Positions 1-53,551 of a stretch of DNA of 53,551 nt are shown here, in pieces. Source of the stretch: Clostridia bacterium (GTDB lineage: Bacteria > Bacillota > Clostridia > Oscillospirales > CAG-272); NCBI GenBank assembly GCA_017481595.1, contig JAFUOY010000006.1, positions 1 to 53,551 of the forward strand, in the 5' to 3' direction. The position numbers were made by a program, and so were the translations under genes. The first letter of the stretch is position 1, and each line of letters begins with the position of its first letter. The notes under the pieces are model-generated. The model was not told the DNA's origin. It did no database searches and saw only the letters and a list, made by a program, of their open reading frames with translations.

Positions 1-561
1 AAGCCCCTCCGTGTAATCCTTAACGGTCTCGGCAAGGACGCAGCTTACATTATCTCCAGAATCAACGGCTTTACATATGTTGAGACAGAGTTTGACCCCT
101 TCGCAGAAGAGGTTAAGGTTATTAAGGAGATCCCCTTCTCCAAGGGTCCCCGCGCTGACGTTAAGTGCTACGGCTCCGACTCCGTTCCCGAAGGCGTTGC
201 TATCATGAGACTTGAAAACGTTGGTGTTTCCATCACAGGTAACTCCACTAACCCCACAAGATTCCAGCATCCTGTTGCAGGTACATACAAGAAGTGGTGT
301 AACGAAAACGGCGTTAAGTACTTCTCCGTTGCTTCCGGTGGCGGTACAGGTCGTACACTTCACCCCGATAACATGGCTGCAGGTCCTGCTTCCTACGGTA
401 TGACAGATACAATGGGTAGAATGCACGGCGACGCTCAGTTCGCAGGCTCCTCCTCCGTTCCCGCTCACGTAGAGATGATGGGCTTGATCGGCGCAGGTAA
501 CAACCCCATGGTTGGTATGACTGTTGCGGTTGCAGTTGCTATCGAAGAGGCTAGCAAATAA
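1..561 (+). CDS. GGGtGRT-family protein, 3' part (5' end outside window)
   Basis: An open frame runs from base 1 to a TAA at 559-561 (186 codons), so only the C-terminal half or so of the protein is present. It carries the eponymous Gly-Gly-Gly-Thr-Gly-Arg-Thr motif (bases 343-357) in a glycine-rich context, followed by a conserved run of Met, Gly and Ala residues to the C-terminus. This matches the GGGtGRT family, whose molecular function I do not know. Codon use is strongly biased towards C- and T-ending codons (for example TTC, AAC, GGT), which suggests high expression. A hairpin array and then an intrinsic terminator follow the stop codon directly, so transcription probably ends at about base 678. 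Confidence 0.85.
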   Translation, partial: KPLRVILNGLGKDAAYIISRINGFTYVETEFDPFAEEVKVIKEIPFSKGPRADVKCYGSDSVPEGVAIMRLENVGVSITGNSTNPTRFQHPVAGTYKKWCNENGVKYFSVASGGGTGRTLHPDNMAAGPASYGMTDTMGRMHGDAQFAGSSSVPAHVEMMGLIGAGNNPMVGMTVAVAVAIEEASK

Positions 562-570
562 TTTGTGTGC

Positions 571-648
571 AAATTATTTGCAATGAAATTTGCCTATCGG
601 CAAGTGAAATTCACTTTTGTGAATGAAATGTAATAAATTACATGAAAT
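571..648 (+). repeat. Mini-hairpin array 1, linker TGAAAT, half-array only
   Basis: Four copies of TGAAAT start at 584, 605, 624 and 643, spaced 21, 19 and 19 bases. Between them are short inverted repeats of unrelated sequence: TGCAAAT/ATTTGCA before the first, then TTGCC/GGCAA, TTCAC/GTGAA and GTAA/TTAC. The linker stays constant while the stems differ. Unlike the other four arrays in the window, no copies of the inverted linker follow. The array lies between the GGGtGRT stop codon and its terminator, so it would be transcribed as 3' UTR. Confidence 0.75.
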
Positions 649-678
649 GTGCCACGGGGAAACCTGTGGCACTTTTTT
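649..678 (+). terminator. Intrinsic terminator of GGGtGRT gene
   Basis: GTGCCAC (649-655) pairs with GTGGCAC (666-672) and is followed by six T. It ends the transcript that includes array 1. Confidence 0.85.
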
Positions 679-786
679 AGTTCATATAAGGCACTTTGAA
701 AGAATAAAGAAAGACACATCGTTTGGATCAACCCGCGCTGATGTGTCTGATTTGTTTTAAGACCGATAACGGCGGAACTTTAGCAG

Positions 787-815
787 TTGACTTTTTGTTA
801 AAAATTAGATATAAT
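787..815 (+). promoter_or_regulatory. Sigma-A promoter of VanZ-like gene
   Basis: TTGACT (787-792), 17 bases, TATAAT (810-815). The start codon at 866 is about 50 bases downstream. Confidence 0.8.
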
Positions 816-865
816 GTAGTTGGTTTTAGCTGTATCGCTTGAAAATGCTGTATTGGGGAGAAAAA

Positions 866-1405
866 ATGAACGTTTATAAGAAAAACCGCGCTTTGACTAT
901 ATCTGTTTTAGTTTTTTACGTGATTATACTCTTGTGGATAACGATTTTAAAATGCAATCAAGGGACTCCTATATATGAGTTCAGAATGACCATAGGGCGT
1001 ATGACGGTTGCGGAAAGATTTGCTTTCGCCACGTCACGACTTACGTTAATGGATGGGGGCCTAGCAGAGATGCTACTCAACGCATTCATATTTATCCCCT
1101 TTGGTGTACTTATCCCCCTTTTAAAAGGAAGGGCGGCACCCATATTCACTACGGCTCTTGCCTTATTATCAACGCTTTTAATAGAGTGTTTACAGTTATT
1201 TCTTTGCTTTGGATTGTTTACGTATAGCGATCTAATATTAAACACCGCCGGTGCTGTTTTGGGAATAATCATCTATTCCTATTTTGTAAAACGAATGAAA
1301 GAAGAACACATAAATACAGCCTTAAAAATACTTAACGGATTTGGCGCCGCTATTTCTGTTTTCGCCATAATTAACACTGTCTTGAATATTGAAATATATA
1401 TGTGA
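866..1405 (+). CDS. VanZ-like family membrane protein
   Basis: This is a 179-residue integral membrane protein with about four hydrophobic segments. The central stretch (Leu-Leu-Asn, then Ile-Pro-Phe-Gly, then Ile-Glu-Cys-Leu-Gln, then Asp-Leu-Ile-Leu-Asn-Thr-Ala-Gly) follows the VanZ-like pattern. VanZ gives low-level teicoplanin resistance in enterococci, but most VanZ-like proteins have no known role, so resistance should not be assumed. I chose the ATG at 866 because GGGGAG (855-860) lies five bases upstream; an in-frame TTG at 839 has no such site. The gene is monocistronic, with its own promoter at 787-815 and a terminator at 1556-1587. Confidence 0.75.
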   Translation: MNVYKKNRALTISVLVFYVIILLWITILKCNQGTPIYEFRMTIGRMTVAERFAFATSRLTLMDGGLAEMLLNAFIFIPFGVLIPLLKGRAAPIFTTALALLSTLLIECLQLFLCFGLFTYSDLILNTAGAVLGIIIYSYFVKRMKEEHINTALKILNGFGAAISVFAIINTVLNIEIYM

Positions 1406-1416
1406 TGTATACATAA

Positions 1417-1551
1417 AGCAAAGATTGCGGAAAGATATATGAATTTAAAGGCTGCGAGAGAAAAATCGTTGCCGCCGTAACGGTGCTTTTCGTAATAACC
1501 ACCGTTGATTCCGCTAAATTGATCTATGGGATAGTTACGAGGACAATTTAA
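1417..1551 (+). other. Possible coding remnant after the VanZ-like gene
   Basis: One frame is open for 44 codons up to TAA at 1549 and reads as a plausible membrane-type peptide (Lys-Ile-Val-Ala-Ala-Val-Thr-Val-Leu-Phe-Val). There is no usable start codon near its beginning and no ribosome binding site. It may be the decayed end of a gene, or chance. Otherwise I see only a terminator in 1406-1632. Confidence 0.2.
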
Positions 1552-1555
1552 AGTA

Positions 1556-1587
1556 AAAACTCGAAATTTAGTCGAGTTTTTTGTTTT
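1556..1587 (+). terminator. Intrinsic terminator
   Basis: AAAACTCGA (1556-1564) pairs with TCGAGTTTT (1572-1580), followed by a T-rich tract. It is almost identical to the terminator at 2180-2207. Confidence 0.8.
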
Positions 1588-1632
1588 TATTTATAAAACT
1601 TAGATTCATTTTTCTTTTTTATCCAAAAAATA

Positions 1633-1661
1633 TATACATTTTAAAAATAATGTGGTATAAT
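1633..1661 (+). promoter_or_regulatory. Promoter of structured leader and lipoprotein
   Basis: TATACA (1633-1638), 17 bases, TATAAT (1656-1661). The -10 is perfect and the -35 weak. Transcription would start near 1668, inside the 5' arm of the long hairpin. Confidence 0.6.
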
Positions 1662-1664
1662 AAT

Positions 1665-1825
1665 GTTGCTACACTTCAAATCTTATATTTTATCTCGTAA
1701 GAGGGGATACTTTCGGTAAAAGGTATCGTCTCTCTTTTCTGAATACTCTTACGAGATATAGGAAGAAGTGTAGCAACTTTGAGAGCGTACTTTTTCGGTG
1801 CGTTCTTTCGGGGACGCACTTTTTT
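1665..1825 (+). ncRNA. Long structured leader RNA ending in an intrinsic terminator
   Basis: GTTGCTACACTTC (1665-1677) is exactly complementary to GAAGTGTAGCAAC (1765-1777). Nested inside it, ATCTCGTAAGAG (1692-1703) is exactly complementary to CTCTTACGAGAT (1746-1757), and an inner GATAC/GTATC stem caps it (1705-1709 with 1723-1727). After this roughly 110-base rod comes a GTGCGT/ACGCAC hairpin with six T (1798-1825), then the AGGAGGG-like ribosome binding site of the lipoprotein gene. This arrangement could be an attenuator or riboswitch, or a separately terminated small RNA. I do not recognise it as a known class. Confidence 0.6.
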
Positions 1826-1844
1826 AGTTTGGAGGGATATCTCA

Positions 1845-2162
1845 ATGAAGCTTAATCTTATTGCATTATTTACTGTGTTTTGCATTGTGTTTTCTTTTGC
1901 TTCTTGTTCAAAGGATCTGAATATAACAAGCAATAACGAATATACAAGCACAAGCTTTCAAGATACATCCACTACCACATCAGAAGCTCCCACCACCGAA
2001 GCTCCCGTTTCTTACATTTTAAATAAAAGCTCAAGGATATTCCATTTTGAAAAATGCCCCTCGGTTACAATGATGAAGGAAGATAACAAGATTTTTTGTA
2101 AAGGAAACAGAGATAAGATTATTAAGGACGGATATGAGCCTTGCGGAAGATGCAACCCCTGA
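1845..2162 (+). CDS. Lipoprotein with C-terminal Ada-type metal-binding-like domain
   Basis: The protein has 105 residues. The N-terminus is a lipoprotein signal (hydrophobic stretch, then Ser-Phe-Ala-Ser-Cys, with lipid-modified Cys at about residue 21). A Ser/Thr-rich linker with Thr-Glu-Ala-Pro units follows. The last 45 residues match the small domain that begins Tyr-Ile-Leu-Asn, contains Phe-His-Phe-Glu-Lys-Cys-Pro-Ser, and ends Gly-Tyr-Glu-Pro-Cys-Gly-Arg-Cys-Asn-Pro. It resembles the Ada N-terminal zinc-binding fold often attached to nucleases and surface proteins. The ATG at 1845 follows GGAGGG; longer readings upstream run through the terminator hairpin and are unlikely. The function is unknown; it is probably surface-anchored and may bind metal. 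Expression probably depends on read-through of the terminator at 1798-1825. Confidence 0.75.
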   Translation: MKLNLIALFTVFCIVFSFASCSKDLNITSNNEYTSTSFQDTSTTTSEAPTTEAPVSYILNKSSRIFHFEKCPSVTMMKEDNKIFCKGNRDKIIKDGYEPCGRCNP

Positions 2163-2179
2163 TATCTAACTTTTAAAGA

Positions 2180-2207
2180 AAAAACTCGACATTTAGTCGA
2201 GTTTTTT
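2180..2207 (+). terminator. Intrinsic terminator of lipoprotein gene
   Basis: AAAAACTCGA (2180-2189) pairs with TCGAGTTTTT (2197-2206). Stem and loop differ from the terminator at 1556 by a single base. Confidence 0.85.
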
Positions 2208-2350
2208 GGTTTTTTATTTTGGAGTTTTCCATTATGATGTGTCTATTATTTTTGCATATAAAGCTAAGATTTAAAGGATAAAATAAAAAAAGCGGCTTAT
2301 AAGGGTGCGTATTCTAAAGGACAGTTCTCGAAATCTTATCTACTTAACTT

Positions 2351-2397
2351 AAATAGGACGAGGCACTATAAAGCTCCTCGTCCTATTTTCTTTTTTA
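2351..2397 (+). terminator. Intrinsic terminator, gene unknown
   Basis: AATAGGACGAGG (2351-2362) pairs with CCTCGTCCTATT (2376-2387), followed by TTCTTTTTT. No gene is evident between 2208 and 2350; only a short open stretch without a start is seen there. Array 2 begins directly after its T tract. Confidence 0.75.
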
Positions 2398-2398
2398 G

Positions 2399-2612
2399 TT
2401 ATAGGCGATATGTTTGCTTTTGCAAACGCGATATATTTTCGCCAATGCTCAAATGCGATATTACCGTCGCGTTGCTCTGTAGCGATATGATATAAATCCC
2501 CATAACGCCCGAGAGGGCATATCGCATCGAAGATATATCGCACGCTCATGCGTATATCGCAAATCCCTCAAGGGATTTATATCGTTGCGTAGTGTCCTTA
2601 AGGGCACTACGC
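2399..2612. repeat. Mini-hairpin array 2, linker GCGATAT then ATATCGC
   Basis: GCGATAT occurs at 2405, 2428, 2455 and 2482. Its reverse complement ATATCGC then occurs at 2519, 2535 and 2554, with a variant (ATATCGT) at 2579. The stems between linkers differ: GTTTGC/GCAAAC, GCCC/GGGC, ATC/GAT, ACGC/GCGT and AAATCCC/GGGATTT. A terminal GTAGTG/CACTAC hairpin closes the right end. The linker flips orientation at about 2503, so the whole block can fold into one large cruciform decorated with side hairpins. No credible ORF lies within it. Confidence 0.8.
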
Positions 2613-2733
2613 TAAAGCCCCAACACTTATATTATATCACAAAAAAATTCCTTTGTAAATCACAAATTTTGTTTTTCAAAAAAGTTCTACACATTATACA
2701 AAAATCACCTAAAAATTTCATATACTATGCCAA

Positions 2734-2762
2734 TTGTATTTCCTGAAAAAGTGTGTTATAAT
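2734..2762 (+). promoter_or_regulatory. Promoter of candidate non-coding transcript
   Basis: TTGTAT (2734-2739), 17 bases, TATAAT (2757-2762). No gene follows on this strand. Confidence 0.6.
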
Positions 2763-2768
2763 TGAATT

Positions 2769-3140
2769 ACAAAAGAAGGATGGTACAAACCAATGAAAAA
2801 GTAAAGTTCCTATTTTCTCATTAGTAATTCACCATATAATCTGAACAAACAAGTAAGAACAATAAAAGTTCTGATCACCAAACAAACATTAATATAGAGT
2901 CAGATTTGAATTTCTTTTGAAGAAAATACAAGACCTTCGCCCCAAACGGTGTTAACCATATATCAAATGAGGACTCTCCATAGAGAGTGATGTTGTAGGA
3001 AGAAAGTGAAGGAAAGTTAAAATGATTTGGGGTAGACAATAGAAAGAGAGGATTAGGAAAGATGTTAGATAACAAGGAGCACCAGAGGTGACCTTTAATT
3101 GTGAATTTACGACTCACAGTTAAAGGTCACTTCTTTTTTT
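2769..3140 (+). ncRNA. Candidate untranslated RNA of about 370 bases
   Basis: The stretch has a sigma-A promoter 5' and a strong terminator 3', but no credible reading frame on the plus strand. The first ATG (2793) stops after three codons. A minus-strand frame (2875-3117) has no ribosome binding site and lies within the presumed transcript. It could be a non-coding RNA or the relic of a gene. I recognise no known RNA family. Confidence 0.35.
3088..3140 (+). terminator. Intrinsic terminator
   Basis: GTGACCTTTAA (3088-3098) pairs with TTAAAGGTCAC (3120-3130), with an inner GTGA/TCAC extension and then TTCTTTTTTT. There is no T tract on the minus strand, so it ends a plus-strand transcript. 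Confidence 0.8.
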
Positions 3141-3753
3141 ATTTGTAGGTTTTTAGCTCGGCGAGGTAGCTCTGCGGGCGGTGAGCATCAATACGGGTAT
3201 ATTTGCCCTTTTGACCAATTTCCACAAGGGTGCCAACGTGGTAATAGCCAAGTAGGCGGGGAGGAAGATGGGTAATGGCGTCGTCAAGGTTGCGGATCAA
3301 GGTAAAATTCTCAAAGCGGGATTCTATTTTACTGTTTTTTATACCCCAGAGGACTCTTGGAGCGCCAAAGGCGTATCCGTAGAGGTTATTTTGCAGGTGG
3401 GGATAATTAAACCAGATATATTCATGGCACAAAACCGCCAAGGCGCCGCCGTGGGAAAATCCCGTAACGATAACCTTTTCCACGATGCTATCGTCAAGAT
3501 AGGGCTTAAGATGTGGCTCTATACTTTTCCACACACGCAAAAATCCCCTGTGGGCGTACCAAACTGTGCCGTCCATATTTTTGTACGCTTTTACGGGGAA
3601 GTCAAGATTATTTTCCCAATCCTTTTGACCGTTTGAGCTTTCCAAGTAAATATACAGGGTATTGCCTACCAATTCCACGGCGTAATCACCCGAATTATCC
3701 ACACGTGTGTAGGGAATTTCAATACATTTTGCAAACAGATCGTATAAATTCAT
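3139..3753 (-). CDS. Lipase class 3-like alpha/beta hydrolase
   Basis: This is a 204-residue protein without a signal peptide, so probably cytoplasmic. Residues 98-103 form the nucleophile elbow Gly-Phe-Ser-His-Gly-Gly with Ser100 as the likely catalytic serine. Asp157 or Asp158 (Leu-Asp-Asp-Ala-Ile) and His191 (Ala-His-Arg-Pro-Gln-Ser-Tyr) fit the rest of a triad. The Tyr-Ala-Phe-Gly-Ala-Pro-Arg stretch at 127-133 is typical of lipase class 3 proteins. The substrate is unknown and could be a lipid or another ester. GAGGTGAT precedes the ATG. No promoter of its own is clear, so it may be read from the upstream minus-strand genes past the terminator at 3790-3823. Confidence 0.75.
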   Translation of the reverse strand: MNLYDLFAKCIEIPYTRVDNSGDYAVELVGNTLYIYLESSNGQKDWENNLDFPVKAYKNMDGTVWYAHRGFLRVWKSIEPHLKPYLDDSIVEKVIVTGFSHGGALAVLCHEYIWFNYPHLQNNLYGYAFGAPRVLWGIKNSKIESRFENFTLIRNLDDAITHLPPRLLGYYHVGTLVEIGQKGKYTRIDAHRPQSYLAELKTYK

Positions 3754-3789
3754 AATATCACCTCAGTAAAATATTATGATACCTTGCAT

Positions 3790-3823
3790 AAAAAAAGACC
3801 TTCAAGTCAAGAAGGTCTTTTTT
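3790..3823 (-). terminator. Intrinsic terminator (both strands possible)
   Basis: AAAAAAGACCTTC pairs with GAAGGTCTTTTTT around a short loop. On the minus strand it ends the gene at 3831-4871. Confidence 0.8.
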
Positions 3824-3830
3824 AAAGTGA

Positions 3831-4871
3831 TTATTCAACTATTTCAAAGGGGGACGTGTCTGAATTTGTAGCCTTGTACAATACTGCGTTTGAATAATGA
3901 CCGCAGTCCTTATCGTAGCCGGGGTGGGAGAAATAGTAATATCCGTTGCCGAAGGAGTACACTCCCGTGGAGCCGTAGGGGAAATAGATTCCCTCGCTTA
4001 AGAGGGGCAACACAGAAATTTCCTCTCTGTAGGGGTTATGCACGGATAACTCGGGTGTGGCAAGGGCGGAAACAAAGAACATATCGTAATTTTTATACTG
4101 CGGCTTGCCTCCGCGGTATACACAGAGCATCCATCTTTTACTGTAGGCATCGTATTCAAGGTTTTGCACACCCCAATTTGTGCTTCCCGTTTTTACAAAG
4201 CACTTTGAAAGACTGCTTGCCCCCGATTTATGCATTTTATATTGATTTAAGGGCTTGGCAACGCTATCCCACCAATTTTTGAAGTCGTAGGTGAGAATGA
4301 CCTGATAATCGTTATCCTCTCTGTCCGTGTTGCCGTAGACACCGTAGCAGATGCGAAGATACTCCTCTCCATCATCCGTTCCCCAAGCGGGGCCAAAGGC
4401 AAGACCGTCAATTCCGCTGCAGCCGTATTTATGGTCAAGATCCTTTCCGTCAAGGTGGACCTTTGCTTCAAAATCCTCTACCACCTCGCCAAGATAAACG
4501 GCTCTCATAATTCCGTCGGACTCTGCGTTCATATCCATACGATCGATTTTATTCACGTCAAAAATGACACAGTAAAAGCCATTTTGTATTTCGGTGTCTG
4601 CCATTTGCAGATTTTTCAAAATTTCTCTGCCTATAATATCGTTTTTATACTCAAGGGAGCCGTATACCTTACCGTCGGACTCACAAAAATCGATGCAACC
4701 AAGGTGACCGATAAGACCGTCCACGCTACCAATTACGTTACCGAGGAGGTCGCATTTAATAAGCTTTGTGGTGAAGGAATAGTACACGTATCCCTTTTTT
4801 TCGTCAACGGTTACGCCTTGACAATGGCAAGCGCCCTGATATCCCGAAAAAATTTTGTTTGGAAAATTCAT
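3831..4871 (-). CDS. Conserved hypothetical protein, possible beta-propeller
   Basis: This is a 346-residue soluble protein with no signal peptide. Several segments of about 45 residues have aromatic and glycine patterns like propeller blades (for example Gly-Tyr-Val-Tyr-Tyr-Ser-Phe near the N-terminus and Tyr-Ser-Phe-Gly-Asn-Gly-Tyr-Tyr-Tyr-Phe near the C-terminus). I recognise no catalytic motif. The ATG at 4871 is preceded by AAGGAGAA; an in-frame start 60 bases upstream would overlap the acetyltransferase gene and lacks a site. It lies 16 bases after that gene and is probably co-transcribed with it. Confidence 0.6.
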   Translation of the reverse strand: MNFPNKIFSGYQGACHCQGVTVDEKKGYVYYSFTTKLIKCDLLGNVIGSVDGLIGHLGCIDFCESDGKVYGSLEYKNDIIGREILKNLQMADTEIQNGFYCVIFDVNKIDRMDMNAESDGIMRAVYLGEVVEDFEAKVHLDGKDLDHKYGCSGIDGLAFGPAWGTDDGEEYLRICYGVYGNTDREDNDYQVILTYDFKNWWDSVAKPLNQYKMHKSGASSLSKCFVKTGSTNWGVQNLEYDAYSKRWMLCVYRGGKPQYKNYDMFFVSALATPELSVHNPYREEISVLPLLSEGIYFPYGSTGVYSFGNGYYYFSHPGYDKDCGHYSNAVLYKATNSDTSPFEIVE

Positions 4872-4887
4872 ATTGTTCTCCTTAAGG

Positions 4888-5400
4888 TCAAAGAGTTTTT
4901 TCGTACGCCACGCGGCTATGACCGTTTTCAAGATAGATTATGCCGCAATAGGTAAAGCCGTGCTTTTCAAGCATTCTGCGCATTACCTTGTTTCCCTCGT
5001 GGGTGTCAATACGCAGGGAGCTTCTGCCGAGAGCTTTTGCGTAGTCTGCCGCATAATTGATAATTGACGTGGACACACCCTGACCACGATTTTTAACGGA
5101 AATGGCTACCCTGTGGATGGCAACGTAGCTTTGGCTGTCGTCCCCCGTTATCCAATGTCCGTCGTAAATTTTATCGTAGGTTACCTCTCCGTCGTCAACG
5201 AGGACGAAGGTGCCGCATATTTCTCCGTCAATTACCGCAGAATAGGAGCGGGACAGATCGATATCCGTAAGCACGATCTCGCGCGAGGGATATCCGTCCT
5301 GCCACTGGTCTATGCCGAGGGTGGCAATAGTTCCTCTCGCTTCATCAAATATTTTCATAAGGTTGCAAATATCACAAGTGGCGCTTTTTCTTATCTCCAT
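4888..5400 (-). CDS. GNAT-family N-acetyltransferase
   Basis: The protein has 170 residues, the usual length of a single GNAT domain. Motif A is visible as Val-Ala-Ile-His-Arg-Val-Ala-Ile followed by Arg-Gly-Gln-Gly-Val-Ser (acetyl-CoA pyrophosphate loop, about residues 95-112). Motif B is seen as Met-Leu-Glu-Lys-His-Gly-Phe about 35 residues later. It transfers acetyl from acetyl-CoA to an unknown amine. GGAGG lies in front of the ATG and a consensus promoter at 5428-5456. It heads a likely two-gene transcript with the propeller-like gene. Confidence 0.85.
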   Translation of the reverse strand: MEIRKSATCDICNLMKIFDEARGTIATLGIDQWQDGYPSREIVLTDIDLSRSYSAVIDGEICGTFVLVDDGEVTYDKIYDGHWITGDDSQSYVAIHRVAISVKNRGQGVSTSIINYAADYAKALGRSSLRIDTHEGNKVMRRMLEKHGFTYCGIIYLENGHSRVAYEKTL

Positions 5401-5427
5401 ATAAGCCTCCGACGTTTTCTTTTCTAC

Positions 5428-5456
5428 ATTATATCAAAAAGGCGAACAAAAATCAA
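5428..5456 (-). promoter_or_regulatory. Sigma-A promoter of GNAT gene
   Basis: On the minus strand: TTGATT (5451-5456), 17 bases, TATAAT (5428-5433). Confidence 0.8.
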
Positions 5457-5547
5457 GGCGTAGGCAGTATGCTTTGGGTAGAAAGAGGTCGGTTTTTGTG
5501 AGTATAAAAAATAATAAAAAAAATTTTAAAAATTTTTAAAATAGTTA

Positions 5548-5576
5548 TTGACAAGTAGAAAAACCTGTGCTATAAT
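5548..5576 (+). promoter_or_regulatory. Consensus sigma-A promoter of tRNA-Gln
   Basis: TTGACA (5548-5553), 17 bases, TATAAT (5571-5576). Both hexamers are perfect consensus, as expected for a strong tRNA promoter. Confidence 0.9.
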
Positions 5577-5597
5577 GTTGGAGCAAAAAGCGAATAT

Positions 5598-5671
5598 TGG
5601 GGAATTGTGTAACGGCAGCACGACAGACTCTGACTCTGTTTGTGAGGGTTCAAATCCTTCTTCCCCAGCCA
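5598..5671 (+). tRNA. tRNA-Gln (anticodon CTG)
   Basis: The full cloverleaf is readable: acceptor TGGGGAA/TTCCCCA, D stem GTG/CAC, anticodon stem ACAGA/TCTGT with loop CTCTGAC (anticodon CTG, reading CAG), T stem GAGGG/CCTTC with loop TTCAAAT, discriminator G and encoded CCA. It has its own promoter and a terminator. The 3' 21 bases are repeated exactly at 6094-6114. Confidence 0.93.
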
Positions 5672-5676
5672 AAAAA

Positions 5677-5706
5677 ATCGACAAGTTTCAACTTGTCGAT
5701 TTTTTT
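5677..5706 (+). terminator. Intrinsic terminator of tRNA-Gln
   Basis: ATCGACAAGT (5677-5686) pairs with ACTTGTCGAT (5691-5700), followed by six T. Confidence 0.9.
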
Positions 5707-5708
5707 AT

Positions 5709-5892
5709 CCAAGCCGCAGGCTTGGTATATCATCGCCGCGCGAAGCGTGGTGCATATCATCAGCCCCTTTGGGGCTGTATCTCATCACGCGACAGCGTGT
5801 ATCTGTCTGCGGCTTGATGATATACAACGGCAAGCCGTTGGTGATATACAATTCCTGTAGAATTGATGATATACACGCCTTACGGCGTGATT
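5709..5892. repeat. Mini-hairpin array 3, linker TATATCATC then GATGATATA
   Basis: The left half has TATATCATC-type linkers at about 5726, 5753 and 5777. The right half has the inverted form GATGATATAC at 5816 and 5865, and GTGATATAC at 5841. The stems vary: CCGCGC/GCGTGG (with a G-T pair), AGCCCC/GGGGCT, CACGC/GCGTG, AACGG/CCGTT, AATTC/GAATT and CACGCC/GGCGTG, with loops of 3-5 bases. AAGCCGCAG at the left end (5711-5719) returns inverted as CTGCGGCTT at the centre (5807-5815). The array starts two bases after the tRNA-Gln terminator. Confidence 0.85.
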
Positions 5893-6093
5893 TTGCGTTT
5901 GAGTTCAAAACCTTATTGCAAACCGCAAAAAATATCCTTTTCGTAGCCTTTGTTTTTATCGTTGTAAAACTGCACAGAAGGATTTGAACCAAGGCGTTAA
6001 AAAAGGTGCCGGGGGCACGTTTTAGCCGATGACCGAAGGATTTTGCAAGACATAACGATGCATAAAAGCTAACTGTCTTGCAAAATTCAAGAG

Positions 6094-6114
6094 CAAATCC
6101 TTCTTCCCCAGCCA
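6094..6114 (+). repeat. Direct copy of the tRNA-Gln 3' end
   Basis: Bases 6094-6114 are identical to 5651-5671 (T loop, acceptor strand and CCA of tRNA-Gln), and both are followed by a run of A and a terminator. A 14-base inverted piece of the T arm also occurs at 5977-5990. A tRNA 3' end repeated 443 bases downstream looks like the paired attachment sites of an integrated element, but no integrase gene lies between. Confidence 0.75.
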
Positions 6115-6151
6115 AAAACAAAAGCACTTCGTAAGAAGTGCTTTTGTTTTT
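6114..6151 (+). terminator. Long terminator-like hairpin after the tRNA 3' copy
   Basis: Seventeen paired bases: AAAAACAAAAGCACTTC (6114-6130) with its reverse complement (6135-6151), loop GTAA. Array 4 begins directly after it. Confidence 0.75.
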
Positions 6152-6154
6152 GGA

Positions 6155-6327
6155 ACGATGTGTTCCGCTTGCGCGGAACGTGATGCGCACTTCGTGCGTG
6201 ATGTTTCCTTCGGAAGTGATGTGCGCTTCGCGCGTGAGTAAGGAACACATCACATCACTTTGCGACGAAGGAGCAATACATCACTGTGCGATAGCACTAC
6301 ATCACTTCGGCGCAGCCGATACTTCAC
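6155..6327. repeat. Mini-hairpin array 4, linker GTGATG then CATCAC
   Basis: GTGATG occurs at 6180, 6198 and 6216. The inverted CATCAC occurs at 6248, 6253, 6279 and 6300. The stems vary: GTTCCGC/GCGGAAC, CGCAC/GTGCG, TTCC/GGAA, GCGC/GCGC, TTGC/GCAA, GTGC/GCAC and TCGGC/GCCGA. GATGTGTTCC at the left end (6157-6166) is repeated inverted at the centre (6242-6251). The right end abuts the promoter at 6330. Confidence 0.85.
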
Positions 6328-6329
6328 TA

Positions 6330-6358
6330 TTTACAAACAAAGATTTTTATGCTATAAT
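6330..6358 (+). promoter_or_regulatory. Sigma-A promoter of small membrane protein gene
   Basis: TTTACA (6330-6335), 17 bases, TATAAT (6353-6358), directly downstream of array 4. Confidence 0.8.
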
Positions 6359-6464
6359 ATTCGCAACAAATAATTTTCATAAACTTTTCTTGCAAAAATC
6401 TGTTAGAGGATTATCGCGGATGGCTTGATAGCAGACAAAAATGATAATGAAAGGATAAACAAGA

Positions 6465-6944
6465 ATGAAGCCAATTATCCCCCCCGTTGAATTTGTGTCA
6501 CCATTATCCGAGGCTGAGGTCAGAATGACTTTAAAAGAACTGTGCGGATCAAAATGGGATAATTGCCCGTTTGATGGAGAGGTCAATAATAACTCCTTTC
6601 GATTGATAAAAAATCAACGCCCTTTTGTCTACACAAAAGGAATTCCAAAGCCAATACTCATAGGTGATTTTGTTGGACAAGGTGAACGAACAAAGGTGAC
6701 GATATCGCTAGATACAAGAATTACAGATATCATTGGATTGTTAATATTAGTTTTAGGCGCAATTGGATTGGCGGGTTATGGTTTTGTTTCTATGCTTGAT
6801 GAAGGTTTTATTGTAGCGATCGTTTCGGCTATGATGATTTGCGGTCTTGGCATTGGATTTTCTGCTTTAGATTATTTTTTGATTTGGTCGAGCTTTCATA
6901 AATCTGTCAATAAGATCAAAAAGGCTTTGGGTATTTCCTCATAA
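6465..6944 (+). CDS. Hypothetical two-span membrane protein
   Basis: The protein has 159 residues. The first 85 are soluble and contain a Lys-Trp-Asp-Asn-Cys-Pro stretch. Two strong membrane segments follow, at about residues 87-108 and 116-138, and then a short basic tail. I recognise no family. The start at 6465 has only a weak site (AAAGGAT about 10 bases upstream). The gene is monocistronic, with a promoter at 6330-6358. Confidence 0.6.
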   Translation: MKPIIPPVEFVSPLSEAEVRMTLKELCGSKWDNCPFDGEVNNNSFRLIKNQRPFVYTKGIPKPILIGDFVGQGERTKVTISLDTRITDIIGLLILVLGAIGLAGYGFVSMLDEGFIVAIVSAMMICGLGIGFSALDYFLIWSSFHKSVNKIKKALGISS

Positions 6945-7017
6945 GTTTAACACTCTTTGTAATAATAAAGTACAATGTCATCTATTTCGGTCGTCAAACA
7001 CATAAAAATATATGACG

Positions 7018-7063
7018 GAAAGCCCTTGAAAACCCTTGATTTTCAAGGGCTTTCGCCATTTTT
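7018..7063 (+). terminator. Terminator-like hairpin
   Basis: GAAAGCCCTTGAAAA (7018-7032) pairs with TTTTCAAGGGCTTTC (7040-7054); a T tract follows after four bases. It probably ends the preceding membrane protein transcript. Confidence 0.6.
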
Positions 7064-7141
7064 GGACTCTGATTTTAGGAGACAAAAAAGCCAAAAAAAG
7101 CCACTTTTGGGCATAAAACTGTTGTCAAAATTTTTAAAGTG

Positions 7142-7177
7142 AAAACGGACCGCAAAAAGCAGTCCGTTTGTTTTTTA
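7142..7177 (+). terminator. Intrinsic terminator
   Basis: AACGGAC (7144-7150) pairs with GTCCGTT (7162-7168), followed by TGTTTTTT. It is the second terminator in a row with no gene between. Confidence 0.75.
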
Positions 7178-7254
7178 TTTGTACCTTTTCAGCAAATATT
7201 CATTTTCCTCAGCAAATATCCAAGATGAAAGGCTTGAATTTTCGCTCGTTTATA

Positions 7255-7283
7255 TTGACTTTTAACACATTTTGAAGTATACT
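7255..7283 (+). promoter_or_regulatory. Sigma-A promoter without a clear gene
   Basis: TTGACT (7255-7260), 17 bases, TATACT (7278-7283). Confidence 0.65.
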
Positions 7284-7500
7284 TGTTAAGTGAAGGTGAT
7301 TTTTGTCGCGGATACCCTCGTCAATATTGGCGGTTGGCTCCGTATTGAACGACAAGGTCGCCTTTTCATATTATTGTATAAACATGATCAACAAACAATT
7401 TCTTATTCTCCAAAGAAACCTATTTTTCTCGGGAGTTTTAGATTTCCAATCGTTAAATTTATTAACTATTCCACTTGACACTTATGTCGTTTTTTACGTC
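7284..7500 (+). other. Candidate short transcript or gene relic
   Basis: This stretch lies between the promoter at 7255-7283 and the terminator at 7501-7531, so a transcript of about 240 bases is expected. The frames present begin at weak codons (GTG 7290 at the presumed start site, TTG 7303) and one runs through the terminator, so none is convincing. It may be a small RNA or a decayed gene. Confidence 0.25.
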
Positions 7501-7531
7501 AAAAAGCTCCAAGCGTGGCTTGGAGCTTTTT
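7501..7531. terminator. Bidirectional intrinsic terminator
   Basis: AAAAAGCTCCAAGC (7501-7514) and its exact reverse complement (7518-7531) surround a GTG loop. It serves the minus-strand hydrolase gene and any plus-strand transcript from 7255. Confidence 0.9.
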
Positions 7532-7532
7532 A

Positions 7533-8270
7533 TTATTGGAATACGATTTCGTTTACGATATTGCAGATCTGCTCGATTATGGTTATGTCAAGGTCCTTAA
7601 AGGGCATTGGGGCTACGCGCTTGCCCATCAGGGTGGCGAGCCAGGTAAGAGCAACCGCGAATCTGCCGTAGGTATGGGACATATGGAAGCCGTCGCAACA
7701 GAGGGACTCTCCCCCGTTTTCATAATCAAATTTGGGGAGGCGGGTACGGAGCGCCTGAATAACGTCGCCCGAGGGGATAAGGGTTGCGCCTGTTACGAGG
7801 CAAGCGTACTCTGAGGCTTTACAAATTTCCTTATACATTTTAGTCTGATCGCAGTCGTAACGGGGGAAATCACCGTGGGTTGAGCCGATCTCATACGCCC
7901 AGGTGCGATGGAAAAACAAATCTGCGGCGGGTTGATTTTCACGAACGTATTTTGCAAGGTCGTTTAAATAGGGCTGATAGCTATCGTACAGTCCCGAAAA
8001 ACCGCTTACCTGCTGTAGGGTGACGATATCAAAATGCTCTGCCTTGATTATTTCATCAACAGTGACAAGCTTCTCTGCCCAATCTCCACCGTTTAAGCTA
8101 TACAAATAATTTGCTTTATTTCCTGTTACGTTATTAAAGTGAGTTTCAAGACTGCATCCGCCAATGGCAAGGTTTACCGTTGTAAGGTCCATACCTCTTT
8201 GCTCTGCCAATTGGTGTAAATACGCGTGGGCGTCTGCGGAAAAGCTGTTGCCTATTGATAAAATCTTCAT
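7533..8270 (-). CDS. SGNH-type hydrolase, DUF4886-like
   Basis: The protein has 245 residues. It starts Met-Lys-Ile-Leu-Ser-Ile-Gly-Asn-Ser-Phe-Ser, which is block I of SGNH hydrolases (Ser9 the likely nucleophile). Ala-Ile-Gly-Gly-Cys-Ser gives the block II glycine, and Cys-Asp-Gly-Phe-His-Met-Ser gives the Asp-x-x-His pair of block V. This arrangement matches DUF4886-type proteins. There is no signal peptide. An esterase role on a substituted sugar is plausible but not shown. AGGAGGAAAT precedes the ATG, and the promoter is at 8298-8326. Confidence 0.8.
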   Translation of the reverse strand: MKILSIGNSFSADAHAYLHQLAEQRGMDLTTVNLAIGGCSLETHFNNVTGNKANYLYSLNGGDWAEKLVTVDEIIKAEHFDIVTLQQVSGFSGLYDSYQPYLNDLAKYVRENQPAADLFFHRTWAYEIGSTHGDFPRYDCDQTKMYKEICKASEYACLVTGATLIPSGDVIQALRTRLPKFDYENGGESLCCDGFHMSHTYGRFAVALTWLATLMGKRVAPMPFKDLDITIIEQICNIVNEIVFQ

Positions 8271-8297
8271 ATTATTTCCTCCTGTGGTTTTTTCTTA

Positions 8298-8326
8298 AGT
8301 ATAGCACGTTTCTTTACGATTTACAA
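8298..8326 (-). promoter_or_regulatory. Sigma-A promoter of SGNH hydrolase gene
   Basis: Minus strand: TTGTAA (8321-8326), 17 bases, TATACT (8298-8303). Confidence 0.75.
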
Positions 8327-8360
8327 GAATTAAAGAGGCTTTTGTTTTAAGAGATTTTTA

Positions 8361-8389
8361 TTTACATTAAGGCGGTGACGTGGTATAAT
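8361..8389 (+). promoter_or_regulatory. Sigma-A promoter of FAD oxidoreductase gene
   Basis: TTTACA (8361-8366), 17 bases, TATAAT (8384-8389). It is divergent from the promoter at 8298-8326. Confidence 0.8.
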
Positions 8390-8413
8390 CATATTAAGAA
8401 AGGCGGTGCTTTT

Positions 8414-9664
8414 ATGAAAAAATACGACGTGATCGTAATTGGCGGCGGATTTGCGGGAGCTGCATCATCTATTGCGGCGGCAAGGGGTAGTACGCGTGTC
8501 CTTTTAATTGAAAAGGGAAATTGTCTTGGTGGCGCATCATCAAGCAGTCTTGTAAACCCGTTTATGCCCTATTCCACCAAAATAAACGGTGAGGAAACAA
8601 AGCTGACGGGCGGCATTTTTAACGAAATTTGCCAAAGACTTGAGGAAAAGGGCGCCTTTAAATTTCTTTCCTTTCTTGAGGAGGAGCTTAAGCTCGTACT
8701 GAACGATATGGTACGGGAGGCAGGGGTGGACCTGCTTTTCCACGCATATATTTTTGACGTACAGAGAGAAGATAACGTTATAAAATCCGTTTCCGTTGCC
8801 ACAAGGCAGGGAGTAATAAAAATCGAGGGGGACTATTTTATTGATGCAACGGGGGATGCTCAGCTTGCCTTTCTTGCAAAATGCCCCACGGAGCTTGGAC
8901 GAAAAAGTGACAGCCTGTGTCAGCCAATGACACTTTGCTTCAGAATTGGCAACGTGGACGTGGATGAATTTATGTCGGGGTTTGAGGAGCTTCAAAAAGC
9001 CTATAAGGAGGCGCGAAGCAAGGGCGAAATTACAAATCCCCGAGAAAACATACTCGTTTTTAAATTGCCTGTTAATAACGTGCTTCACTTTAACACCACA
9101 AGGGTGGTTAAATTGAATCCCACAGACGCGTTTGACGTAACTAAAGCGGAAATAATTGCAAGAGATCAGGTGCGGGAGCTATACGATTTTATGAAGCGCA
9201 ACGCAAAGGGGCTTGAAAACAGCTTTTTAATGATGACCGCCTCGGAAATCGGAGTGCGTGAGAGCCGCAAAATAGTGGGCGAGTACGTTCTGACGGAGGA
9301 GGACTGCCGTTCGTTTACAAAATTCCACGATGGAATTGCCGCGTGCAATTATGATATTGACATACACAATCCCGAGGGCAGCGGTACAAGTCACTATTAT
9401 TTTCCACAAGGGGAATATTATACCATTCCGTACAGATGCCTTATTCCCAAGGGAGTTAGCAATATGCTGGTGGCGGGCAGATGTATCTCCTCCGACCACG
9501 GCGCGCAAGCATCATACAGAATTATGCCTACCGTTTGCTCCATTGGCGAGGCGGCAGGTGTTGCCATAGGTCTTTCGGTAAAAAATCGCGTCCCTGTGGA
9601 TGAAATCGATGTAAAAGAAGTACAAAAAGCGCTTAAGGATAATGGCGGATTTGTAGGTATATAA
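8414..9664 (+). CDS. FAD-dependent oxidoreductase
   Basis: The protein has 416 residues. The N-terminus is a classic dinucleotide-binding fold: beta strand, Gly-Gly-Gly-Phe-Ala-Gly-Ala-Ala, then acidic Ile-Glu-Lys about 30 residues in. Leu-Gly-Gly-Ala-Ser-Ser follows. Near residue 155 is Phe-Ile-Asp-Ala-Thr-Gly-Asp-Ala, and the C-terminus has Val-Ala-Gly-Arg-Cys-Ile-Ser-Ser-Asp, both typical of the FAD_oxidored group found beside sugar-catabolism genes. The substrate is unknown. I chose ATG 8414 (site AAAGGCGG at 8399-8406) over a longer reading whose start overlaps the -10 region. Confidence 0.85.
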   Translation: MKKYDVIVIGGGFAGAASSIAAARGSTRVLLIEKGNCLGGASSSSLVNPFMPYSTKINGEETKLTGGIFNEICQRLEEKGAFKFLSFLEEELKLVLNDMVREAGVDLLFHAYIFDVQREDNVIKSVSVATRQGVIKIEGDYFIDATGDAQLAFLAKCPTELGRKSDSLCQPMTLCFRIGNVDVDEFMSGFEELQKAYKEARSKGEITNPRENILVFKLPVNNVLHFNTTRVVKLNPTDAFDVTKAEIIARDQVRELYDFMKRNAKGLENSFLMMTASEIGVRESRKIVGEYVLTEEDCRSFTKFHDGIAACNYDIDIHNPEGSGTSHYYFPQGEYYTIPYRCLIPKGVSNMLVAGRCISSDHGAQASYRIMPTVCSIGEAAGVAIGLSVKNRVPVDEIDVKEVQKALKDNGGFVGI

Positions 9665-9670
9665 ACTGAA

Positions 9671-9704
9671 AATACCCCGACGCGATCAGGCGTCGGGGTA
9701 ATAT
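9671..9704. terminator. Bidirectional terminator between convergent genes
   Basis: TACCCCGACGC (9673-9683) pairs with GCGTCGGGGTA (9690-9700), flanked by AT-rich tracts on both sides. Confidence 0.75.
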
Positions 9705-10463
9705 TTATTTATTAAGCAAAAGCTGACGGGTTTGTTTTAAGCTTTCTATAGGGTCGAGGGTGGGAAAATATTCAAGTCCCATAGCGCCGCTGTATCCTGC
9801 CTTATCAAGGGCGTTTACAATAACGCGGTAATCGTTTTCACCTAAATGAAGCTCGTGTCTGCCAGGGTGTCCCGCTGCGTGAAGGTGGGCGATATTATCA
9901 AGGTTTGATATAACTGTGGGAATGATGTTTCCCTCCGTTATCTGCTGATGATATATATCGTAAATTACCTTTACGTAGGGGCTGTTTACCTCTTTTACTA
10001 TATCAAAGGCTTCCGCTGATGAGGAAAGATAGTACCCCTTATGGTCGAAGCGGGTGTTCAAGGGCTCTATCATAAGGGTGATGCCGTAATCTGCCAAAAG
10101 GGGTGCAGATGATAAAAGACCGTCAACAATGGATATGCGCTGATACTCTCTGTCCATACCCGTATCGTTACCCACCTGGGTAATTATGCGCTTTACATTT
10201 AATTCCTTTGCAAAATCGCAGGTGGCTTTAAGTCCCGACAAAAATCTTTCGCGGTAATCAGGGTCATTTAAGCGAAATTCCGTTGTGCAAAGGCTAAGAA
10301 GTTCTACTCCCGTTTCAGAAAGGGCTTTTTTTGCTTTTACGGGGTCAATATCTCCCCATCCCCAAAGCTCCGCCGCATCATAGCCAAGGGCGGATATTTT
10401 ATAAATGGCGTCGCAAAAATCACTATTTTTAAAAAAACAGGGTAAAACCACACAAAGTCTCAT
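9705..10463 (-). CDS. Sugar phosphate isomerase/epimerase-like TIM barrel
   Basis: The protein has 252 residues of the xylose isomerase-like TIM barrel type. Likely metal ligands are visible: Glu in Met-Ile-Glu-Pro-Leu-Asn, Asp in Ile-Tyr-Asp-Ile-Tyr-His, His in Ala-Gly-His-Pro-Gly-Arg-His, and Glu in Gly-Leu-Glu-Tyr-Phe. The pattern resembles hydroxypyruvate isomerase and tagatose-3-epimerase relatives; the exact sugar cannot be told. ATG 10463 has the site AAGGAAGG; an in-frame ATG 48 bases upstream has none. Confidence 0.8.
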   Translation of the reverse strand: MRLCVVLPCFFKNSDFCDAIYKISALGYDAAELWGWGDIDPVKAKKALSETGVELLSLCTTEFRLNDPDYRERFLSGLKATCDFAKELNVKRIITQVGNDTGMDREYQRISIVDGLLSSAPLLADYGITLMIEPLNTRFDHKGYYLSSSAEAFDIVKEVNSPYVKVIYDIYHQQITEGNIIPTVISNLDNIAHLHAAGHPGRHELHLGENDYRVIVNALDKAGYSGAMGLEYFPTLDPIESLKQTRQLLLNK

Positions 10464-10499
10464 ACTGATACCTTCCTTTAAAAGAGCTTTAACATAATC

Positions 10500-10528
10500 A
10501 GTATAGCACAAAAAGTCGCCAAACGCAA
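10500..10528 (-). promoter_or_regulatory. Promoter of isomerase-like gene
   Basis: Minus strand: TTGCGT (10523-10528), 17 bases, TATACT (10500-10505). Confidence 0.6.
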
Positions 10529-10559
10529 TACAAAACCTTAAAACGCCTGCGTATTATAC

Positions 10560-10588
10560 TTGAAATAAGAAAATATTTATGATAGAAT
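10560..10588 (+). promoter_or_regulatory. Promoter of GH43-like gene
   Basis: TTGAAA (10560-10565), 17 bases, TAGAAT (10583-10588). Confidence 0.7.
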
Positions 10589-10613
10589 AGATAAAAACGC
10601 TTTGGAGGACATT

Positions 10614-11447
10614 ATGCCCAATATAAATGATATAAGAATTCGAGATCCGTTTATACTTACCGATAAGGAAAACGGATGCTACTATATGTACGGAACCACC
10701 GCCCTTGAAAACGGATCCCTTGCCGCAAGAAATACCTTTACGGTATATAAATCCTACGACCTTGTAAATTTTGACGATGGCAAGATAATAGTTGACGGAG
10801 ATAAGCTCGACTTCTGGGCTGACCGTGATTTCTGGGCTCCCGAGGTGCATATCTACAACGGAAAATATTACCTTTTCGGAAGCTGTAATGCGGAGGGCAA
10901 ATGCCGCGCAACACAGATCTACGTATGCGACACTCCCGACGGTGAATTCGTTCCCCTCTCTGCCGAGGCAAGAACGCCCGAGGATTGGATATGCCTTGAC
11001 GGTACGTTATACGTGGAAAACGGCACTCCCTATATGGTGTTCTCCCGCGAGTGGATACAGGTGCTTGACGGAGAGATGTGGGCAGTAGAGCTTTCTTCTG
11101 ACCTTAGTAAAAGAGTTGGCGAGCCCTTTAAGCTATTTTCCGCGTCCGAGGCAAAGGACGTAACGGAGTTTGGCGGTATTAAGGGCGCGTATATAACGGA
11201 CGGTCCCTTTATGTATCACGAAAACGGAAAGCTCCGTATGATGTGGTCAAGCTTTAACGAGGGCAGATATGTTGTGCTTATTGCAGAAAGCGACTCTATA
11301 AAGGGTGAATGGACGCATCTTGGCAGTCAGTTTGATTTTTGCGGCGGACACGGTATGATATTCACCGACCTTAGCGGAAAAAGAATGATGTCCCTCCACA
11401 GTCCCAACACGGCGGACTATGAAAGAGCGAAATTTTTTGAAATTTAA
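10614..11447 (+). CDS. Glycoside hydrolase family 43-like protein
   Basis: This is a 277-residue five-bladed propeller hydrolase without a signal peptide, so intracellular. Arg-Asp-Pro-Phe-Ile near residue 10 carries the catalytic Asp general base. Phe-Trp-Ala-Pro-Glu-Val and Tyr-Tyr-Leu-Phe-Gly-Ser near residue 75-90 are typical GH43 blade signatures. At the position where many GH43 enzymes have Glu-Gly-Pro, this one has Thr-Asp-Gly-Pro-Phe, which occurs in some subfamilies but leaves the general acid uncertain. It may cleave arabinose- or xylose-containing oligosaccharides. ATG 10614 follows GGAGG at 10604-10608. Confidence 0.8.
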   Translation: MPNINDIRIRDPFILTDKENGCYYMYGTTALENGSLAARNTFTVYKSYDLVNFDDGKIIVDGDKLDFWADRDFWAPEVHIYNGKYYLFGSCNAEGKCRATQIYVCDTPDGEFVPLSAEARTPEDWICLDGTLYVENGTPYMVFSREWIQVLDGEMWAVELSSDLSKRVGEPFKLFSASEAKDVTEFGGIKGAYITDGPFMYHENGKLRMMWSSFNEGRYVVLIAESDSIKGEWTHLGSQFDFCGGHGMIFTDLSGKRMMSLHSPNTADYERAKFFEI

Positions 11448-11501
11448 TTAAAATACGTAACGCAGTTTTCGTTACATTCATTAAGAAAGAGAGAAACAGA
11501 T

Positions 11502-12320
11502 ATGGCTAAAAAGGAATGGAGCATATCACTCAAAAGGGAATTTTACAAGGATATTTTCGGAATTGCGTTATTTCCGTTTATGCTTTGCATATTCACCGCA
11601 ATAGTATTTATAGTTTACCTTTCTCCCACTATTAAAATGATAAAGGGAGACCGTCCTATACAATACAGCGACAAGGTTGGCACCTATTACGTGGAAACAA
11701 ACTACAACGATATTTACGGAACGTCAAGCGCGCCTCAGGACAATATGGTTATCGTATTTTTTGCAAACAAGGATTGTGATCAGTATTACTGTCTTCCTAT
11801 GACGGGAAACAATATCAGAAAGGACGTGGCAAGTGTTTTTGCAGGGTCTGAATCCGTATTCGGAAAGGCGATGCGCGAAAAAATGGACCTTGATAGAGGC
11901 TACAAGTATACATTGGATGATGATCTTGCGTATATTATAGGCAAGGCAGAGGAAAAGATCGCTTCCCTCTCTATTACCTCCTCGTTTAAAACTGAGAGTG
12001 ACAGAGGAAATATTATTGGGTCCCATATTATAAATAATACGGATATTGAGCTGTCGGGCAGTCTTAATGCGGCAATAAAGAGCTTTACCGAGGAGACGGA
12101 TATCAGCGTGACGGTGATCATAGATAAGGCGGAAAGCGTATTTGGATTAAAGACGCCTACGTCAAACATTTTGTTCCTCGTTGCGTTTACGGCTCTTTCA
12201 ATATTCTATATCGTAAAGGCTACCATCAAGATAGTAAGACGAGTTCGCTTTGAGAAAAATCCCCAGCTTTTCTACAAGCCCACAATTTACGATCAAAATT
12301 CCGAGGAGGACGGATATTGA
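11502..12320 (+). CDS. Hypothetical membrane protein with two terminal spans
   Basis: The protein has 272 residues. One membrane segment lies at about 20-42 and another at about 220-240, with a roughly 175-residue domain between them, probably outside the cell. The C-terminal tail is basic then acidic. No family is recognised. The site AGAAAGAGAG lies before the ATG. No promoter is evident in the 54-base gap, which holds a small GTAACG/CGTTAC hairpin, so it may be co-transcribed with the GH43 gene. A strong terminator follows. Confidence 0.65.
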   Translation: MAKKEWSISLKREFYKDIFGIALFPFMLCIFTAIVFIVYLSPTIKMIKGDRPIQYSDKVGTYYVETNYNDIYGTSSAPQDNMVIVFFANKDCDQYYCLPMTGNNIRKDVASVFAGSESVFGKAMREKMDLDRGYKYTLDDDLAYIIGKAEEKIASLSITSSFKTESDRGNIIGSHIINNTDIELSGSLNAAIKSFTEETDISVTVIIDKAESVFGLKTPTSNILFLVAFTALSIFYIVKATIKIVRRVRFEKNPQLFYKPTIYDQNSEEDGY

Positions 12321-12332
12321 TTTAATAAAATA

Positions 12333-12368
12333 CGCGCTGAGTTCTTAACGAGCTCAGCGCGATTTTTT
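12333..12368 (+). terminator. Intrinsic terminator
   Basis: CGCGCTGAG (12333-12341) pairs with CTCAGCGCG (12353-12361), followed by ATTTTTT. Confidence 0.9.
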
Positions 12369-12392
12369 GTTCAAATTAGTTTTTTAAATTAC

Positions 12393-12553
12393 TACTCATC
12401 CACCGCTAACGTGGATTGCCCTTCCCAAAACATAGTCGCCTCGCGCGCCTCGATACACTTGGCTTCGACGCTCCTTGTTTTGGTTACACACTCGACAAAT
12501 TAACACAGCGTGTTGATTTGCCTTCGTTCTCCCCTTCCCTCGCAAGGGAAGGC
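12393..12553. repeat. Interspersed repeat, long form (TACTCATCCACC ... CCCTTCCCT/AGGGAAGG)
   Basis: The block begins TACTCATCCACC (12393-12404) and ends with the hairpin CCCCTTCCCT/AGGGAAGG (12531-12552), like the short copy at 31470-31519. Between them are further inverted repeats: CCAAAACA with TGTTTTGG-like bases, and CAAATTAACAC with GTGTTGATTTG (one G-T pair). It carries no ORF. It fills the gap between a terminator and the end of the minus-strand regulator. Confidence 0.6.
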
Positions 12554-12585
12554 TCCGAAGTAAGTATACTTTACAAGTAATAGTT

Positions 12586-13119
12586 TTATTTTATTCCTGC
12601 ATTATCTGCATACTTTTTTACGATCTCTGCCCAACGCTGATTCTTAAATTCACGATTAACGTCAGACATATCCACGTAATAACCGCAGTTCACACACTGA
12701 ATAATTGCCTCTGCAACGAGGGCTTCATATGAATATTCGTCGTTTACATACTCCTCAAGCTCAATATTCATTTTGGCATTGATGCCCTCTACTGCGCCAA
12801 TATAAAAGGCGTTATCCTTTCCAAGAAGCTTGCCTATCTTTCCAACGCAATCAATCGCTTCTTTTGCGTCCTTTACAGTGATCTTTTTTGTATAAGATGT
12901 CATTTTTTTACCTCCACTTAAAATATTATCGGTCGTGGTCTCCAGCACTGAGGCAAGATCGGGCAAAAGAGATATATCCGGCATACTCTCTCCCCTTTCC
13001 CATTTTGAAACAGCCTGAAAGGAAACGTACAAACGGTCTCCCAACTCATTTTGAGTTAATCCCTTGCTTTTTCTGAGCCTTGCTATGTGGTTACCAATTT
13101 CTTTTGTATCAAAAGCCAT
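12586..13119 (-). CDS. XRE-family transcriptional regulator
   Basis: The protein has 177 residues. Residues 5-60 form a helix-turn-helix of the Cro/CI type (Leu-Thr-Gln-Asn-Glu-Leu-Gly, then Ser-Phe-Gln-Ala-Val-Ser-Lys-Trp-Glu-Arg-Gly), a form common in Firmicutes. The C-terminal part is a roughly 110-residue domain I do not recognise, with Cys-Val-Asn-Cys-Gly-Tyr. ATG 13119 follows AAAGGAGGA; the longer reading starts upstream without a site. It may regulate the divergent PHP-ARH operon, though the intergenic gap is also just where its own promoter lies. Confidence 0.85.
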   Translation of the reverse strand: MAFDTKEIGNHIARLRKSKGLTQNELGDRLYVSFQAVSKWERGESMPDISLLPDLASVLETTTDNILSGGKKMTSYTKKITVKDAKEAIDCVGKIGKLLGKDNAFYIGAVEGINAKMNIELEEYVNDEYSYEALVAEAIIQCVNCGYYVDMSDVNREFKNQRWAEIVKKYADNAGIK

Positions 13120-13159
13120 AATTATCCTCCTTTTGATGTTTTGAAGTACTTCTGTCATT

Positions 13160-13188
13160 ATTGTAGCACCGTATCAGCAAAATATCAA
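13160..13188 (-). promoter_or_regulatory. Sigma-A promoter of XRE regulator
   Basis: Minus strand: TTGATA (13183-13188), 17 bases, TACAAT (13160-13165). Confidence 0.75.
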
Positions 13189-13259
13189 TAACGCCGTAGT
13201 TTCATTTTTCCCGATAAAAATAAACCGTGAGTTGAATATGTATTTTGCTACATTTTTTA

Positions 13260-13288
13260 TTGACGGAGATAAAAAAAGATGATACAAT
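13260..13288 (+). promoter_or_regulatory. Sigma-A promoter of PHP-ARH operon
   Basis: TTGACG (13260-13265), 17 bases, TACAAT (13283-13288). Confidence 0.75.
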
Positions 13289-13313
13289 GATTATATATAA
13301 TAGGAGGTATATT

Positions 13314-14612
13314 ATGGCTATCGGTTTATCTAATCACGAGGTTTATCCAAGGGTTGTGCGCTGCGGATGTCCGCAGACTGTAAGCATTGTGCCCGTTGGT
13401 ACTGTTGCAAAATTCAATGACGAGTGGGTGTACAATATCGGTATCGTTCCCACAGAGTGCTCCGACCAGACGTATATCGAGCAGGAAAGAGCTGTGGACA
13501 CTATAAAGGTAAAGCCCATAGACGGCGTTATTACCTTTACCTATACCTTTGACGAGGAGCAGGAATGGGCGTTGCTTCTTGCCCCCGAAATATATCCTAC
13601 GTCAATAAGAAAATACAGCGTGTACTCCGTTATGGACGATCTTTACGAAAGGACCCCGTACAAGGGAGACCTCCACGCACATTCCAACTCCTCCGACGGA
13701 AATGAGGAGCCCTGTATCGTTGCGGCAAATTACAGAAAAAACGGCTTTGACTTTTTCGCCTTGACGGATCATCACAAGTTCCAGCCCTCCCTTGACCTTA
13801 TTGAATATTACAAGGATCTGCCTATAGATTTCAAGATCTTTACGGGTGAGGAGATACACTTAAAGGGATATTACATCCACACAGTAAACTTTGGAGGTAA
13901 GTCCAGCGTAAACGAGCATTACAACTCTGATCCCGACGGTATGCACGAGGAAATCAAGAAGATGTCCGAGACACTAAGCGTGCCTGCGGGAATAAACAAG
14001 CTTGAATTTGCGTACAGAAAATGGATAGCCGAAGAAATACACAAGCGCGACGGCTTTGCAATTATTGCCCATCCCTTCTGGATATGGAAGGACGAATGGC
14101 ATATGCGCCCGAGGATGGTTGATTATTTGCTTGGCGAGGAATTATATGACGCCATGGAAATTGTAAGCGGCGTTTCCCCTCACGAAACAAATCTTCAGAC
14201 CGCATTTTATAACGAGCAAAGAGCCAAGGGCAGAAAAATCGCCATTGTAGGCTCAAGCGACTGTCACGGCACGGACCCTGCGCTTTTCTTTAACAATTCC
14301 AAGTCCATTGTTTTTGCAAAGGACCTTGAATATTCATCTATCTGCTCCGCCATCAAGGATCTTTACTCCGTTGCGGTGGAAACAAGACCTAACGAGGAAA
14401 TAAGAATCTACGGTCCGTTCCGTCTTGTTAAATACGCCCGATTCCTTATGAATAATTACTTCCCCATGCACGACGAAATGTGCTTTGAGGAGGGACGCCT
14501 TATGAAGGAATACATAAGGGGAGATAAGGACGCTGTCAAGCTACTTGAAATTATGCAGGGCAGAACGAAAAAATTAGCTGACAAATTACTTAGACAAGGA
14601 GATAACAAATGA
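13314..14612 (+). CDS. PHP-domain phosphoesterase
   Basis: The protein has 432 residues. The first 110 form a beta-rich domain of unknown type. The PHP domain follows, with the metal-binding motifs His121-Ala-His123 and Asp128, Thr-Asp152-His153-His, Gly-Glu-Glu180, a later Ala-His-Pro-Phe-Trp, and Gly-Ser-Ser-Asp-Cys-His-Gly near 332. All are expected of a metal-dependent phosphoesterase; the substrate is unknown. ATG 13314 follows AGGAGGT. The stop overlaps the start of the next gene by four bases (ATGA), indicating translational coupling to the ADP-ribosylglycohydrolase. Confidence 0.85.
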   Translation: MAIGLSNHEVYPRVVRCGCPQTVSIVPVGTVAKFNDEWVYNIGIVPTECSDQTYIEQERAVDTIKVKPIDGVITFTYTFDEEQEWALLLAPEIYPTSIRKYSVYSVMDDLYERTPYKGDLHAHSNSSDGNEEPCIVAANYRKNGFDFFALTDHHKFQPSLDLIEYYKDLPIDFKIFTGEEIHLKGYYIHTVNFGGKSSVNEHYNSDPDGMHEEIKKMSETLSVPAGINKLEFAYRKWIAEEIHKRDGFAIIAHPFWIWKDEWHMRPRMVDYLLGEELYDAMEIVSGVSPHETNLQTAFYNEQRAKGRKIAIVGSSDCHGTDPALFFNNSKSIVFAKDLEYSSICSAIKDLYSVAVETRPNEEIRIYGPFRLVKYARFLMNNYFPMHDEMCFEEGRLMKEYIRGDKDAVKLLEIMQGRTKKLADKLLRQGDNK

Positions 14613-15979
14613 AGCAGATTCCCATTGATAGTATGCACGGTCTTGTAGGCTGGTGGGGTGACTACTCCGGTGAGCTTATGACAGAATATCAGCAATCCGT
14701 TGAGGAGGGCAAGGACGTAGAAAATTACAAGGGTCTTTTTGAGGAGGTAGCAAAGCTTCCGAGATCCGAGGCAAGATCAAAGCTTGCCGACGGACTTTTC
14801 CACCTTATATACAACGCAGAGATGAGAGAGGGCTACAAATACGATGAGCCATCCGACCTTGAGGGTATTAAAGCATTAAGAAAAAAGACACTCCCCCCGC
14901 TTAATTTCACAAAAGTGGACAAAAAGAAGATAGAGGGCGCTTGGTACGGACGTATTGCGGGATGCTTACTCGGTAAGCCTATTGAGGGCATCAGATTTGA
15001 CGGTCTTACAAAGCTTCTTAAGGCTACTGATAACTATCCTATGTCAAGATATATCAAACACGGTGAGCTTACCCCCGAGCTTTGTACCCTTGCAAATTTC
15101 GATCTTCTTAATCAGTGGAAGGCACACTGTTACATTGACAATCTTGAATACGCCCCCTACGACGACGACACCAACTACGTTGTTATGAACTGTCTTGCGG
15201 TTGAAAGATTCGGCAGAGGATTTACTCCCTTCAATATGGCGGATATGTGGCTTAAGATGCAGCCCAAGGAAGCGTATTGCACAGCGGAAAGAGTTGCCTT
15301 TTCCAACTTTATAAAGGGATATAATCCCCCTTATTCCGCGGTATACAAGAATCCCTACAGAGAATGGATCGGCGCGCAGATACGCGGAGATTACTTTGGC
15401 TACTGCAACCCCGGAGATACGGAAAGTGCGGCTGAAATGGCGTTTAATGACGCTTGCATTTCACATATCAAAAACGGTATCTACGGTGAAATGTGGGCAT
15501 CTGCAACTATTGCGGCTTGCGCAGTTTGTGATGACCCAAGACTCGCTATTCTTTACGGTATGGAGGAGATCCCCGCAACGTCCCGTCTTTACGAGGCCCT
15601 TGAAAACGCCATCAAGAACTACGATAGCGGTATGACGGAGGAGGAGTGGTTCAACGATTTCCACTCAAGATGGGATGACAAAAACAGCCACCATTGGTGC
15701 CACACCATATCAAATGCAGAAATTTGCGCAGCAGCGCTTCTCTACGGTAAGGGCGACTTTACAAGAAGTGTTTGTATCGCGGTACAAAACGGATTTGACA
15801 CGGACTGTAACGGCGCAACCGTTGGCTCTATGTGTGGAATTATGAGGGGCATTGACGGTATCGGCAAGGAATGGTATGAAAATATCAACGGCACCCTTGA
15901 AACATCACTTTGCACCTACGCTAAGGTTTCCATTGACGAGTTTGTTGAAAAGACATTATATCATATTGAAAATAAATAA
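14609..15979 (+). CDS. ADP-ribosylglycohydrolase family protein
   Basis: The protein has 456 residues. After about 100 N-terminal residues of unknown fold comes an ARH/DraG-type domain: Gly-Arg-Ile-Ala-Gly-Cys-Leu-Leu-Gly-Lys-Pro (114-124), the metal-binding Asp185-Asp-Asp-Thr-Asn, Gly-Asp-Thr-Glu near 270, and the C-terminal Asp397-Thr-Asp-Cys-Asn-Gly-Ala. Family members remove ADP-ribose from proteins or hydrolyse related N- or O-glycosides, and relatives often sit in carbohydrate loci. Coupling to a PHP phosphoesterase suggests consecutive steps on one nucleotide or sugar-phosphate substrate, which is inference. Confidence 0.88.
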   Translation: MKQIPIDSMHGLVGWWGDYSGELMTEYQQSVEEGKDVENYKGLFEEVAKLPRSEARSKLADGLFHLIYNAEMREGYKYDEPSDLEGIKALRKKTLPPLNFTKVDKKKIEGAWYGRIAGCLLGKPIEGIRFDGLTKLLKATDNYPMSRYIKHGELTPELCTLANFDLLNQWKAHCYIDNLEYAPYDDDTNYVVMNCLAVERFGRGFTPFNMADMWLKMQPKEAYCTAERVAFSNFIKGYNPPYSAVYKNPYREWIGAQIRGDYFGYCNPGDTESAAEMAFNDACISHIKNGIYGEMWASATIAACAVCDDPRLAILYGMEEIPATSRLYEALENAIKNYDSGMTEEEWFNDFHSRWDDKNSHHWCHTISNAEICAAALLYGKGDFTRSVCIAVQNGFDTDCNGATVGSMCGIMRGIDGIGKEWYENINGTLETSLCTYAKVSIDEFVEKTLYHIENK

Positions 15980-16007
15980 CCCTTTAAATGAATTAAAGGA
16001 CAGAGAC

Positions 16008-16215
16008 TTTTAGCGTGTTATCCTTAACGGAGAACACGCTAAAACTAAGTTTGCCCTTCGGGCAAGTGAAGTTATCTTCGATAGTGAAGTTCACTTCGTG
16101 AGTGAAGTTTCGCCTTGCGGCGAAGTAAAGGCAAACTTAACTTCACTGTGAGCCCGTGGCGAACAACTTCACTGTGCCCGGCACAACTTCACTTTTGCGT
16201 CAGCAAAAACTTCAC
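16008..16215. repeat. Mini-hairpin array 5, linker GTGAAGTT then AACTTCAC
   Basis: GTGAAGTT occurs exactly at 16066, 16084 and 16102; its reverse complement AACTTCAC occurs exactly at 16139, 16165, 16185 and 16208. The stems between differ: TTGCCC/GGGCAA, TATC/GATA, TCAC/GTGA, TTCGCC/GGCGAA, GCC/GGC (with outer TGT/ACA), TGTGC/GCACA and TTTTGC/GCAAAA. AAGTTTGCC at the left (16047-16055) returns inverted at the centre as GGCAAACTT (16130-16138). A larger TTTAGCGTGTT/AACACGCTAAA hairpin (16008-16044) precedes the array. Confidence 0.88.
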
Positions 16216-16226
16216 AAAGCAGAAAA

Positions 16227-16262
16227 AGAGAGCTAATGGCTTAAAAACCGTTAACTCTCTTT
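16227..16262 (+). terminator. Terminator-like hairpin after array 5
   Basis: AGAGAGCTAATGG pairs with CCGTTAACTCTCT, with one mismatch and one G-T pair, followed by TTATTATTTA. Between 16263 and 16393 only a small GCATTTGT/ACAAATGC hairpin is seen. Confidence 0.55.
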
Positions 16263-16393
16263 ATTATTTATCGCCAGTTTCGCATTTGTATAACAAATGC
16301 TTCGGGCTAAGCCCATTCCCCTATTTCGAATTCTCCGCTAAGAACATTACCTTTTACATTCTCTGTCCTTTTTCTAATGCTGTAAATTTTATA

Positions 16394-16422
16394 TTGACAA
16401 ATTCTATTTTATGTGATAGACT
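16394..16422 (+). promoter_or_regulatory. Sigma-A promoter of solute-binding lipoprotein
   Basis: TTGACA (16394-16399), 17 bases, TAGACT (16417-16422). Confidence 0.75.
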
Positions 16423-16465
16423 ATAAGTGCAAGATATTAGTATAAATGTAAAAGGAGGACAAATT

Positions 16466-18025
16466 ATGAAAAAATTAATGTCAATACTGTTAGTGTTACT
16501 TATGCTGACGTCAGTGCTTGCCTCCTGCGGTGGAAATGATGAAACCACCACTACGGAAGCGCCTACAACCGAAGCGCCTACAACTGAAGCTCCGACCACA
16601 GAAGCGCCTACTACCGAGGCTCCAACTACGGAAGCTCCGACTACGGAAGCTCCTACAACTGAAGCTCCTTCTACAAATGATCCCAATGCTCCTTGGTCGT
16701 CCAAAAATGACGTAAGAGATACGTGGTCGGGTAAAACACTTAACGTAGCCTGCTCCGTGTGGTATGCTACAGGAGCGCCCTGGGCAATGCCGGAGGTTTT
16801 TATAACCGAAGAAGATGATGCCAAATTTGGTAAAGAAATTCAGAATGCGGTTCTTGAGCGTAATGAATTTATTGAAAAAACCTACGGTGTTAAGGTTAAC
16901 TGGATGAATACGACAAAGGCAGGTATGACGGGTGAGCTTGAAAAGGCTACGCTTGCAAAAAATGTAAACTTTGACCTTGCCGCACCCCGTATGATGAATA
17001 CGCAGTCCATTGTTGCGGGCGGATACGTATACGATCTTGCAAACAGAGAATTTATAGATTTTCGAAATTCCTATTACAATGAAAATTCTGTTAATACCTA
17101 TACTGCCCTCGGTCATACTTTCTTTGTAACAGGAGGATTTTCCATTATATCAAAGTACTCTGCAAACGTGCTTTTCGTTAATAAGAATCTTATGAGTGAA
17201 GTAAGTGAAAAAGGAATTGAAGATCTTTACAATTTGGTAAAAGAAGGTAAGTGGACATTTGACAAGCTGGTTAGCTATTGTGAGGCTATCCATTCGGATA
17301 ACGGCGATCCCGAAGATACATTCAGATACGTACACGGACTTCATAGTAATGATATAGATAAGTTCTTTTGTTCTTTTGGCATTACCAGAGCAGGAGTGAA
17401 CAAGGCTACCTGTGAGTGGGAGCTTACAATAAATAATGAAAATATTGATAGCGCTATAGATGCTGTAATCAACACGAAAACCGCAGATTGGTATATGTTT
17501 GGCGCTTACGCCTGTTGGGGTCCCACTGCTACAGATGGATTTAACAAAGATAAAATTTTGTTTTTAAATGAAACCTTAGACTTTTCAGAGTACATTGAGG
17601 AGGATAAAGGAATAGTTCCTCTTCCTATGCTTAACGAGGAGCAGGGCAAATACTACGTTCATTGTTCAAATCAGATGTCAGTTGCAATGTGTATACCCAA
17701 AATCACACAGGACAGAGCTATGTCAGATTACTTTATGGACGTACTTTTCTGGACGGGTGAAGAATACGTTATGAAGGAATATATCAAAGGCTTGAAAACA
17801 GGCTTTACCTCCGATAAGGATATTGAAATGTTAACCGATTATATCATACCGAATATTTCATATGATCCGGGTGAATCGGTAGGCTGGGGACAGCTTTTCT
17901 CTCTTTTCGGTATATATGCTAAGAACAAAAACAACTTTGATGAGCACTACGAAGAACACTCTCCCGCAGCTCTTGAAACAATAGCGGAGTGGAACAAGGC
18001 TTGGGGCGGATATACTGAAGAATAA
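16466..18025 (+). CDS. Extracellular solute-binding lipoprotein with TTEAP stalk
   Basis: The protein has 519 residues. It has a lipoprotein signal with the lipobox Val-Leu-Ala-Ser-Cys (Cys at about residue 22), then a stalk of eight Thr-Thr-Glu-Ala-Pro repeats. The rest is a binding domain of about 440 residues resembling sugar-type ABC solute-binding proteins (for example Phe-Asp-Leu-Ala-Ala-Pro-Arg and the late Ser-Asn-Gln-Met-Ser-Val-Ala). ATG 16466 follows AAGGAGGAC. No permease or ATPase gene is adjacent and a terminator follows, so it is an orphan whose transporter must be elsewhere, or it acts only as a surface receptor. Confidence 0.8.
   Translation: MKKLMSILLVLLMLTSVLASCGGNDETTTTEAPTTEAPTTEAPTTEAPTTEAPTTEAPTTEAPTTEAPSTNDPNAPWSSKNDVRDTWSGKTLNVACSVWYATGAPWAMPEVFITEEDDAKFGKEIQNAVLERNEFIEKTYGVKVNWMNTTKAGMTGELEKATLAKNVNFDLAAPRMMNTQSIVAGGYVYDLANREFIDFRNSYYNENSVNTYTALGHTFFVTGGFSIISKYSANVLFVNKNLMSEVSEKGIEDLYNLVKEGKWTFDKLVSYCEAIHSDNGDPEDTFRYVHGLHSNDIDKFFCSFGITRAGVNKATCEWELTINNENIDSAIDAVINTKTADWYMFGAYACWGPTATDGFNKDKILFLNETLDFSEYIEEDKGIVPLPMLNEEQGKYYVHCSNQMSVAMCIPKITQDRAMSDYFMDVLFWTGEEYVMKEYIKGLKTGFTSDKDIEMLTDYIIPNISYDPGESVGWGQLFSLFGIYAKNKNNFDEHYEEHSPAALETIAEWNKAWGGYTEE
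16550..16669 (+). repeat. Eight tandem 15-base units coding Thr-Thr-Glu-Ala-Pro
   Basis: Eight 15-base units encode TTEAP. Synonymous differences between units (ACT/ACA/ACC, GAA/GAG, GCT/GCG, CCT/CCG/CCA) show selection on the peptide, not a fresh DNA duplication, although units 6 and 7 are nearly identical. Confidence 0.9.
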
Positions 18026-18037
18026 AGAACCGCTAAT

Positions 18038-18076
18038 AAAAACAGGCGATTTGCAAAAATGCAAATCGCCTTGTTT
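18038..18076. terminator. Bidirectional terminator between convergent genes
   Basis: AGGCGATTTGC (18044-18054) pairs with GCAAATCGCCT (18061-18071), with A-rich and T-rich flanks. Confidence 0.85.
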
Positions 18077-19405
18077 TTATTTATTTTCGGTTTCGCCGTT
18101 AGTCTCGGATTCCTTTGCAAGCTTTCTTGCAAGGCGCTTTAAGCGTTTTTCCTCGGTTTTTACCTTATAAAGCTCCTCGGTAGCTATGGAAAGCTTAGTC
18201 ACCTGATTCTTCTCGGAGGGGAAGCAAACGAAGGTATCATCGGAGGTGGATATCTGCACGCACTCCTCGGGACGGATATAGCAATAATCGTACTCGATAT
18301 GGACGCCGTACATTCCCGCAACGGGACGGGAGATCTTATAATCCTCTCCGTTGTAGTGTCCCTCAATAACAAAGCCCGTTTCCATAGAATGAGTAAGCCT
18401 TGCCTTGCCTAAATCAATAAAGTTATTTGTGTTGGGAAGTGAGAACACGTCCACCTCGTCGGTGAAGGAATACCTGCCCTCATCTATTTCCTTGCGTACG
18501 TTGGCTCTTTGCCATTCGTACCAGGTGGGAGGATGGGAAAATACCGTTTCACCCTCTATAGCCTTAAGCTCGCCTATTTCCGTAAGCTCCCATTTGTGAC
18601 CGCACTCGGAGCAACCAAGTATAGCGCCCTCTGTGTACATTTTAAACTCGGTCTTACATATGGGGCATTGATACAGCACCTTGTGAAGTCCCTCGGCTCT
18701 GTATGGCTCTGTAATTCTGATATTATTATCCTTCTGATATTTATATTCATCATACCAAAGAGCCTTAGTAACCGTGTCCTGTATTTCCTCGGCGCTTAGC
18801 TCCTCCACCTGTTCCTTGGTAAGAACGCGAGTCATTACGGAGCAAAGAGGAACGTCTCTTTTCCTTCTCCAATCCCAGAAGGGAGTATGGAGGTAATTAC
18901 CGTGGTGAACGAGAACGACAACGTCGTGCTTAAGCCTTTTAATAAGCTGACCAAGGGAGCTCGGTAAGATGGCAAGAGTTCCTATGGGAGAATATCTTGC
19001 CTCGGGATACATTGTAAGCACCGCGCCAAACTTATTAAGCACCTTTTCACAGGCGGGGATGAGATGGGGGTCCGTGGTAAATTTACGTTTACCGATACAG
19101 CCGTCAAGCTCCATTAAAAGGGAGCGTCTGTAATGGCCCTCAAGGGTGGCAATATGGCTTACTCTTGCGGGGTAAGCCGCAAGAGCGTTTATTTCAAGAT
19201 CCACAAAGCCCATATGATTGGACAAAAGGAAATACGGCGCTTTTACACCCTCCATATTTACCTTTTTTATCTTCAATCTTTTGTGAAGGGTAATATCGCT
19301 TACTATTTTAGTAAGCCACTTGAATGCAAGAAGCTGCTTTTTAGGCTCCTTTTGCATATTACGGTATTTCGTACCTTTTTTATAATTAACTTTATTTGAG
19401 AGCAT
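18077..19405 (-). CDS. PlsC-type acyltransferase with zinc ribbon and C-terminal extension
   Basis: The protein has 442 residues. Acyltransferase block I is Asn-His64-Met-Gly-Phe-Val-Asp69 (His-x4-Asp), and Pro-Glu-Ala-Arg-Tyr-Ser (134-139) fits block III, as in 1-acylglycerol-3-phosphate acyltransferases. Unusually for this family, a zinc ribbon follows (Cys247-x2-Cys250 and Cys265-x2-Cys268), then about 150 more residues and a basic C-terminus. It probably acylates a lysophospholipid or related acceptor at the membrane. AAAGGAGG precedes the ATG. It is the last gene of the serS operon, 40 bases after the phosphoribosyltransferase. Confidence 0.8.
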   Translation of the reverse strand: MLSNKVNYKKGTKYRNMQKEPKKQLLAFKWLTKIVSDITLHKRLKIKKVNMEGVKAPYFLLSNHMGFVDLEINALAAYPARVSHIATLEGHYRRSLLMELDGCIGKRKFTTDPHLIPACEKVLNKFGAVLTMYPEARYSPIGTLAILPSSLGQLIKRLKHDVVVLVHHGNYLHTPFWDWRRKRDVPLCSVMTRVLTKEQVEELSAEEIQDTVTKALWYDEYKYQKDNNIRITEPYRAEGLHKVLYQCPICKTEFKMYTEGAILGCSECGHKWELTEIGELKAIEGETVFSHPPTWYEWQRANVRKEIDEGRYSFTDEVDVFSLPNTNNFIDLGKARLTHSMETGFVIEGHYNGEDYKISRPVAGMYGVHIEYDYCYIRPEECVQISTSDDTFVCFPSEKNQVTKLSIATEELYKVKTEEKRLKRLARKLAKESETNGETENK

Positions 19406-19445
19406 AGGCTCCTCCTTTCAGGCGGGGCGTATGTCAATACACACC

Positions 19446-20000
19446 TTATTTTACCGAACCGTCGGGGTTAAACAGGGGTAACTTTTCAAGGTAAATAATA
19501 TCATCTCTTTCAGTAGCCTCTCCCTCTGCGAGGATAGTCATTCTGCCGACTATATTTCCTCCTGCGGAGTGGATAAGCTCCTCTATTGCGCGAAGGGATT
19601 CTCCCGTTGAGATAACGTCGTCAACGATAAGAATTCTCTTGCCCTTCATTCTCTTTGCATCCTCGCCGTCAAGATAGAGCTTCTGCTCCTTGGCGGTGGT
19701 GATGGAATGAACGGTAACGGACACAATATTGCTCATATAAAGCTTAGGTCCTTTTCTTGCAAGTATGTATCTCTGGTTGCCGTTAAGTCTTGCCATTTCG
19801 TGAATAAGGGGAATTCCCTTTGCTTCAGCGGTGATCATATAATCAAACTCGGGCGCGCGGGCAAGAAGCTCCTTTGCGCACGCAGTAGTAAGCTCAGGGT
19901 CACCGAAGATAACGAAGGCGCCTATGTAAAGGTCGTCCGTAACCTTGCAAAGCGGCAATGCTCTGTCAAGGCCGGCTATTTTCATATTGTAGTATTTCAT
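19446..20000 (-). CDS. Purine-type phosphoribosyltransferase
   Basis: The protein has 184 residues. The PRPP-binding motif is Arg-Ile-Leu-Ile-Val-Asp-Asp-Val-Ile-Ser-Thr-Gly (about 120-131). Ile-Thr-Ala-Glu-Ala-Lys-Gly-Ile-Pro and Ala-Arg-Lys-Gly-Pro-Lys-Leu-Tyr-Met match the adenine/xanthine phosphoribosyltransferase group; which base it uses cannot be told from sequence alone. AAAGGAGG lies before the ATG. It starts 18 bases after serS on the same strand and so probably shares the T-box control. Confidence 0.8.
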   Translation of the reverse strand: MKYYNMKIAGLDRALPLCKVTDDLYIGAFVIFGDPELTTACAKELLARAPEFDYMITAEAKGIPLIHEMARLNGNQRYILARKGPKLYMSNIVSVTVHSITTAKEQKLYLDGEDAKRMKGKRILIVDDVISTGESLRAIEELIHSAGGNIVGRMTILAEGEATERDDIIYLEKLPLFNPDGSVK

Positions 20001-20018
20001 AACGGTCCTCCTTTAGAT

Positions 20019-21302
20019 TTATTTTACAAGTATCTTGGTCATACCGCCCATATAAGGCTGGAGTGCCACGGGAATATTTACGCTGCCATCCTCGTTAAGA
20101 TTATTTTCAAGGAATGCAATAAGCATTCTTGGGGGAGCAACAACGGTATTGTTAAGAGTGTGGGCAAAATACTTGCCGTTCTTACCGTTTACTCTTATCT
20201 TAAGTCTGCGTGCCTGTGCGTCGCCAAGATTGGAGCAGGAGCCAACCTCAAAATACTTCTTCTGTCTGGGTGACCAAGCCTCAACGTCTATGCTCTTTAC
20301 CTTAAGATCTGCAAGGTCGCCTGAGCAGCACTCAAGAGTTCTTACGGGGATATCAAGAGTACGGAAAAGGTCAACGGTATTCTGCCAGAGCTTATCAAAC
20401 CACATGGGGCTGTCCTCGGGCTTACATACAACGATCATTTCCTGCTTTTCAAACTGATGGATTCTGTATACGCCTCTTTCCTCTATACCGTGGGCGCCCT
20501 TTTCCTTACGGAAGCAGGGGGAGTAGGAGGTAAGAGTATGGGGAAGCTTTTCCTCGGGGATGATGGTGTCGATAAACTTACCGATCATAGAATGCTCACT
20601 GGTACCGATAAGGAAAAGATCCTCTCCCTCTATCTTGTACATCATAGCCTCCATTTCAGCAAAGCTCATAACACCTGTAACTACCTCGCTTCTGATCATA
20701 AAGGGAGGGATGCAATAGGTAAAGCCTCTGTTGATCATGAAGTCACGGGCGTAGGATATAATAGCGGAGTGAAGTCTTGCAATATCACCCATAAGGTAGT
20801 AAAAGCCGTTGCCCGCTACCTTTCTTGCGCTGTCAAGATCAATACCCTCAAACTTTTCCATTATCTCGGTATGATAGGGGATCTCAAATTCGGGAACAAC
20901 GGGCTCACCGTAGCGCTGAACCTCTACATTTTCACTATCATCCTTACCAATGGGAACTGAGGGGTCAATAATATTAGGTATCTTCATCATAATAAGCTTG
21001 ATCTTTTCAAGGTATTCCTCCTCAAGAACCTCAAGCTCGGCAAGGCGCTTGGCGTTGTCGGACACCTGCTTTTTAACAGCCTCCGCCTCTTCTCTCTTTC
21101 CCTGTCCCATAAGAGCACCGATCTGCTTAGAAAGCTTATTTCTGCCTGCTCTTAAATTATCAGCCTCCTGCTTGAAGGCGCGGTAGGTTTCGTCAAGCTC
21201 AATTACCTCGTCAACCAAGGGAAGCTTAGCATCCTGAAACTTGTTTCTGATATTCTGCTTAACAATTTCAGGATTTTCTCTTAAAAACTTTAAATCGATC
21301 AT
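20019..21302 (-). CDS. serS: Seryl-tRNA synthetase
   Basis: The protein has 427 residues, the normal length for bacterial SerRS. The N-terminal 110 residues form the tRNA-binding coiled coil (heptads rich in Lys, Glu and Leu). Class II motif 2 is Phe-Arg-Lys-Glu-Lys-Gly-Ala-His-Gly-Ile-Glu-Glu-Arg-Gly, with Gln-Phe-Glu-Lys-Gln-Glu after it. Motif 3 lies near the C-terminus (Asn-Asn-Thr-Val-Val-Ala-Pro-Pro-Arg). It charges tRNA-Ser with serine. GGAGGAAAT precedes the ATG. A T-box leader upstream indicates regulation by uncharged tRNA-Ser. Confidence 0.97.
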   Translation of the reverse strand: MIDLKFLRENPEIVKQNIRNKFQDAKLPLVDEVIELDETYRAFKQEADNLRAGRNKLSKQIGALMGQGKREEAEAVKKQVSDNAKRLAELEVLEEEYLEKIKLIMMKIPNIIDPSVPIGKDDSENVEVQRYGEPVVPEFEIPYHTEIMEKFEGIDLDSARKVAGNGFYYLMGDIARLHSAIISYARDFMINRGFTYCIPPFMIRSEVVTGVMSFAEMEAMMYKIEGEDLFLIGTSEHSMIGKFIDTIIPEEKLPHTLTSYSPCFRKEKGAHGIEERGVYRIHQFEKQEMIVVCKPEDSPMWFDKLWQNTVDLFRTLDIPVRTLECCSGDLADLKVKSIDVEAWSPRQKKYFEVGSCSNLGDAQARRLKIRVNGKNGKYFAHTLNNTVVAPPRMLIAFLENNLNEDGSVNIPVALQPYMGGMTKILVK

Positions 21303-21319
21303 ATTTCCTCCAAAAAAAT

Positions 21320-21515
21320 AAAAAACACCCCTTAGAAAAAAGGGTGCAAAAATTACACGGTACCACCTTAAATTTATCTCACGACCTATAACGGGGTCAC
21401 ACGGCCACAGCTTTCACGGGCAGCTCGGGAATGGAACGCCGCAAGATACGGATGACACCTCTCAGCTATGGCATCAATCTCTTTCCGTAGGGGTTTTGCG
21501 GTTATTTTTCCTTCA
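21320..21515 (-). promoter_or_regulatory. T-box leader of serS
   Basis: On the minus strand the T-box core AAGGTGGTACCG (about 21357-21368) is followed by a terminator: CACCC (21342-21346) paired with GGGGTG (21326-21331), then TTTTTTATTTTTTT. Stem I material with an AGAG element (GCTGAGAGGTG) lies upstream. The specifier triplet cannot be fixed by eye; the downstream gene implies a Ser codon. Uncharged tRNA-Ser should stabilise the antiterminator. Confidence 0.9.
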
Positions 21516-21531
21516 TAGCTTTTCTATTTTA

Positions 21532-21560
21532 ATTATAACTTATAATTAACCCATTGTCAA
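21532..21560 (-). promoter_or_regulatory. Sigma-A promoter of the serS operon
   Basis: Minus strand: TTGACA (21555-21560), 17 bases, TATAAT (21532-21537); both hexamers are consensus. Confidence 0.9.
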
Positions 21561-21561
21561 G

Positions 21562-21590
21562 TAATAATCCAACTTTTTTTGGCATATGGT
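21562..21590 (+). promoter_or_regulatory. Possible sigma-E (mother-cell) promoter of SPOCS gene
   Basis: TAATAAT (21562-21568) fits the sigma-E -35 pattern. After 14 bases, CATATGGT (21583-21590) keeps the CATA and final T of the -10. No sigma-A promoter is seen on this strand here, and the gene encodes a sporulation-type domain. Confidence 0.45.
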
Positions 21591-21621
21591 AATATTGAAA
21601 AAGTTTTAAGGAGAACACCAA

Positions 21622-23163
21622 ATGAACGAAGCAAGCATAAATTCCCAAATGCCGAAAAACCCAATTATAACCTCCATAAGCTCTGATTCTCAGCTTACCC
21701 ATGAGGTAAGCGAGGAATTTTCCCTTCCCGATTACGTGCCCGAGGTTCGCCGCGTTTTATACACGAAGGCGGCGGTGTTGCCCGAGGGAAAATTTATTTC
21801 CGATTCGGGAGCGAACACAAGCCTTGAATTTGACGGTACTGTAACCTATAACGTAATTTACACGGATGACGAGGGCAAATTATGCTCCACCCCTTTGTCC
21901 ACAAATTACAACGAGCAGACAATAATAAGCGGTCACCCCGACACCGTATTTATCGATACGGCGGTGGACAGTGTTACCTGCCGCGTTACCGCCCCAAGAA
22001 AGCTGACTATCAAGTCAAGACTTAAAAGCAGGATAATGTCCTTTACGGATAGCGCCATAGAGGAAAACATCACTCCGAGATCAACGGCGGACGAAATTTT
22101 TATTGAAAGATATACAAAAAGCCTGAACACTGTGTCGCTAAAAGCGGTTTCTATGCAGAATATAAAGATGTCGGATAAGTTTGATTCCTCTGAGAAGGAG
22201 GAGCTTGTACCCGTTATGTGTGACGCCTCAATTACAATAACCGAATGTAAGGCGCATAACGGCTCCATTGCCGTACGAGGAGCGGTAAACGTAAGATGCT
22301 TATGCCACGGAGGGGAAAAGGATATTATGCTGACTAAGTCCCTGCCCCTTTACGAGGAGCTTGAGGCGGAGGGCGCAACCTCCACCGATATGGCGCGATG
22401 CGTAGGCAGATGCGTAAGCCTTTCCATATCCAACGAGCAAAATAACGACACGTGTCGCCTGTTTTTTGACGTAAGCTGCGAAATTGAGGGCGAATTTTAC
22501 AGAAATGAAGCAAACTCCGTAACGAAGGATTGCTACTCCACAAAATACGAATCTCAATCCTCGTTTAAATCTATCGACACCTACTCCCTCGTTTCAGCAA
22601 AGAATCACTCCTTCTCCATAAACGATAAATTCAAAAAGAAGGATAGCTCCGTCGAAAGCGTGGTAAGCGCTCTTTGTGAAATAACGGGAGAAAAGACGGA
22701 ACTTAAGAACGGCAAGCTGATGCTTTCGGGTAAGATACAAGCGGCGGTAATAGGCAAAACTGCGGAAACGGAAGCAAAAAACAGCGAGTACGTATCTGAA
22801 ATTTATGAAATTCCCTTCAGATACGATATCCCCTGTGATGACGGTGATATCATATCCCGCATAAGCTACGACGCGGTAATATCAAGCGCGCGCTACGAGG
22901 GGGATAAATTCAATATCTCCTTGGAGGTATATCCTTCCGTATCGATTTTCAAAAGAACGGCGGAGGAAATACTTGACGCCTGTGTTATAAAAAAGGATAA
23001 GGAATACAAAAATGACCCATCCTGTGTGCGTGTTTTCTTTCCGAAGGACTGTGATATACTTTGGGAGGTGGCAAAAAAATACCACACCACACAAAGAAAA
23101 ATAGTGGAGGATAATGAGCTTCCCTCTTATTCTCTCGAAAACGTAAAATCCATAATCATATAA
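21622..23163 (+). CDS. SPOCS-domain (DUF3794) protein with C-terminal LysM-like domain
   Basis: The protein has 513 residues, with no signal peptide. The N-terminus has the opening typical of these proteins (Phe-Ser-Leu-Pro-Asp-Tyr-Val-Pro-Glu-Val), and beta-rich DUF3794/SPOCS repeats follow at about 30-150, 170-290 and 350-450. The last 45 residues resemble a LysM motif (Asp-Ile-Leu-Trp-Glu-Val-Ala-Lys-Lys-Tyr-His-Thr-Thr). Such proteins occur in spore coat or morphogenetic proteins of Clostridia, so a spore-surface role is likely. AAGGAG lies 10 bases upstream of the ATG. It is monocistronic, with a terminator directly after. Confidence 0.85.
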   Translation: MNEASINSQMPKNPIITSISSDSQLTHEVSEEFSLPDYVPEVRRVLYTKAAVLPEGKFISDSGANTSLEFDGTVTYNVIYTDDEGKLCSTPLSTNYNEQTIISGHPDTVFIDTAVDSVTCRVTAPRKLTIKSRLKSRIMSFTDSAIEENITPRSTADEIFIERYTKSLNTVSLKAVSMQNIKMSDKFDSSEKEELVPVMCDASITITECKAHNGSIAVRGAVNVRCLCHGGEKDIMLTKSLPLYEELEAEGATSTDMARCVGRCVSLSISNEQNNDTCRLFFDVSCEIEGEFYRNEANSVTKDCYSTKYESQSSFKSIDTYSLVSAKNHSFSINDKFKKKDSSVESVVSALCEITGEKTELKNGKLMLSGKIQAAVIGKTAETEAKNSEYVSEIYEIPFRYDIPCDDGDIISRISYDAVISSARYEGDKFNISLEVYPSVSIFKRTAEEILDACVIKKDKEYKNDPSCVRVFFPKDCDILWEVAKKYHTTQRKIVEDNELPSYSLENVKSIII

Positions 23164-23171
23164 CAAAAATC

Positions 23172-23203
23172 GGCGTATACTAAGTGTATACGCCTTTTAT
23201 TTT
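23172..23203 (+). terminator. Intrinsic terminator
   Basis: GGCGTATAC (23172-23180) pairs with GTATACGCC (23186-23194), followed by TTTTATTTT. Confidence 0.85.
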
Positions 23204-23235
23204 AAAGGGCAAAGCTTTTGAAAGAGGGTAGATAT

Positions 23236-24660
23236 ATGGTTATGTCAAATTTTATAGCGCACTCACAAAACGTAAGTAATAAATACTTCGGCACAGACGG
23301 ATTTCGCGGGGAGGCAAACGCGGACCTTACCTCCTATCAGGCGTACCGCGTAGGCAGATTTATCGGATGGTATTACAATCAGACGGTAAAAGCCAATAAA
23401 AAAGCGCGTATTCTTATAGGTAAGGACACAAGAAGATCAAGCTATATGCTTGAATACTCTATAATTGCGGGTATTACGGCATCGGGTGCGGATGCGTATA
23501 TGCTTCACGTCACTACGACTCCGAGCGTGTCCTATATTACAAGATGCGACGAATTTGACTGCGGAGTGATGATAACCGCATCTCACAATCCCTTTTACGA
23601 TAACGGAATAAAGATAATCGACAGATACGGTGAAAAGCTTGACGATATGACCTCATCACTTATCGAGGCCTATATTGACAACGATATGGCAAGGCTTGGA
23701 ATAGACAAGGACGATATCCCCTTTGCAAGGAGGGAGAATATCGGCAGTATTATTGATTATACCGCAGGCAGAAACAGATATATCGGTTACCTTATATCCG
23801 TTGCGTCCCATTCCTTTAAAAATCTACGCATAGGTCTTGACTGCGCAAACGGAGCGTCCTGGTCCATTGCAAGGGCGGTGTTTGATGCCTTGGGAGCGCA
23901 ATTGTATCTTACGGGCTGCTCTCCCGACGGACTGAATATCAACAAGGACGTTGGCTCTACTCACATTGAAAACCTTATTGAGCTTGTAAGAAGCAATCAC
24001 CTTGATATGGGCTTTGCCTTTGACGGAGATGCGGACCGTTGTATTGCCGTGGATGAAAACGGCAAGGTGACAGACGGAGACGCTATTCTCTACCTTCTCG
24101 GAAAAAGACTTAAGGAAAGGGGCAGCCTTGGTAACAACAAGATAGTTGTGACGGTAATGTCAAATTCGGGACTTTTACAGGCGCTTACTGATGAGGGAAT
24201 AGAATACGAGCAAACGGCGGTAGGCGACAGATTCGTATACGAGTGTATGCAGAAAAACGGATACACCCTTGGAGGTGAGCAATCGGGCCATATAATTATG
24301 AAAAAGTACGCCACAACGGGTGACGGTATTCTTACCGCTATTATGGTGGCGGAGGAGGTTTGCGACAAGAAAAGCACCCTTTCCTCTCTTACAAAAAACG
24401 TTACACTTTTCCCACAAATAACAAAAAGCTTTTACGTGCGGAGCAAGGATGAGGTAATGGAGGATGAGGATATCAAAAACGCAGTATCGCAAATAGAGAG
24501 TGAGCTGACAAGGGGCGGACGTATTCTTCTTCGCAAAAGCGGAACTGAGCCTGTTATAAGAATAATGGCGGAGTGCCCTACGGAGGAGGAATGTACAAAA
24601 TATATATCGGAGCTTAAGGATCTTATGGTAGCAAAGGGGTATGTAAATGAACAAAAATGA
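23236..24660 (+). CDS. glmM: Phosphoglucosamine mutase
   Basis: The protein has 474 residues. Thr-Ala-Ser116-His-Asn-Pro carries the phosphoserine; Asp263-Gly-Asp-Ala-Asp-Arg binds Mg; Gly-Gly-Glu-Gln-Ser-Gly-His binds the sugar; and Arg-Lys-Ser-Gly-Thr-Glu-Pro near the C-terminus binds phosphate. The set fits GlmM, which converts glucosamine-6-phosphate to glucosamine-1-phosphate for UDP-GlcNAc synthesis; a broader phosphohexomutase activity is possible. Starts at 23236 and 23242 are both possible behind GAGGG; an earlier TTG at 23218 lies upstream of that site. The end overlaps the next gene by 14 bases. No promoter is evident after the preceding terminator. Confidence 0.9.
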   Translation: MVMSNFIAHSQNVSNKYFGTDGFRGEANADLTSYQAYRVGRFIGWYYNQTVKANKKARILIGKDTRRSSYMLEYSIIAGITASGADAYMLHVTTTPSVSYITRCDEFDCGVMITASHNPFYDNGIKIIDRYGEKLDDMTSSLIEAYIDNDMARLGIDKDDIPFARRENIGSIIDYTAGRNRYIGYLISVASHSFKNLRIGLDCANGASWSIARAVFDALGAQLYLTGCSPDGLNINKDVGSTHIENLIELVRSNHLDMGFAFDGDADRCIAVDENGKVTDGDAILYLLGKRLKERGSLGNNKIVVTVMSNSGLLQALTDEGIEYEQTAVGDRFVYECMQKNGYTLGGEQSGHIIMKKYATTGDGILTAIMVAEEVCDKKSTLSSLTKNVTLFPQITKSFYVRSKDEVMEDEDIKNAVSQIESELTRGGRILLRKSGTEPVIRIMAECPTEEECTKYISELKDLMVAKGYVNEQK

Positions 24661-25315
24661 TAAGATAGCACCAAGCGAGCTTTTTGAAAAAATACCCGAT
24701 TTGGTTTTGCCCTTGTTTGAGGGTGTAACCTATCCTTGGGAGGTACTGCCAAAGATAAAAGAATATATTTTATCCCTTATAAATGGTGGAATTGAGGGTT
24801 ATAAAGCTCTTAAGGAGGGGGTGCTGATAGGGGAAAACGTAAAAATTTCGCCTCTTTCGGTAATTGAGCCCCCTGCAATTATAGGCGAGGAAACGGAAAT
24901 TCGCCCGGGGGCGTATTTGCGCGGGAACGTAATAATCGGTAAAAAATGCGTTATCGGTAACTCAACGGAGATAAAAAATTCCATACTCTTTGATCACGTT
25001 GACGCGCCACATTACAACTATATCGGCGACAGTATTTTAGGCAACGGCGCCCATATGGGGGCGGGAGTTATTGCATCAAATTTAAAATCCGACAAAACTA
25101 ACGTTACGGTAAGGGGGCAAAGGTCCTATGAAACGGGATTGAGAAAAATGGGCGCTATCCTTGGGGACAGGGCTGAGATAGGATGCGGCGCGGTTTTAAA
25201 TCCCGGTACGGTAATAGGAAAAAGCACAAGCGTTTATCCCCTAAGCTGTGTGCGTGGAATTATTGAAGAATGCTCTATTGTAAAATCGGGTAACAACGTA
25301 ATAAAAAAAGATTAG
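24647..25315 (+). CDS. Left-handed beta-helix acyltransferase, GlmU C-terminal-like
   Basis: The protein has 222 residues, without a nucleotidyltransferase domain. About 65 N-terminal residues (Leu-Phe-Glu-Gly-Val-Thr-Tyr-Pro-Trp-Glu-Val) precede hexapeptide repeats from about 65 to 210 (for example Ile-Gly-Glu-Glu-Thr-Glu-Ile-Arg-Pro-Gly-Ala-Tyr and Ile-Gly-Asn-Ser-Thr-Glu-Ile). Pro-His-Tyr-Asn-Tyr-Ile-Gly-Asp-Ser resembles the GlmU acetyltransferase active-site loop. It could acetylate glucosamine-1-phosphate, the product of the overlapping glmM gene. It has no separate promoter and is followed by a terminator at 25321. Confidence 0.8.
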   Translation: MNKNDKIAPSELFEKIPDLVLPLFEGVTYPWEVLPKIKEYILSLINGGIEGYKALKEGVLIGENVKISPLSVIEPPAIIGEETEIRPGAYLRGNVIIGKKCVIGNSTEIKNSILFDHVDAPHYNYIGDSILGNGAHMGAGVIASNLKSDKTNVTVRGQRSYETGLRKMGAILGDRAEIGCGAVLNPGTVIGKSTSVYPLSCVRGIIEECSIVKSGNNVIKKD

Positions 25316-25320
25316 CTTTT

Positions 25321-25347
25321 CCGCAGGGTCATTCCTGCGGTTTTTTT
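25321..25347 (+). terminator. Intrinsic terminator of glmM operon
   Basis: CCGCAGG (25321-25327) pairs with CCTGCGG (25334-25340), followed by seven T. Confidence 0.9.
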
Positions 25348-25354
25348 CATATTA

Positions 25355-25384
25355 TTGAATTTTACGGCTTTTTACGTTCATAAT
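25355..25384 (+). promoter_or_regulatory. Probable promoter of ptsH-ptsI
   Basis: TTGAAT (25355-25360), 18 bases, CATAAT (25379-25384); a weaker match than others in the window. Confidence 0.4.
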
Positions 25385-25415
25385 AAATATGAAAAAATGA
25401 ATTCAAGGAGAAAAC

Positions 25416-25673
25416 ATGATAAGCTTTACTTACACTATAAAAGACAAGCTTGGTATTCACGCAAGACCCGCAGGTATGCTTGCCAAGGTGGCAAAGGAAT
25501 ACGAAAGCAAAATATATATTGAAAAGAATGAAAAGAAGGCAGACGCAACAAAGCTCATAGCCTTAATGGGTATGGGAATAAAGCAAGGTGACCTTATAAC
25601 CGTTACAGCCGACGGATTGGACGAATACGAGGCATCCGAGGCTATAAAGGGATTTTTAAAGGAAAACTTATAA
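25416..25673 (+). CDS. ptsH: HPr-like phosphocarrier protein lacking Ser46
   Basis: The protein has 85 residues, normal for HPr. Gly13-Ile-His15-Ala-Arg-Pro-Ala gives the phosphorylated His15 that accepts phosphate from enzyme I. At position 46, where Firmicutes HPr has the serine used by HPr kinase, this protein has Lys (Ala44-Thr45-Lys46-Leu47). The catabolite-repression switch through Ser46 therefore seems absent. AAGGAG precedes the ATG. It lies 12 bases before ptsI in the same transcript. No PTS enzyme II gene lies in the window. Confidence 0.9.
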   Translation: MISFTYTIKDKLGIHARPAGMLAKVAKEYESKIYIEKNEKKADATKLIALMGMGIKQGDLITVTADGLDEYEASEAIKGFLKENL

Positions 25674-25685
25674 TAGGAAGTATTT

Positions 25686-27323
25686 ATGAAAAGGTTTAAG
25701 GGAAAGGGCGCATACGGAGCTTTAGCCTTGGGAAAGGCTTTCGTCCTTGATAAAACGGATGATACCAAGGTGCGCAGAGTAAGGATAGACGACACCCACA
25801 AGGAGCTACGCCGACTTGAAAAGGCAAGAGGGGCTGCCCTTGCAGAGCTTGACGAGATATACGAAAAGGCTCTTTTAGAGGTGGGACAGACGGGAGCGCA
25901 AATATTTGAAATACACAAAATGATGCTTGAGGACGAGGATTACTACTCTGCTATTGAAAACACTGTAAAAATTCAGATGGTAAATGCGGAATACGCCGTA
26001 AGTGTAGCGTCAAAAAGCTTTTCCTCCATGTTTGAAAACATGGATGACTCCTATATGCAGGCGAGGGCGTCAGATATTATCGATATATCAAACAGGCTTA
26101 TTTCCTGCCTTATGAACAAGGAAAAAACGGACATAATCCAAGGTGAGCCCGTTATAATCTGCGCAAGGGATTTAGCCCCCAGCGAAACGGTGACTCTTGA
26201 TAAAAGCAACATACGGGGATTTCTGACCTCCTGCGGCTCTGTCAATTCCCACACGTCCATTCTTGCAAGGAATATGGGTATTCCCGCAATTATCGGTCTT
26301 GGAGAGGATTTTTTAAGCTCGGTAAAAAGCGGAGATACGGTCACTATTAACGGATATACGGGAGAGGTTACTGTTTGCCCCGACGAGAACGAGCTTGATA
26401 ATTTTAAGATGCTTATAAAAAAGGACGAGGAGAAAAAGTCCTTGCTTGAAGCCTTGAGAGGAAAGGAAAGCGCCACAATTGACGGCAAAGCGGTAAAGCT
26501 ATACGCAAATATCGGCGGAGTAAACGACCTTGGCGCCGTGCTTTATAACGATGCCGACGGAATAGGACTGTTTCGCAGCGAATTTATATATCTTGAAAAG
26601 GACACCTACCCAACGGAGCAGGAGCAATTTGAAATATACAAAAGAGTGGCGGAAAGTATGGGGAAAAGGACGGTTATTATCCGTACCCTTGATATAGGCG
26701 CTGACAAGCAGGTGGAATATTTCGGGCTTGAAAGGGAAGAAAATCCCGCCCTTGGCTACCGAGCTATACGAATTTGCCTTGATCGACCGAAGCTGTTTAA
26801 AACTCAGCTAAGGGCAATATTTCGGGCATCCGTGTTTGGAAATCTTAGCATAATGTTTCCTATGATAGCAAGCGTTTGGGAGGCTAAGGCTGCTCTTTCC
26901 ATTTGTGATGAGGTTAAGGCGGAGCTGCAAAGCGAGGGCATAATCTATGCAAGGGATATTGAGATCGGCATAATGATAGAAACTCCTGCCGCCGCTATAA
27001 TCAGCGACGAGCTTGCTCCCCTTGTGGACTTTTTCAGCATAGGTACAAACGATCTGACACAGTACACTCTTGCCTGCGACAGGCAAAATCCCTTGCTTGA
27101 AAAATACGCAGCCCCACACCACAAATCGATTTTGCGCCTTATAGATTATACGGTCAAAAGCGCCCACAAGCACGGCAAGTGGGTAGGCATCTGCGGTGAG
27201 CTTGCCTCCGACACTACCCTTACGGAGGAATTTTTGAAAATGGGAGTTGACGAGCTTTCCGTTTCCCCATCCTACGTGCTTCCCGTAAGAAAAGCTATAC
27301 GGGAGATTGATTTGTCAAAATAA
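25686..27323 (+). CDS. ptsI: Phosphoenolpyruvate-protein phosphotransferase (enzyme I)
   Basis: The protein has 545 residues, slightly shorter than the usual 570-575. The phosphohistidine is His189 in Gly-Ser-Val-Asn-Ser-His-Thr-Ser-Ile-Leu-Ala-Arg. The PEP-binding barrel has Gly-Ile-Gly-Leu-Phe-Arg-Ser-Glu-Phe, Phe-Phe-Ser-Ile-Gly-Thr-Asn-Asp-Leu and the C-terminal active-site Cys in Gly-Ile-Cys-Gly-Glu. It transfers phosphate from PEP to HPr in the cytoplasm. The site AGGAAG lies before the ATG. With no enzyme II nearby, the pair may serve scattered transporters or a regulatory PTS. Confidence 0.95.
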   Translation: MKRFKGKGAYGALALGKAFVLDKTDDTKVRRVRIDDTHKELRRLEKARGAALAELDEIYEKALLEVGQTGAQIFEIHKMMLEDEDYYSAIENTVKIQMVNAEYAVSVASKSFSSMFENMDDSYMQARASDIIDISNRLISCLMNKEKTDIIQGEPVIICARDLAPSETVTLDKSNIRGFLTSCGSVNSHTSILARNMGIPAIIGLGEDFLSSVKSGDTVTINGYTGEVTVCPDENELDNFKMLIKKDEEKKSLLEALRGKESATIDGKAVKLYANIGGVNDLGAVLYNDADGIGLFRSEFIYLEKDTYPTEQEQFEIYKRVAESMGKRTVIIRTLDIGADKQVEYFGLEREENPALGYRAIRICLDRPKLFKTQLRAIFRASVFGNLSIMFPMIASVWEAKAALSICDEVKAELQSEGIIYARDIEIGIMIETPAAAIISDELAPLVDFFSIGTNDLTQYTLACDRQNPLLEKYAAPHHKSILRLIDYTVKSAHKHGKWVGICGELASDTTLTEEFLKMGVDELSVSPSYVLPVRKAIREIDLSK

Positions 27324-27361
27324 AAAAACGGTGCTTATGCTTAGCATATGCACCGTTTTTT
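27323..27361. terminator. Bidirectional intrinsic terminator
   Basis: ACGGTGC-T-TATGC pairs with GCATA-T-GCACCGT; A run before and T run after. Confidence 0.85.
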
Positions 27362-27386
27362 AAATTTAACCAAAATGGCATAAGGT

Positions 27387-29183
27387 TCATATTGTATAGT
27401 TTTCGGCTTGTTTAGTAAACATTTCGAAATATTTTCCCTTTTTCAACATCAATTCATCATGAGTACCAACCTCTGAAGCCTTACCCTTATCTATAAGAAT
27501 AATTTTATCTGCATTTCTAATTGTTGACAGCCTGTGTGCTATCATAATTGTAGTAGCTATATTGCTTGCATCAAATATCATTTTAGTCATATTGTATTCT
27601 GCAATCGGATCCAATGCAGAGGAAGGCTCATCAAAAATAAGCAATCCAAAATCGCCTGTAAACAATCTTGCAATTCCTATTTTTTATATTTCTCCACCAG
27701 ATAACATAATACCTTTTTCATCAAACTCTTTTGTTACAACGGAATTAAAATCCGCTTTGTTTTTTTCAAATATTCTGTCAAACTCAAATCGTTCTACGAT
27801 ATTTTTAAGATTTTTTCCATCCACCTCATTATATAATTCAATGTTTTTCTTAAAGCTCATTGCATACATATTAGCATTTTGAAACGCCACTCCTATTTTA
27901 GCCCTTAGCTTTTCCAAATTGTAATTTTTAATATTTATTCCATTGATCTTTATATCTCCGGAATTTACATCATATAATCTCAACAACAGCTTTACTAATG
28001 TAGATTTGCCCACTCCATTTTCTCCTACTATTGCAATCTTTTCGCCTTTATTTATTTTTAAGGTTAATTTGTTCAGATTAAAATCAGAATTTTCATAACG
28101 AAAATCTACATTGTCAATTTCAATGTCAAATGCACCATTATAAGGAGTTATACCATTGGTTTTATTATTTTCTATGCTTGATTCTGTATCAAAAAACAGC
28201 TTTATCTTGCCTGCATAAATGCTCAATTTATTCGCATCCTTAACGTAATAAAACATATCATTCATAGAATCCTTTAATTTATCCACTGCAAGCATAAGCG
28301 TTACATATGCTCCAATAGTTGAAATGTCTCCTACAAATATTCCGTATACAATATTAAGAATAACAAATGTTCTGGCAAAATAAAAAGTAAAATCCGCGCT
28401 CAACTCCCATACAATCATTCTTTTTGCATATTTTTTTATTACAGATATTTTTTCATTTTGCACATTCTCGTATTCTGACATCAATTGCTTGTTCAAATTT
28501 GTGCTTTTTAAATCAGCAGCATATTTTGAAGTATAAAATATTCTATGATAATATCCTATTTTTCTATTATATGATACTAATTCCTCATCTTTTTTCACAT
28601 CATGATAATTTGTCTTAATATGTAATAGATTTTCAATGATAGTTCCCAAAACCGTAACAGCTATGGCAATCGGACTTAAAATAGTTATTATAGTCAGCAT
28701 AGATGCTACTGTAATTACAGACGACGCTATCCTGTTTAACAAGCCTTGCGCCTCCTGAGATTTTGCCGCATACTGATTAATTGCCCAAGAGTAATTATCA
28801 TAATATTCCGGATTATCTATGTATTTATAATCCGTATTGATTGCCTTATTGTATGCTTCCTGTTTCAATTTCATTTCGATGTAAGGCAATTTGGAATTTT
28901 TGCAAAACATATTAAATACATTTTCAAACATTGGTTGAAACATCAGTAGAGCTTGTATAACGATTACCATCAGTAGGATATTGCTAAATGGCACTTCATT
29001 CTCTAATGATTCTATTATCGCTGTAGGTAAATATACATTAAGCATCTGACATAACGGAACTATTATTAGCCAAAAGAAAAGCGACAAAAGAGTATACAAT
29101 TTTCCATATTTGAAATAAGGTCTATATAGCCAAAATAAACCTTTAATATTTTTTAACATTTTCTTTAATCGTACCATTTCCAT
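27387..29183 (-). pseudogene. ABC exporter (fused membrane and ATPase domains) broken by one in-frame TAA
   Basis: Read as one frame, the gene encodes about 598 residues: an N-terminal membrane domain with several spans (about 20-310), then an ATPase with Walker A Gly-Glu-Asn-Gly-Val-Gly-Lys-Ser-Thr, the signature Leu-Ser-Gly-Gly-Glu, Walker B Leu-Leu-Ile-Phe-Asp-Glu-Pro and the His switch Ala-His-Arg. The codon after Leu-Ser-Gly-Gly-Glu-Ile is TAA (27684-27686), where relatives have Gln; a CAA to TAA change explains it. Everything else stays in frame. The piece upstream of the stop lacks Walker B and would be inactive. The gene is AT-rich compared with its neighbours and lies 9 bases after an XRE regulator. 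Confidence 0.85.
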
Positions 29184-29192
29184 TCAGTTTTT

Positions 29193-30362
29193 CTATACGC
29201 TACTGCTCTGTGTTTTTTTCACCCACTCGTCCCAGCGAGGGTCGGCTTTGATTTCTTTTTCAACTTGACTGTAATCGGGGTTGCACCAAAACGGCCAATT
29301 TTCCGGCAATAAGCTTGCACAATTCATTCCCTTATCCAATTTAAAGGTGACATAAGATACAAGTGGTGCTGTGAGTGTGTGTTCCTTACCATCACTCAAT
29401 CTTTCCATGGATCTGGCATGTTCAAGCGCCTTATCAAGAGAAGCAAATGCGTCATTATGATATCCACGTTCCCATTCTAATCTTGATAAATATAGATATA
29501 GCTTTGAAACGAAATCATGATATTCTCCCATATTTCCATCATCACAAATTAAAGCAAAAATAGCTATTGCTCCTTTCACTTTTTCAATAGGCATATCACT
29601 TTCATAATTGCGTTTATTTGATACAAGTGAAAAAATGAGCTGCTCAGAAAATTCTCTTGCGGATTTTAAAAGAAAATCTCCAATATATTTTGCTGAAAGC
29701 TTACCGTCTGTTCCTTCAGTAAGCAAATATTCTCTACATTTTTGAATAGGAGGCATTTGATTAGCATACGAAATCGCCACATCATATTTTCCAAAATTTC
29801 TATAGAGTGGAACAAGAATAGCAATAGCTCGCGTAAAAATACTATTATCCTTAGTATTATTTATAATCTGCTCACATATTTTTCCGCTTTCAATCCAATA
29901 CTTATTTTTGTGTTCTCTATCATAACTATATTGTATAAAGCCGTTTTTATCATATGAAAGCCACTCTTCCTGTCTTCTCCATCCTGATTCCCAAAGGGTT
30001 TCTGCAAGTACGATAAGTAATCTCTCGTTTTGAGGAAACTCTATAAGTCCTTCTCTTAATATGGAAACACATTCATCAACCCAATCGTCGTCGCTTCGAC
30101 TTCTTATATTAAATGAATTTATCTTTTCAATAATTGCGGATATTTTTTCTTCCCTATCGTTTTCGTAACCAAAAAGCTCGTCTATTGTGATACCGAAATA
30201 ATTCGCGATAGACGGAATAAGCTCCATATCGGGATAGCTGTAACCCGCTTCCCAACGGGATACCGCCTGACAGGTTACACCTAACGCTTCTGCAAGAGCC
30301 TCTTGAGTTCTTTTATCACGTTTTCTTAATCCTCTTATTTTTTCTCCTAAATTAAGTGTCAT
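29193..30362 (-). CDS. XRE-family regulator with TPR-like C-terminal domain
   Basis: The protein has 389 residues. Residues 5-62 form a helix-turn-helix (Ala-Leu-Ala-Glu-Ala-Leu-Gly-Val-Thr, then Gln-Ala-Val-Ser-Arg-Trp-Glu-Ala-Gly). The rest, about 80-380, is helical with Trp- and Leu-rich pairs like tetratricopeptide repeats, a build also seen in peptide-responsive regulators. AAGGAGAA precedes the ATG. It is followed 9 bases later by the broken ABC exporter gene and probably controls it. A palindrome at its promoter suggests self-regulation. Confidence 0.85.
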   Translation of the reverse strand: MTLNLGEKIRGLRKRDKRTQEALAEALGVTCQAVSRWEAGYSYPDMELIPSIANYFGITIDELFGYENDREEKISAIIEKINSFNIRSRSDDDWVDECVSILREGLIEFPQNERLLIVLAETLWESGWRRQEEWLSYDKNGFIQYSYDREHKNKYWIESGKICEQIINNTKDNSIFTRAIAILVPLYRNFGKYDVAISYANQMPPIQKCREYLLTEGTDGKLSAKYIGDFLLKSAREFSEQLIFSLVSNKRNYESDMPIEKVKGAIAIFALICDDGNMGEYHDFVSKLYLYLSRLEWERGYHNDAFASLDKALEHARSMERLSDGKEHTLTAPLVSYVTFKLDKGMNCASLLPENWPFWCNPDYSQVEKEIKADPRWDEWVKKTQSSSV

Positions 30363-30380
30363 ATAATTCTCCTTAAATGT

Positions 30381-30421
30381 ATTTCACCGGTGTAATATAA
30401 TTTTATCATAGGATATGTAAA
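30381..30421 (-). promoter_or_regulatory. Promoter of XRE-ABC operon with palindromic operator
   Basis: Minus strand: TTTACA (30416-30421), 16 bases, TATATT (30394-30399). ATTTCACCGGTGTAAT (30381-30396), a palindrome with one mismatched pair, overlaps the -10 and the start site. It is probably bound by the encoded regulator. Confidence 0.6.
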
Positions 30422-30479
30422 AAAACAATTATCAATCACTTGTATCAAATTCAACCATTGATTGAATTTTGAACAGGTG

Positions 30480-30508
30480 TAGACAAAGCAGAATCTTTTT
30501 GCTATAAT
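30480..30508 (+). promoter_or_regulatory. Sigma-A promoter of epimerase gene
   Basis: TAGACA (30480-30485), 17 bases, TATAAT (30503-30508). Confidence 0.75.
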
Positions 30509-30538
30509 CAGTATATATGAAAACTTACGGAGGAAGCT

Positions 30539-31450
30539 ATGAAAACTGTATTGGTTACGGGTGGAACAACGTTTGTAAGCAGATATACAGCCGAATACTA
30601 TGTTGCAAAAGGATATATGGTATATGTATTAAACAGAAATACCAAGCCTCAGAGTAATGGTGTTATTCTTATTGAAGCAGACAGACACGATTTAAAAGAC
30701 GAGCTTAAAAATTATCACTTTGACATAGTTATTGACGTTACTGCTTATAATGACAAAGACATAAATATGCTTTTAGATGCATTAGGCAGCTTTAACGATT
30801 ATATAATGATAAGCTCAAGCGCGGTATATCCTGAGTACCTTCCGCAGCCCTTTACAGAAGAAGCAGAAATCGGAGAAAACAGAATATGGGGTAAATACGG
30901 AACGGACAAAATAGCAGCAGAAAAAGCGCTGACAAGCCGAGTGCCTGACGCATATATTCTGCGCCCTCCGTATTTGTACGGTCCTATGAACAATGTATAC
31001 AGGGAGGCATTTGTTTTTGATTGCGCACTGCAGAAAAGAAAATTCTACGTTCCAAAGGACGGACAAATGAAGCTGCAATTTTTCCACGTAAATGATCTTT
31101 GCAAATTCATGGATATTGTTATTGAGAAAAAACCCGAGCAGCATATATATAACGTAGGAAACAGATTCACCGTAAGTGTTAAGGAATGGGTAAAATTATG
31201 CTACAATGCGGCAGGGGAAAACCCGGATTTGGGTTTTGTTTCAAAGGATATAGAGCAAAGAAAATATTTCAGCTTTTACGACTATGAATATTATCTTGAT
31301 GTAAACAAACAGCTTGAATTGATGCCCGAAACAACGCCGTTGGAGCAAGGGATCAAGGAATCGTTTGAATGGTACATAAAGAATAAAGAAAAGGTAATCA
31401 AAAAACCGTTTATAGATTTTATAGATGCTAACCTTATTGGCGAAAAATAG
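30539..31450 (+). CDS. NAD-dependent epimerase/dehydratase-like protein
   Basis: The protein has 303 residues of the extended short-chain dehydrogenase type. The nucleotide-binding loop reads Thr-Gly-Gly-Thr-Thr-Phe-Val-Ser-Arg, a variant of Gly-x-x-Gly-x-x-Gly found in a Firmicutes subgroup. Ser-Ser-Ser-Ala-Val-Tyr and Tyr-Gly-Thr-Asp-Lys supply the catalytic Ser and Tyr-x3-Lys. The probable substrate is a nucleotide sugar, not identified. GGAGGAAGCT precedes the ATG. Monocistronic. Confidence 0.82.
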   Translation: MKTVLVTGGTTFVSRYTAEYYVAKGYMVYVLNRNTKPQSNGVILIEADRHDLKDELKNYHFDIVIDVTAYNDKDINMLLDALGSFNDYIMISSSAVYPEYLPQPFTEEAEIGENRIWGKYGTDKIAAEKALTSRVPDAYILRPPYLYGPMNNVYREAFVFDCALQKRKFYVPKDGQMKLQFFHVNDLCKFMDIVIEKKPEQHIYNVGNRFTVSVKEWVKLCYNAAGENPDLGFVSKDIEQRKYFSFYDYEYYLDVNKQLELMPETTPLEQGIKESFEWYIKNKEKVIKKPFIDFIDANLIGEK

Positions 31451-31469
31451 TATCAATATTTCTATAACA

Positions 31470-31519
31470 TACTCATCCACCAAGCAAGCTTGGTCCCCCT
31501 TCCCTTTCTTAGGGAAGGC
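31470..31519. repeat. Interspersed repeat, short form (TACTCATCCACC ... CCCTT.../...AGGGAAGG)
   Basis: TACTCATCCACC, a small AGCAAGCTT palindrome, then CCTTCCCT/AGGGAAGG. It shares both ends with the 161-base block at 12393-12553 but lacks its middle part. Confidence 0.6.
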
Positions 31520-31527
31520 ATAAATGT

Positions 31528-31560
31528 AAAAAAGATGCGACACGTGTCGCATCTTTTTTT
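31528..31560. terminator. Perfect-palindrome terminator
   Basis: GATGCGACACGTGTCGCATC is a perfect 20-base palindrome with AAAAAA before and TTTTTTT after; it works on either strand and ends the epimerase transcript. Confidence 0.85.
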
Positions 31561-31700
31561 AGGGGGAAGTGAAATGAGTGTTGACCCAATCCCTTAAATT
31601 GCAAAACAATTTCAGGGGACCCTTGGGGAAGGCGTGAATGCGTACACGTCGGCGTACTTGTGTACGGCAGAGTAGCAGTCGCGCCTAAAAAACAGACACA
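31561..31700. repeat. Non-coding block with inverted repeats, probable mobile or interspersed sequence
   Basis: I see no ORF here. The block has GTACACG/CGTGTAC-like inverted bits (about 31640-31665). AAAAACAGACAC near its end (31688-31699) is inverted as GTGTCTGTTTTT at 31787-31798, enclosing the alaS terminator. This may mark the edges of a short element. Confidence 0.35.
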
Positions 31701-31742
31701 TAAAAAAGAAGAGATTTTGCCCTAAAGCAAAATCTCTTCTTT
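31701..31742 (-). terminator. Intrinsic terminator of alaS
   Basis: AAAGAAGAGATTTTGC (31705-31720) pairs with its exact reverse complement (31727-31742). On the minus strand a T tract follows. Confidence 0.85.
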
Positions 31743-31834
31743 AATATTATGATATATACAAACAAATTAACATTTTGATGTTAAACGTGTCTGTTTTTGG
31801 TCTGTGCTTATTGCAGCGACCCCTTTTGTTTTTA

Positions 31835-34450
31835 TTATTTTATAAGTGTTTCTACAAGTGCAAGAGCCTCGGGGATCTTGGAGATGTCCTTACCGCCGCT
31901 CATTGCGCTATCGGGACGTCCGCCGCCTCTACCGCCTGTTACTGCGCTTACCTCACGAAGGATGTTACCTGCGTGAGCGCCCTTAGCTACCGCGCCCTTA
32001 CCGCATACTGCGATAAAGTTAAGCTTTTCACCTGTGTGGATAGCAAATACAGCCACACTGTCGGGGTTTTTGTCCTTAATACTGTCACCAAGGGAACGAA
32101 CTGCATCAACGTTCATTTCTCCAAGGTCTGCCGTAATAACGCTTACTCCCTTTACTACCTTTGCTCCGTTTATAAGGTCATCAACCTTGGAGCCTGCGAG
32201 CTTGGAATTAAGCTGATCAATTTCTCTCTTAAGAGCCTTAACCTCGTCGGAAACCGCAACTGCGCGCTTAGCGATATCGTTTACGTTCTGGCACTTAAGC
32301 TCCTTAGCTGTATCGTGGATAAGCTCCTCCTTGCTTGCAAGAAGGTTAAGAACGCCGTAGCCCGTTGTAATTTCGATTCTGCGAACGCCTGCCGCTACGC
32401 TGGACTCGGAAATTATCTTGAACATACCTGCCTTAGCGGAGTTATCAAGGTGAGTACCGCCGCAAAGCTCAATGGAGAAATCTCCCATCTTAACCATACG
32501 AACTACCTTACCGTACTTTTCTCCGAAGAGAGCCATAGCTCCGTTTGCGCGGGCGGTATCAACGTCTGTTTCGATGGTATCTATCTTATCACCGCTTAAG
32601 ATATAAGCATTTACGATATTTTCGATCTTTGCAATTTCCGCAGGTGTTACAGCGGCAAAGTGAGTAAAGTCGAATCTACCGATATTTTCGTCAACGTAGG
32701 AGCCAGCCTGCTCTACGTGGTTGCCAAGAACTGTACGAAGGGCAGCCTGAAGCATATGAACCGCAGAGTGGTTTCTTGCTATTGCCTGACGGCGAGTAGC
32801 ATCTACTGATGCCTTAAGAGTGTCGCCAACCTTAACTGTGCCTGAAGCTACGCTACACATATGAACGTATACGCCGTCGGACTTTTTAGTGTCCAAAACG
32901 TCGATCTGTACGCCATCATTTGTAAGAGTACCCTTATCGCCTACCTGACCGCCGCCTTCACCGTAGAAGGTAGTAGCGTCAAGAACTATGGAGCATTCGC
33001 CCTCGGAAACTGCCTCTACGCTTTCACCGCCGTCAACGATAATAGCAAGCACCTTACCCTCGCACTCGTAAGCGGAATAGCCCTTGAAGTCAGTCTTTTC
33101 AACCTCTATCTTAGAGGATTCCTTATCCCAACCGTTAATGTCTGCTCTTGCATCGCGGGCTCTCTGTCTCTGCTCCGCCATAAGAGTCTTAAAGCCGTCC
33201 TCGTCTATCTTAAGGCCGTTTTCCTCAGCGATCTCTCTTGTAAGGTCGATGGGGAAGCCAAAGGTATCGTAAAGCTTGAATACGTCAGCGCCGTCGATGG
33301 TGTCCTTATTTCCTTCCTTAGCCTTGGAAATAAGTGTGTCAAGAATGGAAAGACCCTGGTCTATTGTAGTATCAAATCTTTCCTCTTCAAGGGAAAGAAC
33401 CTTTTTAATGTAATCTGCCTTTTCGGAAAGCTCGGGATATGCGCCACAGCTTTCACCGATTGCAACGTCGCACATATCGGTAAGGAAGGGATGATCAATA
33501 CCGAGGAGCTTACCGTGACGGCAAGCGCGACGGATGATTCGACGGAGAACATATCCGCGTCCCTCGTTTGAGGGGATAACGCCGTCGCTTATCATAAACA
33601 TTGCGCTTCTTGTATGGTCGGTAACAACACGGATGGAGATATCGTTGTTTGCATCCGCGCCGTAGGTCTTACCCGAAATTTCACAAACCTTGTCAATAAG
33701 TCTGCGCACGGAGTCAACCTCGAACATATTATCAACGCCCTGCATTACGCAAGCAAGTCTTTCAAGACCCATACCAGTATCGATATTTTTCTGAACAAGC
33801 TCAGTATAATTGCCGTTACCGTCGTTATTGAACTGAGAGAATACGTTGTTCCAGATCTCCATATATCTGTCGCAATCGCATCCGGGCTTACAGTCGGGAG
33901 AGCCGCAGCCATACTTTTCGCCACGGTCAAAATAGATTTCGGAGCAAGGACCGCAAGGACCCTGACCGTGCTCCCAGAAGTTATCTGCCTTACCCATACG
34001 AACAACGTGGTTGGGATCAACGCCGATATGATTTACCCAGATATCATACGCTTCCTCGTCGTTTTCATAAATGGAGGGCCAAAGAAGATTTTCGGGAATT
34101 TCAAGAGTCTTTGTAAGGAATTCCCAAGACCACTCAATAGCCTCTACCTTAAAGTAATCACCGAAGCTGAAGTTACCGAGCATCTCAAAGAAGGTACCGT
34201 GACGCGCGGTATGACCTACTCTTTCAAGGTCGGGGGTACGGATACATTTCTGACAGGTAGTAACTCTGCTTCTGGGGGGAACCACCTCACCTGTGAAGAA
34301 CTTCTTCATAGGTGCCATACCTGAGTTTATAAGAAGCAACGATTTGTCATTATTGGGAACAAGGGAAAAGCTGGGAAGTCTTAAATGTCCCTTGGATTCA
34401 AAATAGGAGAGATACGCCTCTCTCAAATCGTTTAAAGATGTCCATTTCAT
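31835..34450 (-). CDS. alaS: Alanyl-tRNA synthetase
   Basis: The protein has 871 residues, the normal bacterial length. The N-terminal aminoacylation domain has Arg-Val-Thr-Thr-Cys-Gln-Lys-Cys and Phe-Glu-Met-Leu-Gly-Asn-Phe-Ser-Phe-Gly-Asp-Tyr-Phe. The editing domain has Asn-His-Ser-Ala-Val-His and Cys-Gly-Gly-Thr-His, and the C-terminal domain has Gly-Gly-Arg-Gly-Gly-Gly-Arg-Pro. It charges tRNA-Ala and removes mischarged serine or glycine. ATG 34450 has GAAAGGAAAT upstream; an in-frame ATG 18 bases earlier lacks one. The leader is only about 55 bases and has no T-box, unlike serS. Confidence 0.97.
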   Translation of the reverse strand: MKWTSLNDLREAYLSYFESKGHLRLPSFSLVPNNDKSLLLINSGMAPMKKFFTGEVVPPRSRVTTCQKCIRTPDLERVGHTARHGTFFEMLGNFSFGDYFKVEAIEWSWEFLTKTLEIPENLLWPSIYENDEEAYDIWVNHIGVDPNHVVRMGKADNFWEHGQGPCGPCSEIYFDRGEKYGCGSPDCKPGCDCDRYMEIWNNVFSQFNNDGNGNYTELVQKNIDTGMGLERLACVMQGVDNMFEVDSVRRLIDKVCEISGKTYGADANNDISIRVVTDHTRSAMFMISDGVIPSNEGRGYVLRRIIRRACRHGKLLGIDHPFLTDMCDVAIGESCGAYPELSEKADYIKKVLSLEEERFDTTIDQGLSILDTLISKAKEGNKDTIDGADVFKLYDTFGFPIDLTREIAEENGLKIDEDGFKTLMAEQRQRARDARADINGWDKESSKIEVEKTDFKGYSAYECEGKVLAIIVDGGESVEAVSEGECSIVLDATTFYGEGGGQVGDKGTLTNDGVQIDVLDTKKSDGVYVHMCSVASGTVKVGDTLKASVDATRRQAIARNHSAVHMLQAALRTVLGNHVEQAGSYVDENIGRFDFTHFAAVTPAEIAKIENIVNAYILSGDKIDTIETDVDTARANGAMALFGEKYGKVVRMVKMGDFSIELCGGTHLDNSAKAGMFKIISESSVAAGVRRIEITTGYGVLNLLASKEELIHDTAKELKCQNVNDIAKRAVAVSDEVKALKREIDQLNSKLAGSKVDDLINGAKVVKGVSVITADLGEMNVDAVRSLGDSIKDKNPDSVAVFAIHTGEKLNFIAVCGKGAVAKGAHAGNILREVSAVTGGRGGGRPDSAMSGGKDISKIPEALALVETLIK

Positions 34451-34506
34451 AGTGAAATTTCCTTTCATAAATCATAAAGCTAATATATCTATAATATAAC
34501 AGATAT

Positions 34507-34535
34507 ATTTTAGCACTCATATACCGCTTTGTCAA
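34507..34535 (-). promoter_or_regulatory. Sigma-A promoter of alaS
   Basis: Minus strand: TTGACA (34530-34535), 17 bases, TAAAAT (34507-34512). Confidence 0.85.
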
Positions 34536-34567
34536 GAAATAACTAAAATTTTAAAATATTTATTTAC

Positions 34568-34596
34568 TTGATAGGTATATATTTTAGTTGTATAAT
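34568..34596 (+). promoter_or_regulatory. Sigma-A promoter of mnmM-like gene
   Basis: TTGATA (34568-34573), 17 bases, TATAAT (34591-34596); divergent from the alaS promoter. Confidence 0.8.
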
Positions 34597-34625
34597 TGTT
34601 GTAAGTAAAATTTTGGAGTTAAATT

Positions 34626-35180
34626 ATGACAGATCTTCTTACATTACAAAAATCATTTATCCTCTCTCATTTAAAGGAGGGAGATATATGCGCCGACTTT
34701 ACCATGGGTAACGGCCACGATACGCTTTTTTTATCAAATACTGTAAAAAGCACGGGACACGTGTATGCTTTTGATATTCAGGAGGGGGCTCTTATAAGCA
34801 CGAAAAAGCGCCTTGAGACCGAGGGACAGTATGAAAATTACACACTTATACACGACTCCCACCACAACCTAAAGAAATACATAGACAGAAAGATCAAGGC
34901 GGGAATGTTTAACCTCGGTTATCTTCCCGGTAGTAACAATAAATCCCTTACCACCAAGCGCGAGACTACTCTCCCCGCGGTAAAGGACGCCCTTGATATG
35001 CTTGATTGCGACGGAATACTTTTAATTGCCGTATATCCCGGTCACGCCGAGGGTGAGGTTGAGGGCAAGCTTTTGCTTGAATATTTTGAGACCATTGACA
35101 GACACAAAATGAGTGTTTCAAGATTTCAGATAGTAAATTCACCCACGTCCCCCTACTTTTTTATCTGTGAAAAGAAGTAA
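34626..35180 (+). CDS. mnmM: tRNA U34 methyltransferase MnmM-like (YtqB family)
   Basis: The protein has 184 residues. The SAM-binding start is Ala-Asp-Phe-Thr-Met-Gly-Asn-Gly-His-Asp-Thr-Leu (about 22-33), and Phe-Asn-Leu-Gly-Tyr-Leu-Pro-Gly-Ser-Asn in the middle is the hallmark of the YtqB group (rRNA_methylase Pfam family). YtqB/MnmM methylates the aminomethyl group on wobble uridine 34, the last step of mnm5(s2)U synthesis in bacteria without MnmC. The mnmG gene, needed for an earlier step, lies 1.3 kb away. Monocistronic, with promoter and terminator. Confidence 0.85.
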   Translation: MTDLLTLQKSFILSHLKEGDICADFTMGNGHDTLFLSNTVKSTGHVYAFDIQEGALISTKKRLETEGQYENYTLIHDSHHNLKKYIDRKIKAGMFNLGYLPGSNNKSLTTKRETTLPAVKDALDMLDCDGILLIAVYPGHAEGEVEGKLLLEYFETIDRHKMSVSRFQIVNSPTSPYFFICEKK

Positions 35181-35184
35181 CAAA

Positions 35185-35222
35185 CATAAAAACGGTAGCG
35201 AAAAATCGCTACCGTTTTTGTT
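35185..35222. terminator. Bidirectional terminator between convergent genes
   Basis: AAAAACGGTAGCGA (35188-35201) pairs with TCGCTACCGTTTTT (35206-35219); T tracts on both strands. Confidence 0.9.
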
Positions 35223-35230
35223 TTATGTAA

Positions 35231-36445
35231 TTACTGAATCTTAAATCCGTCAACCTCTTTAACAAATACACTTTCATTTTTGTCAAATACTGTGGGGATA
35301 AGGTCGGGAATGTTGGGCTGAAGGTCCATCTTGTTCTTGTAGTAATCAGTTGTGGAACCGTCCTCCTGCTTAAACTGGCAGTTGGTAAGTATAACGTTCT
35401 TTACGTTGCCATTGTTACCTACGAAGAGTGCGGGATTTTCGTGAACGAACTTACAGTCCTTGAACACAACGTCGGAGATCTCACCGTTTACGTCAGCGCC
35501 GCAAACAACGATGGGCTCACCCTTGCCCCACCAATAGCCTGCGTGAATCTTTGTATCTGCCTCGATATTTTCAAAAACTGCGTTCTTAACGTAGCCGTTA
35601 TCACCGCAGAATACTGCCAAAGCGCGATTGGAACGAATGATCTTTACGTTCTTAACAACGATATTTCTTACCTTGCTTTCAAGATGGCCGAAGCGGATTG
35701 CCGCGGAACGGGAAGACATAAGGCAGTCGGAAATTACCATATTTTCGCAGATTCCGTCCCAATTTGTAATACAGGTAGCCGCAAAGCAGTCGTCGCCGCA
35801 GAGGAAGGTGGAGTTTTTAACCACGATATTTCTTGATGCGGAGAAATGAACGCCGTCGTTGTTGGGAATCCTGTTATGGTTGTCAACGTATACGTTGGAA
35901 ACCTCGATATTCTCACAGTTGGAGAATACCATTGTCCAGCAGGGAGAGTTGAATACCTTGATGCCTGTGATCTTGATATTCTTACAGTTGTTGAAGAAAA
36001 TGGGCTGTGTAGGACGCTTAACAACGGCAATAACCATCTGCTCGCTATATTCCTTAGTTATATTCCAACCATCAAGCTCGGGGGGGAGAAAAGTATCAAA
36101 ATCCATAAACGCATCACCGCTTAACTGGATCTTACCCTCACCCTCAAAGGTGATATTTTCACAGTCGAGAGCGTAAATAAGCGACACAGTGTCCTTCATT
36201 TCGTTGTGATAGAAGCCGCAAGCATAGTAATGCTCAATATTTCTTGAGCCCACAAGCTCTGCTCCCTTTTCAAGACGGATAGTAATGTTGGAGCGAAGCG
36301 CCAGAGTACCCGTTACGTAGTATCCCTTAGGGAATACAAGGGTATCGCCGTCCTTTAACTCATTGATAGCCTTCTGGATAGCCTTAGTTTCAAGGGTTGC
36401 GCCATCACCGATAACGCCAAGGTCTTTTACGTTTACAATGCTCAT
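35231..36445 (-). CDS. Glycoside hydrolase family 28-like (polygalacturonase-type)
   Basis: This is a 404-residue right-handed parallel beta-helix protein. Catalytic-region motifs are Asn-Asn-Asp197-Gly-Val-His, Gly-Asp218-Asp219-Cys-Phe and Phe-Gly-His254-Leu-Glu, corresponding to the Asn-Thr-Asp, Asp-Asp and Gly-His-Gly motifs of GH28; the Arg-Ile-Lys motif is not obvious. There is no signal peptide, so it probably acts on imported pectic or other uronic-acid oligosaccharides. The ATG lies two bases after the mnmG stop, and its AAAAGGAGAA site is inside mnmG, so the two are co-translated. Confidence 0.82.
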   Translation of the reverse strand: MSIVNVKDLGVIGDGATLETKAIQKAINELKDGDTLVFPKGYYVTGTLALRSNITIRLEKGAELVGSRNIEHYYACGFYHNEMKDTVSLIYALDCENITFEGEGKIQLSGDAFMDFDTFLPPELDGWNITKEYSEQMVIAVVKRPTQPIFFNNCKNIKITGIKVFNSPCWTMVFSNCENIEVSNVYVDNHNRIPNNDGVHFSASRNIVVKNSTFLCGDDCFAATCITNWDGICENMVISDCLMSSRSAAIRFGHLESKVRNIVVKNVKIIRSNRALAVFCGDNGYVKNAVFENIEADTKIHAGYWWGKGEPIVVCGADVNGEISDVVFKDCKFVHENPALFVGNNGNVKNVILTNCQFKQEDGSTTDYYKNKMDLQPNIPDLIPTVFDKNESVFVKEVDGFKIQ

Positions 36446-36447
36446 AT

Positions 36448-38328
36448 TTATTCTCCTTTTTCTGAAAGATATATTAACAGTACGGATATATCAGCGGGGC
36501 TTACACCGCTGATTCTTGATGCCTGACCTATAGTCATAGGTCTTATCTTATCAAGCTTTTGCATAGCCTCGATTCTTATTCCCTTTATATTTTTGTAATC
36601 AATATTTTCGGGAATGGGCTTATTATCTGTTTTTTCGCTTCTCTTTACCTCGTTAAGCTGCTTCCTTACGTAGCCGTCGTACTTTATCTCCGTCTGAGCG
36701 GCAAAAACGATGGATTTTTTCAAAACGGGGCGGAGGGTGTCGAATTTTTCTAATTTTTCAAGGTCTAACTGAGGTCTTTTAATAAGCTCGGAAAGCTGTA
36801 CGGGGTTGGAAATGGGAGTCGTACCACATTCCTCCAAGACGCGATTTAATTCCTCGCTTGGACGAATGATAGTCTTTTTCATTCTTTCCATTTCTTTTTC
36901 AATTAAAGATTTTCTTTCCGTAAAATACTGCCACTGCTCATCACTTACAAGTCCTACTCTTCTTCCATAGGGGGTAAGGCGCATATCCGCATTATCCTGG
37001 CGAAGAAGCAAACGGTACTCCGAGCGGGAGGTCATCATTCTGTAGGGCTCGTTAGTGCCCTTGGTAACAAGATCGTCAATAAGAGTGCCTATATAGGAGG
37101 ACGAGCGAGGAAGGATAAGAGGCTCCTCTCCCTTTATCTTAAGGGCGGCGTTAATTCCCGCCATAAGTCCCTGTGCGGCAGCCTCCTCGTATCCTGAGGT
37201 GCCGTTAAACTGTCCCGCGCCGTAAAGACCGCTTATTTTTTTGTATTCAAGAGTGGGCAAAAGCTCCTCGGGGTCGGTGCAATCGTACTCAATGGCGTAG
37301 GCATAGCGCATCATCTGCGCGTTTTCAAAGCCATCAAGAGAATGTACCATTTTCTCCTGCACGTCAATGGGCATGGATGTGGAAAAGCCCTGAAGATATA
37401 TTTCCTTAGTATCCGTACCCATGGGCTCAACGAAGAGCTGATGTCTTTCCTTATCGGCAAAGCGGACTATTTTGTCCTCAATGGAGGGACAGTATCTTGG
37501 TCCTGTGCCGTGGATGTTGCCCGAATACAAGGCGCTTCTCTTTATGTTCTCTTTTATTATATCATGAGTTTTTGAATTTGTATATACTATATAGCAAGGA
37601 ATTTGCTCTCCCTTTGCATATTCCTCCTCATTTGTCTTCCAGGAGAAGGGGAAAGCCTCCTTATCTCCCTCTTGTATCTCAAGCCTGGAGTAATCTATGG
37701 TGTCGGCGTGGATACGGGATGGGGTACCCGTTTTAAACCTCATCATAGAAATTCCCTCTCGCTTAAGGGAGTCGGTCAAAAAGAGGGCGCTGTTGAGGGC
37801 GTCGGGGCCCGAGGGATAACAAATGGAGCCTGTGTGAACAACGCCATTTAAAAACGTGCCCGTACAGATGATTGCCGCCTGTACCTCGTATTCCTCGTTA
37901 AGTCTCGTTTTTATCTTGCTTATTCTCTTTATTCCGTTTTCCTCTGCGGTTTCAATATCCGTAACCTCAGCCTGTACTATACGAAGATTGGGAGTGTTTT
38001 CAAGTACGCCCTTCATTATGGAGCGGTATTTCATTCGATCCGCCTGTATTCTCTTTGAATATACGGCGGCGCCCTTACCGAGATTTAAGGTTCTTGCCTG
38101 TAAGGTAACCATATCGGCGCAGATACCCATCTGACCGCCAAGAGCGTCTATCTCATACACGAGATGTCCCTTTGCAGTTCCGCCGATGGACGGATTGCAG
38201 GGCATATTTGCAATAGCATCAAGTGACATTGTAAAAAGAACGGTGTCAATACCCATTCTTGCAGATGCGAGAGCCGCCTCTACTCCTGCGTGTCCTGCGC
38301 CAATTACGGCAACGCCTGTCTTATGCAT
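36448..38328 (-). CDS. mnmG: tRNA uridine-5-carboxymethylaminomethyl modification enzyme MnmG
   Basis: The protein has 626 residues, the usual length. The FAD-binding motif Gly-Ala-Gly-His-Ala-Gly is near the N-terminus, followed by Asn-Met-Pro-Cys-Asn-Pro-Ser-Ile-Gly-Gly and Asp-Ala-Leu-Gly-Gly-Gln-Met-Gly, all signatures of MnmG/GidA. The conserved Gly-Pro-Arg-Tyr-Cys-Pro-Ser-Ile-Glu carries the second key Cys. With MnmE (not in the window) it installs the aminomethyl or carboxymethylaminomethyl group on U34. AGGAGGT precedes the ATG. It is the third gene of a four-gene operon. Confidence 0.97.
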   Translation of the reverse strand: MHKTGVAVIGAGHAGVEAALASARMGIDTVLFTMSLDAIANMPCNPSIGGTAKGHLVYEIDALGGQMGICADMVTLQARTLNLGKGAAVYSKRIQADRMKYRSIMKGVLENTPNLRIVQAEVTDIETAEENGIKRISKIKTRLNEEYEVQAAIICTGTFLNGVVHTGSICYPSGPDALNSALFLTDSLKREGISMMRFKTGTPSRIHADTIDYSRLEIQEGDKEAFPFSWKTNEEEYAKGEQIPCYIVYTNSKTHDIIKENIKRSALYSGNIHGTGPRYCPSIEDKIVRFADKERHQLFVEPMGTDTKEIYLQGFSTSMPIDVQEKMVHSLDGFENAQMMRYAYAIEYDCTDPEELLPTLEYKKISGLYGAGQFNGTSGYEEAAAQGLMAGINAALKIKGEEPLILPRSSSYIGTLIDDLVTKGTNEPYRMMTSRSEYRLLLRQDNADMRLTPYGRRVGLVSDEQWQYFTERKSLIEKEMERMKKTIIRPSEELNRVLEECGTTPISNPVQLSELIKRPQLDLEKLEKFDTLRPVLKKSIVFAAQTEIKYDGYVRKQLNEVKRSEKTDNKPIPENIDYKNIKGIRIEAMQKLDKIRPMTIGQASRISGVSPADISVLLIYLSEKGE

Positions 38329-38339
38329 ATCTGTACCTC

Positions 38340-38822
38340 CTATTTGTGATATTTCGTTCCGTTAAGGATGGAAAGCGCCCTGTACACCGCCTCGTAAAGC
38401 ATTACGCGAAGAAGCCTGTGAGGGAAGGTGAGCTTTGAAACGGACAAGCGAAGGTCCGCCCTTTGCTTTACGACCTCGGACAAGCCGTATGAGGAGCCGA
38501 TTATAAATACGATATCGCTCTTTCCCGAAAGCTGCGCCTGTCCTATCCTTTCCGCAAATTCCTCCGAGGAGAGCTGCTTACCCTCCACGCACATAGCGAT
38601 TACATACGCCTTTGCGGGGATCTTGGAAAGGATTATTTTTTCTTCAGTCTTAAGTGCGTCGGCTATCTGAGTGGCAGAGGGATTTTCGGGCAGCTTTTCC
38701 TCACGGAAAATATATTCCTCCACCTTACACCAGGCGCCGAGTCTTTTTTTATACTCTGCCGCCGCTTCCTTAAGATAGCTTTCTTTGAATTCGCCTGTGG
38801 CGATGATCTTAATATTGAGCAT
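38340..38822 (-). CDS. rlmH: 23S rRNA pseudouridine-1915 N3-methyltransferase
   Basis: The protein has 160 residues, the standard RlmH length. It is a SPOUT-type fold with the SAM-knot motifs Phe-Ile-Ile-Gly-Ser-Ser-Tyr-Gly-Leu and the C-terminal Ser-Lys-Leu-Thr-Phe-Pro-His-Arg-Leu-Leu-Arg and Tyr-Arg-Ala-Leu-Ser-Ile-Leu-Asn-Gly-Thr-Lys-Tyr-His. It methylates pseudouridine 1915 in helix 69. I chose ATG 38822; a TTG 12 bases upstream is possible. It overlaps the preceding gene by 14 bases, with no clear site of its own, so translation is probably coupled. Confidence 0.95.
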   Translation of the reverse strand: MLNIKIIATGEFKESYLKEAAAEYKKRLGAWCKVEEYIFREEKLPENPSATQIADALKTEEKIILSKIPAKAYVIAMCVEGKQLSSEEFAERIGQAQLSGKSDIVFIIGSSYGLSEVVKQRADLRLSVSKLTFPHRLLRVMLYEAVYRALSILNGTKYHK

Positions 38823-40071
38823 CTGATTTATCAAGCAGCTTTTCTGCCGCGGTAAGTATAGCTATTTTTCCGCTTTCATAGGTGAGAGAGCCCTGGAAAA
38901 ATGCAATATAAGGCTCACGAAGGGGACCGTCTGCGGAAATTTCTATGGATGAGCCCTGAGTAAATGCGCCTGCCGCCATAATTACCTCGTCATTATATCC
39001 GGGCATAGCCCAGGGAACGGGAACAACGTAGGAGTCAACGGGGCTTGCGCTCTGAATACCCTGACAGAATTTAACGAGTCCGTCGGGATAACCGAATTTT
39101 ACGGTCTGTATTATATCGGATCTCATTTCGTCATACTTGGGATTTACGTCAAAGCCAAGCTTTTCAAGAACGTAAGCGGCAAAGTGAGCCGTCTTTACTG
39201 CCTGCGCCACAATATGGGGAGCAAGGAAAAAGCCCTTGAACATATTTCTGTTCTGACCGAGAGATGCCCCAACCTCAGTACCCGTGCCAACGGAGGTAAG
39301 ACGGTAGGATGCAAGCTCTACCGCGCGGGCTGTACCGACTATGTATCCGCCGCTTTCCGCAATTCCGCCGCCCGGATTTTTGATAAGAGAGCCGATTGCC
39401 ATATCGGCACCCACCGCGCAGGGCTCCACGGTTTCCGTAAATTCACCGTAGCAGTTATCAACCACAACGTAAGCCTTGGAGCGGGCGTGAACGAATTTTG
39501 CGATCTCTCCGATCTGCGCAACCGTAAGAGTGGGACGGTCAAGATAACCCTTTGAGCGCTGAATAAACACTACCTTTACTCTGTCGCCAAACTCCTTAAG
39601 CTTTCTTTCAATGCCTTCAAAATCGATTTCTGTCTTGTTTATAAAATCAACCTGCTCGTACTGTACGCCAAAGTCCTTTAAAGAGCCGTTACCTGCCTCG
39701 CCCTCTATACCAACCACCTCGCAAAGAGTATCGTAGGGGCGGTTTGTCACTGAGAGCATAACGTCACCCGGACGAAGAAGTCCGAAAAGACCGATGGTAA
39801 GAGCCTGTGTGCCGTTTACTATGGAGTGACGGACAAAAGCGCTTTCCGCACCCATAACCTCGGCGTATATTTTATCAAGAGTATCTCTGCCGATATCGTC
39901 ATAGCCGTAGCCCGTAGTACCTGCAAACATAGATTCGGCTACTCTGTTTTCACGGAAGGCGTTAAGAACTCTTTTTGTATTTTCAAAGGATATATTATCT
40001 ATTTTTTCAAAAACGGGCTTAAGAGCTATTTCAGCATCCTGCGCTATTTTCAATATTTTTTCGGAAAACAT
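38809..40071 (-). CDS. PLP-dependent 'aluminium resistance'/methionine gamma-lyase-type protein
   Basis: The protein has 420 residues. It matches the Firmicutes YnbB-type family annotated as aluminium resistance protein: Thr-Thr-Gly-Tyr-Gly-Tyr-Asp-Asp-Ile-Gly-Arg near 52, Asp-Asn-Cys-Tyr-Gly-Glu-Phe near 208, and the PLP lysine region Gly-Ser-Leu-Ile-Lys-Asn-Pro-Gly-Gly-Gly-Ile. The fold is that of cystathionine-type fold-type I enzymes; the true substrate is not established. AAGGAGAAG precedes the ATG. It heads the operon that continues with rlmH, mnmG and GH28; a terminator separates it from typA. Confidence 0.88.
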   Translation of the reverse strand: MFSEKILKIAQDAEIALKPVFEKIDNISFENTKRVLNAFRENRVAESMFAGTTGYGYDDIGRDTLDKIYAEVMGAESAFVRHSIVNGTQALTIGLFGLLRPGDVMLSVTNRPYDTLCEVVGIEGEAGNGSLKDFGVQYEQVDFINKTEIDFEGIERKLKEFGDRVKVVFIQRSKGYLDRPTLTVAQIGEIAKFVHARSKAYVVVDNCYGEFTETVEPCAVGADMAIGSLIKNPGGGIAESGGYIVGTARAVELASYRLTSVGTGTEVGASLGQNRNMFKGFFLAPHIVAQAVKTAHFAAYVLEKLGFDVNPKYDEMRSDIIQTVKFGYPDGLVKFCQGIQSASPVDSYVVPVPWAMPGYNDEVIMAAGAFTQGSSIEISADGPLREPYIAFFQGSLTYESGKIAILTAAEKLLDKSDAQY

Positions 40072-40099
40072 ATCTTCTCCTTAAAGTGTTTATTTTAGA

Positions 40100-40136
40100 T
40101 AAAATGGCTGTTTGATAAAAGAAACAGCCATTTGGA
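40100..40136 (-). terminator. Terminator after typA
   Basis: AAATGGCTGTTT (40102-40113) pairs with AAACAGCCATTT (40122-40133); the T tract is modest, so some read-through into the next operon is possible. Confidence 0.6.
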
Positions 40137-40138
40137 AA

Positions 40139-41959
40139 TTATTTAAGCTTTGCCTGAGCCTTAAGTCTTGATGCGGTGTCAAGAATCTTCTTGCGGAGAC
40201 GAATGGACTTGGGAGTTACCTCAATAAGCTCATCCTCTGCAATATATTCAATAGCCTGCTCAAGAGAAAGAATTCTCGGAGGTGTAAGGATAAGAGCCTC
40301 ATCCGCGCCCTTGGAACGAACGGCGGTAAGGTGCTTCTTCTTACATACGTTTACAACGATATCCTCCATCTTGGGACATTCACCAACGATCATACCCTCG
40401 TAAACGGGAGTCTGAACACCGATAAACATAGCGCCTCTGTCCTGTGTATTGTAAAGACCGTAGGAGGTAGCCTCACCTGTTTCGGAGGCGATAAGAGAGC
40501 CTGTGTATCTTGTTACAACGTCTCCCTTAAAGGGCTGATATCCGTCAAAAATAGTGTTGATAACACCCTCACCCTTGGTATCGGTCATAAATTCGCTTCT
40601 GTAGCCGAAAAGACATCTTGAGGGAATAAGGTATTCTATTCTCGTTCTTGAGCCAACCTTACCCATTTCAAGAAGCTCACCCTTACGGGCGCCAAGCTTC
40701 TGCACTACGGAGCCAACTGCATCATCGGGAACGTCAATGGAGGTTCTTTCCATAGGCTCGTGAAGGATGCCGTCAATGGTCTTGTAAAGAACGTGAGGTG
40801 TGGAGCAGCAGATCTCATAGCCCTCTCTTCTCATATTCTCGATAAGAATGGCAAGGTGCATTTCACCTCTGCCCGCTACCTTAAAGGAATCGGTGGTGTC
40901 ACCGTCCTGTACGCGGAGAGAAACGTCCTTAAGGGTTTCCTTGTAAAGACGGTCTCTTATCTGACGGGTGGTAACGAATTTACCCTCCTGTCCCGCAAAG
41001 GGACTATCGTTTACGGAGAAGGTCATTTCCATAGTAGGCTCAGAAACCTTAACGAACTCAAGGGGCTCTACCTTATCGGGAGCGCAAAGGGTATCACCGA
41101 TGGAGATCTGTTCAACACCGGAGAAGCATACGATATCGCCAACAGTTGCGCTCTGCACGGACGCGCGGGAAAGTCCCTCGAACTGATAGATGGAAACTAT
41201 CTTTGCGCGGCGGGGCTTTTCGTCGGAGTGGTAGTTACATACGGAAACCTCCTGGTTTACCTTAAGAGTACCTCTTTCGATTCTGCCGATACCGATCTTA
41301 CCAACGTAATCGCTGTAGTCAACGGAGGAAACGAGGAGCTGAAGTCCGTCATCATCCTCTCCCTCGGGGGCGGGAATATAATCTACGATAGTGTCAAGCA
41401 ATGGAATAAGGTCCGTACCCTCAACGTCGGGAGAGAGGGATGCAGTACCCGCTCTGCCTGAGCAGAAGAGCATGGGAGAGTCAAGCTGCTCATCAGTTGC
41501 GTTAAGGTCGATAAGAAGCTCAAGAACCTCGTCAATAACCTCTTGAATTCTTGCATCGGGACGGTCTATCTTATTTACAACTACTATAATTCTGTGGTTA
41601 AGCTCCATAGCCTTCTGAAGAACGAATCTTGTCTGAGGCATAGGACCCTCGGCGGCGTCAACGAGAAGGATAACACCGTTTACCATCTTAAGTATTCTTT
41701 CAACCTCACCGCCGAAGTCAGCATGACCGGGGGTGTCGATTACGTTTATCTTTTTATCGCCGTAACGAATAGCCGTATTTTTGGCAAGAATAGTAATTCC
41801 TCTTTCCTTTTCAAGGTCGTTTGAGTCCATTACTCTTTCTGTTGTAGCCTGGTTTTCGTGATAGGCTCCGCCCTGCTGAAGCATACCGTCAACAAGCGTT
41901 GTTTTACCGTGGTCAACGTGGGCGATGATTGCAACGTTTCTTAAATCTTCTCTAATCAT
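40139..41959 (-). CDS. typA: Ribosome-associated GTPase TypA/BipA
   Basis: The protein has 606 residues, normal for TypA. G1 is Ala-His-Val-Asp-His-Gly-Lys-Thr (about 10-17). The switch I region is Lys-Glu-Arg-Gly-Ile-Thr-Ile, G3 is Asp-Thr-Pro-Gly-His and G4 is Asn-Lys-Ile-Asp. EF-G-like domains and the specific C-terminal domain (Lys-Ala-Asp... Arg-Lys-Lys-Ile-Leu end) follow. It helps ribosome assembly and translation under stress. GAGGTTAT precedes the ATG. Confidence 0.97.
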   Translation of the reverse strand: MIREDLRNVAIIAHVDHGKTTLVDGMLQQGGAYHENQATTERVMDSNDLEKERGITILAKNTAIRYGDKKINVIDTPGHADFGGEVERILKMVNGVILLVDAAEGPMPQTRFVLQKAMELNHRIIVVVNKIDRPDARIQEVIDEVLELLIDLNATDEQLDSPMLFCSGRAGTASLSPDVEGTDLIPLLDTIVDYIPAPEGEDDDGLQLLVSSVDYSDYVGKIGIGRIERGTLKVNQEVSVCNYHSDEKPRRAKIVSIYQFEGLSRASVQSATVGDIVCFSGVEQISIGDTLCAPDKVEPLEFVKVSEPTMEMTFSVNDSPFAGQEGKFVTTRQIRDRLYKETLKDVSLRVQDGDTTDSFKVAGRGEMHLAILIENMRREGYEICCSTPHVLYKTIDGILHEPMERTSIDVPDDAVGSVVQKLGARKGELLEMGKVGSRTRIEYLIPSRCLFGYRSEFMTDTKGEGVINTIFDGYQPFKGDVVTRYTGSLIASETGEATSYGLYNTQDRGAMFIGVQTPVYEGMIVGECPKMEDIVVNVCKKKHLTAVRSKGADEALILTPPRILSLEQAIEYIAEDELIEVTPKSIRLRKKILDTASRLKAQAKLK

Positions 41960-42012
41960 TTTTATAACCTCTTTTATATGTTAAAAATCTAAGTTAAAAA
42001 ATTTGCGCATAT

Positions 42013-42041
42013 ATTATAACACGGAGTTTGACAAATTTAAA
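42013..42041 (-). promoter_or_regulatory. Probable promoter of typA
   Basis: Minus strand: TTTAAA (42036-42041), 17 bases, TATAAT (42013-42018). The -10 is perfect, the -35 weak. Confidence 0.55.
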
Positions 42042-42058
42042 GTGTTTTTTAATAATTT

Positions 42059-43162
42059 TTACAAAATACTGCAAAAAACAAGCAATACGGCAAGGAAAAT
42101 TACGTTTAAAAGAGTAAAAATAGCAAAGTAACGCTTTTTACCGCCCTCAATGCATCTGCAATATTCTGAAAAGGTAATAAGGCTTGCCAATGATGCGATA
42201 ATGGTTCCCGTGCCGCCAATGTTTACACCAAGGAGAAGCTCCTTGTAGTTATCCGTAAACTGGGACAAAAGAATAGCTGAGGGAACGTTTGAAATAAACT
42301 GACAGGACAGGGCTGAAAATACGAGGGTGTTTTTCTCAAGCAAGGAGGAAAGGACGTCCCTTATAATTTCTATTCTTGACATATTTCCCGCAAATATGAA
42401 GAACATAAAGAAGGTCAGTATCAAAAAGTAATCAACACGCAAAAGAGCGTATCTGTCAAGGATGAGGATAGCCGCGATTATTACGGCAAGACCGATATAG
42501 TAAGGCACTACGGAAAAGACCATAAGAATGGAAAGGGTGAAGAACACGAGATACACAGCGCTTCTTACAGGCTTGAAAACAAAGTATTCCGTTCTTTTGA
42601 GCTCCATTTTGCTTTTCGGGAAGAACAGAACGGAGGCGGTAAGCATTGCCACGGAGAGCAAGAAGGGCCAGAGCATAATTCCCATAAACTCAAGGGTGGG
42701 AATATTGAACTTTGTGTAGATATAAAGATTCTGCGGATTGCCAAATGGAGTGAGCATACCGCCAAGATTAGCCGCTATATTTTGTAAAACGAAGAGCCAG
42801 GGAGTATATTTTTCATTACCCGTATCGTGAAGCACGTACCAGCCGAGAGGAAGAAAGGTTATAAGTGCCATATCGTTTGCAATAAACAAGGAGCCTATAA
42901 AGGTTATGTAGATAAGGGCAAGGATGCATATACGGAGATTGGGCGTGGAATGAATGATCTTTCTTGCAAGGATAGTAAAAAACTTGATGTTTTTCAAGGC
43001 GCATACCACGCAAAGAGTGGCAAGCAGACAGGAAAGGGTCTTAAAGTCCACATAGGACTTATATCCCTCGTCGGGAGGAACTATAAAGCAGGTTACGGCG
43101 GCAAGCACCGTAGCGATAATAAATACGGCGTGGGATCTTACAAATCTTACACAATATTTCAT
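42059..43162 (-). CDS. Ion-transporter superfamily membrane protein (ArsB/CitMHS/SLC13-like)
   Basis: The protein has 367 residues with about ten membrane spans. Two motifs typical of the superfamily are visible in the two halves: Thr-Pro-Phe-Gly-Asn-Pro-Gln-Asn and Ser-Asn-Val-Pro-Ser-Ala-Ile-Leu-Leu, followed later by Gly-Gly-Thr-Gly-Thr-Ile. The substrate (dicarboxylate, arsenite or other anion) cannot be told. The start at 43162 follows AAGGAGG; a longer reading would include the promoter. No terminator is evident before typA. Confidence 0.8.
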   Translation of the reverse strand: MKYCVRFVRSHAVFIIATVLAAVTCFIVPPDEGYKSYVDFKTLSCLLATLCVVCALKNIKFFTILARKIIHSTPNLRICILALIYITFIGSLFIANDMALITFLPLGWYVLHDTGNEKYTPWLFVLQNIAANLGGMLTPFGNPQNLYIYTKFNIPTLEFMGIMLWPFLLSVAMLTASVLFFPKSKMELKRTEYFVFKPVRSAVYLVFFTLSILMVFSVVPYYIGLAVIIAAILILDRYALLRVDYFLILTFFMFFIFAGNMSRIEIIRDVLSSLLEKNTLVFSALSCQFISNVPSAILLSQFTDNYKELLLGVNIGGTGTIIASLASLITFSEYCRCIEGGKKRYFAIFTLLNVIFLAVLLVFCSIL

Positions 43163-43193
43163 AAAAAGCCTCCTTATGCAAATTACCATAGGA

Positions 43194-43222
43194 ATAATAC
43201 TACTTTTTTTACGATTTGTCAA
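43194..43222 (-). promoter_or_regulatory. Sigma-A promoter of ion transporter gene
   Basis: Minus strand: TTGACA (43217-43222), 17 bases, TATTAT (43194-43199). Confidence 0.8.
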
Positions 43223-43252
43223 CAGTTATTTTATTTTAATTTATATATACAA

Positions 43253-43281
43253 TTGACTTTTAGTAAGCAAAATGTTAAAAT
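43253..43281 (+). promoter_or_regulatory. Sigma-A promoter of deacetylase-lipoprotein pair
   Basis: TTGACT (43253-43258), 17 bases, TAAAAT (43276-43281). Confidence 0.75.
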
Positions 43282-43306
43282 TAGTTAAGAAAGCGAGGTA
43301 TTAGCT

Positions 43307-44269
43307 ATGGAAATTAAAAAATCAAAATTCAGATACGGCGCCAAGGCTGCCTTCTCCTTCGTGTTTGACGACGGATGCTATAAGGAATCCACCGAAAAGG
43401 TTATAAAAATTTTTGAGGATAATGAAAAGAAGTACGGAGTAAGGCTTAAGGCTACGAGCGCACACACCGTAAACTTTTTGAACGAGGATCTTATTTCATT
43501 CTGGAAGGATACCTTCAAGGCGGGTTGGTTTGACCTTGCATCCCATTCTATGGATCACTCCTTTGCGTACAATGAGGGAGTTGACATTGAAAGAAGAAGA
43601 AAGGATGCAAAGGACTCAAAGGAGGCCCTTGAAAAAATTTACGAGGGCATGGAGGTAATCTCCTACGTTAATCCCGGCGGAACAAATACCGTTGAGGGAT
43701 GCCAGGTGCTTAAGGAATTTTATTACGGTAACAGAAGTAACTGTGAGGAGCCGCCCTACAACGACGTTGACACAGTTGACTTGATCTACGCCCACGCCTT
43801 CGTGCCGAATTTCAAATACAAGGACCTTGCTCCCTACAAGGAATATATCGACACCCTTATGGAGAAAAATGTATGGGGCGTACAGATCAACCATTGGATA
43901 AGCGAAAAGGAGCAGGACGTTTTCCACGCGCAGACAGTACCCTCCTTTGCCGTACAGTGCGACTATCTTGCATCCCTTTCAAAAGAGGGAAAGATATGGG
44001 TGCCCTCCTTTAACGAGGCGGTAAAATACATTAAGGAATATCAGGATTCTCAGCTTGTAATTACCGAAAAATCAGCCACAGAGTCCGACATAATTCTTAA
44101 AAATGACCTTGATGACAAGATTTTTACATATCCTCTTACTCTTGAAATCAAGGCTGAAAACGGCGTTACCGTAACGCAAAACGGCAAGGAAAAAGTATAT
44201 TCCTCCAAGGATGGTATTGCATACGTTGATGTTGTTCCTAATGTTACGGCTAAATTGGTATTGAAATAA
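43307..44269 (+). CDS. Polysaccharide deacetylase-like (NodB homology) protein
   Basis: The protein has 320 residues and no signal peptide. Phe-Val-Phe-Asp-Asp-Gly (18-23) supplies the catalytic and metal-binding Asp pair, and Ser-His-Ser-Met-Asp-His (near 84-89) the metal-binding histidines of the NodB fold. A beta-rich domain of about 70 residues forms the C-terminus. It may deacetylate a carbohydrate. The stop codon overlaps the next start by one base (TAATG), coupling it to a surface lipoprotein. Confidence 0.8.
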   Translation: MEIKKSKFRYGAKAAFSFVFDDGCYKESTEKVIKIFEDNEKKYGVRLKATSAHTVNFLNEDLISFWKDTFKAGWFDLASHSMDHSFAYNEGVDIERRRKDAKDSKEALEKIYEGMEVISYVNPGGTNTVEGCQVLKEFYYGNRSNCEEPPYNDVDTVDLIYAHAFVPNFKYKDLAPYKEYIDTLMEKNVWGVQINHWISEKEQDVFHAQTVPSFAVQCDYLASLSKEGKIWVPSFNEAVKYIKEYQDSQLVITEKSATESDIILKNDLDDKIFTYPLTLEIKAENGVTVTQNGKEKVYSSKDGIAYVDVVPNVTAKLVLK

Positions 44270-45834
44270 TGAAAGCGAAAAAACTACTTAAAATTGCCTT
44301 TTTGGTTCTGCTTTTTGCCGTTGCCGTGTCGGTTATCGGCTGTAGCGAAAATCCCGATACAACCACTACCTTACTGTGTGGCAACGGACATACCGTTGTG
44401 GTAGACGAAGCCGTTTCCGCAACGTGTACGACTACGGGACTGACAGAGGGTAAGCATTGTTCTGTGTGCAATAAAATAATAACGGCGCAGGAGTTAGTTC
44501 CTATGAAAGATCACACCATTGTGATCGACAAAGAGGTTGAAGCAACCTGCAGCAGTACGGGACTGACAAAGGGGTCTCACTGCTCCGTATGTAATGAGGT
44601 TATTATTGCACAAAATGAAATTCCCATTAGGGACCATAATATTTTAATAAACAAAGCGACTTCTCCTACCTGTACAACAAAGGGATTTACAGAAGGATCG
44701 TATTGCTCCCTCTGCTTCAAAACTATTAAAAAGCGCGAATCAATTGAGCCTCTTGGACACGATTTATTAAATTATAACTGTACACGATGTGACTATACTG
44801 CATTTACCGACGTGTCCATGTATCACTCAACGAAGGGATATGAATATCTTGGCACCCTCAAAAAAGGTGATAAAATGCAGGAGTTTTACAAAAAGCTTGA
44901 ACAGGTATGCTCAAAATTCCACACTAATACGAGCGTAACGCTTGATTATAAATATTCAGAGGCCAATGACCAATGTCTGAGCGGTATAGAAATTCCCAAC
45001 AGTACTTTGACGTATAATGACGTATGTCAGGTAATTTCTCTGTTCAAGGCCGATTGTCCCATTTACTATTGGCTAACACCTACTTTTGACATTACATACG
45101 GGTATGGACATAATATTGAGGGCGTATGGCTACGGTGTGATAATGATTTCTACAAAGGAGAGGACAGAAAAAAAGCCAACGACATAATTTACGCCGCTGT
45201 AAAGGATTATGTTGCTTATGCCCAAAATACAGAAAGCGATTATCTCACCCTATTGGCTTACTACGATAGGATCATCAGTTCAATAGACTATGCGGTTCTA
45301 TCAGACGGCGTAACCCCCAACGACTCCCAGTGGGCGCATAGCGTATTAGGCGTATTTGATAAAAGAGGCGCTGTATGTGAGGGATATACAAAAACCCTTC
45401 AACTTTTGTTGAATTTCAGCGGAATAGAGAATTACTATGTTAAGGGAGAAGCAAACGGAAGACACGCTTGGAGCCTTGTAAAGCTTGAGGATGGGAATTG
45501 GTATTGGTGCGACCTTACTTGGGACGATGACGGAGATTATAGCGAATACGTATTTTTCTGTGCCACTGATTATCCCTTTTTAAGCTCCCATACTCCCTTT
45601 ACACATACAGAAAAGGATTACTACGACAGAATTTGCCCATTACCTGCGCGTCCCAATACGAAATTTAACAGCGCGGATGTGCTTGAGGTATACGAGGATT
45701 TCGTTGTGAACGGAAGGGTATATGAGGTTTCAGGATACAAAAAGGCTCGCTTTTTAAGAGTTATCAGCGAAAATGCCGACACTCTTCCATCAACAGTTTC
45801 ATATAACGGAATTGTGTATACCGTTGAAAACTAA
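44269..45834 (+). CDS. Lipoprotein with Cys-rich repeats and transglutaminase-like domain
   Basis: The protein has 521 residues. A lipoprotein signal ends Val-Ile-Gly-Cys25. Residues 40-165 hold three repeats of about 42 residues, each with a Cys about 11 residues before a Cys-x2-Cys pair (Gly-x-His/Tyr-Cys-Ser-x-Cys) and a conserved His, plus a fourth Cys-x2-Cys at 171-174, probably metal-binding ribbons. The transglutaminase-like core has Cys370 (Ala-Val-Cys-Glu-Gly-Tyr), His399 (Arg-His-Ala-Trp) and Asp415 (Cys-Asp-Leu-Thr-Trp-Asp). It is probably surface-anchored and acts as a protease or cross-linking enzyme. It ends with a short beta domain. Confidence 0.82.
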   Translation: MKAKKLLKIAFLVLLFAVAVSVIGCSENPDTTTTLLCGNGHTVVVDEAVSATCTTTGLTEGKHCSVCNKIITAQELVPMKDHTIVIDKEVEATCSSTGLTKGSHCSVCNEVIIAQNEIPIRDHNILINKATSPTCTTKGFTEGSYCSLCFKTIKKRESIEPLGHDLLNYNCTRCDYTAFTDVSMYHSTKGYEYLGTLKKGDKMQEFYKKLEQVCSKFHTNTSVTLDYKYSEANDQCLSGIEIPNSTLTYNDVCQVISLFKADCPIYYWLTPTFDITYGYGHNIEGVWLRCDNDFYKGEDRKKANDIIYAAVKDYVAYAQNTESDYLTLLAYYDRIISSIDYAVLSDGVTPNDSQWAHSVLGVFDKRGAVCEGYTKTLQLLLNFSGIENYYVKGEANGRHAWSLVKLEDGNWYWCDLTWDDDGDYSEYVFFCATDYPFLSSHTPFTHTEKDYYDRICPLPARPNTKFNSADVLEVYEDFVVNGRVYEVSGYKKARFLRVISENADTLPSTVSYNGIVYTVEN

Positions 45835-45873
45835 CGATAATAGTTAATATTATAATTACACAAACCATCTATA

Positions 45874-45914
45874 CAAAACACGCGGAATGCGACAATGCAT
45901 TCCGCGTGTTTTTA
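45874..45914. terminator. Bidirectional terminator between convergent genes
   Basis: AACACGCGGAATGC (45877-45890) pairs with GCATTCCGCGTGTT (45897-45910), followed by TTT on the plus strand and TTTTGTAT on the minus strand. Confidence 0.85.
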
Positions 45915-48746
45915 GTCTTTATAGTGATTCAAGGCCTTTTTAACGTACATACCCGTGTATGACGTGGGGTGCTTTGCAACCTCCTCGGGGGTACCCGTTG
46001 CGACCACGGTGCCGCCGTTATCTCCGCCCTCGGGACCGAGATCGATAATATAGTCGGCAGTTTTTATAACGTCAAGATTATGCTCGATAACCAAAACGCT
46101 GTTGCCCGCATCAACGAGGCGCTGTAAAACTCCGATAAGCTTATTAACGTCCTCGGAGTGAAGTCCCGTCGTTGGCTCGTCAAGGATGTACATAGTCTTA
46201 CCCGTGGAGCGCTTTGAAAGCTCGGTTGCCAGCTTTACTCTCTGGGCCTCACCACCCGACAGAGTGGTGGAGGACTGACCTATCTTAACGTAGCCGAGAC
46301 CAACGTCGCAAATAGTCTGCAGCTTTCTTGAAATGGAGGGTATCTCACTGAAGAACACCGCGCCCTCCTCTGCGGTCATATCAAGGACGTCATAGATATT
46401 CTTGCCCTTGAATTTTACCTCAAGGGTGTCCTTGTTGTATCTCATTCCCTTACATACGTCGCATTTTACGTACACGTCGGGTAAGAAATGCATTTCTATC
46501 TTCTTAACGCCGTCGCCCTCACACGCCTCGCATCTGCCTCCCTTTACGTTAAAGGAGAATCTGCCAGGACCGTAGGAACGCATTTTTGCATCGGGAGTTT
46601 TAGCGAAAAGATCGCGTATTTCGTTAAAAAGACCCGTATACGTGGCGGGATTTGACCTTGGAGTACGGCCTATTGGCGACTGATCTATGGCTATTACCTT
46701 ATCTAGCGCCTCATATCCCTCTACCCTGTCGCATTTACCCGGATAGGTTATGGCGCGGTTAAGCTTTTTTGCAAGGGTCTGAAGCAGTATCTTATTAACG
46801 AGGGAGGATTTTCCCGATCCCGATACGCCCGTTACCGCAACGAAGCAGCCAAGGGGAATATCCACGTTTATATTCTTAAGATTGTTTTCCTTAGCGCCGA
46901 TTATTTTAACGAAATTGCCGTTACCCTTTCGTCTTTCGGCAGGTATTTTAATTTCCCTTCTGCCTGAAAGGTAGGCGCCCGTTATGGAGCTTTCATTTTC
47001 CATGATCTCCTTTGGAGTGCCCGCGGCAACCACGCATCCGCCGTGGACACCCGCCCCGGGACCTATATCCACGATATAGTCGGAGCTGAGCATGGTTTCC
47101 TCATCGTGCTCCACCACAATAACGCTGTTACCAACGTCACGAAGGTCGCAAAGGGTCTTTATAAGCTTACTGTTATCTCTTTGATGCAAGCCTATACTCG
47201 GCTCGTCAAGGATGTATAAAACTCCCACAAGGGATGAGCCTATCTGTGTTGCAAGTCTTATTCTTTGGGCTTCTCCACCTGAAAGAGTGGAGGCGCGTCT
47301 TGCAAGAGTAAGGTATTCAAGACCGACGCTTTTCATAAATCCGAGTCGGGCGCGGATCTCCTTTAAGATATCCTTGGCGATCTGCGCTTCGGAGGGAGAA
47401 AATTCAAGGCTGTTTATAAAATCAAGACCGTTTGATACGGACATACGGCAAAACTCGTCAATATTCTTGCCGCCCACAGTTACTGACAGGGAGAATTTAT
47501 TAAGTCTTTGACCGTGGCACACGGGACAGGGAGTTTCCTCAATAAACTGCTCGTAATACTCCTCTCCCATCATCTGCATTCTGCTGTTGATAATACCGAC
47601 AATACCCTCGAATTTTACGGTCTGACGCTTATGCTGCTTTGCAAAATAGCGGTCAATGGTGTAATATTCGTCGCCCGTACCGTACAAGAGGGCGTGAAGC
47701 TGAGCATCCGTATACTTTTCAATGGGTGTATCAAGGCCAAAGCCCATTCTTTCGCCTACGGCGGTAATAAGAGGTCCGTTCCAGCTTTCCTCATCTATGG
47801 TCTTGAAGCCGTTTACGGCTATTGCGCCCTCCTTCAGGGAAAGTGACTTATCGGGGATTATCTTCTCGGGTGAGATGTTTCTCATTTCACCAATACCGAG
47901 ACAATGCTCACAGGCGCCGAAGGGATTATTGAAGGAGAAGGATCTTGGCTCTATCTCGCCGAAGCTGATATTATGCTCCTCACAGGCGTAGTTAGTGGAA
48001 AAGCTGTATTCCACTCCCTCTCCCTCACGGGGGACGGTAACTACGGTAAGTCTGCCGTCGGACGCCTTAAGAGCGCCCTCAACGGAGTCGGAAAGTCTTG
48101 AGCGAATGCCCTCCTTGATAACAAGACGGTCAATTACTATGTCGATATTGTGCTTTTTTGTAAGCTCAAGCTCTATATCCTCGTTGATATCGTAGACGGT
48201 GCCGTCAATACGGAGTCTTGTATATCCGTTTTTTCTTGCCTCGGCAATTACCTTTTCGTGTCTGCCCTTTTTACCTCTTACAACAGGAGAAAGCACCATA
48301 AATCTTTCACCCTCGGGCATTTCAAGTATCTTATCTATTATCTGGTCAACGCTCTGCTGTCTTATCTCCTTACCACACTCAGGACAATGGACCACGCCAA
48401 GACGTGCGTAAAGAAGTCTTAAATAGTCGTATATCTCCGTTACTGTACCAACGGTTGAACGGGGGTTTTTTGACGTTGTTTTCTGGTCAATGGATATAGC
48501 GGGAGAAAGACCCTCTATGGAGTCTACGTCGGGCTTATCAAGCTGACCCAAGAACATTCTTGCGTAGGAAGAAAGAGATTCTACGAATCTTCTGTGTCCC
48601 TCCGCGTATATGGTATCGAATGCAAGAGATGATTTACCCGAGCCCGAAAGACCTGTAAGAACAACTAACTTGTCCCTTGGGATGGTAAGATCTATATTTT
48701 TAAGGTTATGGACTCTTGCACCCTTAATTTCAATTTTATCTATCAT
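45912..48746 (-). CDS. uvrA: Excinuclease ABC subunit A
   Basis: The protein has 944 residues, normal for UvrA. It has two ABC ATPase halves: Walker A Gly-Leu-Ser-Gly-Ser-Gly-Lys-Ser-Ser near 32 and Gly-Val-Ser-Gly-Ser-Gly-Lys-Ser-Ser near 640; signatures Leu-Ser-Gly-Gly-Glu-Ala-Gln-Arg twice; and zinc modules with Cys-Pro-Glu-Cys, Cys-Glu-Ala-Cys and Cys-Asp-Val-Cys. It recognises damaged DNA in nucleotide excision repair and loads UvrB. Its ATG overlaps the uvrB stop by four bases. Confidence 0.98.
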
Positions 48747-50719
48747 TTTTTCACCTGCTTAGTGGTTTTGAGTTCCTTTATCTTATCTCTTAAGAAGGCT
48801 GCCTTTTCAAATTCAAGCTTACGGGACGCTTCACGCATTTCCGCAGTATACTGCTCAATAAGCTTTTCCTTATCCTCCTTGGTAAGCCTTTGCTTCTTTG
48901 CTTTTTCCTCGCTTCTCTTTCCAAGGTCGATAACGTCGTACACACCCTTGATAACGGTCTTTGGAACGATTCCGTGGGCTTCGTTATACTCGGTCTGTAT
49001 CTTACGGCGTCTTTCCGTTTCGTAAATGGCGTTCTTCATAGACCTTGTCATATCGTCGGCGTACATTATTACCTTGCCGTTTGCATTACGGGCGGCGCGG
49101 CCGATGGTCTGTATAAGTGAGGTTTCGGAGCGGAAAAGTCCCTCCTTGTCTGCATCAAGAATAGCGACCAAGGATACCTCGGGAATGTCAAGTCCCTCTC
49201 TTAAAAGGTTGATGCCCACCAAAACGTCAAATTCGCCAAGACGGAGGGAACGGATGATCTCCATTCTTTCTATAGTGTCTACATTGTGGTGTATATACTT
49301 TACCTTTATGCCGTTTGCGGACAAAAAGTCGGTCAGATCCTCCGCCATTTTTGTGGTAAGAGTGGTTACAAGTACTCTTTCGCCCTTTTCGGCTCTTATA
49401 CGTATTTCACCCATAACGTCGTCAACCTGTATGGAAATGGGGCGCACCTCCACCTCGGGGTCAACGAGACCCGTGGGACGGATAAGCTGCTCTGCCACGG
49501 ACTCAGAATTTTGCTTTTCGTACTCAGCGGGAGTGGCGGAGACGAATACCACCTGATTTAACTTGCTTGTAAATTCGTTAAAGTTTAAGGGTCTGTTATC
49601 AAAGGCGGATGGCAGACGGAAGCCGTACTCAATAAGATTTGTTTTTCTTGCAAGGTCACCGCCGCTCATTCCTCTTACCTGGGGTACTGTAACGTGACTC
49701 TCGTCTATGAACATTACAAAATCCTTGGGGAAGTAGTCAAGTAAGGTATAGGGAGTCGAGCCCGGCTCTCTGCCTGACAAAACTCTTGAGTAGTTTTCAA
49801 CGCCTGAGCAGAAGCCGATCTCACGCAGCATTTCTATATCGTACTTTGTGCGCTCCTCTATTCTCTGTGCCTCAAGAAGCTTGTTCTGTGACTTGAAATA
49901 AGCCACGCGGTCCACCATTTCGTTGTATATCTCTGTAAGAGCCTTCTCTCTTTTATCGTCGGATACAACGTAGTGGTTGGCGGGAAATATTACGCAGTAT
50001 TTAAGGGTGCGCAATACCTCTCCCGTTAAGGTATTTATCTCGCTTAAGCGGTCTATCTCGTCGTCGAAGAATTCAACGCGGATAGCCTTATCGGAGGATG
50101 AAGCGGGGAAAATTTCAACCACGTCCCCCCGAATTCTGAATTTATTACGGACAAAATTGATATCGTTTCTTTCATAGTTCAAGGCGACAAGACGGCGCAC
50201 GAGAGTATCTCTGCTTATGCTCATGCCCTCGCGTATGCCTATCTGCATACTCTGATATTCCTGTGGGTCGCCAAGGGAATAGATACAGGATACGCTGGCA
50301 ACGATTATAACGTCGCTTCTTTCAAACAGGGAGCTTGTGGCGCTGTGGCGAAGCTTATCTATCTCGTCGTTTACCATTGCGTCCTTTTCAATATAGATAT
50401 CCTTACCGGGGATATACGCCTCGGGCTGATAATAATCGTAGTAAGAAACGAAATATTCAACGGCATTGTTGGGAAAAAGCTCCCTCATTTCGGAGCAGAC
50501 CTGGGCGGCAAGAGTTTTATTGGGTTCAAGAATGATAGTGGGCTTGTTTACGTTTGCAATTACGTTTGCCATGGTAAAGGTCTTACCCGAGCCCGTAACG
50601 CCGAGAAGAGTCTGCATTCTTTCACCGTTTAAAATGCCGTTTGTCAGCTTTTCTATTGCCTGAGGCTGATCGCCCGTTGGCTTATAGGTGCTTACAAGTT
50701 CAAATTTATTATATTCCAT
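48743..50719 (-). CDS. uvrB: Excinuclease ABC subunit B
   Basis: The protein has 658 residues, normal for UvrB. The Walker A is Gly-Val-Thr-Gly-Ser-Gly-Lys-Thr (about 39-46). [10 protein letters not shown] begins the beta hairpin that probes the damaged strand. Helicase motifs include Asp-Glu-Ser-His and Gln-Thr-Ile-Gly-Arg-Ala-Ala-Arg, and the C-terminal UVR domain ([12 protein letters not shown]) contacts UvrC. ACGGAGGC precedes the ATG. No clear LexA box was recognised upstream. Confidence 0.98.
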
Positions 50720-50752
50720 AGCGATGCCTCCGTTTTTTGTCTTAACTATATT

Positions 50753-50781
50753 ATTTTATCACATAAAATTTTAAATGTAAA
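50753..50781 (-). promoter_or_regulatory. Sigma-A promoter of uvrB-uvrA
   Basis: Minus strand: TTTACA (50776-50781), 17 bases, TAAAAT (50753-50758). Confidence 0.75.
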
Positions 50782-50793
50782 TAACTTTTACAG

Positions 50794-50830
50794 ATAAAAA
50801 TACCTGCGGCAAATATTACCGCAGGTATAA
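50794..50830 (-). terminator. Intrinsic terminator of membrane-anchored protein gene
   Basis: TACCTGCGG (50801-50809) pairs with CCGCAGGTA (50819-50827); on the minus strand TTTTT follows. Confidence 0.85.
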
Positions 50831-50832
50831 AA

Positions 50833-51426
50833 TTATTTTTTCAATAGTTTAGATTCACTTCTTGAAAACTTGTAAGCTACAGAGGTATCCTTCGCTCTGT
50901 GAACTACAAGTGTGCTTTGTTCATTAAGCTTATCATCCACACTGTCATCAACGTCAAAGATCATATTTACCGTAAGATTTCTATCAAAGCTTTCAATATC
51001 GGTAAACTCAAGCTTGTAATACTGATAGTTGTATCTTCTTTCCGAGCCCACTACCTCTGGGGTATAGGTTTTACCGTTACTATCCGTTAAGGTATAGCGT
51101 ATCTGATCCTCTGTAAATTCCGGATAGCGCTCCTTTACTGCGTCGGTATGTCTTGTATTATATCTTACCGTAAGCTGAAGATAGCCTGCCTCCTTCATAT
51201 AAACGAGGGAATAGGCATATACGCCTCCGTTTTCAGAGAAGGTATCGTTTACTGCGTGGGTGCGCACGTCGCTATCCTGCTTATACGCCAGAATAAAATC
51301 GTTGGTTATATTTACATCCTCAAGACCCTTATAATCGGACTGACAGACTCTCAAAAACAAAGCGGCAAGGAATGCTATAAGAGCAATAGCAAAAATAGAT
51401 TTAATAACTTTAACAAACTTGCCCAA
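50833..51426 (-). CDS. Hypothetical membrane-anchored extracellular protein
   Basis: The protein has 198 residues. A membrane anchor lies near the N-terminus (about residues 9-30, ending near Cys-Gln-Ser-Asp), then a beta-rich domain of about 150 residues that I do not recognise. I chose the TTG at 51426 because AAAAGGAG lies eight bases upstream, and because the earlier in-frame ATG at 51459 falls inside the -10 hexamer (51458-51463). Monocistronic, divergent from yceD. Confidence 0.65.
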   Translation of the reverse strand: MGKFVKVIKSIFAIALIAFLAALFLRVCQSDYKGLEDVNITNDFILAYKQDSDVRTHAVNDTFSENGGVYAYSLVYMKEAGYLQLTVRYNTRHTDAVKERYPEFTEDQIRYTLTDSNGKTYTPEVVGSERRYNYQYYKLEFTDIESFDRNLTVNMIFDVDDSVDDKLNEQSTLVVHRAKDTSVAYKFSRSESKLLKK

Positions 51427-51457
51427 AACACATACTCCTTTTAGTAAATTTTCTATC

Positions 51458-51486
51458 ATTGTATCACATAATTCTCCTCTAATCAA
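51458..51486 (-). promoter_or_regulatory. Sigma-A promoter of membrane-anchored protein gene
   Basis: Minus strand: TTGATT (51481-51486), 17 bases, TACAAT (51458-51463). Its position rules out the upstream ATG as start. Confidence 0.75.
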
Positions 51487-51504
51487 GTTTTTTTGAAAAA
51501 ATAC

Positions 51505-51533
51505 TTGACAAAATGGAATATTTTATTTATAAT
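51505..51533 (+). promoter_or_regulatory. Sigma-A promoter of yceD-rpmF
   Basis: TTGACA (51505-51510), 17 bases, TATAAT (51528-51533); both consensus. Confidence 0.9.
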
Positions 51534-51569
51534 ATGTATCTGTGAAATAATGCAATGCGGAGGTGTGAT

Positions 51570-52091
51570 ATGGTACTTGACTTAACTCCCATCATCAGCG
51601 GCAAGGTTGACCGACTTGATTTTAAGTACGATCTTGATACTGAGGGTGAAGAAAGTGTGCTTATCCCGCCTGATGACGTTTCTTTTGCACCACCCGTACA
51701 CGTACAGGGCGAAATAGTAAATAACGCAGGATATATGACTCTTGCTTTTACTGCTGAGCTTTGTTACAGTACCCACTGTGCAAGATGTCTGGAGGATATC
51801 TCTGGCAAATTTATCCTTAAATTCAATCGCACCGTTGCAAATTCAGGTACGCTGCAAGACGAGGACAACGACGCTTACGTCGTTATAAAAAACGGTAAAT
51901 TGGACATCGACCGTGAACTCGTGGAGGAGCTGCTGCTTGAATTTCCAACTAAGTTCCTGTGTGAAGAGGAATGCGCAGGACTTTGTCCGAAATGCGGTAA
52001 GAACCTTAATTTCGGTCCTTGTGATTGCCCGAAGAAAAAAGAAATTGATCCAAGGCTTGCAATTTTACAAAAACTACTTGAAAATGATTAA
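51570..52091 (+). CDS. yceD: YceD/DUF177 family protein
   Basis: The protein has 173 residues. Cys-Ala-Arg-Cys-Leu-Glu near the middle, Leu-Glu-Phe-Pro-Thr-Lys, then Glu-Glu-Cys-Ala-Gly-Leu-Cys-Pro-Lys-Cys-Gly-Lys-Asn-Leu and a final Asp-Pro-Arg-Leu-Ala-Ile-Leu match DUF177. Family members are linked to 23S rRNA accumulation and nearly always precede rpmF, as here. The ATG at 51570 follows GGAGGTG. Confidence 0.9.
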   Translation: MVLDLTPIISGKVDRLDFKYDLDTEGEESVLIPPDDVSFAPPVHVQGEIVNNAGYMTLAFTAELCYSTHCARCLEDISGKFILKFNRTVANSGTLQDEDNDAYVVIKNGKLDIDRELVEELLLEFPTKFLCEEECAGLCPKCGKNLNFGPCDCPKKKEIDPRLAILQKLLEND

Positions 52092-52106
52092 ATTTTGTAG
52101 TATAAT
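52078..52106 (+). promoter_or_regulatory. Second sigma-A promoter, for rpmF
   Basis: TTGAAA (52078-52083), 17 bases, TATAAT (52101-52106), starting within the last codons of yceD. It would let L32 be made without yceD. Confidence 0.65.
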
Positions 52107-52148
52107 ATTTAGGATAAGATATTAGTTTCGTTTAAGGAGGATAAATCG

Positions 52149-52331
52149 ATGGCAGTTCCGAAGAGAAAGCAGTCTCACTCTCGTACAAACCTTAGAAGAT
52201 CAAACAACAGTAAGATGACAGCTCCCACAATGGTAAAGTGCTCCAACTGTGGTGAATACAATCTTGCACACCGTGTTTGCTCCAAGTGCGGTCACTACGC
52301 TAATAAGGAAATCGTTAAGGTAGAAGCGTAA
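52149..52331 (+). CDS. rpmF: 50S ribosomal protein L32, zinc-binding form
   Basis: The protein has 60 residues. It begins Met-Ala-Val-Pro-Lys-Arg-Lys-Gln-Ser, and has Cys-x2-Cys (Cys-Ser-Asn-Cys) and Cys-x2-Cys (Cys-Ser-Lys-Cys), so it is the zinc-containing form. AAGGAGGAT precedes the ATG; a terminator follows. Confidence 0.98.
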   Translation: MAVPKRKQSHSRTNLRRSNNSKMTAPTMVKCSNCGEYNLAHRVCSKCGHYANKEIVKVEA

Positions 52332-52348
52332 GACTATAAACGATCTTT

Positions 52349-52380
52349 AGGGAATCCGACAATGCTCGGATTCCTATTTT
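52349..52380 (+). terminator. Intrinsic terminator of rpmF
   Basis: GGAATCCGA (52351-52359) pairs with TCGGATTCC (52366-52374), followed by TATTTT. Confidence 0.8.
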
Positions 52381-52396
52381 CGTAATGGAGGATATT

Positions 52397-52906
52397 ATGA
52401 AATACACACCTGAGCGCACGGATAAAAGGATCCGCGCTATTTACTGCATTTTATTCGCTATGGCGATTCTCGGCATATTTATTGAGGTAAAGGGCATATA
52501 CGCGACTATAATACAATGCGTAGCCATTATGATACTTACCGCTTCCCTTGCCATATTTATAAAGTATGAGTCAATTACCTACGTTTACTCTTTGGTGGAC
52601 AGAAACGGTATCCTTGACTTTTACGTGGACAAGTATACGGGTAAGCGTGGAGGGTACGTATGCTATTTTCCCCTTACCGACTGTGTAAATTTAAAGGAAT
52701 TTAACAAGAAAACAAAAAAAGAGCTAAGAGAGGAATACAAGCGTATATACTTTTTCAATTACTCAAAAAACGTATTTACAGGCAAAAAATACGTGGTGGT
52801 ATTTGAAAACAAGGATGAATATCATGCTGTAATTTTTGAGCCCGACGATAAATTTCTTGCCTTTATGCAAAAGGGATTGAATAATATTGTTGCAAACAAT
52901 TATTGA
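52397..52906 (+). CDS. Hypothetical two-span membrane protein
   Basis: The protein has 169 residues. Two membrane segments (about 14-32 and 36-55) lead into a soluble domain of about 110 residues with basic helices and beta strands, probably cytoplasmic, resembling the PH-like domains of small membrane proteins. That fold is a guess. GGAGG lies before the ATG. It has no promoter of its own after the rpmF terminator, so it may depend on read-through. Confidence 0.65.
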   Translation: MKYTPERTDKRIRAIYCILFAMAILGIFIEVKGIYATIIQCVAIMILTASLAIFIKYESITYVYSLVDRNGILDFYVDKYTGKRGGYVCYFPLTDCVNLKEFNKKTKKELREEYKRIYFFNYSKNVFTGKKYVVVFENKDEYHAVIFEPDDKFLAFMQKGLNNIVANNY

Positions 52907-52923
52907 TACATTGATTTCCAGAT

Positions 52924-52969
52924 AAAAACGGACGAATGAGAATCATTCGTCCGTTTTTTATTTTTTTTG
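52924..52969 (+). terminator. Intrinsic terminator
   Basis: AAAACGGACGAATG pairs with CATTCGTCCGTTTT, followed by TTATTTTTTT. Confidence 0.9.
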
Positions 52970-53087
52970 AAAAATTGAAAAAATTTTTAAAAATTTACGA
53001 TAATTTTCAAAAAAATTGACTTTATATATATGAGGGAAAATTTACCGAAGCTCCATTTTAGGGTCGAATAAGACAGAAAATTTTCTG

Positions 53088-53116
53088 TTGACAGCCGTTT
53101 TTGTATATGGTAGAAT
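53088..53116 (+). promoter_or_regulatory. Sigma-A promoter of secreted protein gene
   Basis: TTGACA (53088-53093), 17 bases, TAGAAT (53111-53116). The start codon of the large gene is 115 bases downstream, leaving room for a regulatory leader. Between 52970 and 53087 I see only AT-rich sequence. Confidence 0.75.
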
Positions 53117-53169
53117 AGAAATAGAAACAAATGATTACATTAGTGTATTTTGAACAGGAGGTGTCAGAA

Positions 53170-53193
53170 ATGCAGGAGGGAGAATTTAAATAG
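53170..53193 (+). CDS. Seven-codon leader ORF
   Basis: ATG CAG GAG GGA GAA TTT AAA TAG, preceded by AGGAGGTG at a good distance. It lies between the promoter and the secreted-protein gene. The ribosome binding site is stronger than that of the gene it precedes. It could be a regulatory leader peptide or simply a ribosome-loading site. Confidence 0.4.
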   Translation: MQEGEFK

Positions 53194-53230
53194 AGCTTAT
53201 TAAAAATACGTAACGAAAGGAACTATTACG

Positions 53231-53551
53231 ATGAAAAACAAGTTAAGAACATTGGTTGCTATTTTATTGGCGGTTGTTTTGCTTTCCACCGCAATTCCCG
53301 CTTTCGCTATGGATTCTACCACCGTTACAGAAGTAGAAGAATTAAGAGAAGAAAACGTAAAGCATTTTGAAATGACGGACGGCACCTATAAGGCTGTTGT
53401 ATATAGTGATGCAGTACACAGAAAAGATGCTGACGGCGTTTGGCAGGATATAGATAATACCCTTGAAGCCGTAAAAGAAAACGGCAACACCGAATATAGC
53501 TCCTCCGACGGTAGAATCAAATTTTCTAAGAATATAAAAAACGGAAAGATA
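53231..53551 (+). CDS. Secreted protein, 5' part (3' end outside window), probably a large cell-surface protein
   Basis: Only the first 107 residues are present. A signal peptide is clear (Lys-rich start, hydrophobic core, cleavage after Ala-Phe-Ala near residue 27). The following sequence (Tyr-Ser-Asp-Ala-Val-His-Arg-Lys-Asp-Ala-Asp-Gly-Val-Trp-Gln-Asp-Ile-Asp-Asn) is the opening found in large clostridial surface proteins with DNRLRE or Rhs-type repeats. GAAAGGAAC precedes the ATG. Confidence 0.7.
   Translation, partial: MKNKLRTLVAILLAVVLLSTAIPAFAMDSTTVTEVEELREENVKHFEMTDGTYKAVVYSDAVHRKDADGVWQDIDNTLEAVKENGNTEYSSSDGRIKFSKNIKNGKI

Follow-up and report, generated by a model that had tools for sequence, protein, structure and literature searches.

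The stretch of Clostridia DNA analysed here (53,551 bases, referred to as the window) contains five blocks within 16 kb in which copies of a constant linker are separated by short hairpins, and it raises the question of what these blocks are and how they came to lie behind protein and tRNA genes. We judge, with a probability of roughly 0.8, that the five arrays are copies lacking the ORF, either non-autonomous or decayed, of stand-alone S23p mobile elements of gut bacteria found at gene 3' ends. S23p (PF05635, '23S rRNA-intervening sequence protein') is a small four-helix-bundle protein of no known function that has been described in the intervening sequences (IVS) of 23S rRNA (PMC4990558).

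Architecture of the arrays

A strict detector, requiring at least three copies of one 6-mer with a hairpin between copies, recovered all five blocks that an earlier note had proposed from the sequence, at about the positions listed in Table 1 (array 5 with its left-end hairpin spanning 16008-16216). The runs lie at 560-649, 2535-2584, 5776-5875, 6179-6222, 16065-16109 and 16163-16215, and no further run of three or more copies was found in all 53,551 bases. Shuffled sequence, which the earlier note had offered as the means of refuting the periodicity, gave two runs in total over 200 first-order Markov shuffles of the window, with at most one in any shuffle. Fold z-scores against 100 shuffles were -4.6, -4.3, -3.7, -2.2 and -3.9 for arrays 1 to 5 as RNA and -5.6, -4.2, -4.9, -3.6 and -6.4 as DNA, array 4 being the weakest fold of the five.

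Read from the sequence, the linker switches to its own reverse complement midway through each of arrays 2-5. Arrays 3, 4 and 5 also repeat their left-end sequence in inverted form at the centre; both features agree with the earlier description. The linkers do differ between arrays, as had been claimed, yet they resemble one another by eye, most of them conforming to NTGAWRTN. The stems, described as variable, differ within one array, whereas between copies of the array-5 family they are conserved and covary.

Table 1. Positions of arrays and associated features in the window.
Feature	Position	Strand	Basis
Array 1, TGAAAT linkers, 3' end of GGGtGRT-type gene	554..676	+	strict run 560-649
Array 1 boundary hairpin GCAAATAATTTG-TGTG-CAAATTATTTGC	554..581	+	sequence comparison with array-free sites
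Array 2, GCGATAT linkers, then ATATCGC	2405..2612	.	strict detector
tRNA gene	5598..5668	+	Rfam
Terminator-like hairpin of tRNA gene, before array 3	5671-5706	+	inverted repeat I9
Array 3, TATATCATC linkers, then GATGATATA	5708..5891	+	similarity to L068
25-nt direct repeat of tRNA 3' end, flanking array-3 segment	5651-5675, 6094-6118	+	direct repeat family D3
Inverted partial copy of tRNA 3'-end repeat	5976-5990		
Terminator-like 19-bp hairpin directly 5' of array 4	6112..6153	+	inverted-repeat pair I4
Array 4, GTGATG linkers, then CATCAC	6153..6332	+	similarity to L049
Apparent scar of deleted S23p gene, after array 4	6333..6390	+	comparison with L049
Array 5 left outer arm AAAGGACAGAGA	15995..16006	+	pairs with 16360-16371 (L012)
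Array 5 left-end hairpin TTTTAGCGTG..CACGCTAAAA	16008..16044	+	inverted-repeat pair I22
Array 5, GTGAAGTT linkers, then AACTTCAC, covarying stems	16045..16216	+	family alignment
Array 5 right outer arm TCTCTGTCCTTT, then T-rich sequence	16360..16371	+	pairs with 15995-16006

Relatives of the arrays adjoin S23p genes

A scan of related genomes, as the earlier note had suggested, did find arrays, and it also found versions that are followed by an S23p gene. Each of the five window arrays resembles an array adjoining such a gene in a related genome, the S23p ORF being present in relatives of all five and absent from the window copies. Array 1 is the ORF-less relative of an array plus S23p element in genome G016 (L071/L148; 80% over 116 to L071), array 2 matches the S23p locus L202 (75% over 111) and shares its linker with sequence upstream of S23p in L094 and L106, and arrays 3 and 4 match the arrays preceding S23p in L068 (79% over 194) and L049 (86% over 211), respectively. 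Behind array 4, a promoter-like stretch up to 6363 matches L049, and positions 6365-6390 match the L049 ORF end together with the flank 3' of it, with 25 of 26 bases identical; array 4 has the look of an array plus S23p element that has undergone internal deletion.

The association was measured in the 450 bp upstream of 130 distinct S23p loci, after removal of two double-counted loci. A strict hairpin array was found upstream of 78, a tandem heptamer array upstream of 16 and at least five copies of one 6-mer upstream of 26, leaving 10 with no repeat class; the corresponding counts in 199 acetyltransferase control windows were 2, 2 and 13. With the three classes pooled, 120/130 S23p loci compare with at most 17/199 control windows, the control counts being summed. 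By set, the strict array precedes S23p in 40/65 genus loci and 41/68 named loci (39/66 without the two shared with the genus set), compared with 1/9 and 2/127 far-flank windows, and a relaxed detector (40/64) gave no gain. The genus search returned 84 PF05635 matches, 14 of which were left out, mostly as fragments or contig-end matches. Hairpins lie between the linkers at most of the S23p loci examined. Loci with more similar S23p proteins share more of their linkers (Mantel r 0.51, 120 loci; 0/999 permutations as high), a correlation that could be plain co-inheritance.

At the level of the phylum, where S23p ORFs were located with an HMM (30 located, 29 used) and period-7 repeats only were counted as the test, tandem repeats of this period precede 13/29 loci and 0/85 control windows, and repeats of other periods occur at 0-1 loci. 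No hairpin array was seen up- or downstream of 14 phylum S23p loci found with a crude ORF finder. PADLOC returned no match for three S23p proteins, and listings of open-licence PMC papers showed no account of S23p genes accompanied by linker-hairpin arrays.

Position at gene 3' ends

The window arrays follow protein and tRNA genes, and 28/62 genus and 36/66 named S23p loci have a same-strand tRNA gene at most 480 bp upstream, compared with none on the opposite strand and 0/30 in the control. In array 1, the 5' arm of the boundary hairpin is the end of the host gene including its stop codon, and the 3' arm is an inverted copy that is absent at array-free sites in two other genomes (G007 and G010). 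A boundary hairpin containing the stop codon (stem of at least 8) was found at 7/50 gene-end loci, one locus being counted twice, and in 2/265 controls. The nearest long upstream predicted ORF is on the same strand at 65 loci, on the opposite strand at 50 and missing at 10, with no clear bias.

Dispersed copies

Matches to array 5 occur in 23/29 genomes, and the family comprises at least 66 matches of at least 100 bases in 20 genomes, of which 4 adjoin S23p among the matches listed; copies without the ORF predominate. Three near-identical pairs were compared. In both the G008 pair (98% identity over 254 bases) and the G016 pair (95-98% identity), the left flanks are unrelated. The G013 pair, the one of the three that shares flanks, was ruled out as a transposition: it is 100% identical over 1246 bases including the flanks and is one duplicated or redundantly assembled region. 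That the arrays are mobile, one of the possibilities raised earlier, is supported by the near-identical copies with different flanks, the S23p-linked elements and the array-4 deletion scar. No transposition event as such was observed.

The outer arms of array 5 form a terminator-like stem around the element, and the elements at L318 and L320 are also flanked by terminator-like outer arms. Of 30 array-5 loci examined, 18 have the left-end hairpin and 17 of these have enough flank for an outer-repeat test, in which 9/17 copies score at least 10 with their own flanks, compared with 7% of cross-pairings, and 8/17 fall below that score. In the same test, L321 and L319 show none or only 8 bases, although by eye L319 has arms that pair at a greater distance. 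A search for clean empty sites of array 5 gave none: G007 and G010 are without the array but differ in downstream sequence, and at L300 the gene end could not be located. Around the segment with array 3, 25 nt of the tRNA 3' end are repeated, and no general target-duplication rule was found.

Covariation of the stems

The left half of array 5 was aligned as 20 distinct rows, leaving out loci without both anchors, short loci, two loci with inserts (L029 and L038) and identical rows. The order of the hairpins is conserved over all 20 rows, and the long-range helix formed by the inverted left end is paired in 180/180 alignment cells, with two-sided changes. The covarying stems support the suggestion that selection or a copying process acts on structure. 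G-T pairs and A-C mismatches are about equally rare, at 6 and 8 of 578 stem cells and, in a second count, at 8 and 5 of 1622. Covariation with no preference for G-T over A-C points to DNA or a copying process, not RNA, which weakens the earlier proposal of an RNA decoration at 3' ends.

Alternative explanations

The arrays could be RNA features, either the small RNA Gut-1 (RF01706) or structures in 3' UTRs that are under selection for stability or termination. The earlier note knew of no described class, and in this respect it has to be amended: array 1 passes the Rfam gathering threshold for Gut-1 (581-653, 52.5 bits against 50) and array 5 narrowly misses it (47.5 bits), followed by arrays 4 and 2 (31.5 bits each, the latter on the minus strand at 2514-2587), with none in array 3 among the matches listed. 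Above threshold, Rfam gives only tRNA and Gut-1 in the window and no rRNA, and most of the other sub-threshold matches are likely due to chance. The same genome holds 11 Gut-1 matches, 9 of them above threshold; the folds are strong, the arrays are placed after genes, and Gut-1 is listed as a candidate noncoding RNA (Weinberg 2010). Against this stand the missing G-T excess, though selection on RNA tolerates G-U, the DNA z-scores stronger than the RNA ones in 4/5 arrays, the numerous copies that lack the ORF, some of them between different flanks, and the Gut-1 matches (E up to 0.05), which at 10/20 of the loci listed are placed 5' of the S23p gene. We consider an RNA explanation unlikely.

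S23p elements could also move by an enzyme acting in trans. Hairpin substrates are typical of one candidate, the IS200/REP-type Y1 transposases. The other would be a reverse transcriptase as in diversity-generating retroelements, PF05635 being considered Avd-like (PMC10053308). The distribution of these enzymes makes such movement improbable: PF00078 (reverse transcriptase) occurs in 3/29 genomes (1/11 near-complete) and was not found in the other 26, including the genome of the window (G000), and PF01797 (Y1 transposase) occurs in 12/29 (5/11 near-complete) with 0 matches in G000, which is 62% complete, as compared with S23p in 27/29 (11/11 near-complete). G001, G007 and G008, at 96-97% completeness, show neither enzyme, yet have S23p and array-5 matches, although an enzyme may have been present earlier. 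The supply of either enzyme in trans is largely excluded. Palindromes and short repeats do mutate in place, and two array copies are adjacent at one site (G027:C14), as might be expected if immobile arrays grew by local template switching and slippage at loci that S23p genes tolerate or prefer. Whole ordered arrays at unrelated sites with up to 98% identity, the S23p gene scar in array 4 and the hairpin order kept over 20 distinct rows make growth in place very improbable.

Proposed model of the S23p element

The S23p association, the tRNA position, the differently flanked copies, the array-4 scar and the array-5 covariation are computed results. A complete S23p element would consist of a palindromic linker array (L ... 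L') and, behind it, a gene encoding a four-helix-bundle S23p/Avd-like protein; in the elements here, every linker is followed by a mini-hairpin. It would sit at a gene 3' end, either immediately behind the terminator hairpin of a tRNA or protein gene or within that hairpin. The linker is a putative site to which the cognate S23p oligomer binds. The array may act as DNA, through hairpins or a cruciform extruded when it is single-stranded in replication, and host polymerases may spread copies through fold-back or template-switching synthesis. Such copying would explain both the near-perfect stems on both strands and the inverted copy of the target arm at some boundaries. More tentatively, and with somewhat less than even confidence, we suggest a class of mobile element that lacks any recognised enzyme, in which a four-helix-bundle S23p/Avd-like protein and a palindromic array of the short motif that it binds would move by means of host DNA synthesis at hairpins exposed at gene 3' ends, each hairpin arm being re-templated during copying. 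Gut-1, the heptamer arrays at S23p genes and the 23S rRNA IVS would be forms or remnants of this class. Should neither a transposase nor a reverse transcriptase take part, the route of transposition would be an unusual one. Stand-alone S23p elements offer a tractable system for asking whether S23p is a mobility factor and by what route such insertions get to rRNA hairpins, and their context may help to explain the origin of the ribosomal insertions; the 'orphan' Gut-1 RNA gains a host context and a likely identity.

Comparison with known systems

CRISPR arrays have identical repeats, non-palindromic spacers and cas genes, whereas the spacers here are self-complementary. REP, BIME and REPIN sequences are dispersed intergenic hairpins in inverted arrangement, as are the arrays, but with a conserved stem in place of a constant linker with stems varying within the array; REPIN/RAYT was rejected on these differing stems and on the distribution of PF01797 given above. 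Group IIC introns target terminators; this candidate was rejected on the 3/29 genomes with PF00078 and on the Rfam result of tRNA and Gut-1 only. Diversity-generating retroelements have an Avd that resembles PF05635 (PMC10053308). They encode a reverse transcriptase, for which 26/29 host genomes here have no PF00078 match. The array family resembles MITEs in its many ORF-less copies, the few with an ORF and the internal deletion, and the G008 and G016 pairs are dispersed near-identical copies with different flanks, but no regular target duplication was found for the elements here. To our knowledge, S23p is not known as a transposase.

Gut-1 is alike in its hairpins split by TGAAAT-like linkers, and array 1 passes its threshold; the model covers only three hairpins, and the available part of the Gut-1 description, which lists a noncoding RNA, links it to neither S23p, an inverted second half nor gene ends. 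The 23S rRNA IVS share with these elements the PF05635 protein and the placement at hairpins, and have complementary ends (PMC4990558); both have repeats 5' of the S23p ORF, recorded for one IVS, that of Coxiella, as tandem heptameric repeats directly 5' of the ORF (PMC4990558), a second respect in which the arrays have described relatives. The IVS sit in 23S rRNA, whereas the elements here are preceded by tRNA and protein genes, and Rfam finds no rRNA in the window; most of the S23p loci examined have hairpins between the linkers, and the array-5 family is mostly ORF-less. RNase III excision without ligation is a further trait of the IVS. An outer repeat that may correspond to the terminal stem of the IVS was seen in 9/17 array-5 copies, and the stop-codon hairpin, a possible counterpart, at 7/50 gene-end loci.

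Stand-alone S23p elements and their probable ORF-less derivatives

The five linker-hairpin arrays described in the earlier note were all recovered, and no others, by a strict detector run over the whole window (at least three copies of one 6-mer linker with a hairpin between copies), and they exceed chance, with two runs in total in 200 shuffles. The linkers are palindromic in arrays 2–5, as had been noted for four of the five. Each array has a relative beside a gene for S23p, a four-helix-bundle protein (PF05635, '23S rRNA-intervening sequence protein'); PF05635 has no match inside the window, and the three in the same genome lie on contigs C19, C23 and C24. Array 1 retains the left half alone of its relative. 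Array 4 appears to be a deletion derivative: it can be aligned with L049 over the array itself and the promoter-like stretch behind it, as far as 6363, and the match restarts at 6365–6390, which corresponds to the L049 ORF end and its flank. The finding is best read as one of stand-alone S23p elements with linker-hairpin arrays, together with ORF-less derivatives. Repeats of a tRNA 3' end around array 3 are a probable insertion or recombination scar.

Arrays and other repeats in the window, with the best S23p-bearing relative of each array
Feature	Position	Relative	Identity or remark
Array 1	about 554–676	L071	80% over 116 bases
Array 2	about 2405–2612	L202	75% over 111 bases
Array 3	about 5708–5891	L068	79% over 194 bases
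Array 4	about 6153–6332	L049	86% over 211 bases
Array 5	about 16008–16216	L019	81% over 183 bases
tRNA 3' end	5651–5675		
Exact 25-nt repeat of tRNA 3' end	6094–6118		443 bp downstream
Partial inverted copy of tRNA 3' end	5976–5990		between the two direct copies
Terminator-like hairpin pair	1547–1588 and 2172–2213		93% identical, 625 bp apart
15-nt tandem repeat	16535–16690		close to start of long ORF; by eye a Thr/Ala/Pro/Glu-rich linker

Association of arrays with S23p genes

PF05635 has 84 matches in 27 of the 29 genomes of the genus set, and 70 of these loci were read. A strict array lies in the 450 bp upstream of the gene at 40 of the 65 genus loci with full upstream sequence and downstream at 8/70, versus 2 of 199 control windows from acetyltransferase loci in the same genus. 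A scan of named GTDB genomes adds an uneven sample, the best 80 among 580 confirmed relatives, which by their titles are Clostridia-type bacteria (one just 'bacterium'), from animal gut for most; 68 have 450 bp upstream, and 41 of these have a strict array, or 39/66 without the two that are also in the genus set (three of the 80 are). When the 130 distinct loci (132 before overlap) are sorted, 78 have strict arrays, 16 tandem heptamers, 26 at least five copies of one 6-mer and 10 none, the control windows giving 2, 2 and 13 of 199 for the first three classes; L085, L105, L107, L166 and L170 are classed 'none', yet have arrays visible by eye. Array 5 as query matches in 23/29 genomes, its own counted, and at L019 and L025 the four-helix-bundle ORF directly follows the array.

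Position and boundaries

A tRNA on the same strand lies within 480 bp upstream at 28/62 genus and 36/66 named loci (two common to both sets), versus 0/30 in the control, and an opposite-strand tRNA at none of these 62 and 66. Conserved genes precede many of the other loci by our reading of their translated ends, and we take them to be GuaA, DnaN, AsnS, SecA, GalK and RumA. The stop codon falls within a hairpin (stem of at least 8 bp) at 7/50 gene-end loci (one counted twice) versus 2/265 control ends; one arm of this boundary hairpin is the end of the coding sequence, the other an inverted copy of it. Mutually pairing outer arms enclose the element in 9/17 array-5 copies, versus 7% of cross-pairings between copies, and several of these pairs are A-rich on the left, T-rich on the right and terminator-stem-like. 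For protein genes taken together no orientation emerges, the strand of the nearest long ORF showing no clear bias relative to the element. Seven S23p loci (L185, L186, L191, L204, L235, L237, L241) have TTCACT-type heptamers and no hairpins; by eye, a tRNA lies upstream, with a second copy of its terminator's 3' arm on the far side.

Dispersal and a proposed route of copying

Among the matches listed, array 5 has at least 66 of 100 or more query bases in 20 genomes, itself counted, and PF05635 adjoins four of the 66. Two array copies in G008 match at 98% identity over 254 bases and have unrelated sequence on their left, and two in G016 are 95–98% identical with differing flanks; a third pair, from G013, has common flanks and is uninformative as to mobility. 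The gene at the array-1 site was found in 22 genomes and its end is readable in 20, of which three have the TGAAAT array (G000, the window's own genome; G016; G026) and 17 do not, including both genomes with a protein 100% identical to the window's. Two array-5 copies (L029 near 1673, L038 near 1619) are broken by a different, CTCGGGG/GGGGTTCCC-type repeat, which in L029 occupies the first hairpin's loop; stretches similar to this repeat flank L020 and L021. The composite L320 (G008:C35) has arrays with linkers GTGAAGTT and AGTGATATT back to back and similar left-end hairpins outside.

S23p is the single conserved ORF, and Pfam searches of three proteins gave PF05635 alone and no enzyme domain. 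Reverse transcriptase (PF00078) is found in 3 and Y1 transposase (PF01797) in 12 of the 29 genomes, drafts that may miss genes included, versus 27 for S23p, and in 1 and 5 versus 11 of the 11 near-complete ones. Because S23p lacks an enzyme domain and these two enzymes are scarce relative to it, we favour a model in which host polymerases would copy the element at its hairpins, assisted by S23p bound to the linkers. Structures of the family have been solved (2RLD, 2GSC), and a Xanthomonas S23p protein is described as a homopentamer (PMC4990558).

Stem covariation and Gut-1

Over 20 distinct rows aligned for the left half of array 5, the stems show pairing in 90–100% of cells versus 15–64% when slid, percentages favoured by a stem model taken from one of these rows, and each helix has two-sided changes. 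The 5' arm TTTGCC has an alternative near or far partner, both pairings being conserved. G-T occupies 6 and A-C 8 of 578 cells here; a set of 390 distinct inter-linker hairpins has 8 G-T and 5 A-C among 1622 cells, a count that excludes strongly mismatched segments and handles both mismatches equally. Because many G-U pairs would be expected of a selected RNA and few are found, both strands seem to matter, or each arm to be copied from the other.

Gut-1 (RF01706) is listed as a noncoding RNA, 'Human gut only' (Weinberg 2010, PMC2864571), and is also in Rfam. It matched 5/398 genomes of a phylum sample, four above threshold, and 10 of 20 genus S23p loci scanned, of the 70, at E up to 0.05, two of them (L042, L075) above threshold. 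At listing level, open-licence PMC literature yielded no text tying Gut-1 or linker-hairpin arrays to S23p.

Linkers and heptamer repeats

A linker 6-mer is shared by 84% of locus pairs at 75–90% S23p identity and 6% at 45–55% (Mantel r 0.51 for pairs below 90% identity, 0/999 permutations as high; 120 loci, two possibly counted twice), a correlation that may reflect cognate recognition and is also compatible with plain co-inheritance. S23p matches occur in 73 of the 398 phylum genomes; among the 30 best-scoring loci, 29 have sufficient upstream sequence, and period-7 tandem repeats precede the gene in 13 of these, other periods giving 0 or 1, compared with 9/67 genus loci, 8/74 named loci (from the best 80 of 580) and 0/85 controls. 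The repeats vary highly in sequence (L275, L278, L284, L286, L290 and others) and are possibly of the same kind as the heptanucleotide repeats of cyanobacteria. Among three viral-collection loci, L315, an IMG/VR contig, has inverted tandem heptamers on either side of the S23p ORF, and at L313 and L314, too, repeats lie 5' of S23p. We infer that the linker may be the counterpart of the heptamer and the hairpins an addition in these Clostridia. The Coxiella 23S rRNA intervening sequence resembles the phylum loci, with heptameric repeats immediately 5' of its S23p ORF (PMC4990558).
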